From: Chitinophaga caseinilytica
Lineage (GTDB): Bacteria; Bacteroidota; Bacteroidia; Chitinophagales; Chitinophagaceae
Direction: 5' to 3'
Assembly (NCBI RefSeq): GCF_038396765.1
Contig: NZ_CP150096.1
Location: 1-64,000 of the forward strand
DNA: 64,000 nt
Shown here: positions 1 to 64,000 of the stretch, piece by piece
How the letters are laid out: each line of letters starts with the position of its first letter
Position numbering within the stretch: the stretch's first letter is position 1
The notes under the pieces: model-generated
The model's input: only the letters and a program-made list of their open reading frames with translations
Told to the model about the DNA's origin: nothing
Database searches by the model: none
Translations under genes and position numbers: made by a program

Positions 1-170
1 TCCAGCAGGGATGTTTCCGTTACCAGCCCTGTAATGCCACGCATGCCCTGGTATGCCTGGGCCACTGTAACATCGTCTAATTTCTTTGTTCCATGATTCT
101 TGAGCAGGTCCTTAACCTCTGCGCCCAGTTCATCTGCTTTTGCCTTGAATTTCTCTTTTATATAACTCAT
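1..170 (-). CDS. gltA: Citrate synthase, N-terminal part (runs off the window)
   Basis: The reverse strand from an ATG at 168-170 reads in frame to the window edge (56 codons). The visible peptide begins MSYIKEKFKAKADELG and continues through GMRGITGLVTETSLL, which is the N-terminal helical region of the eukaryote-like citrate synthases common in Bacteroidota. The enzyme condenses oxaloacetate with acetyl-CoA at entry to the TCA cycle. Catalytic residues lie outside the window, so the call rests on the N-terminus alone. A TAnnTTTG promoter element lies about 45 nt upstream. Confidence 0.8.
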   Translation of the reverse strand, partial: MSYIKEKFKAKADELGAEVKDLLKNHGTKKLDDVTVAQAYQGMRGITGLVTETSLL

Positions 171-214
171 TTTCCCACAATGATTTAGAAAAATTAACGT
201 ATTCGATCAATGAA

Positions 215-222
215 CAAAAGTA
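215..222 (-). promoter_or_regulatory. Candidate -7 element for citrate synthase
   Basis: On the minus strand this reads TACTTTTG, matching the Bacteroidota TAnnTTTG consensus. It would place transcription start near 208, giving a leader of about 38 nt before the ATG at 170. No convincing -33 TTTG was found. Confidence 0.45.
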
Positions 223-304
223 ATGATTAAAAAATTAAATCCCGCCGTTTTAAGACAGATTTAACGGAGGAATTCCCGGTTTTGGCCCAAAATGGTCAGC
301 CGGG

Positions 305-1384
305 TTACTTGGGCGCCCTTAAATAGAGATAAAAGGCCAGTCCGGCGAAAACAAAGTTGGGAATCCATGCCGCCAAAAGCGGGTCGAGGTCGGCTTTTGT
401 GGCGAATACGGTGGAGAATTGCATGAAAAGGATATACGTAGCGCTGATGACGATCCCTATCGCCAGGTGCAGCCCGCTCCCGCCCCGCACCTTCCGGCTG
501 GAGAGGATGGCGCCGATCAGTACCAGGATCACCACGGCCACGGCGGCCGACGTCCGCCGGTACTTTTCCACGTAATACACATTGAGCCCTTCCGCCCCGC
601 GCAACTCTTCCATTTCGAGGTAACGGTCGAGCTCGGGCGTGGTCATCGCCTCCTGCTTGTTCTTCACCTCGATCAGTTCGGACGGTTCGAGCGAAAGCTT
701 CAGCGCCGTGTCTTGCCGGGTGGTGAACGTTTCCTTCATCCCGTTGATCTTCCGTTCGGTCACCCCTTCCAGCTTCCACTTTTTGGTGGCGGTATCATAA
801 TTCACCCTTTCCGCGCGCAGCGTGTAGAGCAGTTTCTGCTCGTCGATACGGTTGAGGATGAAGCTGGTGCCCGTACGGTAGTTGGGATCGTAATATCCGA
901 AGGTGATGTAGGTATTCGTGTCTACCCGGAGCGATTTGTCTTCCAAAGCCTTATGTTCCTTGGGCGCGCTCACGTATTTGGCTTCGAAAGTGGTGCGGAT
1001 GCGGTTGGCGCGGGGCACCACCCATTGATTGGCCGCCCAGAGGATGCCGCCGAAGAGGATAGCGCCTACCCAATATGGCCGCAGGAACCGGCGGAAGCTC
1101 ACGCCGGCGCTGAGGATGGCCACGATCTCCGTGCGGTAGGCCATTTTGGAGGTGAAGAAAATCACCGAAATGAAGATGAACAGCGGGAACAGCAGTGCCG
1201 CGATGTGCGGAATGAAGCCGATATAATAGTTCATGAACACGAACCCGAAAGAGAGATCGTGCTCCAGGAAGTCGTCGATCTTCTCCGTGATGTCGATCAC
1301 CACGGAAATGACCAGCAGCACCATCAGCGAGTAAATAAAGGTACCGATGAACTTACGTAATATATACCAGTCGATCTTCTTCAT
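305..1384 (-). CDS. LptF/LptG (YjgP/YjgQ) family permease
   Basis: A 359-residue membrane protein of the LptF/LptG family, the inner-membrane permease of the LPS export ABC transporter. The N-terminus MKKIDWYILRKFIGTF followed by a transmembrane segment is typical. Further hydrophobic segments lie at about residues 50-80 and 100-120. A soluble periplasmic beta-jellyroll-like region spans about 125-270, and three transmembrane segments lie near the C-terminus. It follows tgt on the same strand, about 100 nt downstream, and has its own promoter-like site. Family assignment is firm; F versus G subunit is not resolved from sequence alone. Confidence 0.85.
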   Translation of the reverse strand: MKKIDWYILRKFIGTFIYSLMVLLVISVVIDITEKIDDFLEHDLSFGFVFMNYYIGFIPHIAALLFPLFIFISVIFFTSKMAYRTEIVAILSAGVSFRRFLRPYWVGAILFGGILWAANQWVVPRANRIRTTFEAKYVSAPKEHKALEDKSLRVDTNTYITFGYYDPNYRTGTSFILNRIDEQKLLYTLRAERVNYDTATKKWKLEGVTERKINGMKETFTTRQDTALKLSLEPSELIEVKNKQEAMTTPELDRYLEMEELRGAEGLNVYYVEKYRRTSAAVAVVILVLIGAILSSRKVRGGSGLHLAIGIVISATYILFMQFSTVFATKADLDPLLAAWIPNFVFAGLAFYLYLRAPK

Positions 1385-1418
1385 ATGGATTTTTCGGAAC
1401 GGCCTTGCCGCCAGGTTG

Positions 1419-1426
1419 CAAAGCTA
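1419..1426 (-). promoter_or_regulatory. Candidate -7 element for the LptF/G-type permease
   Basis: Minus-strand TAGCTTTG fits TAnnTTTG and lies about 35 nt upstream of the ATG at 1384. A TTG about 23 nt further upstream could be a weak -33 element. Confidence 0.45.
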
Positions 1427-1485
1427 ACATTCCCGGCGGATTGCCGGGGCAATATATCGTATAACGATCAATTTTAACATACTTG

Positions 1486-2613
1486 TTACAGGCGCGTCTG
1501 CAACTGCGGCACCATCTTCCGCTTCCATTCCCCGTACGTGCCGGCCAGGATTTGCTGCCGGGCGGTTTTCACGAGGTCGAGATAAAACGCCAGGTTGTGG
1601 ATGCTCGCCAGCGTGAGGGCCAGGAACTCGCCGGCCACGAAAAGGTGGCGCAGGTAGGCCCGGGTATAGTTCTGGCTGGCGAAGCAGGGCGTTTTGGCGT
1701 CGATGGCCGAAAAATCTTCCGCCCATTTCTTATTCTTGATGTTCACAACGCCGTCCCACGTAAACAACATGCCGTTGCGGCCGTTGCGGGTGGGCATCAC
1801 GCAGTCGAACATATCGATGCCGAGCTCTATATTATTAAGGATGTTCCAGGGTGTGCCGACGCCCATGAGGTAGCGGGGTTTCTCTTTGGGGAGGAGCTCC
1901 GTCACGATGCCGCACATCTCGTACATTTCGTTTTCAGGCTCACCCACGCTGAGGCCCCCGATAGCGTTGCCGGCGCAATTCCGGCTCGCGATGGCTTCGG
2001 CGGAAGCGCGGCGGAGATCTTTATACGTACTGCCCTGCACGATGGGGAAAAGCGTTTGTTCGTGCCCGTACATGGGACTGGTTTCCGCGAGGCGGCGGAT
2101 GCACCGGTCGAGCCAGCGATGGGTCAGTTCCATGCTTTTTTTGGCATATTTGTATTCGCTGGGGTACGGCGGGCATTCATCGAAGGCCATAATGATATCG
2201 GCCCCGATGCTGCGCTGGATGTCCATGACATTTTCGGGGGTGAACAGGTGGCGCGACCCGTCGATATGGCTTTGGAACACAACGCCTTCTTCCTTGATCT
2301 TGCGGTTGGCAGCGAGGGAAAATACCTGGTAGCCGCCGGAATCCGTGAGGATGGGGCGCTCCCAACCGTTGAACTTGTGGAGGCCGCCGGCTTTTTCGAG
2401 GACGCCGGTGCCGGGGCGGAGATAAAGGTGATAGGTGTTGCCGAGGATGATCTGCGCGTTGATATCGCTGCGGAGCTGCTCCTGGGTAATGGCCTTCACG
2501 GAGCCGACGGTGCCCACGGGCATGAAGATCGGCGTTTCGATGGCGCCGTGGTCTGTGGTGATGACCCCGGCTCTTGCGCCCGAGGGGTCTGTGGTAATCA
2601 GGTTGAAATCCAA
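1486..2613 (-). CDS. tgt: Queuine tRNA-ribosyltransferase (Tgt)
   Basis: Exchanges guanine-34 for the queuosine precursor preQ1 in GU(N) tRNAs. Family hallmarks are the ARAG-ITTDHG N-terminus, TPIFMPVGT, ILGNTYHLYLRPG, TDSGGYQVFSL, GGLSVGEP and MPTRNGRNG. I chose a TTG start at 2613 (375 residues, the usual family length). An ATG at 2697 would add 28 residues unlike the family and lies upstream of a TACCTTTG promoter element at 2638-2645. Oddity: the usual zinc motif CxCxxC before NYTRAYLRHL is reduced to a single Cys (PCFASQN), although the later His of IHNL is kept. QueE of the same pathway is encoded at 49.5 kb. Confidence 0.92.
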   Translation of the reverse strand: MDFNLITTDPSGARAGVITTDHGAIETPIFMPVGTVGSVKAITQEQLRSDINAQIILGNTYHLYLRPGTGVLEKAGGLHKFNGWERPILTDSGGYQVFSLAANRKIKEEGVVFQSHIDGSRHLFTPENVMDIQRSIGADIIMAFDECPPYPSEYKYAKKSMELTHRWLDRCIRRLAETSPMYGHEQTLFPIVQGSTYKDLRRASAEAIASRNCAGNAIGGLSVGEPENEMYEMCGIVTELLPKEKPRYLMGVGTPWNILNNIELGIDMFDCVMPTRNGRNGMLFTWDGVVNIKNKKWAEDFSAIDAKTPCFASQNYTRAYLRHLFVAGEFLALTLASIHNLAFYLDLVKTARQQILAGTYGEWKRKMVPQLQTRL

Positions 2614-2637
2614 AGCCTCGCTGTTTTTTTCAGGACG

Positions 2638-2645
2638 CAAAGGTA
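2638..2645 (-). promoter_or_regulatory. Candidate -7 element for tgt
   Basis: Minus-strand TACCTTTG, a strong match to TAnnTTTG. Predicted transcription start near 2631, downstream of the in-frame ATG at 2697 and upstream of the TTG at 2613. This supports the shorter Tgt. Confidence 0.5.
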
Positions 2646-2768
2646 TTGAATTTAAAATTGTCCCTGAATTGACTGTACATTTGCTGCCGCCCGGCAAATT
2701 CCGGTTTCGCGCCCCCTCGTGGATATATTAATTTTTTCCACAACATTATATAGATAAATAAAAACATA

Positions 2769-2776
2769 TATTTTTG
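2769..2776 (+). promoter_or_regulatory. Candidate -7 element for the glycosyltransferase
   Basis: TATTTTTG fits TAnnTTTG and ends 6 nt before the ATG at 2783. If used, the transcript would have almost no leader. Confidence 0.4.
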
Positions 2777-2782
2777 ACCCTT

Positions 2783-3922
2783 ATGTCAGATAATCTGGGC
2801 TTGATCTTCTTCTATACTTTCGCCGCGATCGCGGGCATCCAGGTATTGTATTACCTGATTTTCTTTTCCCGCGTAGCGTTTTACCGCCGCGACTTCGACC
2901 TCGACCATCCTCCGGCGGAAGACATGTCGGTCATCATCTGCGCCAAAAACGAGGAAAGGAGCCTTCCCATGAACCTCCCCACCGTGCTGCAGCAGCGATA
3001 CCACGTGCATGCCGAGCCTTCGTACGAAGTGATCGTGGTGAACGACAATTCGGAAGACGATTCCAAATATTACCTCGCTTCCATCGAGAACGGTTATCCA
3101 CATTACCGCCATATCGAGATCAAGCAGGCCGCCAAATTCATCCCCGGGAAAAAATACCCTCTGTCTATCGGTATCAAAGGCGCGAAGCACGACACCGTGG
3201 TATTGACAGACGCCGACTGCAAACCCGGTTCCATCCACTGGCTGTCGATGATGGCGCAGGGATTCACCGACGGCAAGGAGATCGTGCTGGGATACGGCCC
3301 CTATTACAAGAAACCCGGCTTCCTGAACAAGGTCATCCGTTACGAGACTTTCTTCAGCGCCCTCCAGTACCTTTCTTTCGCCCTTTCCGGCATCCCGTAC
3401 ATGGGCGTAGGCCGCAACCTGGCGTATAAGAAAGACCTGTTTTTCCGCCACAAAGGCTTCACCGCGCACCAGCACATCGCTTCGGGAGACGACGACCTGT
3501 TCGTGAACCGCGCCGCCACCAGCAAGAATACCGCTGTGGTGATCGATAAAATGGCGTTCGCCTATTCCGAGCCGAAACGCAAGTGGAAGCACTGGTTCGG
3601 CCAGAAAACCCGGCATATGTCTACGGGCCGTTATTACCGCCCGGCGCACAAATTCCTGCTGGGGCTCTTCTCCCTCACGCATTTCCTCTTCTACCCCGCC
3701 CTCGTGCTCGCGCTGTTTTACACGCCCATGCTGTATTTCACGCTCGGCATCCTGGGGCTTCGCATCATCACCCAAACCATCATTTCCGGCTTCGCCCTCA
3801 AAACCCTCGACGAGCGCGACCTGTTCTGGTACGTGTGGCTGATGGACATTCTCATGTTCCTATATTATGTTATCTTCACGCCCGCATTGTTCTTCGCGAA
3901 AGGAAAGAACAAGTGGAAATAG
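2783..3922 (+). CDS. Glycosyltransferase family 2 membrane protein
   Basis: A 379-residue GT-A fold glycosyltransferase: a transmembrane segment at about residues 8-28, then the catalytic domain with MSVIICAKNEE and the acceptor-side YEVIVVNDNSEDDS. LTDADCKP is the DxD-like metal/nucleotide-sugar motif. Two or three C-terminal transmembrane segments follow (about 290-370). The layout resembles processive or membrane-linked GT2 enzymes acting on cell-surface glycans; donor and acceptor cannot be told. The ATG at 2783 is preferred over an in-frame TTG at 2774. The stop codon is 1 nt before the rsmG start, so the two are probably co-transcribed. Confidence 0.85.
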   Translation: MSDNLGLIFFYTFAAIAGIQVLYYLIFFSRVAFYRRDFDLDHPPAEDMSVIICAKNEERSLPMNLPTVLQQRYHVHAEPSYEVIVVNDNSEDDSKYYLASIENGYPHYRHIEIKQAAKFIPGKKYPLSIGIKGAKHDTVVLTDADCKPGSIHWLSMMAQGFTDGKEIVLGYGPYYKKPGFLNKVIRYETFFSALQYLSFALSGIPYMGVGRNLAYKKDLFFRHKGFTAHQHIASGDDDLFVNRAATSKNTAVVIDKMAFAYSEPKRKWKHWFGQKTRHMSTGRYYRPAHKFLLGLFSLTHFLFYPALVLALFYTPMLYFTLGILGLRIITQTIISGFALKTLDERDLFWYVWLMDILMFLYYVIFTPALFFAKGKNKWK

Positions 3923-3923
3923 C

Positions 3924-4541
3924 ATGGAGCAGATTTTACAGTATTTCAGTGATTTTACCCCCCGGCAGCTCGAACAGTTCGAACAGCTGGGGCCTTTATA
4001 CAAAGAGTGGAACGAGAAGATCAACGTGATCTCCCGGAAAGACATTGAGTCGCTCTACGAAAAGCACGTCCTTCACTCACTGGCCATCGCCGCCGTGGCC
4101 GATCTGCCCGCCGGCTGGCAGGTGGTAGACCTGGGCACGGGGGGCGGCTTCCCCGGCATTCCGCTGGCGATCTTCTTCCCCGAAGTGAAGTTCCATCTCG
4201 TGGATTCCATTGGTAAAAAACTGAAAGTGGTGGAAGCGGTTGCGGAAGGATTGGGACTGAAAAACGTGACCGTCCAGCACACCCGCGTCGAAGACATCAA
4301 GAACCGTAAATTCGACCTGGTGGTTTCCCGCGCGGTAGCGCCCCTGAAAGACCTCTGGCGCTGGAGCAAGCCCCTCATTAAAAAACCCGCGGCAGGCGGC
4401 CCCACCGGCCTGATCTGCCTCAAAGGCGGCGACCTGGCGGCCGAGATCAGCGAAAGCGGCGTCCGCCCCAAAATGGTGCCGATTTATAAACTCTTCCCCG
4501 AAGAATTTTTCCAGGAAAAATACGTGGTATCGGTCCAATAG
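3924..4541 (+). CDS. rsmG: 16S rRNA (guanine-N7)-methyltransferase RsmG
   Basis: SAM-dependent methyltransferase that modifies G527 of 16S rRNA (E. coli numbering). The 205-residue protein has the RsmG pattern: YKEWNEKINVISRKD near the N-terminus, HVLHSLAIA, the SAM-binding VVDLGTGGGFPGIPLAI at about residues 70-86, then VDSIGKKLKVV and VVSRAVAPL. The start MEQILQYF at 3924 gives the normal family length; in-frame upstream sequence is the shadow of the glycosyltransferase end. It is convergent with the cation efflux gene, the two coding regions abutting at 4541/4542. Confidence 0.93.
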   Translation: MEQILQYFSDFTPRQLEQFEQLGPLYKEWNEKINVISRKDIESLYEKHVLHSLAIAAVADLPAGWQVVDLGTGGGFPGIPLAIFFPEVKFHLVDSIGKKLKVVEAVAEGLGLKNVTVQHTRVEDIKNRKFDLVVSRAVAPLKDLWRWSKPLIKKPAAGGPTGLICLKGGDLAAEISESGVRPKMVPIYKLFPEEFFQEKYVVSVQ

Positions 4542-5441
4542 TCAGAACCCGGCGTGCTCGCCGGCATGGCTGTATTCCGTTTCCAGTGTGGCGTGAACGA
4601 TGTTGAGCGATTCGAGCAGTTGCTTGAGGTCGCGCTTCACCCGTTCCACCTCCTCCCCCGTCAGCGCCTCATCGATCGTTACGTGCGCCGTCAGGGCGTT
4701 TTCCGTGGTACTTACCGCCCAGATGTGGACGTGATGCAGGTCTACCACCCCGGGAATCCCGCGCGCCTGTTCCTGCACTTTTTCCACCGTAATACCACCC
4801 GGAACGCCGTCGAGCGACAGGCGCAGGCTATCCCGCATCAGCCCCCAGGTGCTGTACACGATCACGATCATGATGAGCAGGCTCACGGCGGCGTCTATCC
4901 AGGACCAGCCGGTAAACAGCATAACGAGCCCCGCCACCAGGGTGCCCAGCGAAACGAGGGCGTCTGCCACCAGGTGGAGGTATGCGCCCTTGATATTCAG
5001 GTCTTTATCTTTATCTTTCAGGAACAGCAGCGCCGAAGCGGCATTGATGAGGATGCCCACCCCGGCCACGATGGCCACCGTTCCCCCCGGCAGCGGCACC
5101 GGATGTTGCAGCCGGCGGATAGCCGATATGCCGATAGCGCCCACAGCCACCAGGAGAATGACGGCATTTAATAATGAAATGAGGATGGTACTTTTTCGGT
5201 AGCCGTACGTATACTGTGAGGTTGGCGGGATGCGCGCCAGCCGGAAGGCGACCATCGACAGGCCCAGGCTGGCCACGTCGCTCAGGTTATGCCCGGCGTC
5301 AGACAGCAGTGCGAGTGAACCTGTGGCCACGCCCATGGCGGCTTCCACGGTCACGAACAGGAGGTTCAGGCCGATCCCGGTGAGGAAGGCCCGGTTCAGC
5401 TGGCCGGATAGCAGTGGGGAAGATGGGGCGTGGTCGTGCAT
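4542..5441 (-). CDS. Cation diffusion facilitator (CzcD-like) transporter
   Basis: A 299-residue inner-membrane metal/proton antiporter of the CDF family, probably exporting Zn(II) or similar ions. It has six predicted transmembrane helices in the first 200 residues. The two metal-site helices carry LLSDAGHNLSD (about residues 46-56) and LHLVADALVSLG (about 155-166), the HxxxD/DxxxD-type motifs of CDF proteins. The C-terminal cytoplasmic ferredoxin-like domain contains VVDLHHVHIW. The His-containing N-terminus (MHDHAP) is common in this family. The ATG at 5441 is used rather than a GTG one codon earlier. Confidence 0.9.
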   Translation of the reverse strand: MHDHAPSSPLLSGQLNRAFLTGIGLNLLFVTVEAAMGVATGSLALLSDAGHNLSDVASLGLSMVAFRLARIPPTSQYTYGYRKSTILISLLNAVILLVAVGAIGISAIRRLQHPVPLPGGTVAIVAGVGILINAASALLFLKDKDKDLNIKGAYLHLVADALVSLGTLVAGLVMLFTGWSWIDAAVSLLIMIVIVYSTWGLMRDSLRLSLDGVPGGITVEKVQEQARGIPGVVDLHHVHIWAVSTTENALTAHVTIDEALTGEEVERVKRDLKQLLESLNIVHATLETEYSHAGEHAGF

Positions 5442-5521
5442 CACCTAAAATTACAAGGACCGGTAAAAAAAGTTCGGAAATCCTACAATATGCGGCTTAC
5501 CCGTTCGTCTTTAACCATAAG

Positions 5522-6112
5522 ATGAACGAGTGGCTCTCCATAAAAAAACCAATGGCCCTGGAACAAAACGAGCGCATACAGCGAACGGTGGAAAAAGAAC
5601 GCCAACGGCTCCTGCAATTCATCCGGAAACGGGTGGACGACAGCGCCGATGCGGAAGATATTCTGCAAGACGTGCTGTACCAGTTCACCCAGTACCTCCG
5701 CGGAGGCTCGCCGATCGAATCCCTCACCGGATGGCTCTTCGCCGTGGCCCGGAACCGCATAACAGATTGGTTCAGAAAGAAGAAGGAAGACCGTTTCTCC
5801 GACCACGCACTCGAGGGCGCGGATGGCGACGGCCCCCTCTACCTGTCAGACATCCTCGCCGCGGCGGATTCCCGGACAGACGAGCCCATGCTCCGCAAGT
5901 TCATGTCGGAAGCCATCACGGAAGCGATCGACGAACTACCGGAAGATCAACGGTTTGTATTCCTTCAGCACGAAGTCGAAGGCAAACCTTTTAAACAAAT
6001 CGCGGAAATGACCGGCGTGCCCGTCAACACGCTGCTCTCCCGCAAAAGATACGCCGTGCTTTACCTCCGGGAAAGGCTGGCACAATTGTATAACGAATTG
6101 AAAAACGCATAA
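5522..6112 (+). CDS. RNA polymerase sigma-70 (ECF) factor
   Basis: An ECF-type sigma factor with region 2 (DDSADAEDILQDVLYQF and GWLFAVARNRITDWFRKKK, about residues 40-90) and region 4 (ELPEDQRFVFLQHEVEGKPFKQIAEMTGVPVNTLLSRKRYA, about 140-180, the helix-turn-helix). It binds core polymerase and directs it to specific promoters. The start is uncertain: ATG at 5522 or the ATG at 5552 (MALEQNERIQ), which gives a more typical N-terminus. Two small genes follow on the same strand, the first only 4 nt downstream, so it may be regulated by, or regulate, that membrane protein. Confidence 0.88.
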   Translation: MNEWLSIKKPMALEQNERIQRTVEKERQRLLQFIRKRVDDSADAEDILQDVLYQFTQYLRGGSPIESLTGWLFAVARNRITDWFRKKKEDRFSDHALEGADGDGPLYLSDILAAADSRTDEPMLRKFMSEAITEAIDELPEDQRFVFLQHEVEGKPFKQIAEMTGVPVNTLLSRKRYAVLYLRERLAQLYNELKNA

Positions 6113-6116
6113 TAAG

Positions 6117-6494
6117 ATGAGGCACAATAAAGGACTGAAAGCATTGAAAATCGTAGGATTCGTCATCCTCGGCATCGCCTGCGTCACCGCATTCGGATTC
6201 GCCGTCATGCTACTCTGGAACTGGCTCGTACCCGAGCTTTTCCACGGCCCCGTCATCAACTTCTGGCAAGCCCTCGGCCTGTTCATCCTTTCCAAAATCC
6301 TCTTCGGCGGATTCATGAAAGATCATGACAAGAAAAATAACTGGAAAAGAAGAAAATGGGAACGGATGCAGGAAAAAATGGACCACCTGTCGCCCGAACA
6401 GAAAGAAAAACTGAAAAGCCACTTCGATCGTTGCGGTTGGGGAAGAAGATGGGAGCGCGACGAAGAAACGCCCGCCGGAAAACCGGCTGAATAA
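6117..6494 (+). CDS. Small membrane protein, downstream of ECF sigma factor
   Basis: 125 residues, no family recognised with confidence. Two hydrophobic segments lie at about residues 10-35 and 47-65. A strongly basic, charged C-terminal half contains KNNWKRRKWERMQEKMDHLSPEQKEKL; the LSPEQKEKLKSHF stretch resembles helical segments of Spy/CpxP-type or anti-sigma-like proteins. Its start lies 4 nt after the sigma factor stop, so they are translationally close. By position it could sense envelope state and control the sigma factor, but there is no direct sequence proof. Confidence 0.7.
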   Translation: MRHNKGLKALKIVGFVILGIACVTAFGFAVMLLWNWLVPELFHGPVINFWQALGLFILSKILFGGFMKDHDKKNNWKRRKWERMQEKMDHLSPEQKEKLKSHFDRCGWGRRWERDEETPAGKPAE

Positions 6495-6520
6495 CCTTTC
6501 AAACATCCAAAACCTGACAT

Positions 6521-6763
6521 ATGCAACGCCATCTCTCCGTATCTGTAAAAGCCAATATTGGGATATTCAAGACCAATATCGGCACCATGAAAGCCCGCAA
6601 AACCATTATCAGCGCAATTTGTAATACCTTTGAAGTAACGTCCTGCAACGTTGACATCGAAGACTGCGACAAGGTACTTCGTGTCGTGGACATGAAAGTC
6701 GACGAAGGGTCCATGATCCGCTTCGTCCGCGAGCAGGGCTTCGAATGTGATGTGTTGGAATGA
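6521..6763 (+). CDS. Small conserved-looking protein, HMA-like fold possible
   Basis: 80 residues. The pattern of strands and helices (VSVKANIGIFKTNIG, TIISAICNTFE, CNVDIEDCDKVLRVV, MIRFVREQGFECDVLE) recalls the ferredoxin-like beta-alpha-beta-beta-alpha-beta layout of heavy-metal-associated domains. The diagnostic CxxC is absent; three scattered cysteines are present instead. It sits between the small membrane protein and the DinB-like gene, 26 nt after the former, likely in the same transcript. Function unknown. Confidence 0.6.
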   Translation: MQRHLSVSVKANIGIFKTNIGTMKARKTIISAICNTFEVTSCNVDIEDCDKVLRVVDMKVDEGSMIRFVREQGFECDVLE

Positions 6764-6776
6764 AACCCTCCCAATT

Positions 6777-7337
6777 ATGCAAAAACCAGAGATTCAGCAA
6801 CTTTTAGATAAAAGCTTTTCAGATTTTACCACCTTTATCGGCTCCCTGTCCGACCATCGGTTTATTGTTTCCCCGGAAGGGAAATGGTCGGCCGGCCAGC
6901 AGCTCGACCATCTGATCCGCAGCGCCAAACCCGTCAATAAAGCCCTGTCCATGCCCAGGTTCTTCCTCCGCTGGTTCGGCAAACCCGCCAAAGCATCGCG
7001 CAGTTTTGAAGAAATCCGCGACGTGTACCGCGACCGGTTGCAGCATGGCGCCGTGTCTACCCGGCCGTACATCCCGCCCGTAACGGAAATCGGGCAGCGC
7101 GAAACGCTCCTCAAACAGTTCGACCAGCAGAAATCGAAAATGATCGGCCTGGTAGGCAATTGGGACGAGCCCGAGCTCGACCGCTACCAGCTTCCCCATC
7201 CCCTGCTGGGAAAATTAACGACCCGTGAAGTGCTCTATTTCACCATTTACCACAATTATCACCACCTCCACACCCTCCAGTTGCGCGAAAAACCCGAGCA
7301 ACCCTGGCCAACCCAGCTCGAACGCGTGATTTTCTAA
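6777..7337 (+). CDS. DinB-like family protein
   Basis: 186 residues. The four-helix-bundle DinB/YfiT pattern is visible: KWSAGQQLDHLIRSA gives the first metal-site His (about residue 47), and the C-terminal YHNYHHLHTLQL gives the closing His pair (about 160-167). Such proteins are metal-binding hydrolase- or thiol-transferase-like enzymes of mostly unknown substrate. The ATG at 6777 is used; a longer frame to 6747 overlaps the previous gene. The gene starts 13 nt after it, so it may be in the same transcript as the sigma factor. Confidence 0.8.
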   Translation: MQKPEIQQLLDKSFSDFTTFIGSLSDHRFIVSPEGKWSAGQQLDHLIRSAKPVNKALSMPRFFLRWFGKPAKASRSFEEIRDVYRDRLQHGAVSTRPYIPPVTEIGQRETLLKQFDQQKSKMIGLVGNWDEPELDRYQLPHPLLGKLTTREVLYFTIYHNYHHLHTLQLREKPEQPWPTQLERVIF

Positions 7338-7428
7338 AAATTTTTTCGGGGACGATAGGGGTATATTTCCGCTCGCGTGTCATACATTGCGAAGGCCGGC
7401 CCGTTTTTCGGCGCCGCATAACCCGACC

Positions 7429-7995
7429 TTGGACAGCAACGGAAAAAAATACCTGGCTACTAACTTTCAGTCCGTTTTTCATACCTGGTATGGAAAACTG
7501 CATCGTTATGCATATACTTTGCTGAAAGACCCCGACGAAGCCAGCGACGCCGTGCAGGCCGTGTTTTCGCGGTTATGGGAAAAGATGGAGGAACTGAAAG
7601 ACCTGGAAGATATCGGCCCGTACCTCTACCGCTCCGTCCACAACCATTGCCTCAACCGCATCCGGAAGGAAGGGAACGGCAAAAAGTATGCGGATTGGCT
7701 GGCGCGCCACGATGCCGGCACCACGGGAGACGCGGGCGCCAAACTGGCCGTAGCGGAACTGAGCGCCCGGATCGGCGAAGCCCTCGACGCATTGCCCCCG
7801 CAATGCCGCCTGATCTTCACCCTCAGCCGGGAACAGGGCAAGAAATACGCGGAAATCGCCGAAACATTATCGCTTTCCGTTAAAACCGTGGAAACGCAAA
7901 TGAGCAAAGCGCTGCGCATCCTGCGGGAAAAACTCGCGGATTATATCGCTTTGGGCGGCGCAGCGTACTTATATATCGATAAATTGCTATCTTAA
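7429..7995 (+). CDS. FecI-type RNA polymerase ECF sigma factor
   Basis: About 188 residues from a TTG start at 7429 (MDSNGKKYLATNFQSVF). Region 2 is FHTWYGKLHRYAYTLLKDPDEASDAVQAVFSRLWE and region 4 is LPPQCRLIFTLSREQGKKYAEIAETLSLSVKTVETQMSKAL. This is the Bacteroidota FecI-like family that pairs with FecR anti-sigma factors and TonB-dependent receptors. An in-frame TTG at 7387 is possible but adds unconserved residues. The fecR-like gene starts 8 nt after the stop, which supports a sigma/anti-sigma operon. Confidence 0.9.
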   Translation: MDSNGKKYLATNFQSVFHTWYGKLHRYAYTLLKDPDEASDAVQAVFSRLWEKMEELKDLEDIGPYLYRSVHNHCLNRIRKEGNGKKYADWLARHDAGTTGDAGAKLAVAELSARIGEALDALPPQCRLIFTLSREQGKKYAEIAETLSLSVKTVETQMSKALRILREKLADYIALGGAAYLYIDKLLS

Positions 7996-8003
7996 AACCG
8001 GAA

Positions 8004-8960
8004 TTGAGCACACAACCACATATCACTGTCACCGACGAGCTGCTCGTAAGATTCCTGGCCGGAGAGGCGGGTCCTGAAGAGGCGATGGCCGTAGGCCGCT
8101 GGCTGGAAACGCCCGCCAACGCCGCTGCTTTCGAAAAGCTGCAGCAGGCCTGGGATTCCTCCGGCCCGGGGCGCCCTTATACCGCGCCAGACGTACCGGC
8201 CGCGTGGGAGCAATGGCAACAGGCGCAGCAACCCTCCCCTGTCCGCCGGCTCTGGCCGCGATGGGCGGCGGCAGCAGCAGTGGTTTTGCTGGCCGGTGGC
8301 GCGTGGTTCCTCCTGCGCAAATTTTCGTCCGGGAACAACCCCGTAGCCACTTTCGAGTCCGGCAGGCAACCACAATCCTTCACCCTGCCCGACGGATCGC
8401 TGGCCACGCTGCAACCCGGCGCCAAAGCGGTTTTCGTGGACGGGCGGCATGTGGAGCTGAGCGGCAGCGCGGAATTTGAAGCCAAAACAGATCCCGAAAA
8501 CCCTTTCAGCGTGCATGCGGGCCCGTTGATGATCAAAGTCGTAGGCACCGTGTTCGATGTGCAGCAATATGCCGACAGCATCACGGTTTCTGTGAGCGAA
8601 GGCGCTGTACTGGCGATCGGGGAATCGGATTCGATGTTGCTCAAAGCGGGCATGAAAGGGAATTACCTGCTGCGCGAAGCGCGATTCTCCGGCACACCCG
8701 TTCCCGCAGCCGGACTGAAACCTTCCAAAACGGTGTTCGAATTCAACGACACGCCGCTCGGCGAAGCCGTGCAACGGTTGACGGACGCTTACGGCATCCC
8801 CGTTGTGCTCGACAATCCTGCATTGGCCAACTGCCGCATCAACACCACTTTTACCGACAAACCGCTGGATTATGTGCTGACCGTGATCACGGAATCCCTG
8901 CGGCTGGAATACCGCAAAGCGAACGACACGGTTTACATTTATGGAAATGCATGTGAATAG
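8004..8960 (+). CDS. FecR family anti-sigma factor
   Basis: 318 residues with a TTG start. The cytoplasmic N-terminal region (about 1-80) includes TDELLVRFLAGEAGPEEAMAVGRWL. One transmembrane segment follows (about 87-105, AAAAAVVLLAGGAWFLL). The periplasmic FecR domain (about 120-205) carries FTLPDGSLATLQPGAKAVF and KVVGTVFDVQQY. A DUF4974 domain at the C-terminus carries VFEFNDTPLGEAVQRLTDAYGI. It should hold the adjacent FecI-like sigma factor inactive until signalled by the partner that carries an STN domain. Its last 20 nt overlap the next gene. Confidence 0.9.
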   Translation: MSTQPHITVTDELLVRFLAGEAGPEEAMAVGRWLETPANAAAFEKLQQAWDSSGPGRPYTAPDVPAAWEQWQQAQQPSPVRRLWPRWAAAAAVVLLAGGAWFLLRKFSSGNNPVATFESGRQPQSFTLPDGSLATLQPGAKAVFVDGRHVELSGSAEFEAKTDPENPFSVHAGPLMIKVVGTVFDVQQYADSITVSVSEGAVLAIGESDSMLLKAGMKGNYLLREARFSGTPVPAAGLKPSKTVFEFNDTPLGEAVQRLTDAYGIPVVLDNPALANCRINTTFTDKPLDYVLTVITESLRLEYRKANDTVYIYGNACE

Positions 8961-10410
8961 GTGGTGGTTGCGATGGTGGCCCCTGGCGTTGCTCTTTTTC
9001 GCCCTCCGTTCGGCGGGGCAAGACGCTTTGCGCAAGCGGGTTTCGCTGCCTTCCACCCTGATCGCTGCGGGCGAATTGCGCAAAGAGATCTCCCGGCAAA
9101 CGGGGCTCCAGTTTTCCTTCGGTTCCAACACCATCCGGCCCGGGCAACTCATCCGGCTTCCACAAAAAAGTTATACCGCGAAAGCGTTGCTGGACGCGAT
9201 GCAGCAGCAACTGAAAGCGGATTACAAGATTTACGAAGACCATATCATCTTCACAAAGCGAAACAATGCCGCCGCGGAATCGCGGAATGGGAACCCATCG
9301 GCGGAAAATGTTACCGCAAAGAACGGAGGAAAAGCCTCACCGGACAGGCAATTCAATCCCCCGAACATTATTGCACAAAATGGGAAGAAGGGTGCTGCGG
9401 ATAGGAAATCCGATCCAACCAATTCTTCAACTGACAACGCTGATGTTTTGAAAGGAAAGAAATCTGCGCAGGAGGTTAAACTCAATTCGCAAAACACATC
9501 GGCACAGAATGGGAAGAATGGTGCTGGGGATGAGCCGGCCAATACCCTTTCAGACAGTATCAATTCAAAAACTGTCGCTACACCATCTCCAGATGAACAA
9601 AATGCTCCTACTCAACTGAACGGCGCTGCGAAGCCGGGAAAACCTGCTTCCAGACAAAACCCCGCAGCCCCTTCCAGCGACCAGACGATCGGAGGAACCA
9701 CGTCCAACCAACTATCGCTCCCGCTGCAATTCCCTACCGCCCATGCCGACGAGCGCATCCGCCAGCGGGCGTATCGCCTGGTACCGGAGCGTCGCCCGGC
9801 ACCACAAACCGTTTCCGGCAGCGCTCCCGCCATCCGAGAACGCAAATCGCCGTTCGATATCAACAACGGCATCTTCAGCAGATACACCGCCGCAGGCATC
9901 GAAGCCACGGAATATTTCCCCGCCAACGGCTTCTTCAAAGCCGGCGTTTCCATCCTCCACGGCATCATCGGCTACAGCAGCAACGGCACTTACGGCTCGT
10001 TGCGCTACGGCGCCGGCTCCCGGTGGACTTTCAGCGAACGCTGGCATGTACAGGCAAGTTTCACCACCGGCATCGTAGAAAAGAAACTCGAATCGGACTC
10101 GGGCATCATCATCCAGAAAACCATCGATGTCAGGGAAAGGCTTCACCGCATCGGCCTCCAGGCAGAACGAACGCTGGGCAAACGCTGGGGCCTCGTTGGC
10201 GGATTGTCGTGGAACATGCTCAACCGGACCAACACCGATAAGGGAACACGCTTCTCACCGGGCGACCGTATCTTCGACGGCCCCGTTCCTGAAGATGGCT
10301 ACCGCGCCATAAAACCTTTCTACACCCTTTCATCCAAATTCAGCGAAGGCAATAAAACCTGGAAAGACCGCTGGTTAGGTATTCAGGTTGGTATTTACTT
10401 CCGGCTGTAA
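8941..10410 (+). CDS. STN-domain protein fused to a C-terminal beta-barrel-like region
   Basis: 489 residues. A signal peptide (about 1-26, WWPLALLFFALRSAGQ) is followed by a secretin/TonB short N-terminal (STN) domain (about 38-105: AGELRKEISRQTGLQFSF, SYTAKALLDAMQQQL). A polar, Asn/Lys/Ala-rich linker (about 106-270) has imperfect repeats of the form AQNGKKGAADRKSDP. The C-terminal part (about 290-489) has alternating aromatic/Gly strands and ends in GIQVGIYFRL, as in outer-membrane barrels. It overlaps fecR by 20 nt, the place where a SusC-like receptor normally sits. It is too short for a TonB-dependent receptor with a plug. It may be a signalling partner for FecR; inferred from context. 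Confidence 0.7.
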   Translation: MEMHVNRWWLRWWPLALLFFALRSAGQDALRKRVSLPSTLIAAGELRKEISRQTGLQFSFGSNTIRPGQLIRLPQKSYTAKALLDAMQQQLKADYKIYEDHIIFTKRNNAAAESRNGNPSAENVTAKNGGKASPDRQFNPPNIIAQNGKKGAADRKSDPTNSSTDNADVLKGKKSAQEVKLNSQNTSAQNGKNGAGDEPANTLSDSINSKTVATPSPDEQNAPTQLNGAAKPGKPASRQNPAAPSSDQTIGGTTSNQLSLPLQFPTAHADERIRQRAYRLVPERRPAPQTVSGSAPAIRERKSPFDINNGIFSRYTAAGIEATEYFPANGFFKAGVSILHGIIGYSSNGTYGSLRYGAGSRWTFSERWHVQASFTTGIVEKKLESDSGIIIQKTIDVRERLHRIGLQAERTLGKRWGLVGGLSWNMLNRTNTDKGTRFSPGDRIFDGPVPEDGYRAIKPFYTLSSKFSEGNKTWKDRWLGIQVGIYFRL

Positions 10411-10480
10411 TTTTTTTCCGCCGCCATTCAGGGTAAGCCGGCAGACGCGTGTGTTACTGGGAAACCAATTCGGAGAAACC

Positions 10481-11494
10481 ATGTACATCTCGCTTCGTCA
10501 GCAATTCAAAAAATGGTTCTACCACGCGCCCGTGCTGTGGCCCTTCATCGAAACCCTCCAGGGCCTCGCCTACGTGGCAGACTATTTCTATTACTACCGC
10601 ATGCCCGGCCATAAAAACCGCCTCAGCGTGCGGGAAATCAATATCGAGTTCGCCAGCCAGTGCAACTTGCGCTGCTCCTTCTGTTCGCTCGATCACTTCA
10701 AGCCCAAACAGGCCATCAGCGCCGAAACGCTCGATCTGTTCTTTTCCCAGATGATGGCCGATAGCCGGTTCCGGAAAGTGGAAGTCATCAATCTCCACAA
10801 CGGCGGCGAAATCCTCCTTCATCCCAAACGACTGGAAATGCTGGCGGTCATCGGCAAATACAAACAGCAGGCCCGCGCCCTCCGCCTCCCATTCCCCGAA
10901 ATCCGCATGCTCACCAACGGCATGCTCCTGCGCGAAAAACTGGCGGAAGAAATCCTGCAACTCGGTGTGGTAGACGTGATCGGCCTCAGCTTCGACGGCG
11001 GAACGCCGGAAGCCTTCGAAACCATGCGCAAAAACGCCATCTGGCCCGTCTTCTTCCAAAACGTGAAAAACCTCCAGGCCGTCAACGCCCGCCTCGGCAA
11101 ACCGGCCCGCCTGTACGGCATCACCTGCATCCCCGCCGGAAATCCACTCAATACCAAATGGATGCACCCCCAATTCCGGGAACTGTACGACGGGCTCGAC
11201 TGGTTCGAACTGCGCCGCCTCCACAACTGGGCCGGTGAAATTTCGACGGTTTCCGCGCGGGAGAAACGCCACAAGATCGGTTGCAGCATGCTCATGAAAC
11301 AAATGGTGCTCCTTCCCAACGGCGATATCACCGTCTGCTGCAGCGATCTCAACAGCAAAGGTGTGGTGGGCAACCTCCAGCAGCAAGACCTCGTTTCCAT
11401 CCTCCACTCCGAAAACCGCAAACGCTACCTCAACCTCCTGCTGCGCCGCCGCAAATCGCAGCTGGACCTTTGCCGCGACTGCGAAACCTTTTAA
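10481..11494 (+). CDS. Radical SAM/SPASM domain protein
   Basis: 337 residues. The radical SAM cluster motif CNLRCSFC (C61, C65, C68) binds the [4Fe-4S] that cleaves S-adenosylmethionine. A C-terminal SPASM-like region has CCSDLNSKG (about 280) and LCRDC at the end, likely holding auxiliary clusters. Such proteins modify peptides or small molecules by radical chemistry. An N-terminal segment rich in aromatic residues (YVADYFYYYRMPG) is common in Bacteroidota members linked to glycan or lipid loci. No precursor peptide gene is adjacent, so the substrate is unknown. A bidirectional terminator follows. Confidence 0.85.
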   Translation: MYISLRQQFKKWFYHAPVLWPFIETLQGLAYVADYFYYYRMPGHKNRLSVREINIEFASQCNLRCSFCSLDHFKPKQAISAETLDLFFSQMMADSRFRKVEVINLHNGGEILLHPKRLEMLAVIGKYKQQARALRLPFPEIRMLTNGMLLREKLAEEILQLGVVDVIGLSFDGGTPEAFETMRKNAIWPVFFQNVKNLQAVNARLGKPARLYGITCIPAGNPLNTKWMHPQFRELYDGLDWFELRRLHNWAGEISTVSAREKRHKIGCSMLMKQMVLLPNGDITVCCSDLNSKGVVGNLQQQDLVSILHSENRKRYLNLLLRRRKSQLDLCRDCETF

Positions 11495-11516
11495 CCTGCA
11501 ACTATATGCATAAAAA

Positions 11517-11542
11517 AAGGCTCCCGGTGCCGGGAGCCTTTT
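11517..11542. terminator. Bidirectional rho-independent terminator
   Basis: A perfect 9-bp stem GGCTCCCGG/CCGGGAGCC with a 2-nt centre, flanked by A7 on the left and T4 on the right. It lies between the convergent radical SAM gene and the M1 peptidase gene and can serve both. Confidence 0.85.
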
Positions 11543-11563
11543 CCTATATCTGGATAATTTCCT

Positions 11564-13441
11564 TTACCGGGAAACCGCCTTGTTGTTGCTCCGGTCGATA
11601 TCCGCCAACCGCTGGCTGGGATCGATCTCCACGGATTGCAATTGCGACAGCGGGTGGTTCAGCTCCACGCGGTAGCTGGGCTGCGTCCATTTCCAGCCGT
11701 CGTGCACGATGCGCTGCACGCTTTCGTCTTCAGCGGGTTTGATACCGAACATGAGCGTCAGCGGGATGTAATGCAGTTCCTTCCGGCCGTCTTTCATTTC
11801 CACCATCAGGTCTATGGGCATGGGGAAATCGCCGGCGTTGCGGATCACGATGATGGTTTTACCGTTGGATTCGTATACACTGTCCAGCCCATAATTGATG
11901 TGGCGGGTGGTGTTCATCATGTATTGCAGGTACCAATCCAGCTGCAGGCCGCTTTCCTTTTCCATCACGCGCACGAAATCTTTCGCGTTGGGATGCTTGA
12001 AGCGCCAGTCGCGGTAATAGCGGTGCAGGCCCGCGTCGCGGTTGGCCGCGCCGATCACGTAGCCCAGCTGCTCGAGGAACACGGCGCCCTTCGAATAGGA
12101 GCTGATGCTATAGCCGAAGTTGGTGTTATAATGATCGGAATGCGTGCTGATCGGCTCCTCGAAGCCACGGCGCACCAGCATGAAATAGTTGTTGTAGCTG
12201 CCTTCGTGGTGCCATTTCCCCTTCAGCGAATCGATCGTTTCGCCGATGGTATTGTCTTCCGCGAAAGTGGTGAAACCTTCGTCCATCCAGGGGTACAGGC
12301 TTTCATTGGTGGCCAGCATGCCCTGGTACCAGGAGTGCATCCATTCGTGGATGGCCACGCCGTACAGTCCGTCGATCTTACCATTGCCCATGATGAGCGT
12401 GGCCATGGGATATTCCATGCCGCCGTCTCCTCCCTGGATGAAGGAATATTGATCCCAGGCATATTCGCCGTAATGTTTTTTGATGTAGGCGTAGGCAGCG
12501 GGGATCATCTCCGCCAGCTTCGGCCAGGTTTCGCGGGTGGTTTCGTTTTCGAGGTAGAAGAAGTGGGCGGTGAAGTTGTCCACTTTTTTATTGATGTGTT
12601 TGTAATCCGGATCGGCCGCCCACACGAAATCGTGTACGTTCGGCGCGATGAAGTGCCAGGTGAGCGTGTTTCCGGAAGCGCGCGTCACTTTCGCGCCCGG
12701 CGTTTCATAACCGTACCCGATCGAATTGGGGTTCTGGAGATAACCGGTACCTGCCAGCACGAATTTCCTGTCGATCGAAATCTTCACATCATAATCTCCC
12801 CAAACACCGTAAAATTCCCGGGCGATGTACGGCGTGGGATGCCAGCCTTCATAATCGTATTCGCACATTTTCGGGTACCACTGGGCCATGGAATAATCTA
12901 CGCCTTCCTTGTTGTTCCGGCCACTGCGGCGGATCTGAACAGGCACCTGCGCCTCGAACTCCATGTCGAAAGTAACGGTGCTGTGCGGAAGGATGGGCTT
13001 GTCTAGCTGCACCACGAGGATCGTTTCTTCGGTTTTCCAGGCCTGCTGGCGACCGTCCATTTTGAGCGACAGTACTTTCTGGTAGCCGATCTCGTCGGGT
13101 GTGAGCCTGGAAATGCGGTCGGTAACGCGGGCATCCCAGTCGTGGCGGTTATTGCCCTGCGCGTCTTTGCCTACGATCTTCTTGCCCAGCTCCTGGCTGC
13201 GCTGGTCCATCATGCTGCCGGGCTGGAACGCGTTCCAGTACAGGTGATAAAACACGCGAAAAAGGGTGTCGGGAGAATTGTTGGTGTATGCCAGCTGCTG
13301 TTTGCCGGTAAAGCGATGTGCCTTCACGTCCATCGCGATATCCATTTTGTATTTAACGCGCTGCTGCCAACGGTCGGTTTGCGCGTTGGCGGCGGCGGTG
13401 CCCAGCAAAAACAAGACAACCGGGCCAAGTATTCTTTTCAT
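11564..13441 (-). CDS. Secreted M1 family zinc metallopeptidase
   Basis: 625 residues with an N-terminal signal peptide (MKRILGPVVLFLLGTAAANAQ). The gluzincin motif HEWMH is at residues 365-369, and 18 residues later the third zinc ligand Glu lies in MDEGF, the exact HExxH-x18-E spacing of M1 aminopeptidases. An N-terminal beta-domain of the M1 type (YKMDIAMDVKAHRFTGKQQLAY) precedes it. The usual GxMEN exopeptidase motif is represented by GGMEYP. Probably a periplasmic or exported aminopeptidase. It lies downstream of the injection-system genes on the same strand, 74 nt after them, but is a common stand-alone gene in this phylum. Confidence 0.9.
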   Translation of the reverse strand: MKRILGPVVLFLLGTAAANAQTDRWQQRVKYKMDIAMDVKAHRFTGKQQLAYTNNSPDTLFRVFYHLYWNAFQPGSMMDQRSQELGKKIVGKDAQGNNRHDWDARVTDRISRLTPDEIGYQKVLSLKMDGRQQAWKTEETILVVQLDKPILPHSTVTFDMEFEAQVPVQIRRSGRNNKEGVDYSMAQWYPKMCEYDYEGWHPTPYIAREFYGVWGDYDVKISIDRKFVLAGTGYLQNPNSIGYGYETPGAKVTRASGNTLTWHFIAPNVHDFVWAADPDYKHINKKVDNFTAHFFYLENETTRETWPKLAEMIPAAYAYIKKHYGEYAWDQYSFIQGGDGGMEYPMATLIMGNGKIDGLYGVAIHEWMHSWYQGMLATNESLYPWMDEGFTTFAEDNTIGETIDSLKGKWHHEGSYNNYFMLVRRGFEEPISTHSDHYNTNFGYSISSYSKGAVFLEQLGYVIGAANRDAGLHRYYRDWRFKHPNAKDFVRVMEKESGLQLDWYLQYMMNTTRHINYGLDSVYESNGKTIIVIRNAGDFPMPIDLMVEMKDGRKELHYIPLTLMFGIKPAEDESVQRIVHDGWKWTQPSYRVELNHPLSQLQSVEIDPSQRLADIDRSNNKAVSR

Positions 13442-13515
13442 GTTGCCAAAATTGGTAAAGGGACGAAAATAGGGAAAATTCGGGGTAGGAAAACCAGTTT
13501 TGGGATGTGCGGCGG

Positions 13516-16500
13516 CTACCGGCCGTCGAAGTCGGGGAATCTCCAGAAGGCGAAGGAGGCCACCATATTTACTTTGTCGCCTGCTTTTTCGCCGCTGAAT
13601 ATATGGTAAACGAGCAAGGGCGGGGAACCTTCTGCCAGGGTGCGGTGTACGTTCAGCGATTCGTTGGTGTCGGTTTCGTCGTCGATCTGCACGCTCTTAG
13701 TGGTATCGAGCAGCAGGAATTTGGTGAGATCGACCACCACTTTCACGGTCTGGCCTTCCTTCTCGATGTTTGCCACTTTGGCTGCCGCGCCCAGCCTGGA
13801 GCCGCCGGTAGTTTTGGCAACGAAGAGCGCGCCGTAGCTGCGTTCCAGTATCCTGATCCCGTTCTTGTCGACCAACTTCCAGTCTACGGAATCGAGGTCT
13901 TTCTTCAGTGCTTCGTCTGTGGGGAATTCTTTCTCCATGGCGGCTTTCACGGCAGGGAGCTTGTAGAATTCCTCCAGTTTCTTCCGGGCTTCGTCGTCCA
14001 GTTTTTCCTGTGCCTTGCGTTCCCTTTCGGCTTTTTCGAAGGCTTCTACTGCTTTGGCTTTTTCATACACGCCGTCTTTTTCCAGGCCTTTCTTGTCGTA
14101 GACTTTCTGGGTAGTGCCGCCGCCGGCTTTCCCGTCGGCATGGATGCCAAGGGATTCCTGCAGGTCGTACACCGCGTTGGCGAATTCCTCGCTGCCTGCA
14201 TCGGTAGCGCCGGGCTGGAATATGTTGGGATCCCATCCGATGGCTTTCTGGTAGCCCTGGTTGGCTTTTTTGGCGTTGTCGTAGTTGATCTTGCGTTTTA
14301 CGTTTTTGAGGGCTTTGGCCAGGTCGATCTTTTCACCGGCTTTGGCGTTTTCGATACGTCTTTTCAGTTCTTCCGGTTTGAGGCCGGATTTGTTCATGGC
14401 TTCCACGATAGTTTTATAGTCTTCCGCGGTCATGGGTTTATCGCCTTGTTCGAACACTTTGTTCAGTTCGGCGAGGATCTCGTCTTTGTGTTCGGCTTCC
14501 CATTCCTGGCGGGCTTTCACCCATTTGGGATCGTTGGGATTGATCTTCCCGGCGTTTGCACCGATAGCGCCCACGCCGCCACCGCCGCCTTTGCCTTTCA
14601 CCATGCGCTTGCATTCCGCCGCTTCCGCGAGGTACGGTTTCAGCGGCGTACCCTCGAGCGTATCGATCATGAAATTATGCAGCTTTTCGCCTACGATCGC
14701 GTCCATCAGTGCGGCGGCCGCGGGTTTGGCGATATCGTTCTCGAAATAATCGGTGCGCATCAGCAGGTTGAGCCCCGCTTCGATCCCCAGTTGCGCCACC
14801 AGCCCCCAAAGGCAGCCCAGGCCGGGAGGCAGCCCGCACGACGCGATCTGGACGCCTAACCTAACGGCGATCTCCACCTTGCTAAGGATTTCCTGCCATT
14901 CGCGGATCTTGTCCACCGTGTCCGTGAACTCTTTGATGGTAGCTTCATGTTTTTCGATCTCCTTGTCGAACTTTTCCTTGAAGCTCATGATCTGGCAACA
15001 TTGCGGTTGCAGCTCCTTCGTGAGCTCGTCCGCTTTCTCCTCCAGGCCTTTCTCATATTTATTCACGATCACGCCGAGAATGCTGTTCATGCAATTCACG
15101 AACGACTGGAACGCGGATGCTATCATTTCCTTGAAAATGGCCGCTGCCAGCCGGATAATAACTTTGGTAGCGGTTTTCTTCCATCCGTCGAACGTGCCTT
15201 CCGTTTTCTGGTGTTCCGCCGCTTTCTCGCGATGCTTGCGGAACTTCTCGCGGATCTTGTGGAAAAACTCTTCGATCTTGTCGAACGTTTGCCCGAACTT
15301 GAATCGCAATGCGCCGAATATCCTTCCCCGGAAACCGCTCCAGAAGCGGATATCTTTCGCCTGCTTGAATTTTTTGGTCGTGTCGGCGGTGGATTTGATC
15401 CCCAGTTTCTTATCTACTTTCCCGCGTTTGAGTACACCTTTCGCTTCTTCTTTCAGGAATTTCTTCGGTTTTTCCTTCCCGCTTTTCCCCGTCACCCAAA
15501 CCTGCCGTTTATCTTCCCAGGCCTTGCCAGCGGCTTTCCAATCCGTTTTCGGCTCGCCTTGCCGCTGGATGCGTTTGGGGCCGAGCGCGGCGTTCATCGT
15601 GGGTTTCTTTTTGCGGAGGTCTTTCAGCAGCGGGTCCAGCTGTTGCAACTGGGCGTCTGCCGCTTCGGGGTAATTCGATTTGGTGTAGGGATGTTGGATA
15701 ATGAAATACACGGCGATGCCGTGACCCATGTTGTATAGCCAGATGCGTTGCGACGTATCTTTCTTGAGAACAGCGCCTGCGCCGGCCTTGGTGTATTCCG
15801 AATCGAACTTGCGATAGTTGAGGGCGTCGGGGATGAGAGGATCGAGGTTCATGGGCGATCCGGAAATGCTCGCGGGCGCGGGGGAGCCCACGTCTTTGTG
15901 CACCTGCGCCACAAACGCGGTGAAACCGTTGATGTAATGGCTTTGCTGGTCGAATCCGCCACCGATCGTATCTTTCGATCCCGGGAAATCGAACAGGAAC
16001 AGGGGCTTGATCTCGCCGATCTGGAACTTGGCGGGGAAGTTGGGCTTCCAGTCCCAGGTATCCGTTTTGGTATCGTATCTCGGGCCGATCTTGATCTGGT
16101 TGGAGCGCTGTTTCATTTCAAGGTACTTCACACCGCCTTTCTGGAAACCTTCGTAGCTGTATTTCACCTTGAGGGGAACGTCGTCTTCCCCATGGATCTT
16201 CGCCCGCACACCGGAAACAACGTGCCCGTCCGATTTATACAGGTCTGCATATCCCGCGCGGTTGAGCCCAACGCCCGTTCGCGTGGCGCCCGGCACGCCG
16301 GCTTCGGTGATCAGGTCGCCGTCTTTCCCGCGCATGACGGTTTGTATTTCGTTGTGCGCCCATTTGCCGAGCCGCTGGATTTTGGGCTGGATGGCGGAGC
16401 TGCCGGTTTGCTGCACCACGTGGGTAAGTTCGTGCGCCAGCAGCCGTTTGCCGGAAGACGACCGGCCGTCGAATTTATTCTGGTTGAAGTAAATGTCTGA

Positions 16501-17463
16501 TCCGTGCGTGAAAGCCTGGGCGTTGATGCTCGCCGCGAGGCTGGAGGCATTTGTGCCCTGGTGCACGCGCACATGACTAAAATCCTGCGCAAACCGCTGC
16601 TCCATGCCGCTGCGCACGTCTTGCGGCAAGGGTTGCCCACCACCTTTGGTAGACCTGAGCCCGGATTCGAACCCCGCGCCCACGCTCCATGCTCCGCCCG
16701 GCGCAGCTTTCGGGCTCACGGTCTCATCTGCCACATCCTTTCCCGGAGTAATGCCCGCCGCTTCGTCGTTCTCCGGCTCTTCCGTGGAAGTGTCTTCTTC
16801 CGTCTCCTCTTTCGACGCCTCCCCGATCTTGCATTCATCGCACTCCCGCTGGATCAGATTGCCGCCGGTAACGCTGGAATACGGCGACCGCTGCACTATT
16901 TCCTCCTTTTCGCAGGCGTCGCACTTTCTTTGCACAGGCTGGTCGTCGAGCCCGCAGGCCGCACATTTCCGTTGTATCGCATCCCCCGAACCTCCGCTGT
17001 ACGCCGATCTTTGTACCATATCTTCCTGCTCGCACGATGCACATTTCCGCTGCACCGGCTTTTCCTCCTCCGCTTCACAGGCCGCGCATTTGCGCTGTAC
17101 CACATCCAACGAACCACCGCCATACGACGATCTTTGTACCATATCTTCGGCATCGCAGGTTGCGCAAGACCGTTGCACCGCCATCGCCGGCGCGCCGGAA
17201 TATTCCCGCTGCACGAAATCGCCGGCGCCACCACCGGGCATTTCCGGCGGGGCAGACGGGTCGGGCGATCGCATGACCACATCGGCCACGGCATCGGCTT
17301 CCCGCTCGTGCGGATCGTCTGGCGGGCTCACTTCCAGCTTCGCCTGCACGGGCATGCCGCCGAAGAACGGACGCTCTTCGTGGCCGGTGCTTTCCGCGCG
17401 TTCCTGCGCAGGCTGGTTGCCGGGATGTACTTGCCCGATATGCGGTGCGGGGTTGGAATGCAT
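13516..17463 (-). CDS. Giant DUF4157 (eCIS_core) protein, putative injection-system cargo
   Basis: 1315 residues. Order: an N-terminal header (about 30-65) with VQAKLEVSPPDDPHEREADA; six CxxC motifs in QRKCAAC-type repeats (about 100-215); an acidic linker; the DUF4157/eCIS_core domain with HELTH at 344-348 (LLAHELTHVVQQTG). A long C-terminal region of no recognised family follows, including a hydrophobic/amphipathic stretch (about 770-810) and a helical Lys/Glu-rich part. A short segment near 1090-1125 (FANAVYDLQESLGIHADG) resembles a peptidoglycan-binding repeat. DUF4157 proteins are typical companions and likely effectors of extracellular contractile injection systems. It lies 5 nt after the chitosanase-like gene. 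Payload activity unknown. Confidence 0.8.
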   Translation of the reverse strand: MHSNPAPHIGQVHPGNQPAQERAESTGHEERPFFGGMPVQAKLEVSPPDDPHEREADAVADVVMRSPDPSAPPEMPGGGAGDFVQREYSGAPAMAVQRSCATCDAEDMVQRSSYGGGSLDVVQRKCAACEAEEEKPVQRKCASCEQEDMVQRSAYSGGSGDAIQRKCAACGLDDQPVQRKCDACEKEEIVQRSPYSSVTGGNLIQRECDECKIGEASKEETEEDTSTEEPENDEAAGITPGKDVADETVSPKAAPGGAWSVGAGFESGLRSTKGGGQPLPQDVRSGMEQRFAQDFSHVRVHQGTNASSLAASINAQAFTHGSDIYFNQNKFDGRSSSGKRLLAHELTHVVQQTGSSAIQPKIQRLGKWAHNEIQTVMRGKDGDLITEAGVPGATRTGVGLNRAGYADLYKSDGHVVSGVRAKIHGEDDVPLKVKYSYEGFQKGGVKYLEMKQRSNQIKIGPRYDTKTDTWDWKPNFPAKFQIGEIKPLFLFDFPGSKDTIGGGFDQQSHYINGFTAFVAQVHKDVGSPAPASISGSPMNLDPLIPDALNYRKFDSEYTKAGAGAVLKKDTSQRIWLYNMGHGIAVYFIIQHPYTKSNYPEAADAQLQQLDPLLKDLRKKKPTMNAALGPKRIQRQGEPKTDWKAAGKAWEDKRQVWVTGKSGKEKPKKFLKEEAKGVLKRGKVDKKLGIKSTADTTKKFKQAKDIRFWSGFRGRIFGALRFKFGQTFDKIEEFFHKIREKFRKHREKAAEHQKTEGTFDGWKKTATKVIIRLAAAIFKEMIASAFQSFVNCMNSILGVIVNKYEKGLEEKADELTKELQPQCCQIMSFKEKFDKEIEKHEATIKEFTDTVDKIREWQEILSKVEIAVRLGVQIASCGLPPGLGCLWGLVAQLGIEAGLNLLMRTDYFENDIAKPAAAALMDAIVGEKLHNFMIDTLEGTPLKPYLAEAAECKRMVKGKGGGGGVGAIGANAGKINPNDPKWVKARQEWEAEHKDEILAELNKVFEQGDKPMTAEDYKTIVEAMNKSGLKPEELKRRIENAKAGEKIDLAKALKNVKRKINYDNAKKANQGYQKAIGWDPNIFQPGATDAGSEEFANAVYDLQESLGIHADGKAGGGTTQKVYDKKGLEKDGVYEKAKAVEAFEKAERERKAQEKLDDEARKKLEEFYKLPAVKAAMEKEFPTDEALKKDLDSVDWKLVDKNGIRILERSYGALFVAKTTGGSRLGAAAKVANIEKEGQTVKVVVDLTKFLLLDTTKSVQIDDETDTNESLNVHRTLAEGSPPLLVYHIFSGEKAGDKVNMVASFAFWRFPDFDGR

Positions 17464-17468
17464 GTTGA

Positions 17469-18143
17469 TTACGGGATCGTTACGCCTTGCGTTTTAACCG
17501 GCTGATCGAGCATCCAGTTGCCTTTGTTCATTTCGTTCAGGAAAGTCTTGGTACGGTACACCGTGGGCCGCAACACCTTTTTCGGATGCGTGGCCAGCCA
17601 GTGCTGCCGCGTTTGGGTATAGGCGGAGATCCATGCTTTTTCATCGCCACCACGCAGGGGCGTCCGCTCCGCGAACCGCGCGCGCAGAAATCCCGGAACG
17701 GTGCCGGAATGGATGAAACTGTCGTAAATCACCAGCAAGCTCAAAGGCAATGCAAACTGTTCGGCGAGGAAAAAGTGCATGGCCGGGGCGAAATACAGGA
17801 TCTCGAAAGTTTCATCCTGCGCCTGGCGCATCAGCGGGTCTTGCTGGGCACTCACTTTCAGGAGGCGCTTGAATTCCTTGTCGTCTACCAGCGGCACCGT
17901 CCCGATCTTGGGCAGGTACTGCCGGAAAGCGTCCGCGAACATACCGTTCAGGTCTATGTATCGCCCGATGAGATTGCGGAGATTCCCCTGCTCGGTGGTC
18001 TGGCTGCGGCCATAGGTGATCTGGCGCGAGCCGTGCCGCCCGTCGGGGAAAATGGCGATCGCGTCGTATTCGCCTTCGGCCGATCCCGTTTCGAACACGT
18101 TCACGATGGCAATGATCTTCTGTTTGATAGCTGGAGTAATCAT
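17469..18143 (-). CDS. GH46 chitosanase-like enzyme in the injection-system operon
   Basis: 224 residues, no signal peptide. The sequence follows the glycoside hydrolase 46 pattern: FETGS with a candidate general acid Glu18, then FPDG with candidate nucleophile-activating Asp34. The substrate-groove signature ITYGRSQTT, DPLMRQAQDETF, YFAPAMHF and the helix LLVIYDSFIHSG follow. GH46 enzymes hydrolyse chitosan, and the lysozyme-like fold could also act on peptidoglycan-type glycans. It lies between the AAA+ ATPase (18 nt gap) and the giant DUF4157 protein (5 nt gap). This suggests a cargo, a wall-penetrating enzyme or a release lysin of the injection system. The role is inferred from position. 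Confidence 0.68.
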   Translation of the reverse strand: MITPAIKQKIIAIVNVFETGSAEGEYDAIAIFPDGRHGSRQITYGRSQTTEQGNLRNLIGRYIDLNGMFADAFRQYLPKIGTVPLVDDKEFKRLLKVSAQQDPLMRQAQDETFEILYFAPAMHFFLAEQFALPLSLLVIYDSFIHSGTVPGFLRARFAERTPLRGGDEKAWISAYTQTRQHWLATHPKKVLRPTVYRTKTFLNEMNKGNWMLDQPVKTQGVTIP

Positions 18144-18161
18144 GATGAAATTATTGATGGG

Positions 18162-19526
18162 TTATTTTCCTTCTTTTTCCAGTTCGCGCTTCACGCCGCG
18201 CAACACGTCTGCATGCCCGATCTGGGGGCTCCCCCTGTCCAGCGCCTGCAAACACACATATTGCACCACGTTCAGTATGTGCGACCCCGTTAGCTCGAAC
18301 TGCTCCGCGATCGCCTTGAGGTCCACATCTTTCTGCAGCTTCGCCGCCGCCGGGAACGCTTTCTTCCACAACAGCAACCGGTCTTCCGCCCGTGGCGGCG
18401 GGAAATAAATGATGGAATTGAACCGGCGGATGAACGCATCGTCCATATTGTTCTTGAAGTTGGACGCCAGGATCGTGAGGCCGGCGTGGCTTTCGATCCG
18501 CTGCAACAAATACGACACTTCCTGGTTGGCGTACTTGTCGTGCGCATCCCTGACGCCGGTCCGCTTGCCGAACAGGGCGTCGGCTTCGTCGAAAAACAGG
18601 ATCCACGATTTATCCTCCGCCTTGTCGAACAACGCGGACAGGTTCTTTTCCGTTTCTCCGATGTATTTGGACACTACCGACGACAGGTCTACCCGATACA
18701 CATCGCGCCCCGTGTATTTGCCGAGGAGCGTGGCGGTGAGGGTTTTGCCCGTTCCCGGCGGACCGTAAAACAAGGCCCTGTATCCGGGTTTCAGTTTCCT
18801 GCCCATGTTCCAGTCCTGCATCAGCGCGCCCTGGTGCGTGATCCAGCTTTCCAGTTCGCGGATCTGGGAGCGCACGCCGTCGGGCAGCACGAGATCGTCC
18901 CATTCCAGCAGCGTTTCGATGTATTCTGCGGGGAATTGCATGCTGAGTTTCGGGCGGGCGATCCGGCCGGTCATGAACACTTCCGCATATTCCGGGTCGG
19001 CCATGAGTCGGCCGCTGAGCGCGGGTTCCCCGGCGCGGACGGGCTCCAGCGACAATATCCGGCTCCTGAACAGATAGCTGCCATCCCCGAAAAGCGGCAG
19101 CAGCCTGAGCCTTAGCCCGGCGTCGTTGCCGGCGAGGAGGAACATGGCCGTTTCTCCGGTCGGTAAAGTACCGCGGTGATGATTGCCTTTCATGCCGCCG
19201 AATTCCGGGAATTCGCCGCCCTGCGGGAGGTACGATTGCACGATGTTATCGAAGAAACCCGCTACCACGCCGGGCGCCAGGGCACAGGCGAGCAGCAGCA
19301 GTTCTTCGGAGGCGAGCTCCGCATGGCGGACGTACCGTGCAAATGAGCTGTCGTCGCTTTCCGCGGGCACGGGCGCATCGGGACGGGTGAAGGGGGTTTG
19401 GCGGAAGTGGTTTTCCAGCCGCGCGAGGGTAAAGGCTTTGAGGAATTCGAGGGTATGAACGAGGAAGGGTTCCTGCAGGCCATTGCCGGAAGCGCGCGGG
19501 GGTTTTATGTTGGATGTTTTAAGCAT
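18162..19526 (-). CDS. AAA+ ATPase of the contractile injection system (Afp15-like)
   Basis: 454 residues from the ATG at 19526, which overlaps the stop of the preceding gene by 8 nt. The C-terminal AAA+ core has Walker A GPPGTGKT (about 255-262), Walker B ILFFDEAD (about 309-316) and an arginine-finger region DDAFIRRFNSIIYFPPP. The N-terminal 230 residues are a family-specific domain. Afp15/PVC15-type ATPases are constant members of eCIS loci and are needed for particle assembly or cargo loading. A longer frame to 19607 would run into the preceding gene and is less likely. Confidence 0.9.
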   Translation of the reverse strand: MLKTSNIKPPRASGNGLQEPFLVHTLEFLKAFTLARLENHFRQTPFTRPDAPVPAESDDSSFARYVRHAELASEELLLLACALAPGVVAGFFDNIVQSYLPQGGEFPEFGGMKGNHHRGTLPTGETAMFLLAGNDAGLRLRLLPLFGDGSYLFRSRILSLEPVRAGEPALSGRLMADPEYAEVFMTGRIARPKLSMQFPAEYIETLLEWDDLVLPDGVRSQIRELESWITHQGALMQDWNMGRKLKPGYRALFYGPPGTGKTLTATLLGKYTGRDVYRVDLSSVVSKYIGETEKNLSALFDKAEDKSWILFFDEADALFGKRTGVRDAHDKYANQEVSYLLQRIESHAGLTILASNFKNNMDDAFIRRFNSIIYFPPPRAEDRLLLWKKAFPAAAKLQKDVDLKAIAEQFELTGSHILNVVQYVCLQALDRGSPQIGHADVLRGVKRELEKEGK

Positions 19527-20970
19527 ATGCGGTTCCTCCGTCTTCTGATGGGTTTGCGGGCCGTTCCGGGAAATCGCCCGGCTCTCGCTGCGGTGTGGGG
19601 AAATCACCCAGTTCCACCTTGCAAAGCTCGATGCCCGGGTCGTCGTAAATAACGGATACGTTGGATTGGGGGATGCGCAGCATGATGGCCACCTGTTCGC
19701 GGAATAAATTGAAATGCCGCAGGCGCGCCGCTTCCGCGGGATTGTTCATGATGCCGCCCCCTACGTCGCGGAAGCCTCTGCGGCCGCCGGTGGCGTAGTT
19801 CGTACCGTTGGTGGTAAAATATTCTTCGGCGTTGCCGATCATATGACCGAATTCGTGGGTGATGTCTGTCCTGTCTGCCGTTCCCCAATCCGTCATGCTC
19901 GACGTTCCGCCTACGCCGGCCCGCCCGCCGGTAGTGCCGCCGGCGCCTTGCGGGTTGATGGAATAATGCGCGTCGGCTGCTCTCCGCTGCCATTGAATAT
20001 CCACATGGATGGGCATTTTGCAGGGGCCGAGCCTTGGTTGCACGGGCTGTATCCGCAGGTACATATGGTTGCTCCACCTGCTCTCGATCGCCGCGGCCCA
20101 GGCTCTTTGTACAGCAGGCGTGGCCGTGGAATGGAGGCGCATGATGAGATTGGCCCGTCCGCGCAGCGCGTCCAGCACAATGTTGAATCTCGATGTCCAG
20201 TTGAAAGTACCGTTCCAGGCGGCGTAAGCGGCAGGTGCACCGGAAATGGTTTCCGTCCGGGCTTCAGACACCTCGCGCGATTGCCGCAGGCGGAACGGCC
20301 ATTGGTAGCGTTGGATTTTTTTACGTGCCAGCGTACCGCGCTGCTGTACCACATGCGTGAGCTCGTGCGCCAGCAATTGGCGGCCGGCATGGCTGTGGGG
20401 CGCGTATTCCCCATCGTTGAAGAAAATATCGTTGCCGGTGGTGAAGGCCCTGGCGCTGAGGTTCCTGCTGAGCTGGCCGGCGTCTCCGCCGGCATGCACG
20501 CGCACATTCCCGAAATCGCTGCCGAAGCGGTTTTCCATGAACCCGCGCGTTTCGGCGGGCATGGGCTGTCCGCCGCCGCGCATGCCATTGATGGCGCTTT
20601 CCGTTCCCGCGCCCACGGCGGGCGCCGGCGTGTCTCCGGAACGGTGGGCCTCTTCTTCCCCTTCGCAGGCCGCGCATTTGCGTTGCGCAGCGGGCACCGT
20701 CACCGGCGTGATCCGGTCGGCCAGGGGCATGCGGTGCAACTTTTCGTCTTCCTGCTCACAGGCGGCGCATTTCCGCTGCACGGAAACGCCGGCTCCGCCG
20801 AAAGTGGCCTGGGGCGCGGGCATCCGCATCACATGGTCGGCCATCGCGTCTGCCTCTTTCTCATGTGCGTCTCCCGGCTCGTTGACGGCGAGCTTGGCCT
20901 GGAAGAACGGCATCCCGCGCGGAGCGGCGGCATGAGCGGCCGCCGGGGTCGCGCTTCTTTCCTTTTTCAT
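19519..20970 (-). CDS. DUF4157 protein with C-terminal metzincin-like protease domain
   Basis: 483 residues. It begins with a header like that of the giant DUF4157 protein (FFQAKLAVNEPGDAHEKEADA). Two QRKCAAC CxxC modules follow (about 65-110), then the DUF4157 domain with HELTH at 202-206. The C-terminal part has a second zinc-protease motif, HEFGHMIGNAE (from residue 372). Further on, a Gly-Gly-Ile-Met-Asn stretch looks like a metzincin Met-turn. The third ligand position holds Glu rather than the usual His/Asp. It is immediately upstream of, and overlaps, the AAA+ gene. Likely an injected protease effector; the protease assignment is from motifs only. Confidence 0.78.
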   Translation of the reverse strand: MKKERSATPAAAHAAAPRGMPFFQAKLAVNEPGDAHEKEADAMADHVMRMPAPQATFGGAGVSVQRKCAACEQEDEKLHRMPLADRITPVTVPAAQRKCAACEGEEEAHRSGDTPAPAVGAGTESAINGMRGGGQPMPAETRGFMENRFGSDFGNVRVHAGGDAGQLSRNLSARAFTTGNDIFFNDGEYAPHSHAGRQLLAHELTHVVQQRGTLARKKIQRYQWPFRLRQSREVSEARTETISGAPAAYAAWNGTFNWTSRFNIVLDALRGRANLIMRLHSTATPAVQRAWAAAIESRWSNHMYLRIQPVQPRLGPCKMPIHVDIQWQRRAADAHYSINPQGAGGTTGGRAGVGGTSSMTDWGTADRTDITHEFGHMIGNAEEYFTTNGTNYATGGRRGFRDVGGGIMNNPAEAARLRHFNLFREQVAIMLRIPQSNVSVIYDDPGIELCKVELGDFPTPQREPGDFPERPANPSEDGGTAYA

Positions 20971-21076
20971 CCGGATGCATTTTAAGTTTCGTCAAAAGCC
21001 GCACGCCACATGGGCGCGCGGCTTCATGAGTCCTCCTGTGATAAAAGGGCGCCGGCATATCCGCCAGCCTTCCCTC

Positions 21077-23413
21077 CTATTTTTTCTTTCTGCGCAGCAG
21101 CAGGAACAGAATGATGATGATCAGCAACAACAGCAGCCAGATCAGCCACTGCGGCAGCCCCATCACCGATCCCGGCTCCTTGCCCGCGTTTTCGAGCTTG
21201 CCGGTATAGATTTCGTGGCCCGCCACAACGAGTTTCGTTTCCTCTTCGATCTTTCCACCGAAGGTGATCGTATAACTACCGTCCTGATGGTCTACCACAC
21301 TTTGAATGGTAATGTTGGGATTGGATACGGAGAAAGCGCTTCCCATGGCCGGGCCCAGATACATTCCGTAGCTCGTGATCGGTCGGAAAGTCATCACCAG
21401 CGTACCATTTACGATTTGCGTCACCACGTTGGACGCTGCCATGTCAACATCCCCGAAAGCCACATACACCGCTTCGGTGAACGTGCGCTCCAGTTTGCCC
21501 ATGGCAGGTGTTTCCGCCGTAACGAAATACACGATCTGGTACACGCCGGAAACATTCAGGCTGTCGAAAGTGCCTTCATATTTACCATCGGCCACGTGGC
21601 TGAGGGTTACGATATTGCTGTTGCCTTTGAACTGGGCGCGGAAGGCGGAATCCTTCATCAGCTCTTCCCATTTCTGCACGCCGGGCGAAGTGGAATCAGC
21701 CGCGTTGGGTTTGATGATGAGCGCATTGCGCGCCAGTACGTCTCCCACGTCTTTTCCTGGCCCGATCACCGCTGCTTTAACGATGGCGCCGGTCAGCGGA
21801 ATCTGCAGGCGTGTGAGGTTTACGGTCAGCTTCAGCTGGTTCTTCACGCGGGGGGCTTTGGGAGCGAAGGAACTGGTAATATCCACATAATGGTCGTCTG
21901 CCACTACATTGAGGCCCAGGCGAAGGGATTTCGGAACGTTGGCCGCAACATGGGTAGCGGCCACGCCGATCACCGGTTCGAAATAAGCTACTTCCCAATC
22001 CCCGCCGGATGTCAGCGTATCTTCATTCGCGCCGAAATCGAACACGAGCAGGAAGTTGCGGGTGGAATTGCCCACATAGCTCAGCCGGGCTTTCTGCGCG
22101 ATGTTCAAACCATTTTTCTTTACTTCGATCAACTGGCGGAGATAAGGCAGCTGGGTGGAAGAGAATTGCATGTTCCCGGTGAATTCCAGCACCAGTTTGG
22201 GTACATCCTTGTTCAGCGAGAATTTCGCCAGTTCGGTACGCCCGGCGCTGGACACGAAATTCACGGAGGAGGTCACCAGCTGTGGACTGAATTCGGACAG
22301 CATGTTGATAAACTGCTGCGTGAAGCCGCTGCCCATGCTGAGGGAGCCATCGTCGTCGCCGCCGGGCTGCGGTGTATAATCCATACCATTCAGGGTGGTA
22401 TTATACTTCCCGCGGTTATTATTCGCCAGGTTCATGAGTACGGTGTGGTATTCGCCGGCGGGACTGCCGATACCGATCGTGGCGATCTTGATGCCGCCCG
22501 CCCCACCTGGGAACGGCGGCTGGCCTTCAATACCGTTCCCTTCCGTCAACACATACGGATGGATGTTCTGCTCCCCGTCAGTAAACAGCAAAATACCGCG
22601 GGCACGTTGAGGCGTATTAAGCTTTCCTACGGCTTCCTTCATACCCAGGCCTATCGCCGTCATATCGGCGGGGTTCACGGTCGCAAGCTCACCAGTCACG
22701 ATAGCGGGGAGCGTTCCGTCCACGTTTTTCAGGACGGCACAGCAGGGAGAAACCGGCGATACATCGGTATGGAAATACACGATCCCCAGGCGGCTCCCGG
22801 GAATGGCGTGCTCCTTGTACATATTGGAAAAGTTGGACACGGCATCCTTCAACGCCTGCCAGCGCGAGGGCGAAGTGGGCTCACCACTCGTTCTCGAAGT
22901 CATACTACCGGAACGGTCGAGCACGAGCACGAGATCGAGCGGATACACGGCTTCGAAAACCACTTTGATCTGCGCGGAATTGACGGCGATGTCCGCAGAA
23001 GGATTGTCGACATCGCGCACGCGGATATTGATTTCCCAGGCACCTGCCACCAGCGGCGTTCCTTCTACCGACATAACGCCGGTCGCAGGCGTAGAGGCAC
23101 CTTCATCCGCCGGAAACTTGCCTTTCCAGCCGTCTTTCTTGAAACCGAATTCCCCGGGATCAGGACCGGAAAGGCCCGGAGGCGCAGGGTCCTGAATCGT
23201 CCATTGCACCTGGCCCAACGCGCCGCCCACACCGATGGTGATAGACATGGGCGGAATGGGATCGCCGACTTTCACCGCCGGCAAATTGATCGTCTGCGAC
23301 GACCCGATGTTGACGGTGTACTGGCTGAAAACCAGGCTGGGGAAAATGAGCATCAGCAAAAAACCGAGAAGTTTTCTGCCACGCTTCCAAACAATGTAAT
23401 TGGGAGTCTTCAT
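21077..23413 (-). CDS. Membrane-anchored VWA-domain protein in the eCIS operon
   Basis: 778 residues with a signal peptide (LLGFLLMLIFPSLVFSQ). A putative Ig-like/cadherin-like region spans about 25-155, and a von Willebrand factor A domain begins with DLVLVLDRSGSM, giving a metal-ion-dependent adhesion site (D166xSxS). A long region of beta-domains follows. The C-terminal transmembrane helix (about 752-775) ends in RRKKK, so most of the protein faces the periplasm or the outside. It lies 23 nt after the tape-measure gene and is followed after 106 nt by the DUF4157 protease. VWA proteins bind partner proteins; here it could tether particles or mediate release or adhesion. It is not a standard eCIS structural part. 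Confidence 0.85.
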   Translation of the reverse strand: MKTPNYIVWKRGRKLLGFLLMLIFPSLVFSQYTVNIGSSQTINLPAVKVGDPIPPMSITIGVGGALGQVQWTIQDPAPPGLSGPDPGEFGFKKDGWKGKFPADEGASTPATGVMSVEGTPLVAGAWEINIRVRDVDNPSADIAVNSAQIKVVFEAVYPLDLVLVLDRSGSMTSRTSGEPTSPSRWQALKDAVSNFSNMYKEHAIPGSRLGIVYFHTDVSPVSPCCAVLKNVDGTLPAIVTGELATVNPADMTAIGLGMKEAVGKLNTPQRARGILLFTDGEQNIHPYVLTEGNGIEGQPPFPGGAGGIKIATIGIGSPAGEYHTVLMNLANNNRGKYNTTLNGMDYTPQPGGDDDGSLSMGSGFTQQFINMLSEFSPQLVTSSVNFVSSAGRTELAKFSLNKDVPKLVLEFTGNMQFSSTQLPYLRQLIEVKKNGLNIAQKARLSYVGNSTRNFLLVFDFGANEDTLTSGGDWEVAYFEPVIGVAATHVAANVPKSLRLGLNVVADDHYVDITSSFAPKAPRVKNQLKLTVNLTRLQIPLTGAIVKAAVIGPGKDVGDVLARNALIIKPNAADSTSPGVQKWEELMKDSAFRAQFKGNSNIVTLSHVADGKYEGTFDSLNVSGVYQIVYFVTAETPAMGKLERTFTEAVYVAFGDVDMAASNVVTQIVNGTLVMTFRPITSYGMYLGPAMGSAFSVSNPNITIQSVVDHQDGSYTITFGGKIEEETKLVVAGHEIYTGKLENAGKEPGSVMGLPQWLIWLLLLLIIIILFLLLRRKKK

Positions 23414-23436
23414 GATATGTGTGTTTTAAAAAATTT

Positions 23437-25050
23437 TCATATCCAGTTTACGGCCAGCAGCTGCTCCATCCACGACAGCCGCACCATCGAGCAACTCCAC
23501 GGCAGCCGGTTGATGAGCACGTCCTGCGCACGTTTTTCCATTTCAAGCTGCAAGCCGTCAGACGTGGTCCGCAGCATGCCGGGGCGCTGCAGGAAGCCTT
23601 CGCGCAAGCCGTCGCGGCCCGTGTTTTTGAGGGCGCTCCAATGGCTGAGCACGGCGTCGAGCAATTCGTTGCAGGCGTCCAGCATGGCGGTGGTGGCGGG
23701 GGCGATGGCTTCGAGGGGTTCCTCCGGCGCCATGCCTGCCAGTATTTTATGGAAAACCAGCCGGTATTCGGGAAGGTCGGCATCGTTGTCGGAAAGGTAG
23801 CCGAGCAGGCGAACGGCGGTCTGCCGGCCGCCCGGTGCCCAATCCTTACCTTCGCGGCAACCGGTGCTGGCAAAGAGTTCCGACAGGAAAGGATGCAGCA
23901 GCACCAGGCCGGCGGCTTCTACGTAAAGGCCTTCCGAATCGGGTGTTATATTCGGTTTGGTAATTTCTTTTGATGACGGTGACTTTCGGGGCCTGGGGTC
24001 AGTCTCCGGATCCACCGTTTTTTCTCCGGGGATGGGTGCGCGCCGTTCCGGAGCAATTTCGTTTTCGTCTGTAAACCATGTTGATGCGAGGAAAGCTTGC
24101 AGCGATGGGCGTTTCACTTCCCAGGCTTTATCTGACAGGAGATTGCACAGGCTTTCCGGGGTTTGATGTTGGGGGAAGATCCATTCCCATTGGCCTTGGG
24201 TGATCCCGGAGGTGGCGGGCGACTGCAATACGAGCGCCCAGTATCGTTGGCGGAACGCAGGGAAAAATCCGGGAAACCCTTGCGCGGCGGTACCCAGCAA
24301 TTCCCATTCGGCCAGCAATTCCTTGAAATCCCATCCCATTTCTTCAGCTATCCTCAACAGCACCGGATCTTCCAAAGTTTGTATGCAGCGGACGCATTCC
24401 GCGGAGATGTAAATATTGCCGGGGATGGAAGTTGCATTCTCCATCGCCTTTCCATTTTCAATCGCGTGCCGGATTTTCCGTATATCCGATCCCGTTACAT
24501 GCTGCTGGAACAATTTGCCGAAAGCATCTTTTCCATCTTCCGCGTACCACCATGGCAACCGGCCTTCCGCCAGGAAAAAGAGGAACGCGGCGAGCGGTGC
24601 TTCTTTCCCGTCCAGCAATGCGGGGGGTAATCCGCGGCGGGGATCATTTGTGGATTGTTTTTCTCCGTTTGATGAAGGGTTTAACCCGGAATCGGGATTT
24701 CTATTTCCGGATGACGGGGTGGAAGATTTTCCGGTGGAAACAAGGTCCCCCTGCGCGGAGGCCTCCTGTCGTTTCACCCGCAAACCCTCTACCAGCCGCT
24801 CCCGCAGCCGGTCGCCGGCTTCCTTCCTGAAAGCTTCCTTTCCACCGAAAACACCCAAATCGATTTCCAGCCGGTCGATCACCAGGTGTTCCCCGCTTTT
24901 GTCTGCCTCCCGGAAACACGCTTCCAGCACAGGCAACAGCAGATCGCGGTGGAAATCCGCAGTAGTGCGGTCCCATTCCCAGGCCGGATGCCCCGTCCGG
25001 GCCGTCAGCTCAAACAGCTGGCGATGGATCATATGACGGAGGTCATTCAT
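23437..25050 (-). CDS. Contractile injection system tape measure protein
   Basis: 537 residues. The N-terminus (MIHRQLFELTARTG, then HLVIDRLEIDLGVFGG) matches the family annotated as CIS tape-measure proteins of Bacteroidota eCIS, which set tube length. The middle holds Trp-containing helical repeats (LPWWYAEDG). The C-terminal part has EGLYVEAAGLVLLHPFLSELF and ends with a segment (INRLPWSCSMVRLSWMEQ) typical of the family. Its start overlaps the stop of the upstream baseplate gene by 8 nt. Identification rests on these motifs plus position between baseplate and AAA+ genes. Confidence 0.82.
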   Translation of the reverse strand: MNDLRHMIHRQLFELTARTGHPAWEWDRTTADFHRDLLLPVLEACFREADKSGEHLVIDRLEIDLGVFGGKEAFRKEAGDRLRERLVEGLRVKRQEASAQGDLVSTGKSSTPSSGNRNPDSGLNPSSNGEKQSTNDPRRGLPPALLDGKEAPLAAFLFFLAEGRLPWWYAEDGKDAFGKLFQQHVTGSDIRKIRHAIENGKAMENATSIPGNIYISAECVRCIQTLEDPVLLRIAEEMGWDFKELLAEWELLGTAAQGFPGFFPAFRQRYWALVLQSPATSGITQGQWEWIFPQHQTPESLCNLLSDKAWEVKRPSLQAFLASTWFTDENEIAPERRAPIPGEKTVDPETDPRPRKSPSSKEITKPNITPDSEGLYVEAAGLVLLHPFLSELFASTGCREGKDWAPGGRQTAVRLLGYLSDNDADLPEYRLVFHKILAGMAPEEPLEAIAPATTAMLDACNELLDAVLSHWSALKNTGRDGLREGFLQRPGMLRTTSDGLQLEMEKRAQDVLINRLPWSCSMVRLSWMEQLLAVNWI

Positions 25051-28000
25051 TTTCAGCAGCGGCGGTTATATCATTCAAAACAGCCACCAGCGCATCGCGC
25101 GGCGCCTGTAACTGTGCTATGTCCGTTTCATCGGTCAGCCACGCGTTCTGCCAGGCCAGCCAGGCCGTTTCGAAGCGCGTGAAACCCGGAGCGCCAACCG
25201 GAGCGCCCGGCAGCTCACGGTCTACCCAATAAATCCGCGGCAGCACATGCGCCGGACAAGCCGTCCGCACCTGCTTTTCCGCGAACCGGCGGAATTCGGG
25301 ATCGCGGTATTTCGCCGGCATGATCTCCTGCAGAGGCCCGCCGTTGAAATCGTTGGCGTAACCAGAAGGAAATACCACGCTCACCTGGAAAGAATAAGGA
25401 TCTCCCGCATCGGGGATCACCAGTTCCGGCGCAGGCGCGTCGCCCGGCGCGAGCAACAGGTGCTCCGTCAGGTATAGCCCTTCGCCGCTGAACAGCCGGT
25501 TCAGCATCGTCCAAATCTCGCGCAGGCGCGCCTTTGCGGCTTCCATCGTCGGTAAGGCAGTGCCAGACGACGCCAGTACCGTATCGGCAGATTGCATCAA
25601 TTGTACATTGAACGCATTCCCCGCCGGAACGATGCGGTAGTTTTCCAGCTTCAATCCCTTTTTCAATGCCAGCCGGATGCCGCCTTCCGCTGCGGCCACC
25701 GCCGCGGGATCGTTGGCGCCGGTATATACACCTTCACTCACGAGCAAAACCGTTCCTGCGTGAACAGCTGCCGAAAACAGCCGGAATTTCTTTTGAATGG
25801 GCGGCGGCTCGTCGAACACTTCGAAGTAATCCATGAAAGGCGCCAGCAGCGGCCTTTTCTCCTGCACCACGATTTCCAGCAAATGGCTCAGTTTCCTTTC
25901 CAGCGGCGAAAGCGCGTACCGTTGCCAGTGGCCGCGGATGGCCGCGGTAATGGCTGCGATGTCTGCATTGGCCGTAGGAACGTCGGGGTACTGTGCCACG
26001 GAACGCCCGTATGGCGGCGCATCGGGATGTTCGCGCAACTGCAGGTGGAACGGCGCGGCGCCGGGCCGGGGGGCAAAGCCTTCGCTGTAGCGCGCCAGGC
26101 TCATCGCGGCGGCCGCCTGCATGAGGGCTTTCATCGCCGTTTCACGGGCGTGGGCGGAGCTCGGCTCCTCTTCAGCGGTATACCCGCGCAGCAACGGTTG
26201 CCCGGCGGCGTTGAGGACCGTCCAGTTGTATTGCCCGGCCGACAACGTAATGTCTACCAGCGAATCCTGCATCCAGACCGGGTTCCCGAAAGATTGCGCC
26301 CTGTGCCGGCTCAACACCGGCAACGCGTAATAAAATGCGGATTTTTCCCGGATGAGCTGCAACGACGCCTTTTCCATCTGCGCCTGCTGATGCGCCAGCA
26401 AATCTCCCAGCAACAAAGGCGTAGCTTCATCCGGCTGCAAGGCGTCATGGAACGCGAAGCTGGACGTATCGTTCATATTCTCCCCGAACGCAGCCAGCAG
26501 GTGGTTCAACACCCGGTTCCGCCGTTGCTGGAACTGGACGGGCGTTTCCGCCGCCGTTTGCAATGCGCTCTGATAACCGTCTCCCAGGATCAGTTGCGCC
26601 TGCGGCAATTGCGGCAGCGCCTGGTTGAAAATGGTACGGTCGATGTCGGGGCTGGCGGAGAAGAAAGAATTCAGGTTGGCGAGCTGACTGGTCAACCCCG
26701 CCGTCAGCTGTTCGAAAAACAACATGTAGCCCTGCAACTGCAGCGCCTGTGCCTTTCGCAGCGTAGTCGCGGAATCGGGGAGCCCCGCGGAGCCCACCCC
26801 ATATACCAGCGGCAGATCTTCCTGGATGGGATAATAATCCTTCACGGGAATATTTTCACCGGCAGGCAGCGCCAGGTCGTCGCCCGTGCCCAGACTGCCG
26901 TTCAGCCAATCGTCTTTCAATTGTTCCACGCGGGCCAGCACCTGATCCCAGTCGTACGGAACGGGAATCCCGTTCCGGAATAAGGTAATGCGTGATTTGG
27001 AATAGCTCAGATGCGGGATGTGTTGCTGGCTGTTGGCGAGGCACAGGGTGTCGCGGGCGGTTTCGGTGACGATGCGGTTGTCTATGTACAAAGACATGCC
27101 GAGGCTGAGCACCGACACGATCCTCCGTCCGTTCACGTTTTCGCGGACGTTCACGTCTTCGTTGCCCGCGTTGCGGTGGCGGAGGATGATGCGCAGGATG
27201 TCGGAGCTGAACAGGCGTTCCGGGAGGTTCGTGGCTACGAGTGTTGCATCGGGAAGAAATCCCCCGTGCAGCGGCGGCCCTTCAAACAGCTCGTCTACCG
27301 GAACATCGGCACCCATCTCCGAAATCCCCTTGATCACCGCCACCGGCGTAATATGCTGGTCGATATTGAACAGGATGGACGCGATCAGTTCTTCCGGCGC
27401 TACGCCTGCATTGATCTCGATCCCCGCCGCTATGGCCACTTCCTGCAGCCGGACGGGCTTGAAGGTAGCGAAGCGCTCGCAAAGGTTCCGGTATCCGCGC
27501 ATGTAGACTTCCACGGTGCGGACGGCCGTAGATGCGGCGATCACCCAGCGGTTGTACTGCTTGAGGAGCGATTGGTCGGCCGGGGAATTGTCGCCCAGCG
27601 TGGAAATATGCGTTTGCAGCGCCTGCAGCACTTTCGGGACCTGTTGCAATGGGTCGGCCAGCGGCGTATTGATTTGCACCACCACTACCAGTTCCGTCAC
27701 CGAAGCGGCGGGCGGCTGGTAATTGACGTTGATGCGTGCGAGGTAGGAAGTGGAATTCTCGATCAGCGCCCAGTTCGCGCCCCCGCCCAAATCCTGGAAG
27801 GTGACGGTTTGCAGCTGGATGTCGGTGCTGAACGGCCGAACGGCCGCTTCGTCCCAGAACGGCAGCGCCACGTCTATCGAAACATTCACGATCTGCGGCG
27901 GATCGGGCGGTGTGCTCACGTCTACGTTCAGCTGCACGTTGAAGGTATTGGTGTTGAGCTGCTTGTCTTCGAATTCGAGGAGCACTTTCAACAATCCTCC

Positions 28001-28369
28001 CAGCGTAGCATCCACCGGAAAAACCCACGCGTTCCGCACCAGCGGATGATCGATGAGGGTTTTGCGGAAATCGTTGATGGTGAGCGGCGCCATGGGCAAT
28101 ACCACGCCCGGGGTGGGACTTTCCTGTCCCTTCCCGCCGGCATCGCTCACCAGCAGGTCGCGCATGGGAATGCCTGCTTTGAGCCCCACTTCAGTGAGGG
28201 CGTAGCAGCAGGCCTCCAGCAGCGTGATGCCGGGATCGCTGAGGTTGTGGTTCGTCCAGCTGGCGCCGGCCGCAGCCTGCAGCACTTTCAGCCCTTCCGC
28301 GCGCAACAGGTTGAAATCCTGCCCTTTCATGGGTGGCGCACCGGCCGGTATTTGCGTGATCGGTTCCAT
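25043..28369 (-). CDS. Large baseplate protein, Afp12/Pvc12-like
   Basis: 1108 residues. The N-terminal region contains NHNLSDPGITLLEACCYALTE, the DPGxTLLE signature shared by baseplate J/gp6-type proteins. A long middle with repeated VEVYMRGY and beta-rich segments follows. The C-terminus has a short repeat-like domain (LKLENYRIVPAGNAFNVQL) and a tail ending PRIYWVDRELPGA. Position between the fibre and the tape-measure genes fits the second large baseplate wedge protein of eCIS. It builds the baseplate around the spike together with the J protein at 29.5-32.7 kb. Role assigned from motif and synteny. Confidence 0.75.
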   Translation of the reverse strand: MEPITQIPAGAPPMKGQDFNLLRAEGLKVLQAAAGASWTNHNLSDPGITLLEACCYALTEVGLKAGIPMRDLLVSDAGGKGQESPTPGVVLPMAPLTINDFRKTLIDHPLVRNAWVFPVDATLGGLLKVLLEFEDKQLNTNTFNVQLNVDVSTPPDPPQIVNVSIDVALPFWDEAAVRPFSTDIQLQTVTFQDLGGGANWALIENSTSYLARINVNYQPPAASVTELVVVVQINTPLADPLQQVPKVLQALQTHISTLGDNSPADQSLLKQYNRWVIAASTAVRTVEVYMRGYRNLCERFATFKPVRLQEVAIAAGIEINAGVAPEELIASILFNIDQHITPVAVIKGISEMGADVPVDELFEGPPLHGGFLPDATLVATNLPERLFSSDILRIILRHRNAGNEDVNVRENVNGRRIVSVLSLGMSLYIDNRIVTETARDTLCLANSQQHIPHLSYSKSRITLFRNGIPVPYDWDQVLARVEQLKDDWLNGSLGTGDDLALPAGENIPVKDYYPIQEDLPLVYGVGSAGLPDSATTLRKAQALQLQGYMLFFEQLTAGLTSQLANLNSFFSASPDIDRTIFNQALPQLPQAQLILGDGYQSALQTAAETPVQFQQRRNRVLNHLLAAFGENMNDTSSFAFHDALQPDEATPLLLGDLLAHQQAQMEKASLQLIREKSAFYYALPVLSRHRAQSFGNPVWMQDSLVDITLSAGQYNWTVLNAAGQPLLRGYTAEEEPSSAHARETAMKALMQAAAAMSLARYSEGFAPRPGAAPFHLQLREHPDAPPYGRSVAQYPDVPTANADIAAITAAIRGHWQRYALSPLERKLSHLLEIVVQEKRPLLAPFMDYFEVFDEPPPIQKKFRLFSAAVHAGTVLLVSEGVYTGANDPAAVAAAEGGIRLALKKGLKLENYRIVPAGNAFNVQLMQSADTVLASSGTALPTMEAAKARLREIWTMLNRLFSGEGLYLTEHLLLAPGDAPAPELVIPDAGDPYSFQVSVVFPSGYANDFNGGPLQEIMPAKYRDPEFRRFAEKQVRTACPAHVLPRIYWVDRELPGAPVGAPGFTRFETAWLAWQNAWLTDETDIAQLQAPRDALVAVLNDITAAAENE

Positions 28370-28375
28370 GATATA

Positions 28376-29449
28376 TTATTTTCCTTCGAGCGCGCTTAAT
28401 CTTTTTTCCAGTTCCTGCACGCGGTTGGTCAGTTCCTGGATGGCGTTTACCATGACGAATGTCAGCGGGCTGGCATTGAACATCACTACATCGTCTTCCT
28501 TGCCCGTCACTTCATCGATCGCTTTGCCGGTAGAAACCATGTAGGGGAAGATTTCGCGGATTTCCTGCCCGATGATGCCGAATTCTTCATGGTCTGTGGA
28601 AGTATTGTATTTGCCGTTGTAGCGGTAACGCACGGTGCGTACCTTCATCAGTTTCTCCAGGCCATCTTCGAGGTTGCGGATATCCTGCTTGGCTCGGAAG
28701 TCCGACAGATCGGCCCAGGTGCCGCCACCGCGGGTTTTGGCGGCATGGCCGGACACCTGCAGCATGTGGTTGTTGCCGTTCACATCGTTCATGATGGAGC
28801 CGGGCAGCAATGCGTTGGTGTTCACGAGCACCGCGCCGCTGGTATGGAGCGTCATCCGGTTGGAAAGGCGGCTGTGGGTGAAGGAAATGTTCTGGGTGGA
28901 AGGCGCGTTGATAGACACGTCGCCGTTCGGGCCCTGGCGGAGGGCGTAGTTGTTGGCCTGTACAACGTGTGTAGCATGGCCGAACACCGCGAAATCCGTA
29001 AAGCCGGAAGCGCCGTTGGCTACGGCCGCATTCCCGAACTTGGCCAGATCGATGGCCGTGGGGGCCACGGTGTTGAAGCGCACTTCGAGGCGCGCGGTGG
29101 GCGCAACGTTGCCGACGTTAATGCCCACATTACCGGCGCTGTAACCGACGTTCGGGGTGTTGTTGATCTGTTGGAACACCTCGTTCCCGCCGCTGATGGC
29201 GCCCCAGGTTGCGCCGTTGTGCACCTGCACCTGGCCGCTGTTGAAACGCAGCGTGCCGGCTTTGCCCTGTGCCGTGTCTGCGAGGTTGATGCCGCCGGGA
29301 ATGTTGAGGTTGTGGGTGAGCGCATCTACCGTCACCGCGTCGTCCGTTTTGCAGACGAAGGAGTCGATCAGGTCTTCGAAGTCTTTACCGGTCGGGCGCT
29401 CACCGTCCCGGAACTCCTGTTTCAAATGGGCTTTGCTACGTTCTGCCAT
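28376..29449 (-). CDS. Tail-fibre-like protein with S74 intramolecular chaperone domain
   Basis: 357 residues. The N-terminal part (about 1-60) includes KQEFRDGERPTGKDFEDLID. A beta-rich shaft (about 60-245) with LRFNSGQVQVHNGATW-type repeats follows, as in phage fibres. The C-terminal domain has SDFRAKQDI with the candidate catalytic Ser249/Lys254 dyad of peptidase S74 chaperones, then FGIIGQEIREIFPYMV. It ends with a trimeric coiled coil (IQELTNRVQELEKRLSALEGK). S74 domains fold and self-cleave trimeric fibres. It takes the place expected for a receptor-binding fibre; there is no Afp13-type adenovirus-like fibre gene nearby. Confidence 0.83.
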   Translation of the reverse strand: MAERSKAHLKQEFRDGERPTGKDFEDLIDSFVCKTDDAVTVDALTHNLNIPGGINLADTAQGKAGTLRFNSGQVQVHNGATWGAISGGNEVFQQINNTPNVGYSAGNVGINVGNVAPTARLEVRFNTVAPTAIDLAKFGNAAVANGASGFTDFAVFGHATHVVQANNYALRQGPNGDVSINAPSTQNISFTHSRLSNRMTLHTSGAVLVNTNALLPGSIMNDVNGNNHMLQVSGHAAKTRGGGTWADLSDFRAKQDIRNLEDGLEKLMKVRTVRYRYNGKYNTSTDHEEFGIIGQEIREIFPYMVSTGKAIDEVTGKEDDVVMFNASPLTFVMVNAIQELTNRVQELEKRLSALEGK

Positions 29450-29467
29450 GATGCAAGTTTTTTAGGA

Positions 29468-32400
29468 TTAAGAAAAAATGATGAAATCGAGCCCGATGAC
29501 CATTTGCCCGATGCCGTCCTGCAATCCGCTGCAGGTAATGGCCCCGTCGGGCAGCGCCATGATGCGGTGGCTTCCGTTGGAAACCAGGATGGCGTCCGGC
29601 CGGGTGGCCGAAGCAACGTCTACCGGTTCCCCGATCACGAAGTCGACGCCGATGGCCTTTCCTGCGATGGTATTGTCTTCCGAAGATGCGATCGCCGGTT
29701 CGGGCGTGATCCCCACGATGAAATCCGTCCCGATCTTCATATCGCCGATCCCTCCGCCCAGTACCGTATCATGACGGTGGTAAAGGGCGAAGTCGACGAT
29801 ATAATTCACGTAATCGCGCCCTTCGATGAACGACTGTATCTCCGATGCGTGCAGTTTGCCGCCGAAAACGATGTCTTGCCCTTCGTCGTACGCCCATGGG
29901 CTGAGGAAGCGTTTCAGATCTTCTTCCAGCACCTGGCCGTAATATCCGGGATCGAATCCGGGGTTGAAGCTGACCTGGCAATCGATCAGCAGGGTTTCGT
30001 ATGTCGGGTTGTCGATTTGCAGGTTGACGAACGGCGAAGTGAACGCCCCCGTGAGAAAATCTCCCATTTCGCGCAGCTGATGCAAATTCGCTTTTGGCTG
30101 CAAGGGGTCGCCGGTCGGGCGTTTCCTCCAGTCCGGCACCACCACCATCCGCACTTGTCCTGGTTCCATCCAGCCGTCGCGCGTGTTGTGCGGAATGCAT
30201 TTCACTTTGTAGATGCCGGGGAAATATTCCAGCAGCATCCGTTCGTAATCTTCGGTAGACACGGCCCTGTTCTTATGCCGCAACCGTTCGCTCACACGGC
30301 GGTAGAACGAAGTGTCCGATTCCTGGCTTTGCCCGTCGAACGAAGCGAAAGGCTGCGTCACTTTCTTCAGCGACGGTATTTTCCGTACCAATTTGCTGAT
30401 GGAGCCCGCTGCCAGGGGCGCCGCCAGGTGGGTTTCGAACCCGCCGCTGCCCGTTTCCGGCAACAGCAGGGTGGCGGTGGCGGCCTGCGTGAAAATGTCT
30501 TTCACAGATGCGGCCCCGCCAGGATTATCGTCTACATGCAGCCGCAGCCAGCGCATGCCCGAAGGCATCCTGCTGTGTTCCAGGCTGGCATCCGCGCCGA
30601 TGTTGAGGCGGATGATGCCGGGGCGCTGCAGCCCGTTGGTGCTTTCTTCGAGAATATCGGTCCCCGTGATGGCCCGCCACTCGCTGCCGGAAAGGTAGCT
30701 CCAGTGCAAATCGGCGCTGCGCAACAGGGTGTCGCTTTCGAGGCTGCCTTCTTCGATCTGGAGGAGCAGCGAAACTGTCTGCGGCGCTTCGGCGCCTTCG
30801 AGCCCCAGGTACAGCGCGCCGCCGCCGGGATGCTCGGGCAATATGCCGGAAGACTTATGGGCGGCGGGTTCTGCCGGGCCGAACAGGTCTTGCAGAAAGA
30901 ACTGGTCGATGCCGTTGGGCGCGTCGGGCAGGAAGGTATCTTTCGCCGTATAATCCATCGCCACGCTTTTGAGCACGGGATTGTAGGGCGTTTTGGGCAA
31001 CGGAGGAGGCGTGCCGCTGGTCATTTTACTGATCGCGATGACCGTTTTCGTATATACGACAGGGTAAGTTTTATGCCCAAATGCTTCGAATGGTTCTTCC
31101 GCCGGCATATTGTCCAGCTCGGCGGCAGTCGGTGTTACGAGCGAAAGGCGGACGAAGCCCTGGTTCACATCGTGGGTGAAGCCGTCGCCCAGGGCCAGCG
31201 AGGGATTGCGGCGATAGGGCTGGGCGGCGGTCTGCGCCGTGAAAGTACTTTCGATGACGGTGATAGGCGCGGGCGCGAGGGGGTTGTTGCCCACGAACAG
31301 CAGCGCCTTGTTCAGCAGCCGGATGTCCCAGTTGCGGTTGTTCAGCAGGTGAACATCCGCCCGGAACACGCCGTTCTGCACATTATCGTTTCCATAACCT
31401 TCGTAGTATTCGCTGAAATCGGCCGGCGGGTCCTGCCATTCCAGCGTCAGCTTCATCGATGTCAAAGTTTTGCTGAACGCTTCCTGGCTGCCCACATAAA
31501 ATGCCGAGCCGATGCGCGGCAGGCTGGTAAACGGCGAAACGGGTTTATCGGCCGCCTGCAGCGCCTGGTCGTTTTGGAGCACGAGTTTCTTCATCCCCTG
31601 CGCGCCCACGTCCAGCGTCACGTCTATCAAAGTATAGGCGCTCAGTTGCTCGATGAGGAAGCTTTGGGGCTCGAGGCTCACTTTCATGACGGGCCATTGC
31701 GTGCGGAAGGCGCCTTTGTGCACCGCTTCCTTATACGCGGTGATGGCAGGCAGTTCCACGGGAATGGTCACCGTCACTTCCAGCGTAGCTTCATTGTCTG
31801 CGTTCAGTTGCTGTACGCCTTTCGGTTTGAGCATGGCGTTGTAAGCGAAGTCTGCTTCCATCCATCCCTTTTCCGTACTCAGCGCCACTTTCAGGTGTGG
31901 CGTGATGATAACGGCGGTGGTGATGACGGGGGCTTTCATCCGAACGGTCATCTTAACCGTCCGCAGCCCTTCGGAAAGCAGGAGGTTCGGCGAAGCTGCG
32001 GCCCATCCGATGGTGGCGGTTTCCATCCGCCCGCTGTCTTCGGGGATGGGCAACTGCCGGGTACCGAGCGGCCGCCATGCGGTGCGCGTGCCGATGCGCA
32101 CGGTGGATGCGTCCATCGACCGGAACAGGATGCTTTTGCCGTTGGTATTGAAATCGCGGTAGCTGTTGCGTAGCCCGCCGATTTTCGCTTGTGTGACCAC
32201 CAGGTCGCTGTCGAGCGCGTAGTGGAGGGGTTTCCCGTTCTGTGCCTTGCCGCCGTCCAGTTCCGTGCCGGCTTTCAGGAGGAGGGGCTTCGCAAATTTC
32301 GACGGTTCGAACAATACATGCACTTTATCGGGCCGGGCGGAAGTACGGCGCAGGCGCAGTACTTCTTCGTAGTAATAATCGAGTCGTTTTTTGGTGAGCT

Positions 32401-32740
32401 GGTTGATGTCTGCACGAACAATGGAGAACGCCCTGAAATAAGCCATGAGCAAGGCCAGGTGGGGCGAAAGGTTCCCCGGGCCGGCGAGCATCGCCTGCAA
32501 TTCGGATTCGCTGGCGCCGCTGATCTGTTCGAAAAACGCCTGCCAGTCGCCCTGCGGATACCGCTGTTCGTCGTAATACCGCACCTGTGCCGCCATTTTG
32601 TGGATGAACGCGGCGAGGTCGCCCAGGGTACGGCCGTCTACCGGAAGCGCGGCGGGGTCCAGGGCGGGCTGCGAGCGGCCGGGCTGATTCAGGCCGTCGG
32701 CCGACAGCAGGTACTGCAAGATATGTGCGGATGCGCTCAT
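29468..32740 (-). CDS. Baseplate J family protein, Afp11/Pvc11-like
   Basis: 1090 residues. The N-terminus (ALPVDGRTLGDLAAFIHKMA and LALLMAYFRAFSIVRADINQLT) is characteristic of large eCIS baseplate proteins. A middle region includes VHVLFEPSKFAKPLLLKAGT. A baseplate-J-like C-terminal section follows: FYRRVSERLRHKNRAVSTEDYERMLLEYFPGI, then a domain with VNLQIDNPTYETLLIDCQV. It forms the baseplate wedge with gp25 and the second large protein. Its start codon is immediately next to the gp25 stop. Confidence 0.88.
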   Translation of the reverse strand: MSASAHILQYLLSADGLNQPGRSQPALDPAALPVDGRTLGDLAAFIHKMAAQVRYYDEQRYPQGDWQAFFEQISGASESELQAMLAGPGNLSPHLALLMAYFRAFSIVRADINQLTKKRLDYYYEEVLRLRRTSARPDKVHVLFEPSKFAKPLLLKAGTELDGGKAQNGKPLHYALDSDLVVTQAKIGGLRNSYRDFNTNGKSILFRSMDASTVRIGTRTAWRPLGTRQLPIPEDSGRMETATIGWAAASPNLLLSEGLRTVKMTVRMKAPVITTAVIITPHLKVALSTEKGWMEADFAYNAMLKPKGVQQLNADNEATLEVTVTIPVELPAITAYKEAVHKGAFRTQWPVMKVSLEPQSFLIEQLSAYTLIDVTLDVGAQGMKKLVLQNDQALQAADKPVSPFTSLPRIGSAFYVGSQEAFSKTLTSMKLTLEWQDPPADFSEYYEGYGNDNVQNGVFRADVHLLNNRNWDIRLLNKALLFVGNNPLAPAPITVIESTFTAQTAAQPYRRNPSLALGDGFTHDVNQGFVRLSLVTPTAAELDNMPAEEPFEAFGHKTYPVVYTKTVIAISKMTSGTPPPLPKTPYNPVLKSVAMDYTAKDTFLPDAPNGIDQFFLQDLFGPAEPAAHKSSGILPEHPGGGALYLGLEGAEAPQTVSLLLQIEEGSLESDTLLRSADLHWSYLSGSEWRAITGTDILEESTNGLQRPGIIRLNIGADASLEHSRMPSGMRWLRLHVDDNPGGAASVKDIFTQAATATLLLPETGSGGFETHLAAPLAAGSISKLVRKIPSLKKVTQPFASFDGQSQESDTSFYRRVSERLRHKNRAVSTEDYERMLLEYFPGIYKVKCIPHNTRDGWMEPGQVRMVVVPDWRKRPTGDPLQPKANLHQLREMGDFLTGAFTSPFVNLQIDNPTYETLLIDCQVSFNPGFDPGYYGQVLEEDLKRFLSPWAYDEGQDIVFGGKLHASEIQSFIEGRDYVNYIVDFALYHRHDTVLGGGIGDMKIGTDFIVGITPEPAIASSEDNTIAGKAIGVDFVIGEPVDVASATRPDAILVSNGSHRIMALPDGAITCSGLQDGIGQMVIGLDFIIFS

Positions 32741-32741
32741 G

Positions 32742-33143
32742 TTATTTTTCGGTTAGATAGAACGGGTAAACAAGGTTGTGGCGCGCATTGGTGCTTCTGA
32801 TCGTGTAATCGACGATGATGATCACTTTCCCGGCTTCGGCGGGGTCTTGCTGCAATACTACTTTATTGAGCTGGATGCGCGGTTCATACACGATCAATGC
32901 GGTTTCGATTTCCGACTGGATGGCCGTAGCCGTGGTGGTGCCGAGGGATTCGAAGATCCAGCGGTCCCTTTTCCAGCCGAAAGAGGGTTGCATCACCCGT
33001 TCCCCCAATTCGGTGGAAAGAACGATCGAGATGCAGCTTTCGATGTCGGCTTCGGCATCGAGCATTTTTACCGACTTGTCCTGTTTGGAGAAACTGGGCG
33101 GGAAGCTCCAGCCTCTTCCGAGAAATGCGTTTTCCTGGGGCAT
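32742..33143 (-). CDS. GPW/gp25 family baseplate protein
   Basis: 133 residues. The family pattern is clear: LGRGWSFPPSF near the start, then ADIESCISIVLSTELGERVMQPSFGW with the conserved EPR motif in ALIVYEPRIQL. gp25-like proteins sit in the inner baseplate, have a lysozyme-like fold without activity, and form the first sheath-contacting ring. It is directly upstream of baseplate J (stop and start 1 nt apart). Confidence 0.92.
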   Translation of the reverse strand: MPQENAFLGRGWSFPPSFSKQDKSVKMLDAEADIESCISIVLSTELGERVMQPSFGWKRDRWIFESLGTTTATAIQSEIETALIVYEPRIQLNKVVLQQDPAEAGKVIIIVDYTIRSTNARHNLVYPFYLTEK

Positions 33144-33161
33144 AACAAATCTTTTTAAACG

Positions 33162-33452
33162 TTAACCGCCGATCATGACGGTAGGGCATCCGATGGCGAT
33201 GGAACCGCCGTGCGCCGTGCTGTCTCCCATCCGCGCCGCGGGCATCCCGCCGATCATCACGGTGGCGGAGCCTTTCACCACGGAATCCGGCGGACCGGTA
33301 CACGTGCACATATCGCCCACGCGCAGGGCCGGCATCCCGCCGATCATCACGGTAGCGCCACCGGGAGGCAGTGCGGGCCCGCCTACATGCGGCACCGTTC
33401 CTGTTACCATGGGGCAAATGTGCATATCGCCCACTCTTGCGGCCATTGACAT
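33162..33452 (-). CDS. PAAR-domain spike tip protein
   Basis: 96 residues built from PAAR motif repeats: AARVGDMHICP, ALRVGDMCTCTG and AARMGDSTAHG, with ATVMIGGMPA linkers. PAAR proteins form a sharp cone, bound to metal, that caps the spike and pierces the target envelope. The gene starts 6 nt after the VgrG-like spike stop, as in other eCIS and type VI loci. No C-terminal toxin extension is present. Confidence 0.93.
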   Translation of the reverse strand: MSMAARVGDMHICPMVTGTVPHVGGPALPPGGATVMIGGMPALRVGDMCTCTGPPDSVVKGSATVMIGGMPAARMGDSTAHGGSIAIGCPTVMIGG

Positions 33453-33458
33453 AATCGG

Positions 33459-35195
33459 TCAGTTTATTTGTACCATCGTCCCTTTGATCACGGTATTGGC
33501 GCTGGAGCTGATCTCCATCCCTGCCGAGCCTTCCGCCTTGAACTGCGTGCCAGCCTTGGCTTCAAACCCTGTGGAGCTTTCCAGCTTGATGCTGCCGGAA
33601 GCTTTCATCACCAGGTCTTTCGCGCTTTCGATCGTGATCCCGTCCTGGGACAGTACGATTTTGTTATCGTTTTTGTCTTTAATCGTGACCTCGCCAGCGT
33701 CTTCGTCGAGCGACACCAGGTGCCCGCCGGGCGTATCGATGACGAGGGTCTTTTTATCGTCGTTGAAAAGGATGCGCATACCGCTGCGGGTAAACAATCC
33801 TTTTTCGTGATTGTCGTCTTTAGGTTCCAGCGGTGCTGCTTTGGCGCTGCTGTGCAGGCCGCCGAGCACTACGGGATAACGGGGATCGTCGTCCAGGAAG
33901 CCCACCAGCACTTCATCTTCCAGTTCGGGCAGGAAGCAGGTGCCGCGGTCGCTGCCGGCGTCGAGTGTGCAAACGCGGGCCCAGACGCCGTCGTCGCCCG
34001 TGTCTACGGAGGGGATTTGCAGCAGGATGCGGCCTTCGCCGTCGGGGTCGCCTTCCAGGGCTTTGACGATGGCGGTGTGCAAGCCATTGATCCCGGGCAG
34101 CAGGGCGCCCGCGGGCTTTGCCTGAACAGGGAATTTATCTGCGTGCTTTTCGGGATGCATACCCAATTGCAGCTCCACGGTCCAGTTCCCCGCGGCGATT
34201 TCGTGCCGGACGCCGCTCACCCAGGCCATTCCGTTCATCCGGGAGCCCATACCTTCGAGGGCTACGGTGATACCGGGCATGGCGGAAGAAAACCCCTGCA
34301 CCTGGGCCCTTCCGCAAAGGAAGGCCATCCGGCTGCGGAGCGCGGCGGCGTCGGCCCATTGCTGTACTTCTTCTTCTTTCAGTCCTGCCGGCTGGCGCAG
34401 CGTCACGAGCGGCAGGCCCATGTCGGCAGCTGCGAGGTCCCCGGGCGTCGTCCATTCCGGTTCGGTGGATTCGGCTTCCAGCAAGGCCTGCTGCGCGGGG
34501 TCCCAGCTTTGGGCCTTCACGCTGCCGTATTGCAGGTAACCGTCTATTTCGCCGTCGAATTCCAGGAGATTGGTGCCGAAACGTAAGGTGGCGACGCCTT
34601 CTGCTTCCACGGCGGGTTTGATAATGTCTATCTTGTCGAGATTGGCCACTGCAACAAACCCCAGCGCATCGAGCCGGGTGATGAGGAAATCCCAGTCGGT
34701 GGCGTTGTATTGCACCATTTCGGCGTGCGTAACGGGCGTGTCTTCGATCTGGCCGGTCAGTTCCTGCGCGTCGAGGATGGTGGCGGCGATCTCGCTGTCT
34801 TTCTGGTCTTTGAACAGCGCCGATTTCCGGCCGATGGCAAGCAAAGAGCTTTTGTGCCGGCATTCCACCTGCAATTCAGACGAGTGCTGGCGCAGGCGCA
34901 GGGAATGCGAGGCCACGAGGCCGGTGAAAATGATCTCTTCCAGGCCGTGGTAGCCGGCCGTAATTTCTATTTCGTTGCCGGGAAGGAAGAGTTCCCCGGC
35001 GCTGACGGGCCAGTCTGCCAACGCCGCGTCGCCGTCAGACACAACCAAAGTTGCGCCGGCGATGCGGTTCGCCTCGTTCCAAACCGTGATGGAAAGGATA
35101 GGGATATCCCCCGTCACCAGTTCGCCGTTCACCGTTACGGTAAACGTTACCAGGCTTGTTTCCTGTTCGATCGGCAGTAACGTCTCGTCACTCAT
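33459..35195 (-). CDS. VgrG-like spike protein (Afp8/Pvc8-like)
   Basis: 578 residues. The N-terminal gp27-like part (about 1-370) carries IEITAGYHGLEEIIFTGLVASH. A gp5-type OB-fold (about 380-450) contains GRILLQIPSVDTGDDGVWARV and FLPELEDEVLVGF. The C-terminal triple-stranded beta-helix has repeats such as VTIKDKNDNKIVLSQDGITIES. It forms the central trimeric spike under the tube, tipped by the PAAR protein encoded next. Its start overlaps the LysM gene stop by 4 nt (ATGA). Confidence 0.92.
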   Translation of the reverse strand: MSDETLLPIEQETSLVTFTVTVNGELVTGDIPILSITVWNEANRIAGATLVVSDGDAALADWPVSAGELFLPGNEIEITAGYHGLEEIIFTGLVASHSLRLRQHSSELQVECRHKSSLLAIGRKSALFKDQKDSEIAATILDAQELTGQIEDTPVTHAEMVQYNATDWDFLITRLDALGFVAVANLDKIDIIKPAVEAEGVATLRFGTNLLEFDGEIDGYLQYGSVKAQSWDPAQQALLEAESTEPEWTTPGDLAAADMGLPLVTLRQPAGLKEEEVQQWADAAALRSRMAFLCGRAQVQGFSSAMPGITVALEGMGSRMNGMAWVSGVRHEIAAGNWTVELQLGMHPEKHADKFPVQAKPAGALLPGINGLHTAIVKALEGDPDGEGRILLQIPSVDTGDDGVWARVCTLDAGSDRGTCFLPELEDEVLVGFLDDDPRYPVVLGGLHSSAKAAPLEPKDDNHEKGLFTRSGMRILFNDDKKTLVIDTPGGHLVSLDEDAGEVTIKDKNDNKIVLSQDGITIESAKDLVMKASGSIKLESSTGFEAKAGTQFKAEGSAGMEISSSANTVIKGTMVQIN

Positions 35196-35968
35196 TTTCC
35201 ATCTTTTTTAACAGGCGGAAAGAATATTTCGGAACCTTCCTTCAACCTGCGGAAATTGTACATTTTGTTCGCCCGCGCCACTTCGATGTAAGTATCCGGT
35301 GTTCCGTAAATGTCCTGGCACAGCAGCTGGATATTGTCTCCGGCGATCACCTGGCGAACGTGCGTGAGGTCTGGCGAGCTTTTCACTTCCTTCTTCTCCC
35401 GCAACATATCCTCGATCGAACCTTCGAAACCTGCGCGGGCTTCGGCGCGCAACGGCGTACCGTCGGGCTTGAAGAGTTTGTAGGTGATGGACAGCGTGCT
35501 CAAAACGCCCGTGAACACGAGCTTTCCCCAATTCAGCTGTACACGCCGCGGCCGGTGCTCCTTTCCTTCGAACAGATACACCACTTTCGCGAATTTCTGC
35601 AACTCGGTCATCACGTCGTATTCATCGCCGCCGGCGATGAGGTCTGCAATGGCACCGGCGATGGGCACATTGTCCAGCGGACCGGCCGGTTTCGGCACCA
35701 CGCCCGTTCCGTCGAACAGGAACGTGAATTCCAGTCCGGGCGGCGAGGTATGTGTGTACCGGGCTACCGATCCGGAGTTGCCGGGTGCGGGGCGGCGGTT
35801 GTAATTGACGCGGTAATTGATCGCGTAATTGTCCGGGTTTACCTGCACCATGTACTTGTCGCCGTCGGCATCGCTGAGAACGGGTGTGTCCTTGGCTTTC
35901 GTTGTGGGCTTGAAAGCGCGGATGATCATTTTCTCCAGCTTTCCGCCGCCAAATACGGATTCGAGCAT
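35192..35968 (-). CDS. CIS tube adaptor protein with C-terminal LysM domain (Afp7-like)
   Basis: 258 residues. The N-terminal domain (about 10-180) is the CIS tube-adaptor type (MVQVNPDNYAINYRV, PGLEFTFLFDGTG, FTGVLSTLSITYKLF). The C-terminal LysM (about 205-252) has VIAGDNIQLLCQDIYGTP and a FRRLKEGSEIFFPP ending. Such gp53-like proteins connect tube and spike to the baseplate. It sits between DUF5908 and the spike gene, with a 4-nt overlap with the latter. Confidence 0.9.
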   Translation of the reverse strand: MLESVFGGGKLEKMIIRAFKPTTKAKDTPVLSDADGDKYMVQVNPDNYAINYRVNYNRRPAPGNSGSVARYTHTSPPGLEFTFLFDGTGVVPKPAGPLDNVPIAGAIADLIAGGDEYDVMTELQKFAKVVYLFEGKEHRPRRVQLNWGKLVFTGVLSTLSITYKLFKPDGTPLRAEARAGFEGSIEDMLREKKEVKSSPDLTHVRQVIAGDNIQLLCQDIYGTPDTYIEVARANKMYNFRRLKEGSEIFFPPVKKDGK

Positions 35969-35969
35969 G

Positions 35970-36158
35970 TTAACGTTCTTTTTGTTTCTTCAATAATCGC
36001 ATGACCTCTTCGGTGCATGCCGCCACGATCTGCTGAATATCGGGTTGGGACGAGGAGGTGGCGCCTCCGCCAGATGATGTTCCCGCAGGGCCGGATTGTC
36101 CTGATTGGGGTTCTTCGACCCTGGCGCGGATCACGAGTTCCCGGATTTCGATGGGCAT
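35970..36158 (-). CDS. DUF5908 family small eCIS protein
   Basis: 62 residues. It starts MPIEIRELVIRARVEE, the typical DUF5908 beginning. A Gly/Ser-rich linker follows, then a short helix (IQQIVAACTEEVMRLLKKQKER). Members are found in Bacteroidota eCIS loci between the tube and LysM genes, as here. The function is unknown; size and location suggest a small tube or baseplate adaptor or chaperone. It ends 1 nt before the LysM gene start. Confidence 0.82.
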   Translation of the reverse strand: MPIEIRELVIRARVEEPQSGQSGPAGTSSGGGATSSSQPDIQQIVAACTEEVMRLLKKQKER

Positions 36159-36170
36159 ACGCGGTGGTTT

Positions 36171-36683
36171 TTAGATGCCGATATTGACGTCGAGCGAGGC
36201 AGTGAGCCCTGCGGCCAGGTCCAGCCCGACGCTGATGGGGTCGTAGTACTTGAAATACTGGTAGGAAAGCGTCAACGTTTCCACGACGATCTCGTTGTTG
36301 CCCGCGTTGAAGGAGCTGACTTCGAGTTTTTTGGGGATGGCGTTGATGAGGTACCAGTTATACAGCGGTACATGATCGGCGTTCATCAGGGAAATGAGGA
36401 CGTTGCTGGGTTTGAACCGGAATTCTTCCAGGCCTTGCCGTGCCCAGTGTAGCACGCCGGAGCCGAGCATTTTTCCGCGTTTCAGCGTTACGTCACCAAA
36501 TTTGGAGCGAACGGGGAGGTTGTGCACGAAGCGGTGCTCGCCGCCTTCGGCTACGGTTTCCATCTCCAGGTCCACCGAAAGACCAGACACTTCCTGGAAG
36601 CGCACGTCTTGCGGGAATTGCGGAATGATCTCGAAAAGGACGAGGAAATGAAAACCGACCTGTGGGGTGTCAAAGGCAGACAT
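36171..36683 (-). CDS. Phage tail tube (gp19-like) protein, second copy
   Basis: 170 residues of the T4 gp19/Hcp-like tail-tube family: FHFLVLFEIIPQFPQDVRFQEVSGL, then VTLKRGKMLGSGVLHWA and VVETLTLSYQYFKYYDP. It is longer at the C-terminus than the upstream tube protein. In AFP-type particles the second tube protein forms the first tube layer(s) contacting the baseplate (Afp5-like). That role is assigned here by order. Confidence 0.9.
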   Translation of the reverse strand: MSAFDTPQVGFHFLVLFEIIPQFPQDVRFQEVSGLSVDLEMETVAEGGEHRFVHNLPVRSKFGDVTLKRGKMLGSGVLHWARQGLEEFRFKPSNVLISLMNADHVPLYNWYLINAIPKKLEVSSFNAGNNEIVVETLTLSYQYFKYYDPISVGLDLAAGLTASLDVNIGI

Positions 36684-36686
36684 ATG

Positions 36687-37118
36687 CTATTCGTTTTGGA
36701 TCACCAGGCCTTCATGTGCCAGTTCGATGGATTCTATGGCTACTTCGTTGCCGTCAGATTTGAGGTCTGAGCTTTGCACCTTGATCGGCCATGCATTTTT
36801 GACTTTCCATACTACCACGGGCTCGTGGTTTTCGTTCAGCAGGCTGATGGTGACGTTGCGCCGTTCGATGGTGTTGAGCGCCACGGTGTTCCACCAGTCG
36901 TAGAACTGATTATCACCTTTAAAAGTGCCGCGTTTCATGGTGATGTTGCTGTATTTGACCATGCCCGGCATTTTTGTTTTGACATATTCCGGGCTGGCAC
37001 CGTCGCGGTACTCGATCGGGTCTATCTGGACGTCGAGGCCGGATACTTCTGTGAACCCGATGTTTGCCCCACCCCATTCAACCTGGAAGTGGAATTTGGG
37101 AAGCGGATAATTCGCCAT
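36687..37118 (-). CDS. Phage tail tube (gp19-like) protein, probable main tube
   Basis: 143 residues, gp19-like: FHFQVEWGGANIGFTEVSGLDVQIDPIEYRDG, then ITMKRGTFKGDNQFYDWW and VAIESIELAHEGLVI. This compact form is like the major inner-tube proteins Afp1/Pvc1. It directly follows the second sheath gene and precedes the longer tube gene by 3 nt. Confidence 0.9.
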   Translation of the reverse strand: MANYPLPKFHFQVEWGGANIGFTEVSGLDVQIDPIEYRDGASPEYVKTKMPGMVKYSNITMKRGTFKGDNQFYDWWNTVALNTIERRNVTISLLNENHEPVVVWKVKNAWPIKVQSSDLKSDGNEVAIESIELAHEGLVIQNE

Positions 37119-37149
37119 AACTCATTTTTTTATTGAATGGATGATTGAA

Positions 37150-39171
37150 TCAGGATTCCTGCATTTTGTGGCTGAACCGGAGCACGATGAATTCCGCAGG
37201 ACGAACGGCAGCCATTCCGATCTCCACGATCAGCCGGCCCTCGAGGATGTCTTGCGCGGTCATCGTTTCACCGAGGCCCACTTTTACGTAAAACGCCTGT
37301 TTGGTGGTGGCACCGGCCAATGCGCCCTGGCGCCATTGCAGCGTCAGGAAGTTTTCGATCATGGCGCGGATGCGCACCCAGGTGTTGGCGTCGTTGTTTT
37401 CGAATACGAAAGGCTCCGATGCTTTTTTGGTCGATTCTTCCACATAATTGAAGAACCGGCGGACGTTCACATATCGCCATTCGTTATCGTTGCCGGCCAT
37501 GGTCCGTGCGCCCCAGACGAGGATGCCCTTGCCCGTGAACGCCCTGATAGCATTTACGCTCTTTCCGTTGTCGTTCACGTTCAGGCCGCTTTGCTCCAGG
37601 TCGTTCAGTTTGACGGCAGGCGCCACTACGCTGCGGAGGCTCATATTGGCAGGGGCTTTCCACACACCGCGGGTACGGTCTGTAGTGGCATACACGCCGG
37701 CCACGGCGCCCGAAGGCGGCAGGTAGCTCATCTCCAGTTTCACCCGGTCGTTCACCGCTTTAAAAAACGGGTGTTGGGTGAACAGGAGCGTTTCGGCATT
37801 GTCTGTACGATTGATCGCATCCTGCAACACGGCCATAAAGGCATCGGCTATTTTTTCGAAAGCCTTGTGAAGGGTAACGGAGTTGGCCACGTTCTGAACG
37901 GTTGCCAGTGGCGTGGGCCCTGAATACGGATTCATTTCCGGCTGGATGGTGGTAACGTTGGCGCCGGCAATCCAGTCGGTTGTGCTGATATCGGTATAAT
38001 CGGTATGCACCATGGCTTCGGTGCGCGGCGGTGCGGGGAACGATCCGAGCACAGCGGCGTTTTTCTCGAAAGAAACGAGATTGACGAGTTGTAAACGCAG
38101 ATCGGTGTTGGCTTTCAGTTTGTTCAGCACGATCGTCATGTCGGGCGTGTTCCCTCCTTCAATTTCCAACCGCCGCATGGCCAGCGCCACATTACGGACA
38201 AAAGTTATCAGCGGAACGAAGGCTGTGCGGGCATTTGCCACCGTAGTTGCCGTCATGACGCCCAGGCGGAGGGTTTCGAGATGTGCGCTAATAGGATTGT
38301 AGTTGCTGCGATTGAGCACCGGCGCGGGGATCTTGGAGAATACTCTCCCCTCTTCAACAAGCCGGTCGCGCAGCGTTTGCACCATCGTGCTCAGCGCGGG
38401 AATGATGTTATTGATCGTAGCAGGAGGAATGGCCACGTTCCCATTGTCGATGAATGCCAGCTGGGTAAAAAGCAGTGATTTCGGGTACGACGATTGCAGC
38501 CAGGGATAATATGCCGCGGCATATTTCAGCTCCTGGTTGCCGGCGCGGTCGCGGAAATTCCCAATCGGGTTTTCGGCGTGATTCAGGGGAAGTTGTCCGC
38601 CGGGGATGTCGAGGATCGCGAAGCGGTCCTGCAATTTCGAGCATTGCTGGATGGCGGCCTGGTGGAAGTTTCCGGCGTTCGTGAAATCGGGCGTGCCGTC
38701 GCCTTCTTTCAGCGCACCGGTGTCTGGCGCGCAAATGAGCGTGGGCTCGTCTTCCCGCGCAATGGCGGCCAAACCGCCGAGCAGGCCTGTAGTGGCGTTG
38801 CCGAGCGTCACATCTGTCGTGAAATTCCCAACGGAAACCACGTAGCAGGGGCCGCCACCGTTATCGAAGAAATGCTGCATGGCGTCGAACAGGAAAAACT
38901 TCCGTCCGTTTACCGGCGTTACCGTCGCGATATTATTCTGTGCGTCCAGCTTTACGGTGTAAGTGGCGGGCGTGTAAGCGCCGCCGAAAAGCGATGTAAA
39001 ATCCAGCATCGACGTGAGGCGGATGGGCCGGTTGATGAGGGTTTTACCCGCGGCATCGGCCGTGAGGGCGGTGTGGCCGATGAATGCGGGGATGGCTGTG
39101 GCCACCGCCGCTACGGAGGGCGGTATCAGCGAAAGTTCTTCGACGAATACGCCTGGGGTTTTATAATCCAT
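37150..39171 (-). CDS. Tail sheath protein, long paralogue
   Basis: 673 residues of the contractile sheath family. The N-terminus is YKTPGVFVEELSLIPPSVAAVATAIPAFIGHT. The C-terminal sheath core has KGILVWGARTMAGNDNEWRYV, FNYVEESTKKASEPFVFE, FYVKVGLGETMTAQDILEG and PAEFIVLRFSHKMQES. About 190 extra residues in the middle, compared with its neighbour, probably form a surface domain. Sheath contraction drives the tube. The last roughly 170 residues are nearly identical to those of the 482-residue sheath upstream, suggesting duplication or gene conversion. Confidence 0.93.
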   Translation of the reverse strand: MDYKTPGVFVEELSLIPPSVAAVATAIPAFIGHTALTADAAGKTLINRPIRLTSMLDFTSLFGGAYTPATYTVKLDAQNNIATVTPVNGRKFFLFDAMQHFFDNGGGPCYVVSVGNFTTDVTLGNATTGLLGGLAAIAREDEPTLICAPDTGALKEGDGTPDFTNAGNFHQAAIQQCSKLQDRFAILDIPGGQLPLNHAENPIGNFRDRAGNQELKYAAAYYPWLQSSYPKSLLFTQLAFIDNGNVAIPPATINNIIPALSTMVQTLRDRLVEEGRVFSKIPAPVLNRSNYNPISAHLETLRLGVMTATTVANARTAFVPLITFVRNVALAMRRLEIEGGNTPDMTIVLNKLKANTDLRLQLVNLVSFEKNAAVLGSFPAPPRTEAMVHTDYTDISTTDWIAGANVTTIQPEMNPYSGPTPLATVQNVANSVTLHKAFEKIADAFMAVLQDAINRTDNAETLLFTQHPFFKAVNDRVKLEMSYLPPSGAVAGVYATTDRTRGVWKAPANMSLRSVVAPAVKLNDLEQSGLNVNDNGKSVNAIRAFTGKGILVWGARTMAGNDNEWRYVNVRRFFNYVEESTKKASEPFVFENNDANTWVRIRAMIENFLTLQWRQGALAGATTKQAFYVKVGLGETMTAQDILEGRLIVEIGMAAVRPAEFIVLRFSHKMQES

Positions 39172-39198
39172 ATCCGTTCAGATTAACAGATGAAAGTA

Positions 39199-40647
39199 TC
39201 AGGATTCCTGCATTTTGTGGCTGTACCGCAACACGATGAATTCCGCCGGCCTCACCACGGCCATTCCAATCTCTACGATCATGCGGCCTTCGAGGATGTC
39301 TTGCGCGGTCATCGTCTGTCCCAGTCCCACTTTCACGTAAAATGCGTGTTCCGGTTTGGCGCCTGCCAGCGCGCCTGCGCGCCACTGGAGGATGAGGAAG
39401 TTCTCGATCATGGCGCGCACCTTCACCCAGGTGTTGGCGTCATTCGGCTCGAACACGAAGGGTTCCGAAGCTTTTTTGGTCGATTCTTCCACCATATTGA
39501 AAAACCGGCGAACGCTCACATAGCGCCATTCGTTATCGTTGCCCGCCAGCGTGCGCGCGCCCCATACGAGGATGCCTTTTCCGCTGAAAGACCGTATGGC
39601 GTTCACGCTTTTGCCGGTGGTGTGAACGTTCAGGTTTTCCTGCGCATCGTCGCTGAGCGTCACCATGGGTTTACGGACGAAGCGGAGGCTCGTGTTGGCG
39701 GGGGCTTTCCACACGCCGCGGGTAGCGTCTACCGTGCAATACACACCGGCGATGGTGCTGCTCGGCGGCATTACGACCGGCATATCCGCGATCGTATTTT
39801 TGATCTGGTGGTACAGTTTATTGGCGACGTGGTACAGTGAATTCTGTTCGGTGGCCGGGGTGGGATTGAAGAGCCGCAGTACCATGGCGCCCGGCACGGG
39901 ATTGCCGTTCAGCGAACCGGTGATGGTTACGGCTTCTTCGTTGTAATTCAATGTGAGCGAGGTTTCCAGGTGCGGATAGTAAGCCGCTCCATAGAGCAGG
40001 TTGTTGTTGCCGATGAGCATCCGGAAGCCATTGGCGTTATCGTCGATCACGTTGGTATTGGCGGGATTGGTGTAATCGAGATGACCGTTGAACACGTCCA
40101 TGATCACGAACCGGTCTTTCAAATCCGCGCACTGTGCGAGCGCGAGGCTGTTGAGATTGTAGAAATCGCCCTGGGGGAGGATTTGCCCGTCCGGAAACAC
40201 CAGCAGCGTGGGCTCGTCTTCTTTGGCGATGGCGGCGAGGCCGGCGGTGTAGTTACCGATGGTGGCGGCCGGAGGGGTGGCCGTATCCGGCCCGATAGAC
40301 ACGATGTAGCAGGGGCCGCCGCCGTTGGAGAAGTACATCTGCATGGCATAGTACATTCTGAAAAGCGCCGCCGGAGCGGCGGGGGGCGTGGCTACGACGT
40401 GTGTTCCGTTAACGGTGTTGACGGCAGCGGTGAAAGTTTCGAGCCTGGCGCCGAAGATGGCTTCGTACTCAACGAGCGAAGTAATCCGTACCGGCTTGTT
40501 GACCAGCGTGTTGCCATTGAGCGTGGTGAGCCGGGTGTAGCCGATGAAGGCCGGGATGGCGGTTTCCACCTGGGCTACAGACGGCGGGAACTTGGGTACC
40601 TCGTCGATGTAAACGCCGGGTGTTTTAAGGTTTGCTAAGTTTAACAT
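39199..40647 (-). CDS. Tail sheath protein, short paralogue
   Basis: 482 residues. It has the same family signature as its neighbour: LKTPGVYIDEVPKFPPSVAQVETAIPAFIGYT at the N-terminus, KGILVWGARTLAGNDNEWRYV and a PAEFIVLRYSHKMQES C-terminus. This length is typical of a simple sheath subunit, likely the main sheath (Afp2-4-like). It is the first sheath gene after the cap and unknown genes, 27 nt before the long paralogue. Confidence 0.93.
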   Translation of the reverse strand: MLNLANLKTPGVYIDEVPKFPPSVAQVETAIPAFIGYTRLTTLNGNTLVNKPVRITSLVEYEAIFGARLETFTAAVNTVNGTHVVATPPAAPAALFRMYYAMQMYFSNGGGPCYIVSIGPDTATPPAATIGNYTAGLAAIAKEDEPTLLVFPDGQILPQGDFYNLNSLALAQCADLKDRFVIMDVFNGHLDYTNPANTNVIDDNANGFRMLIGNNNLLYGAAYYPHLETSLTLNYNEEAVTITGSLNGNPVPGAMVLRLFNPTPATEQNSLYHVANKLYHQIKNTIADMPVVMPPSSTIAGVYCTVDATRGVWKAPANTSLRFVRKPMVTLSDDAQENLNVHTTGKSVNAIRSFSGKGILVWGARTLAGNDNEWRYVSVRRFFNMVEESTKKASEPFVFEPNDANTWVKVRAMIENFLILQWRAGALAGAKPEHAFYVKVGLGQTMTAQDILEGRMIVEIGMAVVRPAEFIVLRYSHKMQES

Positions 40648-40662
40648 GATCGGTCATTTTAA

Positions 40663-41415
40663 TCAGGTTCTTTGAAAATTTATGCTGTATTCCCGTGGCT
40701 GAGGAGCCAGGTGCCAGGCTTGTTTGAATATGTCGATCACACCGCAGACGTCGGCCGTGGCGGCAGATTGGTCGAACACTACTTTTTCCTGCAGGGGCGC
40801 TCCGCCTTCGAGCCTTACCACATAAGCTCCGCGCGGGTGTGGACGCAAATCCAGGCCCGTACGGTCTTGCAGGGGTGTCACGGTTTCGTTGAGGGTGAAG
40901 GAAACGGGGGCTCCGGCGGTGATTTTTCCGGCGCGGATCTGGTTGAAGGCGCCGGGGGTTACTTTGTGCGACAGGAGGTATCCGCTGAGGGCGCCGTTTT
41001 CGTTGTTGCCTGCATTGGCGGCGGCGGTGAGGGCTACTACGTTTCCTGCGAGGTTCGCATCGATGACGCCGGCAGGTGTAAGATTGCAGGCGTAGAAGAT
41101 GCGGCGCCCCAGTTGCTGGGACCCCTGCTCGAAAAAATCGGGCAATGCTGCCCGGGATTTGTCGATGATCAGCCAAAATGTGAACTGCACCGGCTGCGTG
41201 AGCGCGGTGGCGGGAGCCCATGTCACGCCATTGAAATATTGTTTGCAGAAGGCGGTGAGCCCTCCGGGGGAGGAACGGATGAGCAGACCGAAACTGGCCG
41301 CAGTAGCGGCACTGAGCGGCGCCATTTCCAGGCGGACGCCCTCGCCGGGGTCTGCGTTGTTGATACGGATGCGTATCCTGAATTCCGGGGTGTAACGCCA
41401 AACCAGTTTTTCCAT
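40663..41415 (-). CDS. Unknown protein between cap and sheath genes of the eCIS
   Basis: 250 residues from the ATG at 41415 (MEKLVWRYTPEFRIRIRINN); an in-frame TTG at 41427 is possible. I do not recognise a family. It is beta-rich with short strands (FTFWLIIDKSR, RIFYACNLTP, PVSFTLNETVTPLQD), has no signal peptide and no membrane segment, and ends in LAPQPREYSINFQRT. It lies 51 nt after the Pvc16-like gene and 15 nt before the first sheath gene, so it is almost surely part of the particle or its assembly. A second cap, plug or collar component is a fair guess. Confidence 0.72.
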   Translation of the reverse strand: MEKLVWRYTPEFRIRIRINNADPGEGVRLEMAPLSAATAASFGLLIRSSPGGLTAFCKQYFNGVTWAPATALTQPVQFTFWLIIDKSRAALPDFFEQGSQQLGRRIFYACNLTPAGVIDANLAGNVVALTAAANAGNNENGALSGYLLSHKVTPGAFNQIRAGKITAGAPVSFTLNETVTPLQDRTGLDLRPHPRGAYVVRLEGGAPLQEKVVFDQSAATADVCGVIDIFKQAWHLAPQPREYSINFQRT

Positions 41416-41466
41416 GGCTTGAATCAATGGGGTTTATCAGTAACGGGTTTTTCGATTGCGCTTTTT

Positions 41467-42057
41467 TTATTGCTGGGCGCCCAGCACCTGCGTTTGCAGG
41501 TTGATCTCCGAAACGATGCCGGAGCCGGATTGCGGTGCGTCCTGGATCACGGCCATGCGCATTTTATAGATGACAGACGGGATGTACTTCCCTCCCATCA
41601 CGCTCCACAACTGGTTCAATTCCTCGAACCGGGTGGAATATAAATCGAAGATGACGCGGTTCAATTGCAGCGTTCCCAGCACGGGCGTGTCTGCCGGCGT
41701 GAAAACGAACTGCCGCTGAAAAAACGCGATCACCTGCGAAATGCGCTGCAGGGCCGTGCTGTAGGTGTTCTTGTTTGCGCTGACCAGGATGAACACATTG
41801 AGATGGATCTCGGGTTGGCGCTCTACGACTTCCGGGATACCGTTGTTATACACGGTGCGCCGGAAAGGCAGGTTGCGCAAAGTTTCCTCCTGCTGAATAT
41901 TGACGACGGATACAACGATCTTGTCGCTCAGATTCTGCGAAGGCGTTTCCTGGAAAGCGTCCGCGAACGAAATGTTGCCGAGGATGACTTCCGGGTCTAA
42001 CGTACCGATATATGTGTTCAACTTACTTACGATCGCGCTCAAAACCTGATCGATCAT
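41467..42057 (-). CDS. Pvc16/DUF4255-like tail terminator (cap) protein
   Basis: 196 residues. MIDQVLSAIVSKLNTYI, IVVSVVNIQQEETLRN, EIHLNVFILVSANKNTYSTAL and LQRISQVIAFFQRQ match the Pvc16 N-terminal/DUF4255 family. Members cap the far end of the tube and sheath in AFP/PVC-type particles. It is the first gene of the minus-strand eCIS run and therefore lies nearest the operon promoter; no clear TAnnTTTG element was found in the 250 nt before it. Confidence 0.85.
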   Translation of the reverse strand: MIDQVLSAIVSKLNTYIGTLDPEVILGNISFADAFQETPSQNLSDKIVVSVVNIQQEETLRNLPFRRTVYNNGIPEVVERQPEIHLNVFILVSANKNTYSTALQRISQVIAFFQRQFVFTPADTPVLGTLQLNRVIFDLYSTRFEELNQLWSVMGGKYIPSVIYKMRMAVIQDAPQSGSGIVSEINLQTQVLGAQQ

Positions 42058-42310
42058 CGATGAAGGATTTCGGGGTTTGCGCTATACAATTACTGGAAAC
42101 CGGGGTTTAACTTCTCTTCACTTATAGTGCTGTATTGAGTTTGGGGCTGTGCTACTATTCCAAGGTTTTTCTATTGATGTAATATTAGGTAATAAAAATC
42201 ATACTGCAAAAAAAAGACGATAACCGGCGGGATGTGAATGATAACTGGCGGAGAATAAGCGATCACTTTCTTATTTTTAGGATCATTACAACAACATATA
42301 AATATAAGGC

Positions 42311-42661
42311 ATGATCAATATTTCATTGATTGTAATAAAAACAAACCAACTTGAAAAGCAAGCGGATTTCTATTCCAGGCTTGGATTCAAGTTCGATTAT
42401 CACAATCACGGGAATGGCCCATTTCATTTTGCCAGTGTTGGAAGTCCTGTAGTGCTGGAAATATATCCGTTACCAAAGAGCGTTGCTGCGGCCGATAATA
42501 CGACGCGGCTCGGATTCCAGGTTCATTCGCTGGACGAATTAATCCGTAACCTGCAGGCCGATGGAGTTACGATCGTTTCGTTTCCGGCACACTCGGATTG
42601 GGGTTACACTGCGGTTGTACAGGATTACGACGGCAGGAAAATCGAATTATCTGAAAAGTAG
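42311..42661 (+). CDS. VOC (glyoxalase/bleomycin-resistance) family protein
   Basis: 116 residues. The vicinal oxygen chelate fold is indicated by two beta-alpha-beta-beta-beta modules: ISLIVIKTNQLEKQADFYSRLGFKF and the second half ending YTAVVQDYDGRKIELSEK, whose Glu matches the last metal ligand. The substrate is unknown. It diverges from the eCIS operon with about 250 nt between, and its base composition is AT-richer than its neighbours. Confidence 0.82.
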   Translation: MINISLIVIKTNQLEKQADFYSRLGFKFDYHNHGNGPFHFASVGSPVVLEIYPLPKSVAAADNTTRLGFQVHSLDELIRNLQADGVTIVSFPAHSDWGYTAVVQDYDGRKIELSEK

Positions 42662-42803
42662 AAATTATTTACGGATCGGCAGGAAAGCCAGTACTAAAAT
42701 ACCCGCATCAAACCTGATTTTCCCGAAAACCAATTTGACGAGAGCGTTCTGAATTTTGTGGATGAAAATAAATCAGTTTGTTAATGCAACTATCCAAACC
42801 TGA

Positions 42804-43091
42804 ATGCCGGAGATACGTATTGATGGGAAAGTTGAATTCGTTTTGAAAGAAATGTAGTCTGCCGAGGAATGCATTTATCTTAACCAAAACGGTATAGAAA
42901 TCGATGATGGAAAATTAAAATTCACTTCGGAAGTCGAAGGCCTTGGCAAAAACATGTCACAGCCAAGCTTTTACGACAGAGAAAATCAAAATGGCACAGT
43001 GGTCGGAAGGTTGGTTGATTGCCGGGTTTGGGCTCCCTGCAATTTTTTTCAACATCTGGCATCGGGAAATCGCGAGCTTATCGACGATTGA
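42804..43091 (+). pseudogene. Broken reading frame with in-frame TAG
   Basis: From the ATG at 42804 the frame reads MPEIRIDGKVEFVLKEM, then TAG at 42855-42857. It then continues open for 77 codons to a TGA at 43089, with a plausible hydrophilic protein sequence (SAEECIYLNQNGIEID, then LKFTSEVEGLGKN). A second short coding-like piece in another frame (DFPENQFDESVLNFVDENK, 42716-42783) precedes it. This looks like the remains of one or two small genes at the edge of the eCIS locus. No family recognised. Confidence 0.4.
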
Positions 43092-43094
43092 CTG

Positions 43095-43823
43095 CTACTC
43101 CTCTTCCTCTTCATCCTGGCGCGATTCCCTGTTAATTCGGGAATTTGCTTTTTCCGGCGCACCTTCCACGATAATTACGATCTCCCCTTTCACACCTTTG
43201 GTCTGGAAATGGTCGCGCACTTCAACGAGGGAGCCTCGTTTGTTTTCTTCGAACATCTTGGTGAGCTCGCGGGAAACGCAGCATTGGCGGGCTTCACCGA
43301 AATATTGCATAAAATCTTCCAGGGTTTTGACGAGGCGGTGGGGAGATTCGTAGAACACCATGGTGCGAGGCTCGGTGGAGAGCTGCGTGAGCAAGGTGTG
43401 ACGGCCTTTTTTGGGAGGAAGGAAGCCTTCGAAAGCAAAGCGGTTCATGGGGATGCCGCTATTGACGAGGGCGGGAACGAAAGCCGTGGCGCCGGGGAGG
43501 CATTCCACATCGATCCCTTCGCGGATGCATTCGCGCACGAGCAGGAACCCCGGATCGCTGACGCCCGGTGTGCCGGCATCGGTCACCAGTGCCATGGAGC
43601 GCCCTTCGCGCAACTGTTGTACCAGGTGCTGTAACACCTTATGTTCATTATGCTGATGATAAGGTGTTACAGGCTTGCTGATACCGTAATGTTTGAGAAG
43701 CACCCCGGAAGTCCGGGTATCTTCGGCAAGTACCAACTCCACCGTCTCCAAAACCTTTACGGCCCGGTACGTAATGTCGCCCAGGTTGCCGATAGGCGAA
43801 GGAATGAGGTAGAGCCTGGCCAA
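43095..43823 (-). CDS. rsmI: 16S rRNA (cytidine-1402-2'-O)-methyltransferase RsmI
   Basis: 242 residues of the tetrapyrrole-methylase-like fold. Signature segments are LYLIPSPIGNLGDITYRAVKVL, VLAEDTRTSGVLLKHYGI, SMALVTDAGTPGVSDPG, LPGATAFVPALVNSGI and TMVFYESPHRLVKTL. It methylates the 2'-OH of C1402 in the ribosomal P site. The C-terminus ends in an acidic run (RQDEEEEE). It lies 3 nt after purS on the same strand and is likely co-transcribed with it. Confidence 0.94.
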   Translation of the reverse strand: MARLYLIPSPIGNLGDITYRAVKVLETVELVLAEDTRTSGVLLKHYGISKPVTPYHQHNEHKVLQHLVQQLREGRSMALVTDAGTPGVSDPGFLLVRECIREGIDVECLPGATAFVPALVNSGIPMNRFAFEGFLPPKKGRHTLLTQLSTEPRTMVFYESPHRLVKTLEDFMQYFGEARQCCVSRELTKMFEENKRGSLVEVRDHFQTKGVKGEIVIIVEGAPEKANSRINRESRQDEEEEE

Positions 43824-43826
43824 TGC

Positions 43827-44072
43827 TTATTGAATGTTTACTTCGTAAAATTCCATTACCTGGTTAGCCAGCAGTTTCTGGCAGGCGTTCTCGGCGATCT
43901 GTTGCGCTTCTTCCTTGGAAGCCGCGTCGATCTGGAGCGTAATATGTTTGCCTACCCGTACGTCGTGTACATTTCCCAGGCCCAGGTTCTTCAATCCGCC
44001 CAGTACAGCCTTGCCTTGGGGGTCCAGCAGTTCTTTCAACGGCATCACGTTGATATGCGCAGTAAATGTCAT
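43827..44072 (-). CDS. purS: Phosphoribosylformylglycinamidine synthase subunit PurS
   Basis: 81 residues. FTAHINVMPLKELLDPQGKAVLGGLKNLG and VRVGKHITLQIDA are typical of PurS, the small dimeric subunit of the FGAM synthase complex (with PurL and PurQ) in purine synthesis. It occurs here without purL/purQ but is followed immediately by rsmI. A TAnnTTTG-like element lies about 20 nt upstream. Confidence 0.92.
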   Translation of the reverse strand: MTFTAHINVMPLKELLDPQGKAVLGGLKNLGLGNVHDVRVGKHITLQIDAASKEEAQQIAENACQKLLANQVMEFYEVNIQ

Positions 44073-44092
44073 TTGTTCGAAAAATTTAGACG

Positions 44093-44100
44093 CAAAACTA
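44093..44100 (-). promoter_or_regulatory. Candidate -7 element for purS-rsmI
   Basis: Minus-strand TAGTTTTG fits TAnnTTTG and lies 20 nt before the purS ATG. No clear -33 element. Confidence 0.42.
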
Positions 44101-44138
44101 GCAATTAGTTATCAAATTCCCCGGAAGGAATTGTGAAA

Positions 44139-44906
44139 TCAGCCTTGCTGGCTCTTTGGGGGTACGATGAGCGACAGCACCACATACGCTGCGAACACGA
44201 AAGGCACCGTTGCATACCCCAGCACCGGGATGCTCACCACCGTGAGCAATGCCAGCAAAAACCGCGGCCAGTTGTCCTTTACCGACAGGTTTTTGAATTT
44301 CAGGCTGATCATGGGATGGGAGCTCACCATCAGGTAACACAATACCGCGATGATCGCGTACAGCACCCAGATATTTCCCAGCCACTGCGCCAGCCCGAAC
44401 GGATTATACAGCATGATCATGGGGAAAGACGCCACCAGGAACCCCGCCGCCGGCGTAGGCACCCCGATGAAATGTTCCGTCTGCCGCGTGTCGAGGTTGA
44501 AAACCGCCAGGCGATACGCTGCGAAACAGGGCACCAGCAAGGCCGGGGCCAGGTTGAAGACCGAAACGTCGTACACATCGGGCATTTGCATATAAGCGCT
44601 TTGCAGGAGGCGGAACAGCATCATGCCCGGCACAACTCCGAAAGACACTACGTCGGCCAGCGAATCCAGCTCCTTCCCCATTGCGCTCGACACTTTCAGC
44701 AGCCGCGCCACGAACCCGTCGAAAAAATCGATGATACCGGCCAGTACTACCAGACCGCTCGCCCAGTAGATCGGTTCCGGGTTGGTGATCGTATACTCCG
44801 TACCGTTGAACTCGGCGATGTACTCCGGCGCATGCAGGATGAAAATTATGGCCAGCGCGCCGCAGAATAAATTGGAAAGCGTCAGGATGTTGGGAATCTG
44901 TTTCAT
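44139..44906 (-). CDS. pssA: CDP-diacylglycerol-serine O-phosphatidyltransferase
   Basis: 255 residues, a CDP-alcohol phosphatidyltransferase. The N-terminus PNILTLSNLFCGALAII is followed by the active-site pattern DFFDGFVARLLKVSSAMGKELDSLADVVSFG, matching DGxxAR(8)GxxxDxxxD. Six to eight hydrophobic segments give an integral membrane enzyme. It makes phosphatidylserine, the precursor of phosphatidylethanolamine. The closest relatives are the type II (Gram-positive-like) PssA forms found in Bacteroidota. Confidence 0.92.
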   Translation of the reverse strand: MKQIPNILTLSNLFCGALAIIFILHAPEYIAEFNGTEYTITNPEPIYWASGLVVLAGIIDFFDGFVARLLKVSSAMGKELDSLADVVSFGVVPGMMLFRLLQSAYMQMPDVYDVSVFNLAPALLVPCFAAYRLAVFNLDTRQTEHFIGVPTPAAGFLVASFPMIMLYNPFGLAQWLGNIWVLYAIIAVLCYLMVSSHPMISLKFKNLSVKDNWPRFLLALLTVVSIPVLGYATVPFVFAAYVVLSLIVPPKSQQG

Positions 44907-45082
44907 GTTACCGGTTGTGGGCGGTTGCGCCCGTGAGCGGGAAGGTTTTCGGACAAGTGCCCGGTTTCCCGGTGGAAAAATATTAAAAATTGAAGAATAT
45001 AAACCAAAAGCATTTTATTCATTGCGGGAAATGGTATTAACACCTGCTGTGGTCTAAATGAACAAAATGAACAGCAAAAGAA

Positions 45083-45113
45083 AAGCCCGTCCCGGTTTCA
45101 GCGGAACGGGCTT
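45083..45113 (-). terminator. Terminator after the aminopeptidase P gene
   Basis: A 12-bp hairpin with one wobble pair (AAGCCCGTTCCG on the minus strand, 7-nt loop) followed by TTTTCTTTT in the minus direction. It lies 18 nt past the aminopeptidase stop. Confidence 0.75.
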
Positions 45114-45130
45114 CATGGCGAAGATCACCG

Positions 45131-46423
45131 TTATTTTTTCATCAGCGCCTCGATCTCGTCGGCCGTGATGGGGATATTTTTCATGAGGTCCACATTCCCG
45201 GAAGATTTCACCCAGATGTTATTCTCGATACGGATGCCCATCTTTTCTTCCTCGATGTAGATACCCGGTTCCACCGTCAGCACCGCCCCGTCGGGGATCG
45301 GCTGGTGGAAGGACGGCCCGAGGTCGTGCACGTCCACGCCCAGGTGGTGCGAAATGCCATGGTACAAGTATTTGCGGTACGCCGGCGTTTCGGGGTCCTC
45401 GTTTTTAATGTCGGATTCCGTCAGCAGCCCCAGTTTCACGAACTGTTTGCCTGCTTCCACACCCACCTGCTGATGATAATCTGCGATGGTAATGCCCGGT
45501 TTGAGCAGGCCTTTCGCGAAATTGTGCAGGTGCAGGCAGGCGTCATACACCTCGCGCTGGCGCGGGGTGAATTTACCGTTCACCGGCACGGTACGCGTCA
45601 GGTCGGCATTGTAGCCGCCATAAGCCGCGCCGAAGTCCATAAGGATCACTTCGCCGTCTTTACATTCCTGGTTGTTGGAAACGTAGTGCAGCGTGCGGGC
45701 ACGGTCGCCCGAAGCGATGATAGACCCGTAAGCCTCTCCCGTGGCGCGGTTGCGCAGGAATTCGTGCCAGATTTCAGCGTGGATCTCATGTTCGAACACA
45801 CCCGGCCGGATGAACCCGAGCAGGCGGCGGAACGTCTTTTCCGTGATATCGATCGCCGTCTGGATCACCCCGATCTCCTCCTCGGTTTTTACCGAACGCA
45901 GCTCCTTCAGCAGGGGCGCGGCGCGGAGGAAGTTATGAAGGGGATAGCGGGTCCGGAGCTCCTGGGCGTAGCGGTAATCGCGAACGGGCACCAGGTTGGC
46001 TTTACGGTTGTTTTCGTTGGAATTGAGGTAAATATTGATGGCATCGTGGATCCAGGGCTGGAGGAGGCCGTCGAGGGCGTCGAGCCAGACGATGGTTTTG
46101 ATGCCGGAAATGGCGGTGGCTTCTTCGCGGCGGAGGCGATGGCCGTCCCATTTCTCCTTCAGCTCGTTCGGGCGCACCAGCACGAGCACTTCGCGGTGTT
46201 TGGGGTCCGGGTTGTCGGGGAAAAGCACCAGCATGGTGTCTTCCTGGTCAATCCCTGTAAGCCAGTACAGGTCTGCGTTTTGCTTGAAGGGATGAAGGGC
46301 GTCGCCGTTGGAAGGCAGTTCGTCGTTCGAATTAAAGATGGCAATGGAGCCGGGTTGCATTTTTGCCGTAAAACGGTTGCGGTTCTTAATGAAGATCTGA
46401 GGATCCAGTGGCAAATATTTCAT
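45131..46423 (-). CDS. pepP: Aminopeptidase P family (M24) metallopeptidase
   Basis: 430 residues. An N-terminal aminopeptidase-P domain (about 1-150, NADLYWLTGIDQEDTML) precedes the pita-bread M24B catalytic domain. Dinuclear metal ligands are visible: ILMDFGAAYGGYNADLTRTVPV (two Asp), YHGISHHLGVDVHD (His), VLTVEPGIYI (Glu) and MGIRIENN (Glu). It removes N-terminal residues preceding proline. Cytoplasmic, no signal peptide. It has the best promoter match in the window upstream and a hairpin terminator downstream, so it is probably a single-gene transcript. Confidence 0.92.
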   Translation of the reverse strand: MKYLPLDPQIFIKNRNRFTAKMQPGSIAIFNSNDELPSNGDALHPFKQNADLYWLTGIDQEDTMLVLFPDNPDPKHREVLVLVRPNELKEKWDGHRLRREEATAISGIKTIVWLDALDGLLQPWIHDAINIYLNSNENNRKANLVPVRDYRYAQELRTRYPLHNFLRAAPLLKELRSVKTEEEIGVIQTAIDITEKTFRRLLGFIRPGVFEHEIHAEIWHEFLRNRATGEAYGSIIASGDRARTLHYVSNNQECKDGEVILMDFGAAYGGYNADLTRTVPVNGKFTPRQREVYDACLHLHNFAKGLLKPGITIADYHQQVGVEAGKQFVKLGLLTESDIKNEDPETPAYRKYLYHGISHHLGVDVHDLGPSFHQPIPDGAVLTVEPGIYIEEEKMGIRIENNIWVKSSGNVDLMKNIPITADEIEALMKK

Positions 46424-46461
46424 TTGATGAGTCTTTTTACTGCTTAGCTTGCTTTGGACGC

Positions 46462-46492
46462 CAAACTTACCGGAAAATCAGTTACCCGCAAA
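46462..46492 (-). promoter_or_regulatory. Bacteroidota-type promoter for the aminopeptidase P gene
   Basis: Minus strand: TTTG (46489-46492), exactly 19 nt, then TAAGTTTG (46462-46469). This matches both parts of the TTTG-N19-TAnnTTTG consensus of the Bacteroidota primary sigma factor. Predicted start near 46455, leader about 32 nt. Confidence 0.65.
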
Positions 46493-46693
46493 ACAGCCCA
46501 ATACAGACCGGTACGGTATTCCCCTAAACTGGTAGATTATTCACCTTGAATTTATTATGCGGCTAATTTGATTTTCGGGCAAATTGAAATCGGTAGAAAT
46601 GAATATTTTCTAAAAACAGGCCTCAAAAAGTAGATTTTTTAATAAAAATATTCGTTGCAACACCCATCAAATTTAACGTTATCAAAAAATCCA

Positions 46694-46701
46694 TAGTTTT
46701 G
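46694..46701 (+). promoter_or_regulatory. Candidate -7 element for pckA
   Basis: TAGTTTTG fits TAnnTTTG and lies 26 nt before the pckA ATG. The surrounding 46490-46727 is AT-rich intergenic sequence between divergent genes, with no other feature seen. Confidence 0.5.
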
Positions 46702-46727
46702 CCATTACACCAAAACAATCTTTCTTT

Positions 46728-48332
46728 ATGCAAATCAGCAGTGTAAGGGATACACTCAGAGAATTGCGGGAACTGGGCATAGAGAACGTCGCCGATGTAC
46801 ATTACCAACTCTCCCCGGAGGAGCTGACGTCGCAGACGTTGCAGCGTTCCGAAGGCTGCCTGAGCAGTACCGGGGCGTTAGTCGTCAACACAGGCGAGTT
46901 CACAGGCCGTTCTCCGAAGGACAAGTTCATCGTGAAAGACGAGTTAACTGCCGACACCGTCAACTGGAACGACTTTAACCAGCCATTTTCTGCTGACAAC
47001 TTTGAGAAACTGTACCGGAAGATCACCCGCTATTTCACTGGCAAACCCGTTTGGGTGCGCGATTGCATGGCCTGCGCCGACCCGGCGTACCGCCTGAACA
47101 TCCGCGTCATCACGGAATCGCCGTGGAGCAGTCTTTTCGCTTACAATATGTTCCTGCGCCCTTCGGAAGAGGAACTGGAACACATCGAACCGGACTGGAC
47201 GGTTATCCAGGCCCCGGGGCTGCATGCCGATCCGGCTACGGACGGGACGCGCCAGCATAACTTCTCCGTCGTGAGCTTCAGCCGCAAAATGATCCTCATC
47301 GGCGGTTCGGCTTATACCGGCGAAATCAAGAAAGGCGTGTTCACCATCCTGAACTACCTGCTCCCCCATGCCCGAAAAGTACTGAGCATGCACTGCTCCG
47401 CCAACCAGGGCAGCGGCGGCGATACGGCTGTTTTCTTCGGGCTCAGCGGTACCGGCAAAACCACCCTCAGCGCAGATCCGCAACGCAAGCTCATCGGCGA
47501 CGATGAACATGGCTGGACGGACAGTGGCGTTTTCAACTTCGAAGGGGGATGTTATGCCAAAACCATTGACCTGAGTGCGGAAAAAGAGCCGGCCATCTTC
47601 CATGCGATCCGCGAAGGCGCCTTGCTGGAGAACATTTCGTTCTTCCCCGGCACCAACGAGGTGAATTATGCAGACGGGCATATCACGGAAAACACCCGTG
47701 TGAGCTATCCCCTCTCTTACATTGCCAATGCGAAGGAACCCTCCATCGGGGGCATTCCGAAGAATATTTTCTTCCTCACCTGCGACGCATACGGCGTATT
47801 GCCGCCCATTTCGCGGCTGACGCCCGGCCAGGCCATGTACCAGTTCATTTCCGGGTACACCGCCAAAGTTGCAGGCACGGAAGCAGGCATCACGGAACCT
47901 AAATCCACTTTCAGCGCATGTTTCGGCGCGCCCTTCCTCCCCCTGCACCCTGCCCGTTACGCGCAGATGCTGGGCGAAAAGATGCGCGAGCACGACGTGA
48001 ACGTCTGGATGATCAACACCGGCTGGACCGGCGGGCCTTACGGCACGGGAAACCGCATCAAGCTGTCGTACACCCGCGCCATGATCACCGCCGCCCTGAA
48101 CGGGATGCTCGACAAGGTCGCTTACAAGACCTACGGCGAGTTCAAGCTGGCGATCCCGGAATCCGTTCCCGGCGTTCCGGACGAGTTGCTCGAACCGCGC
48201 AACACCTGGGCCGACCCCGCTGCGTATGACGCCAAGGCTGCCGATCTGGCCGCCCAATTTGTGAAAAACTTTGAAAAATACGCCGCGAAGGCCGATCCCG
48301 AGATCCTCGCCGCCGCGCCGACAACCCGCTGA
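46728..48332 (+). CDS. pckA: Phosphoenolpyruvate carboxykinase (ATP)
   Basis: 534 residues, full family length. It converts oxaloacetate and ATP to phosphoenolpyruvate, the first step of gluconeogenesis. Key segments: FTGRSPKDKFIV, the oxaloacetate-site Arg in LNIRVITE, IGGSAYTGEIKKG with the metal-binding Lys, and the kinase-1a P-loop GLSGTGKT (238-245). LIGDDEHGW (metal-site Asp) and NRIKLSYTRAM follow. Cytosolic. It has its own promoter-like element upstream and a terminator downstream. Confidence 0.96.
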   Translation: MQISSVRDTLRELRELGIENVADVHYQLSPEELTSQTLQRSEGCLSSTGALVVNTGEFTGRSPKDKFIVKDELTADTVNWNDFNQPFSADNFEKLYRKITRYFTGKPVWVRDCMACADPAYRLNIRVITESPWSSLFAYNMFLRPSEEELEHIEPDWTVIQAPGLHADPATDGTRQHNFSVVSFSRKMILIGGSAYTGEIKKGVFTILNYLLPHARKVLSMHCSANQGSGGDTAVFFGLSGTGKTTLSADPQRKLIGDDEHGWTDSGVFNFEGGCYAKTIDLSAEKEPAIFHAIREGALLENISFFPGTNEVNYADGHITENTRVSYPLSYIANAKEPSIGGIPKNIFFLTCDAYGVLPPISRLTPGQAMYQFISGYTAKVAGTEAGITEPKSTFSACFGAPFLPLHPARYAQMLGEKMREHDVNVWMINTGWTGGPYGTGNRIKLSYTRAMITAALNGMLDKVAYKTYGEFKLAIPESVPGVPDELLEPRNTWADPAAYDAKAADLAAQFVKNFEKYAAKADPEILAAAPTTR

Positions 48333-48389
48333 TCCACCGTTTTGCCTTTATAATTATAGATTCCTACGTTCATTTATCAATTTGGTTGA

Positions 48390-48416
48390 GGGGCTGCCAG
48401 GCTAGGCAGCCCCTTT
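48390..48416 (+). terminator. Terminator after pckA
   Basis: A 9-bp perfect stem GGGGCTGCC/GGCAGCCCC with a 6-nt loop, followed by TTTCGTTT. It lies 57 nt past the pckA stop and upstream of the folD promoter. Confidence 0.75.
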
Positions 48417-48436
48417 CGTTTATCCGCCATTTTCCG

Positions 48437-48444
48437 TACCTTTG
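48437..48444 (+). promoter_or_regulatory. Candidate -7 element for folD (leaderless)
   Basis: TACCTTTG, a strong TAnnTTTG match, ends only 3 nt before the ATG at 48448. Transcription would begin at or next to the start codon. Confidence 0.5.
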
Positions 48445-48447
48445 CGC

Positions 48448-49335
48448 ATGCAAATTTTAGACGGTAAACTCACCTCCCAGGCAATTAAGGACCAGCTGGC
48501 CGAACAAACGACCGCATTGAAGACCCTTGGCAAAAAAGCGCCTCACCTCGCGGCCATCCTCGTCGGGAACGACGGCGCCAGCGAAACCTACGTGGCCTCC
48601 AAAGTGAAATCCTGCGCGGAAATCGGGTACAACTCCACCCTCCTCCGCTTTGAAGACACCATCTCCGAAAAGCACCTGCTCGATCATATTATCATGCTGA
48701 ACGAAAACCCCGACATCGACGGGATCCTCGTACAGCTCCCCCTTCCCAAACACATCAATGAAGAACTGGTGATCAACACCATCGATCCCAGCAAGGATGT
48801 GGACGGGTTCCATCCCATGAACGTGGGCAAAATGGTAAGCGGCCTTCCCGCTTTCCTGCCTGCAACCCCTTATGGGATCATGCTGATGCTGGAACATTAT
48901 AACATCGAGACGAAAGGCAAACATGCCGTAGTGATCGGCCGCAGCCACATCGTAGGAACGCCGGTCAGCATCCTGCTCAGCCGCAACAGCAATCCCGGCA
49001 ACTGCACCGTTACGCTTTGCCATTCCCACACCAAAAACCTCCGTGAAATTTGCCTGCAGGCAGATATTATCGTTGCAGCGGTAGGTCGCCCCCATTTCGT
49101 GACGGGCGACATGGTGAAAGAAGGCGCCGTAATCGTGGATGTGGGCATCCATCGCCTCCCGGACGAAACCAAGAAAAGCGGTTTCCGGCTCGTTGGCGAC
49201 GTGAAATTCGACGAAGTGGCGCCCAAAGCGAGCTTCATCACCCCGGTTCCCGGAGGCGTAGGCCCCATGACGATCGCTGCCCTGCTGAAAAACACCTACC
49301 AGGCAGCCATCGGCCAGAAAGGCAACCAAAACTAA
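48448..49335 (+). CDS. folD: Bifunctional methylenetetrahydrofolate dehydrogenase/cyclohydrolase
   Basis: 295 residues. FolD interconverts 5,10-methylene- and 10-formyl-tetrahydrofolate for one-carbon supply to purine synthesis. Family motifs: [22 protein letters not shown] with the catalytic Tyr and Lys, [25 protein letters not shown], the NADP-site [16 protein letters not shown], and [16 protein letters not shown]. The ATG at 48448 is used; an in-frame TTG at 48442 lies inside the promoter element. Confidence 0.96.
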
Positions 49336-49487
49336 TCCTGCAATCCCCTTCCAGACGGATGCAACCATACTATCAGCCCATGCCCTGCGAACAGCGGGTC
49401 CATGGGCTGAATCTTTAACAACCGATCCACAAATGCGGCACCGAACGGCCATCCGGGCCAGTGAGGCCGCGACAACGCAGATTGACG

Positions 49488-49495
49488 TACCTTTG
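49488..49495 (+). promoter_or_regulatory. Candidate -7 element for queE (leaderless)
   Basis: TACCTTTG followed by CACC and the ATG at 49500. The arrangement is nearly the same as at folD. Confidence 0.5.
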
Positions 49496-49499
49496 CACC

Positions 49500-50123
49500 A
49501 TGACAACAGCGACGCTCCATACAACAACCGTATTGCCCGTGATGGAATCTTTCTACACCATCCAGGGGGAAGGATTTCACCAAGGGAAAGCGGCCTACTT
49601 CATCCGGCTCGGCGGATGTGATGTGGGTTGCGTTTGGTGCGATGTCAAGGAAAGCTGGGATGCTGATAAGCACCCGAAGCGCCCCATCGATGAGATCGTA
49701 GCCGAAGCCGCCGCTCATCCCGGCCGGATCGCCGTGATTACCGGCGGCGAGCCCCTGATGCATGATCTCCAGGCCTTAACCAGTGCACTGCAGGCCGAGG
49801 GGTTCCGCACTCATATGGAAACGTCCGGCTCCTCGCCCTTAAGCGGACAATGGGACTGGATCACCCTTTCCCCCAAGAAATTCAAAGCCCCCCTTCCCGA
49901 AATCTGCGCCGTAGCCCACGAGTTGAAGATCGTGATCTACAATAAATCCGACTTCGCCTGGGCCGAGCAATACGCAGCTCTGGCGGGGCCCAACTGCAAA
50001 CTATACCTGCAGCCGGAATGGAGCAAAGCCAACCAGATGACGCCGTTGATCATCGATTATGTGAAGGCCAACCCGCAGTGGCAGATTTCGCTGCAGATCC
50101 ACAAATATCTCAACGTTCCATAA
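49500..50123 (+). CDS. queE: 7-carboxy-7-deazaguanine synthase
   Basis: 207 residues. A radical SAM enzyme that turns 6-carboxytetrahydropterin into 7-carboxy-7-deazaguanine in preQ1/queuosine synthesis. The N-terminus MESFYTIQGEGFHQGKAAYFIRLGGC leads into the cluster motif C40-x3-C44-x2-C47 (CDVGCVWCD). ITGGEPLMH is the SAM-binding GGE, and LSPKKF and LQIHKYLNVP close the protein. The start at 49500 is set by the promoter-like TACCTTTG 4 nt upstream; an in-frame start at 49461 would lie upstream of that promoter. Confidence 0.93.
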   Translation: MTTATLHTTTVLPVMESFYTIQGEGFHQGKAAYFIRLGGCDVGCVWCDVKESWDADKHPKRPIDEIVAEAAAHPGRIAVITGGEPLMHDLQALTSALQAEGFRTHMETSGSSPLSGQWDWITLSPKKFKAPLPEICAVAHELKIVIYNKSDFAWAEQYAALAGPNCKLYLQPEWSKANQMTPLIIDYVKANPQWQISLQIHKYLNVP

Positions 50124-50207
50124 GGGCTACTTCACGCCACCTTCATAATTAACACTGTACATCCCATAACAATATCCCTGCGTTACCAATTCTACCCTTC
50201 CAAGGAA

Positions 50208-50738
50208 ATGTCCAAAAAACGGAAAACTATCATTGCCACGGGACTGTTTGTTGCCTTTATGGCTTGCATCGGTTTTCTATATTGGAACAACGCGAGAATT
50301 TTCGATGTCGGCCAAACGACCGTCGGCACCCTGTCGACCCATGGTGACAGTTTTCGCTGGAAATACAAAGTAAACGGCTGGCAACATTTCGGATCGATGG
50401 GTGTCCGAGGCCATCGCTACCTCTATCCCGGGGAAAAATATATCGTCTACTATGACAGCAGTAATCCACATCGTTCCATGATCGATTTGTTGCATCCGGT
50501 TATTGATACGCCAGCTTTCGATCAAACGATTTCACTTCCCTGTCACGAAAAACTTGAGAAAGGCAGCGAATTGATTTCCTTTTCATATGACGTTTCCGGT
50601 GTTGTTTACCATCGTAGCCACCAGGTCCTTTGCACAAAGAAATTCTTTGGAAATGGATTGACATACAAAGTTTTATACAACAGAACCGACCCTCGGATCG
50701 CATATATTGATATTGCAACGGCAGTCGAAATGGAATAA
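50208..50738 (+). CDS. Hypothetical single-span membrane protein
   Basis: 176 residues. A basic start (MSKKRKT) is followed by one transmembrane segment (about 8-27, ATGLFVAFMACIGFLYW), then an extracytoplasmic domain of short strands (GDSFRWKYKVNG, EKYIVYYDSSNP, LTYKVLYNRTDPRIAYID). This recalls DUF3592-like or lipocalin-like small domains but no family is certain. Base composition is AT-richer than that of its neighbours. Its 3' end lies inside the first unit of a 221-bp tandem repeat. Confidence 0.6.
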   Translation: MSKKRKTIIATGLFVAFMACIGFLYWNNARIFDVGQTTVGTLSTHGDSFRWKYKVNGWQHFGSMGVRGHRYLYPGEKYIVYYDSSNPHRSMIDLLHPVIDTPAFDQTISLPCHEKLEKGSELISFSYDVSGVVYHRSHQVLCTKKFFGNGLTYKVLYNRTDPRIAYIDIATAVEME

Positions 50739-51383
50739 CTCCAATAGATTTATCAATATCACAAAAATCTCCAAAAGGATTTGTTGCCGTGTCCATACCA
50801 AATACTTGCAAATCCATTCAATCCGGCATAGCGGTTTCAAGCGCAGTGTCTTTACTTTCTTCAACATGAATCAGTACATCGCTTGAAAATTGTATGCTGC
50901 CGAACGGTATAGTGATGCCATAACCCTATCATATTTAATCGGCAGTTGAATTGGAATGACTCCTGTCGATTTATCAACATCAAAAAAATCTCCAAAAGGA
51001 TTTGCTGCCGTGTTGATATCAAACACTTGCAAATCAATTCAATCCGGTATAGCGGTTCCAAGCGCAGTGTCTTTCCTTTCTTCAACATGCTTCAATACGC
51101 CGCTTAAAAATTGTATGCTGCCGAACGGCATGGTGATGCCGCAATCCTATCATATTTAATCGGCAGTAGAATTGGAATAAGTCCTGTAGTTTTATCAACA
51201 TCGAAAAAATTTCCAAAAGATTTTGCAGCAGAGTCCATTTCAAACTCTTGCCCTGCTATTCAATCCGGCATAGCGGTTTCAAGCGCAGCATCTTTTCTTT
51301 CATCAACATGCATCTATACGCCGCTTGAAAATTGTATGCTACCGAACGGCATGGTGATGCCACAACTCTATCATATTTGAATT
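50721..51383. repeat. Tandem repeat, three 221-bp units
   Basis: Three imperfect copies starting at 50721, 50942 and 51163, each beginning GCAGT(C/T/A)GAA and each ending in CATATTT. Spacing is exactly 221 nt both times, so no insertions or deletions separate them. Shared internal blocks include AAAATTGTATGCT and CCGAACGGCATGGTGATGCC. The first copy includes the stop codon of the upstream gene. 221 is not a multiple of three and short open frames in the units are interrupted, so coding is unlikely. The stretch 51384-51484 holds nothing recognisable. Confidence 0.85.
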
Positions 51384-51484
51384 CACACCCATACATATAA
51401 ATTCACAAATCAAGGGCCTAATCTGTATTATTGCCGCCTTATCCATCATAAACCTTCATTTTTTTCGTTATTTAGTGGTCGACT

Positions 51485-53358
51485 ATGAAAAAACTCCTGT
51501 TCTGCTGCTGCCTTGTGAGCATGCAAGCGTTCGCACAACAAACGGACAAGGCCACCAGGAAAGCCATGGAATTGCTCGAATCTTCCATGACTGCCATGCG
51601 GTCTTACCAATACCCGGAAGCCATCCGCTACCTGCAGGAAGCTATCCGGGCAAAACCTACTTTCCCTGACGCTTACGGACAAATGGCCCTCACCTACCTT
51701 GCCATGAAACAATATTCCGATGCGGAACAGGCGTTTCTAAAACTGGGCGAACTGGACTCCTCCGGCCTGCGCTCCGTTTCACCTTCCTACGCCAAAGCCA
51801 TGGCCGGGAACGGCAAATTCACCGAAGCCCTGGCCCTCCTCAACCGGTACGAAACCACCGCCAAAAACATATCCCCCCGCACCCGGCAACTGAAAAAGGA
51901 CATGGAATTCGCCGTTACGACAAAACCCGTCCCCTTCAAACCACAAAACCTCGGCGAATCCGTGAACACCGCCGATCCGGAATACTTCCCCTCACCCACG
52001 ATCGATGGAAAAACGCTCGTTTTCACCCGCCGTGTTGGCGGAAGGAACGAGGATTTCTTCATCGCTGGGCGCGACAGCCTCCAATGGACGCACGCACGCG
52101 ACATGGGCGAACCCGTGAACACCGCGTTCAACGAAGGCGCACAAAACATTTCACAAGACGGCGAAATGCTCGTGTATACCGGCTGCGACTTCCCCACCGG
52201 CCGCGGCTCCTGCGACATCTACTTCTCCCTCCGCACGGAAGACGGAGGCTGGACGCAACCTAAAAACATCGGTCCCGCCATCAACACCGAAGCCTGGGAA
52301 TCACAGCCCTGCCTTTCGCCCGATAAGCAAACGCTCTATTTCGTCCGTGCCACACCCGACGCAGGTTCCGATATCTTCGTCAGCACCCGCAATGCCGACG
52401 GACGTTGGGCGCCCGCCGAGCGCCTGGGGCCTCACATCAACACCAAAGGCCGCGAAACCACGCCTTACCTGCATGCCGATGGCCAAACGCTCTTCTTCGC
52501 GTCTGACGGGCATCCGGGATTCGGGGGCTAGACCTTTTCTACTGCCGGAAACAGGCCGACGGATCCTGGGGAACACCCGTTAACCTGGGCTATCCCATCA
52601 ACACGATCGAAGAAGAAGGAAGCCTGACGGTCGCCGCCGATGGCCGCACCGCTTACTTTGCTTCCGACCGCAGCGACTCCCGCGGGGCGCTCGACATCTA
52701 CAGCTTCGAACTGTATCCCGAGGCCCGTCCGCTCCCGACGCTTTATATTCGCGGATACGTATACGATGCCAAGACCCAGGCACGCCTCCCAGCGGAACTG
52801 GACCTTATCGACCTGTCGAACCGCCAACCTGTAGCCACCATCCAAAGCAATCAAAACGGCGATTACCTCGTTCCCCTTCCGACCGGGAAAGATTACGCCT
52901 TTAACGTCAACCGGAAAGGATACCTCTTCTATTCCGACAATTTCTCACTGACCGGCAACCTGGACGGTAAGCCTTTCGAAAAAAATATTCCCCTGACGCC
53001 GATCGAAGCGAATGCTACGCTCGTACTGAGAAACATCTTTTTCCCCACGAACCAGTTCGTGCTGGAACCCGCTTCTGCCACCGAACTGGACAAACTCGTC
53101 GATTTCCTCCGCGAAAACGCGACCTTGCAGGTCGAAATCAGCGGGCACACCGATAATGTCGGCAGCGATGCCGATAACCTGCTGCTTTCCCAAAATCGCG
53201 CAAAATCGGTGGTCGACTACCTGGCGCAACATGGCATAGCCGCCACCAGGCTGAAAGCCAAAGGTTATGGCGAAACGAAGCCGTTGGAAAGCAACGATTC
53301 CGATGCCGGACGCGCGCAAAACAGAAGAACGGAACTCAAAATCATCAGCTTACAGTAA
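51485..53358 (+). pseudogene. PorE-like OmpA-family protein, frameshifted
   Basis: The first part (51485-52531) has a signal peptide (KKLLFCCCLVSMQAFAQ), TPR helices (about 30-130, AIRYLQEAIRAKPTFPDAYGQMA) and WD40-like/PD40 beta-propeller repeats. It stops at a TAG right after GFGG. Restoring one base in the G5 run at 52523-52527 rejoins a frame open to 53358, with the rest of the propeller (LDLFYCRK), a carboxypeptidase-regulatory-like domain (LYIRGYVYDAKTQARLP) and an OmpA C-terminal peptidoglycan-binding domain (VEISGHTDNVGSDADN). This domain order equals PorE-type proteins of type IX secretion and related OmpA paralogues. A sequencing slip, a true mutation or slippage control are all possible. 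Confidence 0.8.
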
Positions 53359-53365
53359 TTATTTC

Positions 53366-53827
53366 ATGGAAATACTTTTCCCGCTCGCACAAGCCGATGT
53401 GCTCCTCCCCCTGCTGGAACGACTCGCTCCCGATACGCAACCGCGCTGGGGAAACATGAACGCTCAGCGAATGATAGAACATCTCGACGGAATCTTACAG
53501 TTTTCCGTCAGCGATAAACCCGCCCCCGTCATTACACCCGAAGAAAAACTGCCGCATTTACTGCAATGGCTGCGGACAGACAAACCGCTGTCGCGCGGAA
53601 TAAGCAGCCCTGTAGCTAACGAAGGGCCATTGCTGCATCCGGATTTATTGACCGCCACAAACCACCTGCTGGCATCATTGCAGGAATTTTTTCGGCATTA
53701 TTCGGAGAACCCTTCTCACCAGGCGATCCATGTTTTCTTCGGACCGATCGGGTATGAGGATTGGCTGCGTTTCCATCAGAAACACTTCCGGCACCACTTC
53801 ACCCAATTCGGTTTGCTGGACGAATGA
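53366..53827 (+). CDS. DUF1569/DinB-like protein
   Basis: 153 residues from the ATG at 53366, 7 nt after the OmpA-like stop. WGNMNAQRMIEHLDGILQFS with a candidate metal His, and the C-terminal WLRFHQKHFRHHFTQFGLL, are typical of a DinB-related helical family found in Bacteroidota (DUF1569-like). The reaction is unknown. A strong hairpin terminator follows at once. Confidence 0.7.
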   Translation: MEILFPLAQADVLLPLLERLAPDTQPRWGNMNAQRMIEHLDGILQFSVSDKPAPVITPEEKLPHLLQWLRTDKPLSRGISSPVANEGPLLHPDLLTATNHLLASLQEFFRHYSENPSHQAIHVFFGPIGYEDWLRFHQKHFRHHFTQFGLLDE

Positions 53828-53839
53828 TACTTTTAATCG

Positions 53840-53866
53840 GCGGCTCCCAAGGAGCCGCTTTTTTTT
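53840..53866 (+). terminator. Rho-independent terminator
   Basis: Perfect 8-bp stem GCGGCTCC/GGAGCCGC with a 3-nt loop, followed by T8. It ends the OmpA-like/DUF1569 transcript. Confidence 0.88.
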
Positions 53867-54003
53867 GTTTGGCTGCATCTGATATGGAATGACACCCGAA
53901 TCATTGGAACCCTGTGAGCATCGCTGTATTCAAAAGCTACCCTCATCCAATTCCAAAAGACGGATCTTTCCAATACCCATATCAAACAAAGTCATCGAAT
54001 GAG

Positions 54004-54671
54004 CAGGCCTGCGTCGATATGACCAGTTTGATGCATTCCGTTTCCTGAAGATTTCCATCCAGCTCGAAACACATTGGCTTACAACGAACATACCACCGAA
54101 ACTTGATGCAACATTCGCAACCGAACTGCAATGAGCCTCCATGGACAAAGCTAGGCCCGCGATTCATCATCAACAGCAACCACATGCAACAATTCCCTGA
54201 CGTAATGCATCCCTACAGGACGTCCATCCAGCGCCATAAACACCGGTTTACATCTGACTTGCATCTAGAATAATTAAAGCATTCGATGCCGAACTGCAAT
54301 GAGCCTACGATGATAATGCGAAACCGCAATTCACCATCAACAGCAACCACATGCAACAATTCCCTGACGTAATGCATCCCTACAGGACGTCCATCCAGCG
54401 CCAAAAACACCGGTTTACATCTTATTTGCATCTAAAATAGATGAAGCATTCGATGCCGAACTGCTATGAGCCTACGATGATAATGCGAAACCGCAATTCA
54501 GCATCAACAGCAACCTCATTCAGCAATTCCCTGACGCAATACATCCCAGCTAGATGCCCATCCAGCGCCAAAAACACCGGTATACAGCTGACTTGCACCC
54601 ATAATAGATGAAGCATTCGATTCCGAACTGCAAAGAGCCTCAGATGATGACGCGAAACCGCGATTCACCAT
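54004..54671. repeat. Tandem repeat, about four 167-bp units
   Basis: Units start at about 54004 (diverged), 54171, 54338 and 54505, with an exact 167-nt spacing between the last three. Each contains CAACAGCAAC, GACGTAATGCATCCC-like and CATCCAGCGCCA blocks, then GCATTCGATGCCGAACTGC. The middle copies are most alike. 167 is not a multiple of three, and frames on both strands break between copies. The gene-free stretch 53867-54932 otherwise holds only AT-richer sequence with faint traces of the same unit at its edges. Confidence 0.82.
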
Positions 54672-54932
54672 CATGCGAAACCACTTACAAGCAAGTTCGA
54701 GACCATGTACTTCTGAAAAATCGGGATGGCTGAAAGAACATAACCTGCCCATGGGCCTCCAATGATGCCGCTTTTCCGCGATCCATCATTATTCGAAACC
54801 ACCATGTGCATGCACTTCCAATCATCAACCTTCGTGCTGGATATCAGTTCAATTTCGAATACGTACCCAGGTCAACAAACCAGGTTAACAATCAACCGTA
54901 CGTATCTCCTGTAAAGTTTTTATACCTCAAAA

Positions 54933-55718
54933 TTACTCCACCCGCAATGCACTACGCAGTGCACTGTCTGCCCGCGCACCTTTCGGTACCAAAGCACTCA
55001 GCCAATCGCCGTACATCGCGTTCGGGATCATAATGTAACGACTCCCCAATTCCTGGCGCACCTCATCCACTTTCGCGTTTCGGGCATCCGAAGGCTGGCG
55101 GTAGAAAACATCCGAGAAATCATTCAGATTATCTCCCACCAACATCGCAATTTCATACTTGCGCGCCACTTCCTGCCGCCGCGGCTCCTTATCCGAATTC
55201 CCCGACGACATGAGCAAATGTTCATTATCCGCCTGCGGGAACCCGCACCGCTGCAAATTCTTCAACGTCGCCGCACGCTCACTTTCCAGCCTGTTCGTAA
55301 TATAATAGATCGTAAACCCGCTCTCCGCCGCGAACCTGAAAAATTCCACCGATCCCGGCACCGGCTCCGCCGCCGCCTTCTTCGTCCACTCCTCCCACGA
55401 GGCCTGCGACCAACTCCTGCCCGCCAACGCCACGGCCGCGGAATACGGACTGTTGTCCAGCACCGTTTCGTCGATATCCGTCACGATCGCACGCGGACGA
55501 AGCGTTTGCTGATGCCGCATCACTTCCACCCTGTCGCCCGCCGCACGGTACGCCTGCAGGCACAATGCCCGGTATTCCCCCGACCGCTGCTGCCACAAGG
55601 CCGCCCAGGCCGGGCCCGAAACCCATGGCCCCACCTGCCCCTGCGCACCTGAAGCAACCGGGCCCGCCGTTTTGCACGCCGCAAAAAATATCAACAGTAA
55701 AAAACCAAGGTATCGCAT
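54933..55718 (-). CDS. HAD acid phosphatase lipoprotein, e(P4)-like
   Basis: 261 residues. A lipoprotein signal (LLLIFFAAC, lipid Cys15) places it in the outer or inner membrane facing the periplasm. The class B/C HAD signature DIDETVLDN (nucleophile Asp81, Asp83) is followed by FTIYYITNR and the motif IV segment MLVGDNLNDFSD. This is the 5'-nucleotidase, lipoprotein e(P4) family, which dephosphorylates nucleotides such as NMN in the periplasm. It is on the opposite strand to the genes on both sides, after the repeat-rich stretch. Confidence 0.9.
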   Translation of the reverse strand: MRYLGFLLLIFFAACKTAGPVASGAQGQVGPWVSGPAWAALWQQRSGEYRALCLQAYRAAGDRVEVMRHQQTLRPRAIVTDIDETVLDNSPYSAAVALAGRSWSQASWEEWTKKAAAEPVPGSVEFFRFAAESGFTIYYITNRLESERAATLKNLQRCGFPQADNEHLLMSSGNSDKEPRRQEVARKYEIAMLVGDNLNDFSDVFYRQPSDARNAKVDEVRQELGSRYIMIPNAMYGDWLSALVPKGARADSALRSALRVE

Positions 55719-55883
55719 ACACGAAATCTTTTGATGTGAAGCAGGAAGTTAACGGGACAAAAATCGGGAAAAATATATTCGGTGCCTGAAAAAAAGGGCG
55801 AGAATATCTCCGGAAATCGGAGAAATTCTCAGTGCTGGTTTCCGCAGAATTCCCCTAGCTTCGGTGCCCAAATTCTTTCATCC

Positions 55884-56990
55884 ATGCCAACCGAAACCCA
55901 ATGCCGCATCGCGCTTAGCTTCATTCCACAGGTCGGTGACGTTGTGGCCCGCCACCTCGTCGAACATTTCGGCGACGCCGCCTCCATCTTCTCCGCGCCC
56001 CGCCGCGAGCTCGAACGCATCGCCACCGTAGGGCCGTCCCGCGCGGACGCCATCCGGCAATTTAAAGACTTCTCCCGCACCGATCTGGAAATCCGCTTCC
56101 TCGAGCGCCAGGGCGTCCGCCCCGTATTCTGGACAGACCCCGATTACCCCGCCCGCCTCCGCCATTGCTGGGACGCGCCCGTTCTTCTCTACACCCGCGG
56201 CCGGCCCGACCTGCAAGCCCCCCGCATATTGGGCGTAGTAGGCACCCGCCGGCCCACGCCTTACGGCATCGAATGCTGCAGGTCGCTCATCGCGGGCCTC
56301 GCTCCCCTCCAGGTCACCATCGTCAGCGGGCTCGCCTATGGGATAGACGTGGCCGCCCACCAGGCTGCCATCGAAGCCGGTTTGCCCACCATCGGCGTGC
56401 TGGCCCACGGGCTCGACCGTATCTATCCATCCCGCCACGCCCGCATCGCACGGCAGATGGAGGAACAGGGCGGTTTACTCACCGATTTCCCCAGCGGAAC
56501 GGCCCTCAACCGGATGCACTTCCCCCGCCGCAACCGCATCGTGGCGGGTTGCTGCGACGGCATCCTCGTCGCGGAAAGCGGCATCTCCGGCGGCTCGCTC
56601 ATCACGGCCGGCCTCGCCAATGATTACAACCGCGATGTACTGGCCGTTCCCGGCCGCATCGGCGACACCGCATCCGAAGGCTGCCTCGCCCTCATCCGCC
56701 AGAACCGGGCGGCACTGATCACTTCTGCCGCAGACATCGCCGAGGCCCTGAACTGGCGGGATCCCGCCGTATCCGCCCCGCCGGCCGTCCAATCCGCCCT
56801 TTTCCACGACCTCACGGCCGAACAGCGGCTGATCCTCGAAACCCTGGGCGCAACACGCCTCAGTCTCGATGAAATCCAATACAGGAGCGGCATTCCGCGG
56901 TCTCAGGTAACAGAAGGCATGCTGGCGCTGGAAATGATGGGCGTAGTACGGGCCTTGCCGGGCTACACATTCCAGCAGATGGCCCGCTGA
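55884..56990 (+). CDS. dprA: DNA-processing protein DprA
   Basis: 368 residues from MPTETQCRIALSFIPQVG at 55884. An N-terminal HhH/SAM-like region (about 1-75) precedes the Rossmann-like core: GVVGTRRPTPYG, VSGLAYGIDVAAHQAAI, TIGVLAHGLDRIYP, NRIVAGCCDGILVAES and DVLAVPGRIGDTASEG. A C-terminal winged-helix-like domain (about 300-368) follows. DprA binds incoming single-stranded DNA and loads RecA in transformation. A longer frame from 55782 adds unconserved residues. Confidence 0.93.
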   Translation: MPTETQCRIALSFIPQVGDVVARHLVEHFGDAASIFSAPRRELERIATVGPSRADAIRQFKDFSRTDLEIRFLERQGVRPVFWTDPDYPARLRHCWDAPVLLYTRGRPDLQAPRILGVVGTRRPTPYGIECCRSLIAGLAPLQVTIVSGLAYGIDVAAHQAAIEAGLPTIGVLAHGLDRIYPSRHARIARQMEEQGGLLTDFPSGTALNRMHFPRRNRIVAGCCDGILVAESGISGGSLITAGLANDYNRDVLAVPGRIGDTASEGCLALIRQNRAALITSAADIAEALNWRDPAVSAPPAVQSALFHDLTAEQRLILETLGATRLSLDEIQYRSGIPRSQVTEGMLALEMMGVVRALPGYTFQQMAR

Positions 56991-57025
56991 TCACACATGT
57001 TATTAAATCGGTACATGAAAAACGG

Positions 57026-57059
57026 TTTGCGCGGATTCCATAAAATAGTCGTACATTTG
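57026..57059 (+). promoter_or_regulatory. Candidate promoter for guaB
   Basis: TTTG at 57026-57029 and TACATTTG at 57052-57059, spaced 22 nt, slightly longer than the usual 19-21. Predicted leader of about 32 nt. Confidence 0.5.
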
Positions 57060-57098
57060 CGTGCAATTATTTAGAAACCTTACCAAAATAATTGCAAT

Positions 57099-58577
57099 AT
57101 GCCTGCGGGAAAATCCAAAGAGAAATTTGTAGCTGACGGTCTCACCTTCGATGATGTTTTACTGGTGCCTGCCTACTCAGAAGTGCTGCCCAGAGAAGTG
57201 AACATCTCCACTCAACTCACCAAGAACCTTCGTATCAACATCCCCATGGTCTCTGCCGCCATGGATACCGTAACGGAAGCCACCCTCGCCATCGCTTTGG
57301 CTCGGGAAGGCGGTATCGGCATCCTGCACAAGAACATGAGCATCGAGAAACAGGCGGAACTGGTAAGAAAAGTGAAACGCAGCGAGAGCGGCCTCATCCT
57401 CGACCCGGTTACCCTCAGCGCAGACTCCACCATTGGCCAGGCATTGCGCCTCATGCGGGATAACGGCATCAGCGGCATCCCCATCGTAGACGGCGATAAA
57501 AAACTCATCGGGATCCTCACCAACCGCGATCTCCGCTTCGAAAAACATAATACCAAACGCCTCATCAGCGAGGTGATGACGAAAGACAACCTCGTGACCG
57601 CTCCCGAAGGAACGGACATGAAGAAAGCCGAAAAAATCCTCCAGCAGCACCGCATCGAAAAACTCCCCGTAGTCAATAAACAGGGTAAACTGGTAGGGCT
57701 CATCACTTACCGCGACATCCTCCAGCTGCAAAGCTTTCCCGCTTCGGCCAAAGATAACTACGGCCGCCTGCTCGTAGGCGCCGCCCTCGGCATCACGCCC
57801 GACCTGCAAGACCGTGCAGCCGCATTGCTCCATGAAGGTGTGGACGTGGTTACGCTCGACAGTGCGCATGGCCACTCCATCTACGTGCTCGAAGCCCTGA
57901 AGAAACTGAAAAAGGCATTCCCGAAACTGCAGGTGATCGGCGGTAACGTAGCAACGGCCGAAGGCGCCCTCGCCCTGGCAGCTGCCGGTGCAGACGCCGT
58001 GAAAGTAGGCGTTGGCCCCGGTTCCATTTGCACCACCCGCGTAGTGACCGGCGCCGGCTTCCCGCAGCTTTCCGCTGTGATGAACGCCGCCCAGGCCCTC
58101 AAGAAAGCCGGCATCCCGGTGATCGCAGACGGCGGTATCCGTTACACCGGCGACATGGTGAAAGCCCTCGCCGCAGGCGCTTCCACCATCATGGCCGGCT
58201 CCATCTTCGCCGGTGTGGAAGAAAGCCCCGGAGAAACCATCATCTACGAAGGCCGTAAATTCAAATCCTACCGCGGCATGGGCTCCATCGAGGCCATGGC
58301 GGAAGGTTCCAAAGACCGCTACTTCCAGGATGTGGAAGCGGATATCAAAAAACTCGTTCCCGAAGGCATCGTGGGCCGCGTTCCCTACAAAGGCACCCTT
58401 TCCGAAGTGGTACAGCAATTCGTAGGCGGCCTCCGCGCAGGTATGGGTTACGTAGGCGCCAAAGACATCAAGGCCCTGCAAGACGCGCAGTTCGTGAAGA
58501 TCACTTCCGCTACCGTAAAGGAAAACCACCCGCACGACGTAGTGATCACCAAAGAAGCGCCCAATTACAGCCGCTAA
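57099..58577 (+). CDS. guaB: Inosine-5'-monophosphate dehydrogenase
   Basis: 492 residues, full length. It oxidises IMP to XMP, the committed step of GMP synthesis, with NAD+. Order: catalytic barrel start ([17 protein letters not shown]), two CBS domains (about 95-210), then the barrel with [11 protein letters not shown] and the catalytic Cys311 in [22 protein letters not shown] and the mobile flap [11 protein letters not shown] follow. It has its own promoter-like site and a downstream hairpin. Confidence 0.97.
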
Positions 58578-58600
58578 CATCATTTTCCCGTGATATTTCA

Positions 58601-58627
58601 AAGGGCCTGCAAGCGCAGGCCCTTTTT
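58601..58627 (+). terminator. Terminator after guaB
   Basis: Perfect 10-bp stem AAGGGCCTGC/GCAGGCCCTT with a 4-nt loop and a following T run. It lies 23 nt past the guaB stop. Confidence 0.88.
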
Positions 58628-58642
58628 CTTGCGTTCCCTGTT

Positions 58643-58650
58643 TATATTTG
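58643..58650 (+). promoter_or_regulatory. Candidate -7 element for lnt (leaderless)
   Basis: TATATTTG followed by AAAA and the ATG at 58655, immediately after the guaB terminator. Confidence 0.48.
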
Positions 58651-58654
58651 AAAA

Positions 58655-60259
58655 ATGAATGCAATCCTGCAAAAACGCAGTGCCCTGCTGCTCAGTATCC
58701 TTTCCGGCCTCCTGCTATGGGCGGCCTGGCCCACTTCCTCCCTTACCTTCCTGATCTTCATCGCGTTCGTTCCCCTGCTGGCCATGAGCGACCGTATGAC
58801 CGAGCGCCCCGCCGCCTACTTCGGCCTCCTTTTCCTCGCGTTCTGGATCTGGAACACCGCCACCACCTGGTGGGTCGGCAACACCACCGTTCCCGCCAGC
58901 GGCATTTTCGCCAATGCGTTCAACGCCCTGCTCATGACCATCCCCTGGATGTGCTACCGCACCACCCGCCTCCGCGCAGGCCGTGCCACAGGGTATTTCG
59001 CACTGGCGGTTTACTGGATGACGTTCGAATATATTCACCAGCACTGGGAGCTCAGCTGGCCCTGGCTCACCCTCGGCAACGCATTCGCCATGTACCCGCA
59101 ATGGGTGGAATGGTACGAATACCTGGGAACGGAAGGCGGATCGTGGTGGATCCTCATCGTCAACATCCTGGCGTACCGCGCCATCCTCCAATACCGCAGC
59201 ACGTTCAAATTCAGCGCGATCCTTGCCCCGGCGCTCGCCATCCTTATACCCACCGTCGCTTCTTTCCTTGTTTCGGGGGATAAAAATGTGCCCGCCGATA
59301 CGAAGATCGTTGTCGTGCAGCCGAACATCGACCCGTACGACGAGAAATTCGCGCGTGGCGCGGCGGAAGAACAGCTCCGCAAACTGATCGGCCTCACCGC
59401 GCAAAAAACCGATTCGTCGACCCGCTTCATCATCTGGCCGGAAACGGCGCTTTTCCCGTCCGGCGCCTGGGAGCATGACCTGAACGTTCAGCCGGAAGTA
59501 TTGGCCATCCGCGATTTTCTCCGGCGTTTCCCCAAAGCCAGCCTCATTTCCGGCGCGGCTACTTACCGGCAATACACGGTGACGGACGAAATCCCTTCCA
59601 CCGCGCGCCACGCTTCAGAAGGCAACTACTGGTACGACGCGTTCAATTCCAGCATCCAGATCGATACCTCGGCCAACGTACAGGTATATCATAAAGCCCG
59701 GCTGGTACCCGGTGTGGAACTGACGCCCTACATGCGGTATCTCCCTTTCATGAAAAAGCTCGCGCTCGATATGGGCGGCATTTCAGGTAGTTATGGACTG
59801 ACGCCCGGGGTGCCGCTGTTCACCAATCCTGACTGCAATGTTTACACCGCCATTTGCTACGAATCCGTCTACGGCAGCTTTGTGGCGGAAAAAGTGCGGG
59901 AAGGCGCGCAATTGTTGGTTGTAGTGACGAACGACGGATGGTGGGGCAATACCGCCGGGCACCGGCAGCACCTGCATTATGCCCGCCTTCGCGCCATCGA
60001 AACGCGGAGATGGGTAGCCCGCAGCGCCAATACGGGCATTTCCGCACTGATCTCGCCGCAGGGGCAGATCACGGAATCGCTGCCGTACTGGGAACCAGGC
60101 GTGATCGCAGGGATGGTGAGCTGCTCGGCCGAGCAGACCTTCTACGTGAAAAATTGCGGTTACATCGCATTCGCACCGGTGATCTTTTGTATCTTGCTAT
60201 TGTTATACACGATTGTTTTACGGGTAACCAGGAAGAAAAATGTGGAAAACATTCGATAA
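58655..60259 (+). CDS. lnt: Apolipoprotein N-acyltransferase
   Basis: 534 residues. Six to seven transmembrane segments occupy the first 210 residues, then a nitrilase-like periplasmic domain. The catalytic triad is visible: Glu263 in IWPETALF, Lys347 in HKARLVPGVE and Cys401 in AICYESVYG. Lnt N-acylates the lipid Cys of lipoproteins, the last maturation step. The protein ends with a C-terminal transmembrane segment and RKKNVENIR. It overlaps the next gene by 20 nt. Confidence 0.95.
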   Translation: MNAILQKRSALLLSILSGLLLWAAWPTSSLTFLIFIAFVPLLAMSDRMTERPAAYFGLLFLAFWIWNTATTWWVGNTTVPASGIFANAFNALLMTIPWMCYRTTRLRAGRATGYFALAVYWMTFEYIHQHWELSWPWLTLGNAFAMYPQWVEWYEYLGTEGGSWWILIVNILAYRAILQYRSTFKFSAILAPALAILIPTVASFLVSGDKNVPADTKIVVVQPNIDPYDEKFARGAAEEQLRKLIGLTAQKTDSSTRFIIWPETALFPSGAWEHDLNVQPEVLAIRDFLRRFPKASLISGAATYRQYTVTDEIPSTARHASEGNYWYDAFNSSIQIDTSANVQVYHKARLVPGVELTPYMRYLPFMKKLALDMGGISGSYGLTPGVPLFTNPDCNVYTAICYESVYGSFVAEKVREGAQLLVVVTNDGWWGNTAGHRQHLHYARLRAIETRRWVARSANTGISALISPQGQITESLPYWEPGVIAGMVSCSAEQTFYVKNCGYIAFAPVIFCILLLLYTIVLRVTRKKNVENIR

Positions 60260-61043
60260 CGGAGGACAGGAAGGCGCGTATTGGACGGAAGGCCAGGGCG
60301 ACGCGGTGCTTTTGTTGCACGGTTTCGCGGAAGACCATTCCGTTTGGGAGCATCAGACCGCCTATCTCCGCGCGCATTACCGGGTGATCGTCCCGGACCT
60401 CCCCGGCACAGGGCGCTCCAACATCACATCGCCGCTCAGCATGGAAAGCATGGCCACGTTCGCGTGGCGGGTATTGCAGGCCGAAGGGCTCGGCAGTGCC
60501 GTCGTGATCGGGCATTCCATGGGCGGATACGTAGCCCTCGCATTCGCCGAAGCCTATCCCGATGCGGTGGAAGGCCTCGGGCTCTTCAGCTCCACCGCCC
60601 GGCCGGATACCGAAGAAAAACGGGAAGGCCGCCGCAAGTCTATCCGGATCATGCAACAATACGGCGTCGAATCTTTCGTGAAACAATTGCTTCCCAATAT
60701 GTTCGCCGCGGGCTTCCGGAACTCGCAGGCCGCCAGGGTAGAGAATTACATGGACCAGGCCGTCAAAATACCCTTGGCCACCATGATCGGGTATTACGAA
60801 GCCATGATCGCCCGGCCAGACAGGACCGCCGTACTGTCATCCATCCGGAAACCGGTATTTTTCTTCGTCGGGAAGGAAGACCAGGCCGTTCCCCTGGAAA
60901 ACAGCATGAGCCAGGTGGTACTTCCATCCACCGCCAGCATCCAGATTTTCGACCACGTCGGGCATATGGGTATGCTGGAAGTGTTCGAAGAAAGCAGTTT
61001 GCTGCTGCATCAATTCATTACTTTTTGCCAACACGGCGAATAA
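60240..61043 (+). CDS. Alpha/beta hydrolase
   Basis: 267 residues. Typical fold elements: VLLLHGFAEDHSVWEHQ (oxyanion loop), VIVPDLPGTGRS, the nucleophile elbow GHSMGG with Ser93, a later FVGKEDQAVP carrying the acid residue, and His in DHVGHMGMLE. The substrate is unknown (esterase, lipase or hydrolase). Its start lies within the last 20 nt of lnt, so translation is coupled. From 61044 to 61212 there is no gene or clear signal. Confidence 0.88.
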   Translation: MWKTFDNGGQEGAYWTEGQGDAVLLLHGFAEDHSVWEHQTAYLRAHYRVIVPDLPGTGRSNITSPLSMESMATFAWRVLQAEGLGSAVVIGHSMGGYVALAFAEAYPDAVEGLGLFSSTARPDTEEKREGRRKSIRIMQQYGVESFVKQLLPNMFAAGFRNSQAARVENYMDQAVKIPLATMIGYYEAMIARPDRTAVLSSIRKPVFFFVGKEDQAVPLENSMSQVVLPSTASIQIFDHVGHMGMLEVFEESSLLLHQFITFCQHGE

Positions 61044-61212
61044 AAATATCCCGGCATAAACTTTTCGGATAAACGAAAAACCGCCGGAATTCATTCCCTC
61101 TATCCTACAGCACCTTACACTTGACGGCGATTTTTATGTAGCCGCCTGCCACTTAAATTTCAGCAACCCCGCGATTTTCCGTAAATTATGGTTACAAGTA
61201 AAGCCTCTCCCC

Positions 61213-63147
61213 ATGGGCAAATTTGTATCGCTCCTCATCTTTCTGGCCTGTTTCCTGAGCTGCACTGTGAACGCGTACCACATTATCGGTGGGGAAATAT
61301 TTTATCGTCATCTCGGCATCAACCCCAACAACGGGGCGCACCGCTACCGGATCATCATGAAGCTGTACCGGGACGGGGATTTCGTGTGCGGCACCCGGCA
61401 AGGCTGCCTGGATTATTTCGAGAACCCGGTCCCCTTTTCCATCTTTACAGCCACCGGCAGGCGGTTGGGCGTTCCGCGGCTGCTCACCATCGCCCACACC
61501 GCTTCCATCCGCGACACCCTTAAAAACCCCTGTCTTGCCCCGCAAACGATATACCTCGAAGTCGCCTTTTACGAAAGCGAGGTCATCGAGCTCCCGGAAA
61601 TCGACGGCGGATATTACGTCACGTACCAACGGTGTTGCCGGGGCGAAGCACTCACCAATATCTACAACTCCGAACGCGAAGGTTCCAATTTCTACACCTG
61701 GATCCCCGGCCTGGGAAGCCGCCCGGAAAACAACAGCGCCTTTTTCGACATCGAAGAAGCACCCGTCATCTGCGCCGGCCTTCCCCTGAGATATAACTAC
61801 CGCGCTACCGACCCCGACGGCGACAGTCTCACCTATTCCCTCTGCAACGCCCTCACCGGAGGCAGCACCCGCGCCAACGAAACGGCCGCCTCACCTCCAC
61901 CCTACAATTCCTACGTCAGTTACATTCCACCATATACCGGCGCCAACCCCATGGGCGGCAATCCGCAGCTCAGTATCGACAACAACGGCCTCATCACCGG
62001 CACGCCCAACCGGTCGGGCAAATTCGTGGTCTCCGTCTGCGTTTCGGAATGGGACCGGCGCACGAAACGATTGCTGGGGACGCATCAAAAAGATATTCTC
62101 ATCACCGTTTATAATTGCGCCACCCGCATCACCGCATCCACCCCATCGACGCTGTACCATTGCAACGACTCCCTCGGCATGCGCGTCCCCATCACCAACA
62201 ACAGCGTGGCGGGATATACTTCGCGCTTCCTCTGGTATTTCAGCGACGGGACCGACACCATTACCGACTCGCGGAACATCTTCTTCAAAACCTTCGCCGA
62301 CACCGGTGTATATACCGTGAAACTGGTCGTGAACCCCGGGCTCCCGTGTACAGACAGCACTACCGGCCGCATCTTCAACTACCCGGGGCTGCGCACGGGA
62401 TTCACCGTGCAGGGCGTCTGCCGCGAAAACCCCGTCTTTTTTACGGATACTTCGACTTACCGGAATGGCGTGATCACCCGCCGGCAGTGGGATTTCGGGG
62501 TGCCCGGAACAGACAACGACACATCGAGCCTCACGGCACCGCTGTACCGGTACGCTAACGGTGACGTATATACGATAAGACTGCACATCCAGACCAACCG
62601 CGGGTGCGACGCCACCGTCACGAAAAACTTCCGGTTGTATGAAGTGAGACCATTTGCGGGGAACGATACCATCCTCGCCAGGGGACAGCCTTTGCGGCTG
62701 AACGGACAGGGTGGGGAAATTTACCGGTGGTCTCCCGGAACGGGGCTCGACAATCCGGACGTGGCCGATCCGATGCTGAACTGGAACGAGGAAATCACGT
62801 TCCGGCTGCGCGTCAGTAATCCGCAGGGCTGCGTCGGGTTCGACGATATCAATGTCAAATATTACACCGGCCCGGAATTCTATATTCCCAACGCTTTTTC
62901 GCCGAACGGCGATGGCAACAACGATTTCTTCCGGTTCATTCCCGTGGGGATCAAGGAATATTACTATTTCCGGATCTTCAACCGGTGGGGCGAGCTCGTC
63001 TATAATTCGCTCGAATTCCGGAAGGGATGGGACGGTACCTACAAAGGCAAGCCAGCCGCGATCGACACGTATCTCTGGATTTTGGAAGGCCTGGACCTGA
63101 ACGGGGTCAAGATTTCCAAAAAAGGGACCGTAACTTTGCTTCGCTAA
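61213..63147 (+). CDS. Secreted protein with PKD-like region and CHU_C sorting domain
   Basis: 644 residues with a signal peptide (SLLIFLACFLSCTVNA). The N-terminal third (YHIIGGEIFYRHLG, YYVTYQRCCRG) belongs to a Cys-containing family seen in large Bacteroidota surface proteins. Middle PKD-type modules follow (FLWYFSDGTDTITDSRN, VYTVKLVVNPG). The C-terminus FYIPNAFSPNGDGNNDFFRF with YYFRIFNRWGELVY and GWDGTYKGKPA is the gliding-motility-associated CHU_C domain, a type B signal for type IX secretion. It is likely exported to the surface or medium. Confidence 0.9.
   Translation: MGKFVSLLIFLACFLSCTVNAYHIIGGEIFYRHLGINPNNGAHRYRIIMKLYRDGDFVCGTRQGCLDYFENPVPFSIFTATGRRLGVPRLLTIAHTASIRDTLKNPCLAPQTIYLEVAFYESEVIELPEIDGGYYVTYQRCCRGEALTNIYNSEREGSNFYTWIPGLGSRPENNSAFFDIEEAPVICAGLPLRYNYRATDPDGDSLTYSLCNALTGGSTRANETAASPPPYNSYVSYIPPYTGANPMGGNPQLSIDNNGLITGTPNRSGKFVVSVCVSEWDRRTKRLLGTHQKDILITVYNCATRITASTPSTLYHCNDSLGMRVPITNNSVAGYTSRFLWYFSDGTDTITDSRNIFFKTFADTGVYTVKLVVNPGLPCTDSTTGRIFNYPGLRTGFTVQGVCRENPVFFTDTSTYRNGVITRRQWDFGVPGTDNDTSSLTAPLYRYANGDVYTIRLHIQTNRGCDATVTKNFRLYEVRPFAGNDTILARGQPLRLNGQGGEIYRWSPGTGLDNPDVADPMLNWNEEITFRLRVSNPQGCVGFDDINVKYYTGPEFYIPNAFSPNGDGNNDFFRFIPVGIKEYYYFRIFNRWGELVYNSLEFRKGWDGTYKGKPAAIDTYLWILEGLDLNGVKISKKGTVTLLR
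63131..63138 (+). promoter_or_regulatory. Candidate -7 element for the SDR gene
   Basis: TAACTTTG lies inside the last codons of the preceding gene, 20 nt before the ATG at 63159. Confidence 0.38.
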
Positions 63148-63158
63148 ACGTTCATAAC

Positions 63159-63920
63159 ATGAAGACTGGAAAAACCGCACTCATTACCGGCGCTACCGCC
63201 GGGTTCGGAGAAGCCTGCGCAGAAAGGTTCGCGCGGGAAGGATATCGCCTGATCGTTACCGGCAGAAGAAAGGAAAGGCTGGCCGCCCTGCAACAGAAGC
63301 TGGAAGAAGGTTTCGGGGCGGAAGTAATGCCACTGGAATTCGACGTCCGGTCCCGGGAGGCCGTTACCGCCGCGCTGGAAAGCCTGCCAGACAACTGGCG
63401 GCAGATCGATGTGCTGGTGAACAATGCCGGCCTTGCGCTCGACCTTTCCACCATCGACGAAGGGAATGTGGACGATTGGGAAACGATGATCGACACGAAC
63501 GTGAAGGGGCTTTTATACGTGAGCCGCACCGTGATCCCCTGGATGAAAGCACGGAAAAGCGGGCACATCATCAACATCGGTTCTACCGCCGCCAAGATCG
63601 TTTATGCCAAAGGGAATGTGTATTGTGCCACCAAAGCGGCCGTTGACGCGCTGTCGCAGGGCATGCGGATCGATCTGCTGCCTTACGGGATCAAGGTGAC
63701 GGCGGTGCACCCCGGAGCCGCGGAAACCGAGTTCTCGCTCGTGCGCTTCAAAGGCGATGAAAGTCGCGCCAAAGACGTTTACACTGGTTTTCAACCGCTT
63801 AAAGCGGAAGATGTGGCGGATGTGGTTTGGTATTGCGCTTCCCTGCCGGCGCATGTCTGCATCAACGACCTCGTGGTGACCGCAACGGCGCAGGCGAACG
63901 CTTATTATACCTTCAAATAA
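63159..63920 (+). CDS. SDR family NAD(P)-dependent oxidoreductase
   Basis: 253 residues, classical short-chain dehydrogenase. The cofactor motif TGATAGFGEA is near the N-terminus, RRKERLAAL suggests NADP preference, and NNAG (about 90) and GSTAAK lead to the active-site Tyr155-x3-Lys159 (YCATK). It is closest to the YdfG/serine-3-dehydrogenase-like group (HPGAAETEFSLVRFKGD). The ATG at 63159 is 11 nt after the previous stop; the longer frame from 63027 is a shadow of that gene. Confidence 0.9.
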   Translation: MKTGKTALITGATAGFGEACAERFAREGYRLIVTGRRKERLAALQQKLEEGFGAEVMPLEFDVRSREAVTAALESLPDNWRQIDVLVNNAGLALDLSTIDEGNVDDWETMIDTNVKGLLYVSRTVIPWMKARKSGHIINIGSTAAKIVYAKGNVYCATKAAVDALSQGMRIDLLPYGIKVTAVHPGAAETEFSLVRFKGDESRAKDVYTGFQPLKAEDVADVVWYCASLPAHVCINDLVVTATAQANAYYTFK

Positions 63921-63963
63921 AAAACTACACATTAGTGTTATTATACATTTTATAATTATCTAT

Positions 63964-63971
63964 TATATTTG
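63964..63971 (+). promoter_or_regulatory. Candidate -7 element for a gene beyond the window
   Basis: TATATTTG in an AT-rich stretch after the SDR stop. It would drive a plus-strand gene starting beyond position 64000. Confidence 0.35.
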
Positions 63972-64000
63972 AAATCCCTATAAATTGGGAGAGCCGTAGG

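Follow-up and report, generated by a model that had tools for sequence, protein, structure and literature searches.

The window, a stretch of 64,000 nucleotides, comes from the genome of a Chitinophaga, a soil bacterium, and holds between positions 13516 and 42057 a minus-strand run of 20 genes that make up a full contractile injection system (CIS). An earlier note on this DNA had claimed a complete CIS locus in one minus-strand run with tiny intergenic gaps, and both points hold: every part it named is present at its place as an uninterrupted open reading frame (ORF), and neighbouring genes lie at most 106 bp apart (20970/21077). The HMM search of the proteins that it had proposed as a check, run here with Pfam, matched the structural and cargo families above the curated cut-off and far beyond chance, with hits to Pvc16_N, the sheath C-terminal domain (twice), gp19 tube (twice), CIS_tube, Phage_base_V, PAAR, gp25, Baseplate_J, S74, CIS_TMP, VWA_2, eCIS_core/DUF4157 (twice), AAA and GH46. 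From the cap gene onwards, the run reads:

41467..42057, minus strand, cap/terminator of the Pvc16_N family, Alg16A-like, 196 aa (Pfam PF14065, E 8.5e-34)
40663..41427, minus strand, 254-aa protein, sited where AlgoCIS has its cap adaptor Alg16B (by position only)
39199..40647, minus strand, sheath protein 1, 482 aa (Pfam PF17482, E 3.8e-13)
37150..39171, minus strand, sheath protein 2, 673 aa (Pfam PF17482, E 4.2e-15)
36687..37118, minus strand, inner tube protein (gp19), 143 aa (Pfam PF06841, E 1.8e-50)
36171..36683, minus strand, second gp19-type tube protein, 170 aa (Pfam PF06841, E 5.4e-35)
35970..36158, minus strand, plug protein, Alg6-like, 62 aa (PDB Algo6, which is AlgoCIS Alg6, E 3.5e-7; Anabaena Asl3322, E 9.4e-6)
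35192..35968, minus strand, CIS_tube/LysM-type adaptor, 258 aa (Pfam PF19266, E 1.7e-44)
33459..35195, minus strand, VgrG-like spike, 578 aa (Pfam PF04717, E 1.3e-20; PF05954, E 2e-7)
33162..33452, minus strand, PAAR tip, 96 aa (Pfam PF05488, E 3.3e-22)
32742..33143, minus strand, gp25 baseplate wedge, 133 aa (Pfam PF04965, E 9.8e-21)
29468..32740, minus strand, baseplate J/Alg11-like protein, 1090 aa (Pfam PF04865, E 1.7e-9; Alg11 name by place)
28376..29449, minus strand, short fibre with S74 intramolecular chaperone, 357 aa (Pfam PF13884, E 1.6e-12)
25043..28369, minus strand, baseplate protein, Alg12/All3315-like, 1108 aa (PDB All3315, E 1e-56; Alg12, E 1.3e-53)
23437..25050, minus strand, tape measure protein (TMP), 537 aa (Pfam PF19268, CIS_TMP, E 1.3e-90)
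21077..23413, minus strand, VWA protein, 778 aa, predicted to be exported and to end in a membrane helix and RRKKK (Pfam VWA_2, E 2.6e-12)
19519..20970, minus strand, cargo 1, DUF4157/eCIS_core, 483 aa (Pfam PF13699, E 1.7e-33)
18162..19607, minus strand, AAA+ ATPase, Pvc15-like by place (Pfam PF00004, E 3.1e-27)
17469..18143, minus strand, GH46 chitosanase-type enzyme, 224 aa (Pfam PF01374, E 1.7e-14)
13516..17463, minus strand, cargo 2, DUF4157/eCIS_core, 1315 aa (Pfam PF13699, E 1.4e-31)

All the parts in the earlier gene list were found, but the list had missed the 62-aa plug gene; its "LysM adaptor" stands as an adaptor-type gene in the expected place, although Pfam shows CIS_tube there and no LysM. 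Its calls of a chitosanase-like enzyme and two DUF4157 proteins were confirmed by Pfam as GH46 and DUF4157. The inner tube protein is 97.9-100% identical to that of three relatives, and the 170-aa gp19-type protein would, from its place, be the tube initiator. No Pfam family reaches the cut-off in the 1108-aa baseplate protein, which owes its name to the PDB matches; the 254-aa protein after the cap matched nothing in Pfam or NCBIfam, nor anything convincing in the PDB when searched with phmmer or a profile. Comparison with close relatives places the start of the latter gene likely at 41415, and that of the AAA gene probably at 19526 instead of 19607 (454 aa in the closest relatives). The Bacteroidota-type promoter motif, a -33/-7 pair, is absent both from the 263 nt preceding the cap gene and from the same strand of 13001-42400.

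Searches of PDB sequences identify AlgoCIS of Algoriphagus machipongonensis and the thylakoid-anchored tCIS of Anabaena as the nearest solved relatives, with Afp/PVC ranking lower; an Afp/PVC-type assignment was set aside on these weaker matches, and the earlier view that the layout departs from classic Afp/PVC is borne out. Sheath protein 1 matches All3325 with E 5.5e-164 and the AlgoCIS sheath with E 1.7e-157, and the PDB matches listed for sheath and baseplate include no chain named as MAC or T6SSiv. The locus resembles AlgoCIS in sheath, baseplate and plug by sequence, in the cap by size (Alg16A is given as 197 aa in PMC8894135), and in having a pair of DUF4157 cargos of which one bears two HExxH motifs. 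It differs in carrying the 357-aa S74 fibre where AlgoCIS is described with the Ig-rich, 1443-aa Alg19, and in the addition of the GH46 enzyme and the VWA protein; the window locus has no leftover gene of Alg19 size, the S74 and VWA searches of the PDB list no AlgoCIS chain, and the gene in the place of Alg16B shows no sequence or profile match to it. Anabaena tCIS supplies the best PDB match of sheath protein 1 and of the Alg12-like protein, along with a plug match. Its host differs, however, and the Cis12 connector region (residues 610-1100) has no counterpart by sequence: aligned blocks between the Alg12-like protein and All3315 stop at residue 541 and restart at 1156. Anchoring through Cis12, as in tCIS, was rejected on this sequence comparison.

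That the locus is no prophage, as previously claimed, agrees with Pfam scans of the locus and 29 flanking ORFs (small ORFs excluded), which contain no capsid, terminase or integrase; the prophage candidate was rejected on its flanks of housekeeping genes, and two flanking ORFs (7992-9152 and 48457-49527) have no Pfam match at all. In a phage collection, the sheath query at E 1e-5 matched 158 records, none of them covering 80% of its length. A type VI secretion system (T6SS) was rejected as well, the genome having no match to the T6SS sheath protein VipB under a search in which the E. coli control was positive. The further step in the earlier note, that a locus without TssJLM must be extracellular, is unsupported, as the close relatives include the membrane-anchored tCIS (sheath E 5.5e-164; baseplate E 1e-56). 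Systems described as working, or suggested to work, at the membrane of the producing cell without the usual T6SS membrane complex include tCIS (PMC8894136), the haloarchaeal T6SS (PMC11566945), the Streptomyces CIS with CisA (PMC12237407) and T6SSiv, which is named in PMC13314943 and PMC12210884. To our knowledge, T6SSiv and the haloarchaeal system are without TssJLM as such.

The machine itself is ordinary for the genus, since CIS_TMP occurs in 74 of 79 Chitinophaga genomes; a published survey puts the share of sequenced Chitinophaga with an eCIS at 89% (PMC8213781). What is unusual is the predicted exported, membrane-anchored, adhesin-like protein of one sub-lineage, which perhaps ties the machine to the cell surface. 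Hydropathy rules predict that each of the 15 aligned VWA rows has a signal-like N-terminus and a membrane helix at its C-terminal end; D166, S168, S170, T252, D279 and a GLPxWxxW anchor are invariant in these rows. The AlphaFold2 model, which together with these rules forms the basis for the signal and membrane helix, shows a VWA fold and helices at residues 5-26 and 755-776, with low confidence at both ends (pLDDT blocks of 49-63 at residues 1-30 and 741-760). Sequence and model say that Sec exports the protein and that its C-terminal helix keeps it in the producer's envelope, with a predicted cytoplasmic tail of only a few residues (RRKKK), and that it is not part of the particle.

This topology bears on how such domains have been annotated. 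VWA (PF00092) in eCIS loci is listed among likely anti-eukaryotic effectors in PMC8213781 and grouped with fibre proteins in PMC12923769; neither the toxin nor the fibre-associated label fits the topology seen here. We consider it very improbable that the protein is a cargo toxin, as that effector listing would have it, because the signal-like N-terminus and C-terminal helix recur in 15 of 15 rows and speak against a toxin, and Pfam finds no DUF4157 match in it. The earlier note had placed the VWA protein in a set of extras; the gene is indeed present, but its product is better described as predicted to be exported and membrane-anchored, and as tied to a single CIS sub-lineage. Among the 18 Chitinophaga genomes with a VWA match below 1e-30, the gene adjoins CIS_TMP in 17 (the exception being G029), and it keeps this slot while its sequence drops to 26-30% identity and the neighbouring cargo genes change. 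At E 1e-15 the protein is matched in 3 of 294 genomes of the family, all three Chitinophaga; relaxing the threshold to E 1e-8 across 395 genomes of the phylum again gives three, its own, G402 and, weakly, G489. G402 gave no CIS_TMP match, but neither did the controls of that search.

We sampled 60 further Chitinophaga loci, in 59 of which, those with the upstream part read, the status of the short S74 gene could be scored (the upstream part of G052 was left out). An exported anchored protein follows the tape-measure gene in 15 of the 60 loci and is absent from 45, indicating that the machine in general does not need such a protein. Its distribution coincides with that of the short S74 fibre: it lies directly after the tape-measure gene in 15/15 sampled short-S74 loci (16/16 with the window) and in 0/44 others. 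One of the 15, G073, carries in the VWA slot an unrelated protein of the same topology, the only unrelated replacement. Of the 44 loci lacking the short S74 gene, a long S74 gene is present in 16, and the other 28 show no blastp match at 1e-3 to the window's S74 protein; 36 carry an Alg12 of at least 1900 aa and/or a further gene, of 950-1511 aa, behind it, and 8 have neither. In 20 loci of other Chitinophagaceae, 3 of them incomplete or unreadable upstream of the tape-measure gene, no exported anchored protein and no S74 appeared among the ORFs listed. The sample leaves out 13 of the 74 CIS_TMP genomes (G013, G016, G022, G031, G033, G038, G039, G046, G058, G059, G064, G066 and G072), and second tape-measure loci of sampled genomes stand outside the counts; G064 and G072 have a VWA gene after the tape-measure gene, and the other 11 have no VWA match below 1e-30.

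A VgrG tree groups the 15 VWA loci with support of 87/93, below the level starred by the tool, and needs two label changes (1-3 in bootstrap); G073 sits on a long branch and its placement is unsure. Because the loci form about one clade, the 16 co-occurrences are not 16 independent events and may only reflect common descent, and the Fisher p of 2.5e-14 is for the same reason not a fair test of coupling. Such descent would suit a plain free eCIS whose VWA protein is a surface adhesin of the usual sort, passed on together with the operon but unconnected to the particle. The model also accords with that view, in that adhesins often combine a VWA fold with Ig-like domains: Foldseek returned the pilus protein PitA first (E 2.8e-12, but a TM score of only 0.18), and a VIA list consisted of generic VWA folds, barely probing regions outside residues 156-515. 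In addition, a related 1483-aa frame is present in a genome without a CIS_TMP match. We nevertheless hold an unconnected adhesin to be doubtful, given the constancy of the slot despite sequence divergence and cargo turnover, and the strict coupling, across the loci read, with the short S74 gene.

At the other extreme, the particle could dock at the producer's inner membrane through the VWA protein and fire there or from ghost cells, much as docking via a membrane protein has been proposed for CisA in Streptomyces (PMC12237407) and Hbor_38620 in haloarchaea (PMC11566945). Like those proteins as described, the VWA protein is predicted to reside in the membrane and is genetically tied to a CIS group without a known membrane complex; it is fixed across a clade beside baseplate and tape-measure genes, is replaced in G073 by an unrelated protein of the same topology, and belongs to a locus that has no Alg19-sized extra gene and whose nearest PDB sheath relative is membrane-anchored. 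CisA and Hbor_38620 are, however, reported with sizable cytoplasmic domains, whereas the VWA protein is predicted to face outward, so that RRKKK would leave little for a cytoplasmic baseplate to hold. With the tCIS connector unmatched and a cargo set resembling that of AlgoCIS, docking and firing at the membrane appears unlikely.

An ORF matching either cargo protein lies downstream of the tape-measure gene in 57 of the 60 Chitinophaga loci read, and the DUF4157 proteins of AlgoCIS are described as demonstrated tube cargo, one with two HExxH motifs (PMC8894135). Cargo 1 has HELTH at 202 and a second HExxH motif, HEFGH, at 372 in its C-terminal part; its profile found no match in the PDB, and a mean pLDDT of 46.6 makes its AlphaFold2 model unusable for assigning an enzyme class. 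Cargo 2 contains HELTH at 344 and six QR[KSE]CxxC repeats, and has undergone an allele swap between close relatives.

Taken together, the locus is likely best explained as coding for an AlgoCIS-like contractile particle with DUF4157 cargo and a putative envelope-held VWA adhesin or tether. Its core parts, assigned by homology, would form one contractile particle assembled in the cytoplasm, and, by analogy with AlgoCIS and Pvc15, the AAA protein may help to load the two cargos into the tube via their disordered N-termini. The S74 domain would trimerise the short fibre, sited where other loci carry long fibres; contact would then trigger sheath contraction and drive VgrG-PAAR and cargo through the target envelope. 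The VWA protein might most plausibly act in adhesion or tethering in association with the short fibre, holding particle, ghost cell and target together, and a membrane-tethered mode is possible. The more specific proposal, that a sub-lineage without a long fibre has placed its adhesive module on an exported envelope VWA protein and uses this, jointly with the short S74 fibre, to bind particles to the cell or to a ghost of it, seems to us quite unlikely. If true, such tethering would constitute a cell-bound mode in Bacteroidota that is neither a T6SS nor a free eCIS. Genes of membrane partners offer a clue (PMC12237407, PMC11566945) to the open question of how one CIS family shifts among free, cytoplasmic and membrane-bound modes, and a defined pair of genes, for a short S74 fibre and a predicted exported VWA protein, would make that question testable in a soil genus.

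The GH46 protein matches PDB chitosanases (best E 4e-13), and E18 and D34, which we take to be the GH46 catalytic Glu/Asp pair and which can also be read off the alignment with those chitosanases, are invariant in a 7-row alignment. Its counterparts have no signal peptide by hydropathy, and the enzyme would most likely be cargo or act at cell lysis, cutting a chitosan-like wall polymer. Its linkage to a CIS hints at chitosan-bearing targets, such as fungi. A report on Rhizoctonia-suppressive soils was set aside, since the CIS enrichment it describes lies in Proteobacteria (PMC10959553). PADLOC returned no match for four accessory proteins. The short S74 fibre matches PDB chains within its S74 region (best E 2.2e-7). 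In tCIS the tail fibre Cis13 has a membrane helix; the S74 protein of G042, 97% identical to that of the window, shows none by the hydropathy rule, and that of G073 has a C-terminal hydrophobic stretch. Between G000 and G042, dN/dS is 0.057 for VWA, 0.049 for S74 and 0.087 for GH46, with structural genes at 0 to 0.29, and more distant pairs give VWA values of 0.14 (G037) and 0.13 (G035) at dS above 1.

Twenty genes make up the contractile injection system (CIS) locus, which runs along the minus strand from 42057 to 13516; neighbouring genes either overlap slightly or lie no more than 106 bp apart. Its core parts were assigned by Pfam, and the name of the 1108-aa baseplate protein (Alg12) rests on PDB matches. 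The core set listed in the earlier note stands; that list had, however, overlooked a 62-aa plug gene, which matches both the plug Alg6 of AlgoCIS, the free extracellular CIS (eCIS) of Algoriphagus machipongonensis (E 3.5e-7), and its Anabaena counterpart. The genes considered here are:

13516-17463, minus, cargo 2 (DUF4157/eCIS_core protein)
19519-20970, minus, cargo 1 (DUF4157/eCIS_core protein)
21077-23413, minus, exported 778-aa VWA protein, directly after the tape-measure gene (CIS_TMP)
25043-28369, minus, Alg12, baseplate protein
28376-29449, minus, short S74 fibre
35970-36158, minus, plug, 62 aa

Both flanks carry ordinary genes (LptF/G, tgt, gidB, radical SAM and M1 peptidase on one side; glyoxalase, TP_methylase, PurS, CDP-alcohol transferase, aminopeptidase P and PEPCK on the other), and ARAGORN found no tRNA in the window. 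The genome is a single 6.52-Mb contig, of which the window forms the first 64 kb; its only two genes with sheath C-terminal domains lie in the CIS locus, and VipB has no match anywhere in it. Two of its three eCIS_core domains also belong to the locus. The third eCIS_core/DUF4157 protein, a 525-aa frame, lies far away at G000:C1:5238066-5238296, in a 3.2-kb stretch whose two other larger ORFs look, by eye, unlike CIS genes.

The locus as such is ordinary, for CIS_TMP is present in 74 of 79 Chitinophaga genomes and, at E 0.001, in 62 of 294 genomes drawn from the family (61 above the cut-off), and Geller et al. put the share of sequenced Chitinophaga with an eCIS at 89% (PMC8213781). The closest solved structure to sheath 1 is All3325 of the thylakoid-anchored CIS (tCIS) of Anabaena (E 5.5e-164), followed by the AlgoCIS sheath (E 1.7e-157), with weaker matches to Afp/PVC (E 1.2e-64 at best), and the baseplate protein is nearest to All3315 (Cis12 of tCIS) and AlgoCIS Alg12. 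We conclude that the CIS is complete, is ordinary for Chitinophaga and belongs to the AlgoCIS/tCIS family; its relatives thus include a free eCIS and a thylakoid-anchored CIS. Region 610-1100 of Cis12, which the tCIS authors describe as an extension (PMC8894136), is unmatched in the window's baseplate protein: aligned blocks stop at All3315 residue 541 and restart at 1156. The earlier note had called the system extracellular for want of the type VI membrane complex, TssJLM. That inference fails, since published work describes CISs that do without TssJLM in binding, or in their proposed binding, to the membrane of the producer (PMC8894136, PMC11566945, PMC12237407, PMC12210884), so that missing TssJLM cannot decide the mode of action.

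The part of the locus worth pursuing is the exported VWA protein, which could be either an adhesin beside a free eCIS or the tether of a cell-bound CIS. Its named relatives are in Chitinophaga rhizosphaerae T16R-86, Chitinophaga sp. E66 and a Chitinophaga MAG (97%, 88% and 76% best-segment identity). We sampled one CIS locus from each of 60 other Chitinophaga genomes, reading all 60 downstream and 59 of them upstream as well. In 15 of the 60, the gene directly after the tape measure encodes a protein that begins with a hydrophobic stretch and ends in a helix and a basic tail. VWA proteins account for 14 of the 15; the other, in G073, is a 441-aa protein of the same topology that blastp matches to none of the window's proteins and in which Pfam shows no VWA (CARDB fell below cut-off). 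The anchored protein accompanies every sampled short S74 gene (343-411 aa; 15/15, or 16/16 counting the window) and is absent from loci with a long one (559-582 aa; 0/16) or none (0/28). The sampled short-S74 loci encode an Alg12 of 936-1117 aa with no large gene after it, whereas 36 of the 44 other loci have an Alg12 of at least 1900 aa and/or an extra 950-1511-aa gene after Alg12, and eight have neither. No exported anchored protein showed up in 20 loci of other Chitinophagaceae. The exported VWA protein and short S74 fibre mark one CIS sub-lineage. Because VWA loci group together in a VgrG tree (support 87/93), on which the label takes two changes, this coupling is mostly one old lineage rather than many independent events.

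Searches of largely open-access main texts turned up no account of a VWA protein that is exported, anchored and linked to a CIS. Among the texts found on CIS or eCIS with VWA, S74 or membrane anchoring, only two bear on it: one lists VWA among likely toxins of eCIS loci (PMC8213781), and the other associates VWA domains with eBAP4 fibre proteins (PMC12923769).

Several loci depart in detail. In L039 (genome G023) the tape measure is followed by a tandem pair of VWA genes, of which the second encodes no C-terminal membrane helix, and the 411-aa S74 protein of the G073 locus has, by a hydropathy rule, a C-terminal hydrophobic stretch that other short S74 proteins lack. In G064 and G046, less complete assemblies (65% and 80%), VWA and/or tape-measure genes are broken across several frames, through either sequencing errors or decay. 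The VWA module seems not to be confined to CIS loci, since a related 1483-aa frame (G402:C3:127782-129494) sits in a genome from another bacterial family in which CIS_TMP had no match. A second Chitinophaga CIS type (L087, L089, L096 and similar loci) combines a long S74 protein, an Alg12 mostly of ~2200-2400 aa and, after it, a gene of ~1040-1085 aa.

The locus also encodes a 224-aa GH46 enzyme that matches solved chitosanases (best E 4e-13); residues E18 and D34 are invariant in all seven aligned rows, and none of the ORFs of its relatives drew a signal-peptide flag. GH46 occurs in 23 of 79 genomes, within or adjoining a CIS locus in 20 (exceptions G023, G043 and G061). Literature text searches pairing contractile injection system with chitosanase found the term only within one reference list, and with Glyco_hydro_46, nothing.

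By a simple Nei-Gojobori count against the close relative G042, dN/dS is 0.057 for VWA, 0.049 for S74 and 0.087 for GH46, and looser for the plug (0.18), sheath 2 (0.18) and tape measure (0.29). Synonymous divergence (dS) lies between 0.05 and 0.34 in 19 of the 20 genes but reaches 0.94 in cargo 2, whose first 60 residues are 97% identical, with later 60-residue blocks at 42-83%. Because this dS stands out and the first 60 residues alone stay near-identical, the cargo 2 allele was most likely swapped by recombination, with a presumed loading signal retained. Cargo 1 is conserved over its full length in six relatives (66-97% identity), and in five more distant loci identity drops past the DUF4157 region. 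The N-terminal linkers of both cargo proteins contain QRKCxxC-type repeats, perhaps with a metal or redox role, which recur in 25 of the 55 ORFs with HE[LF]THV that were read in the downstream parts of the loci.
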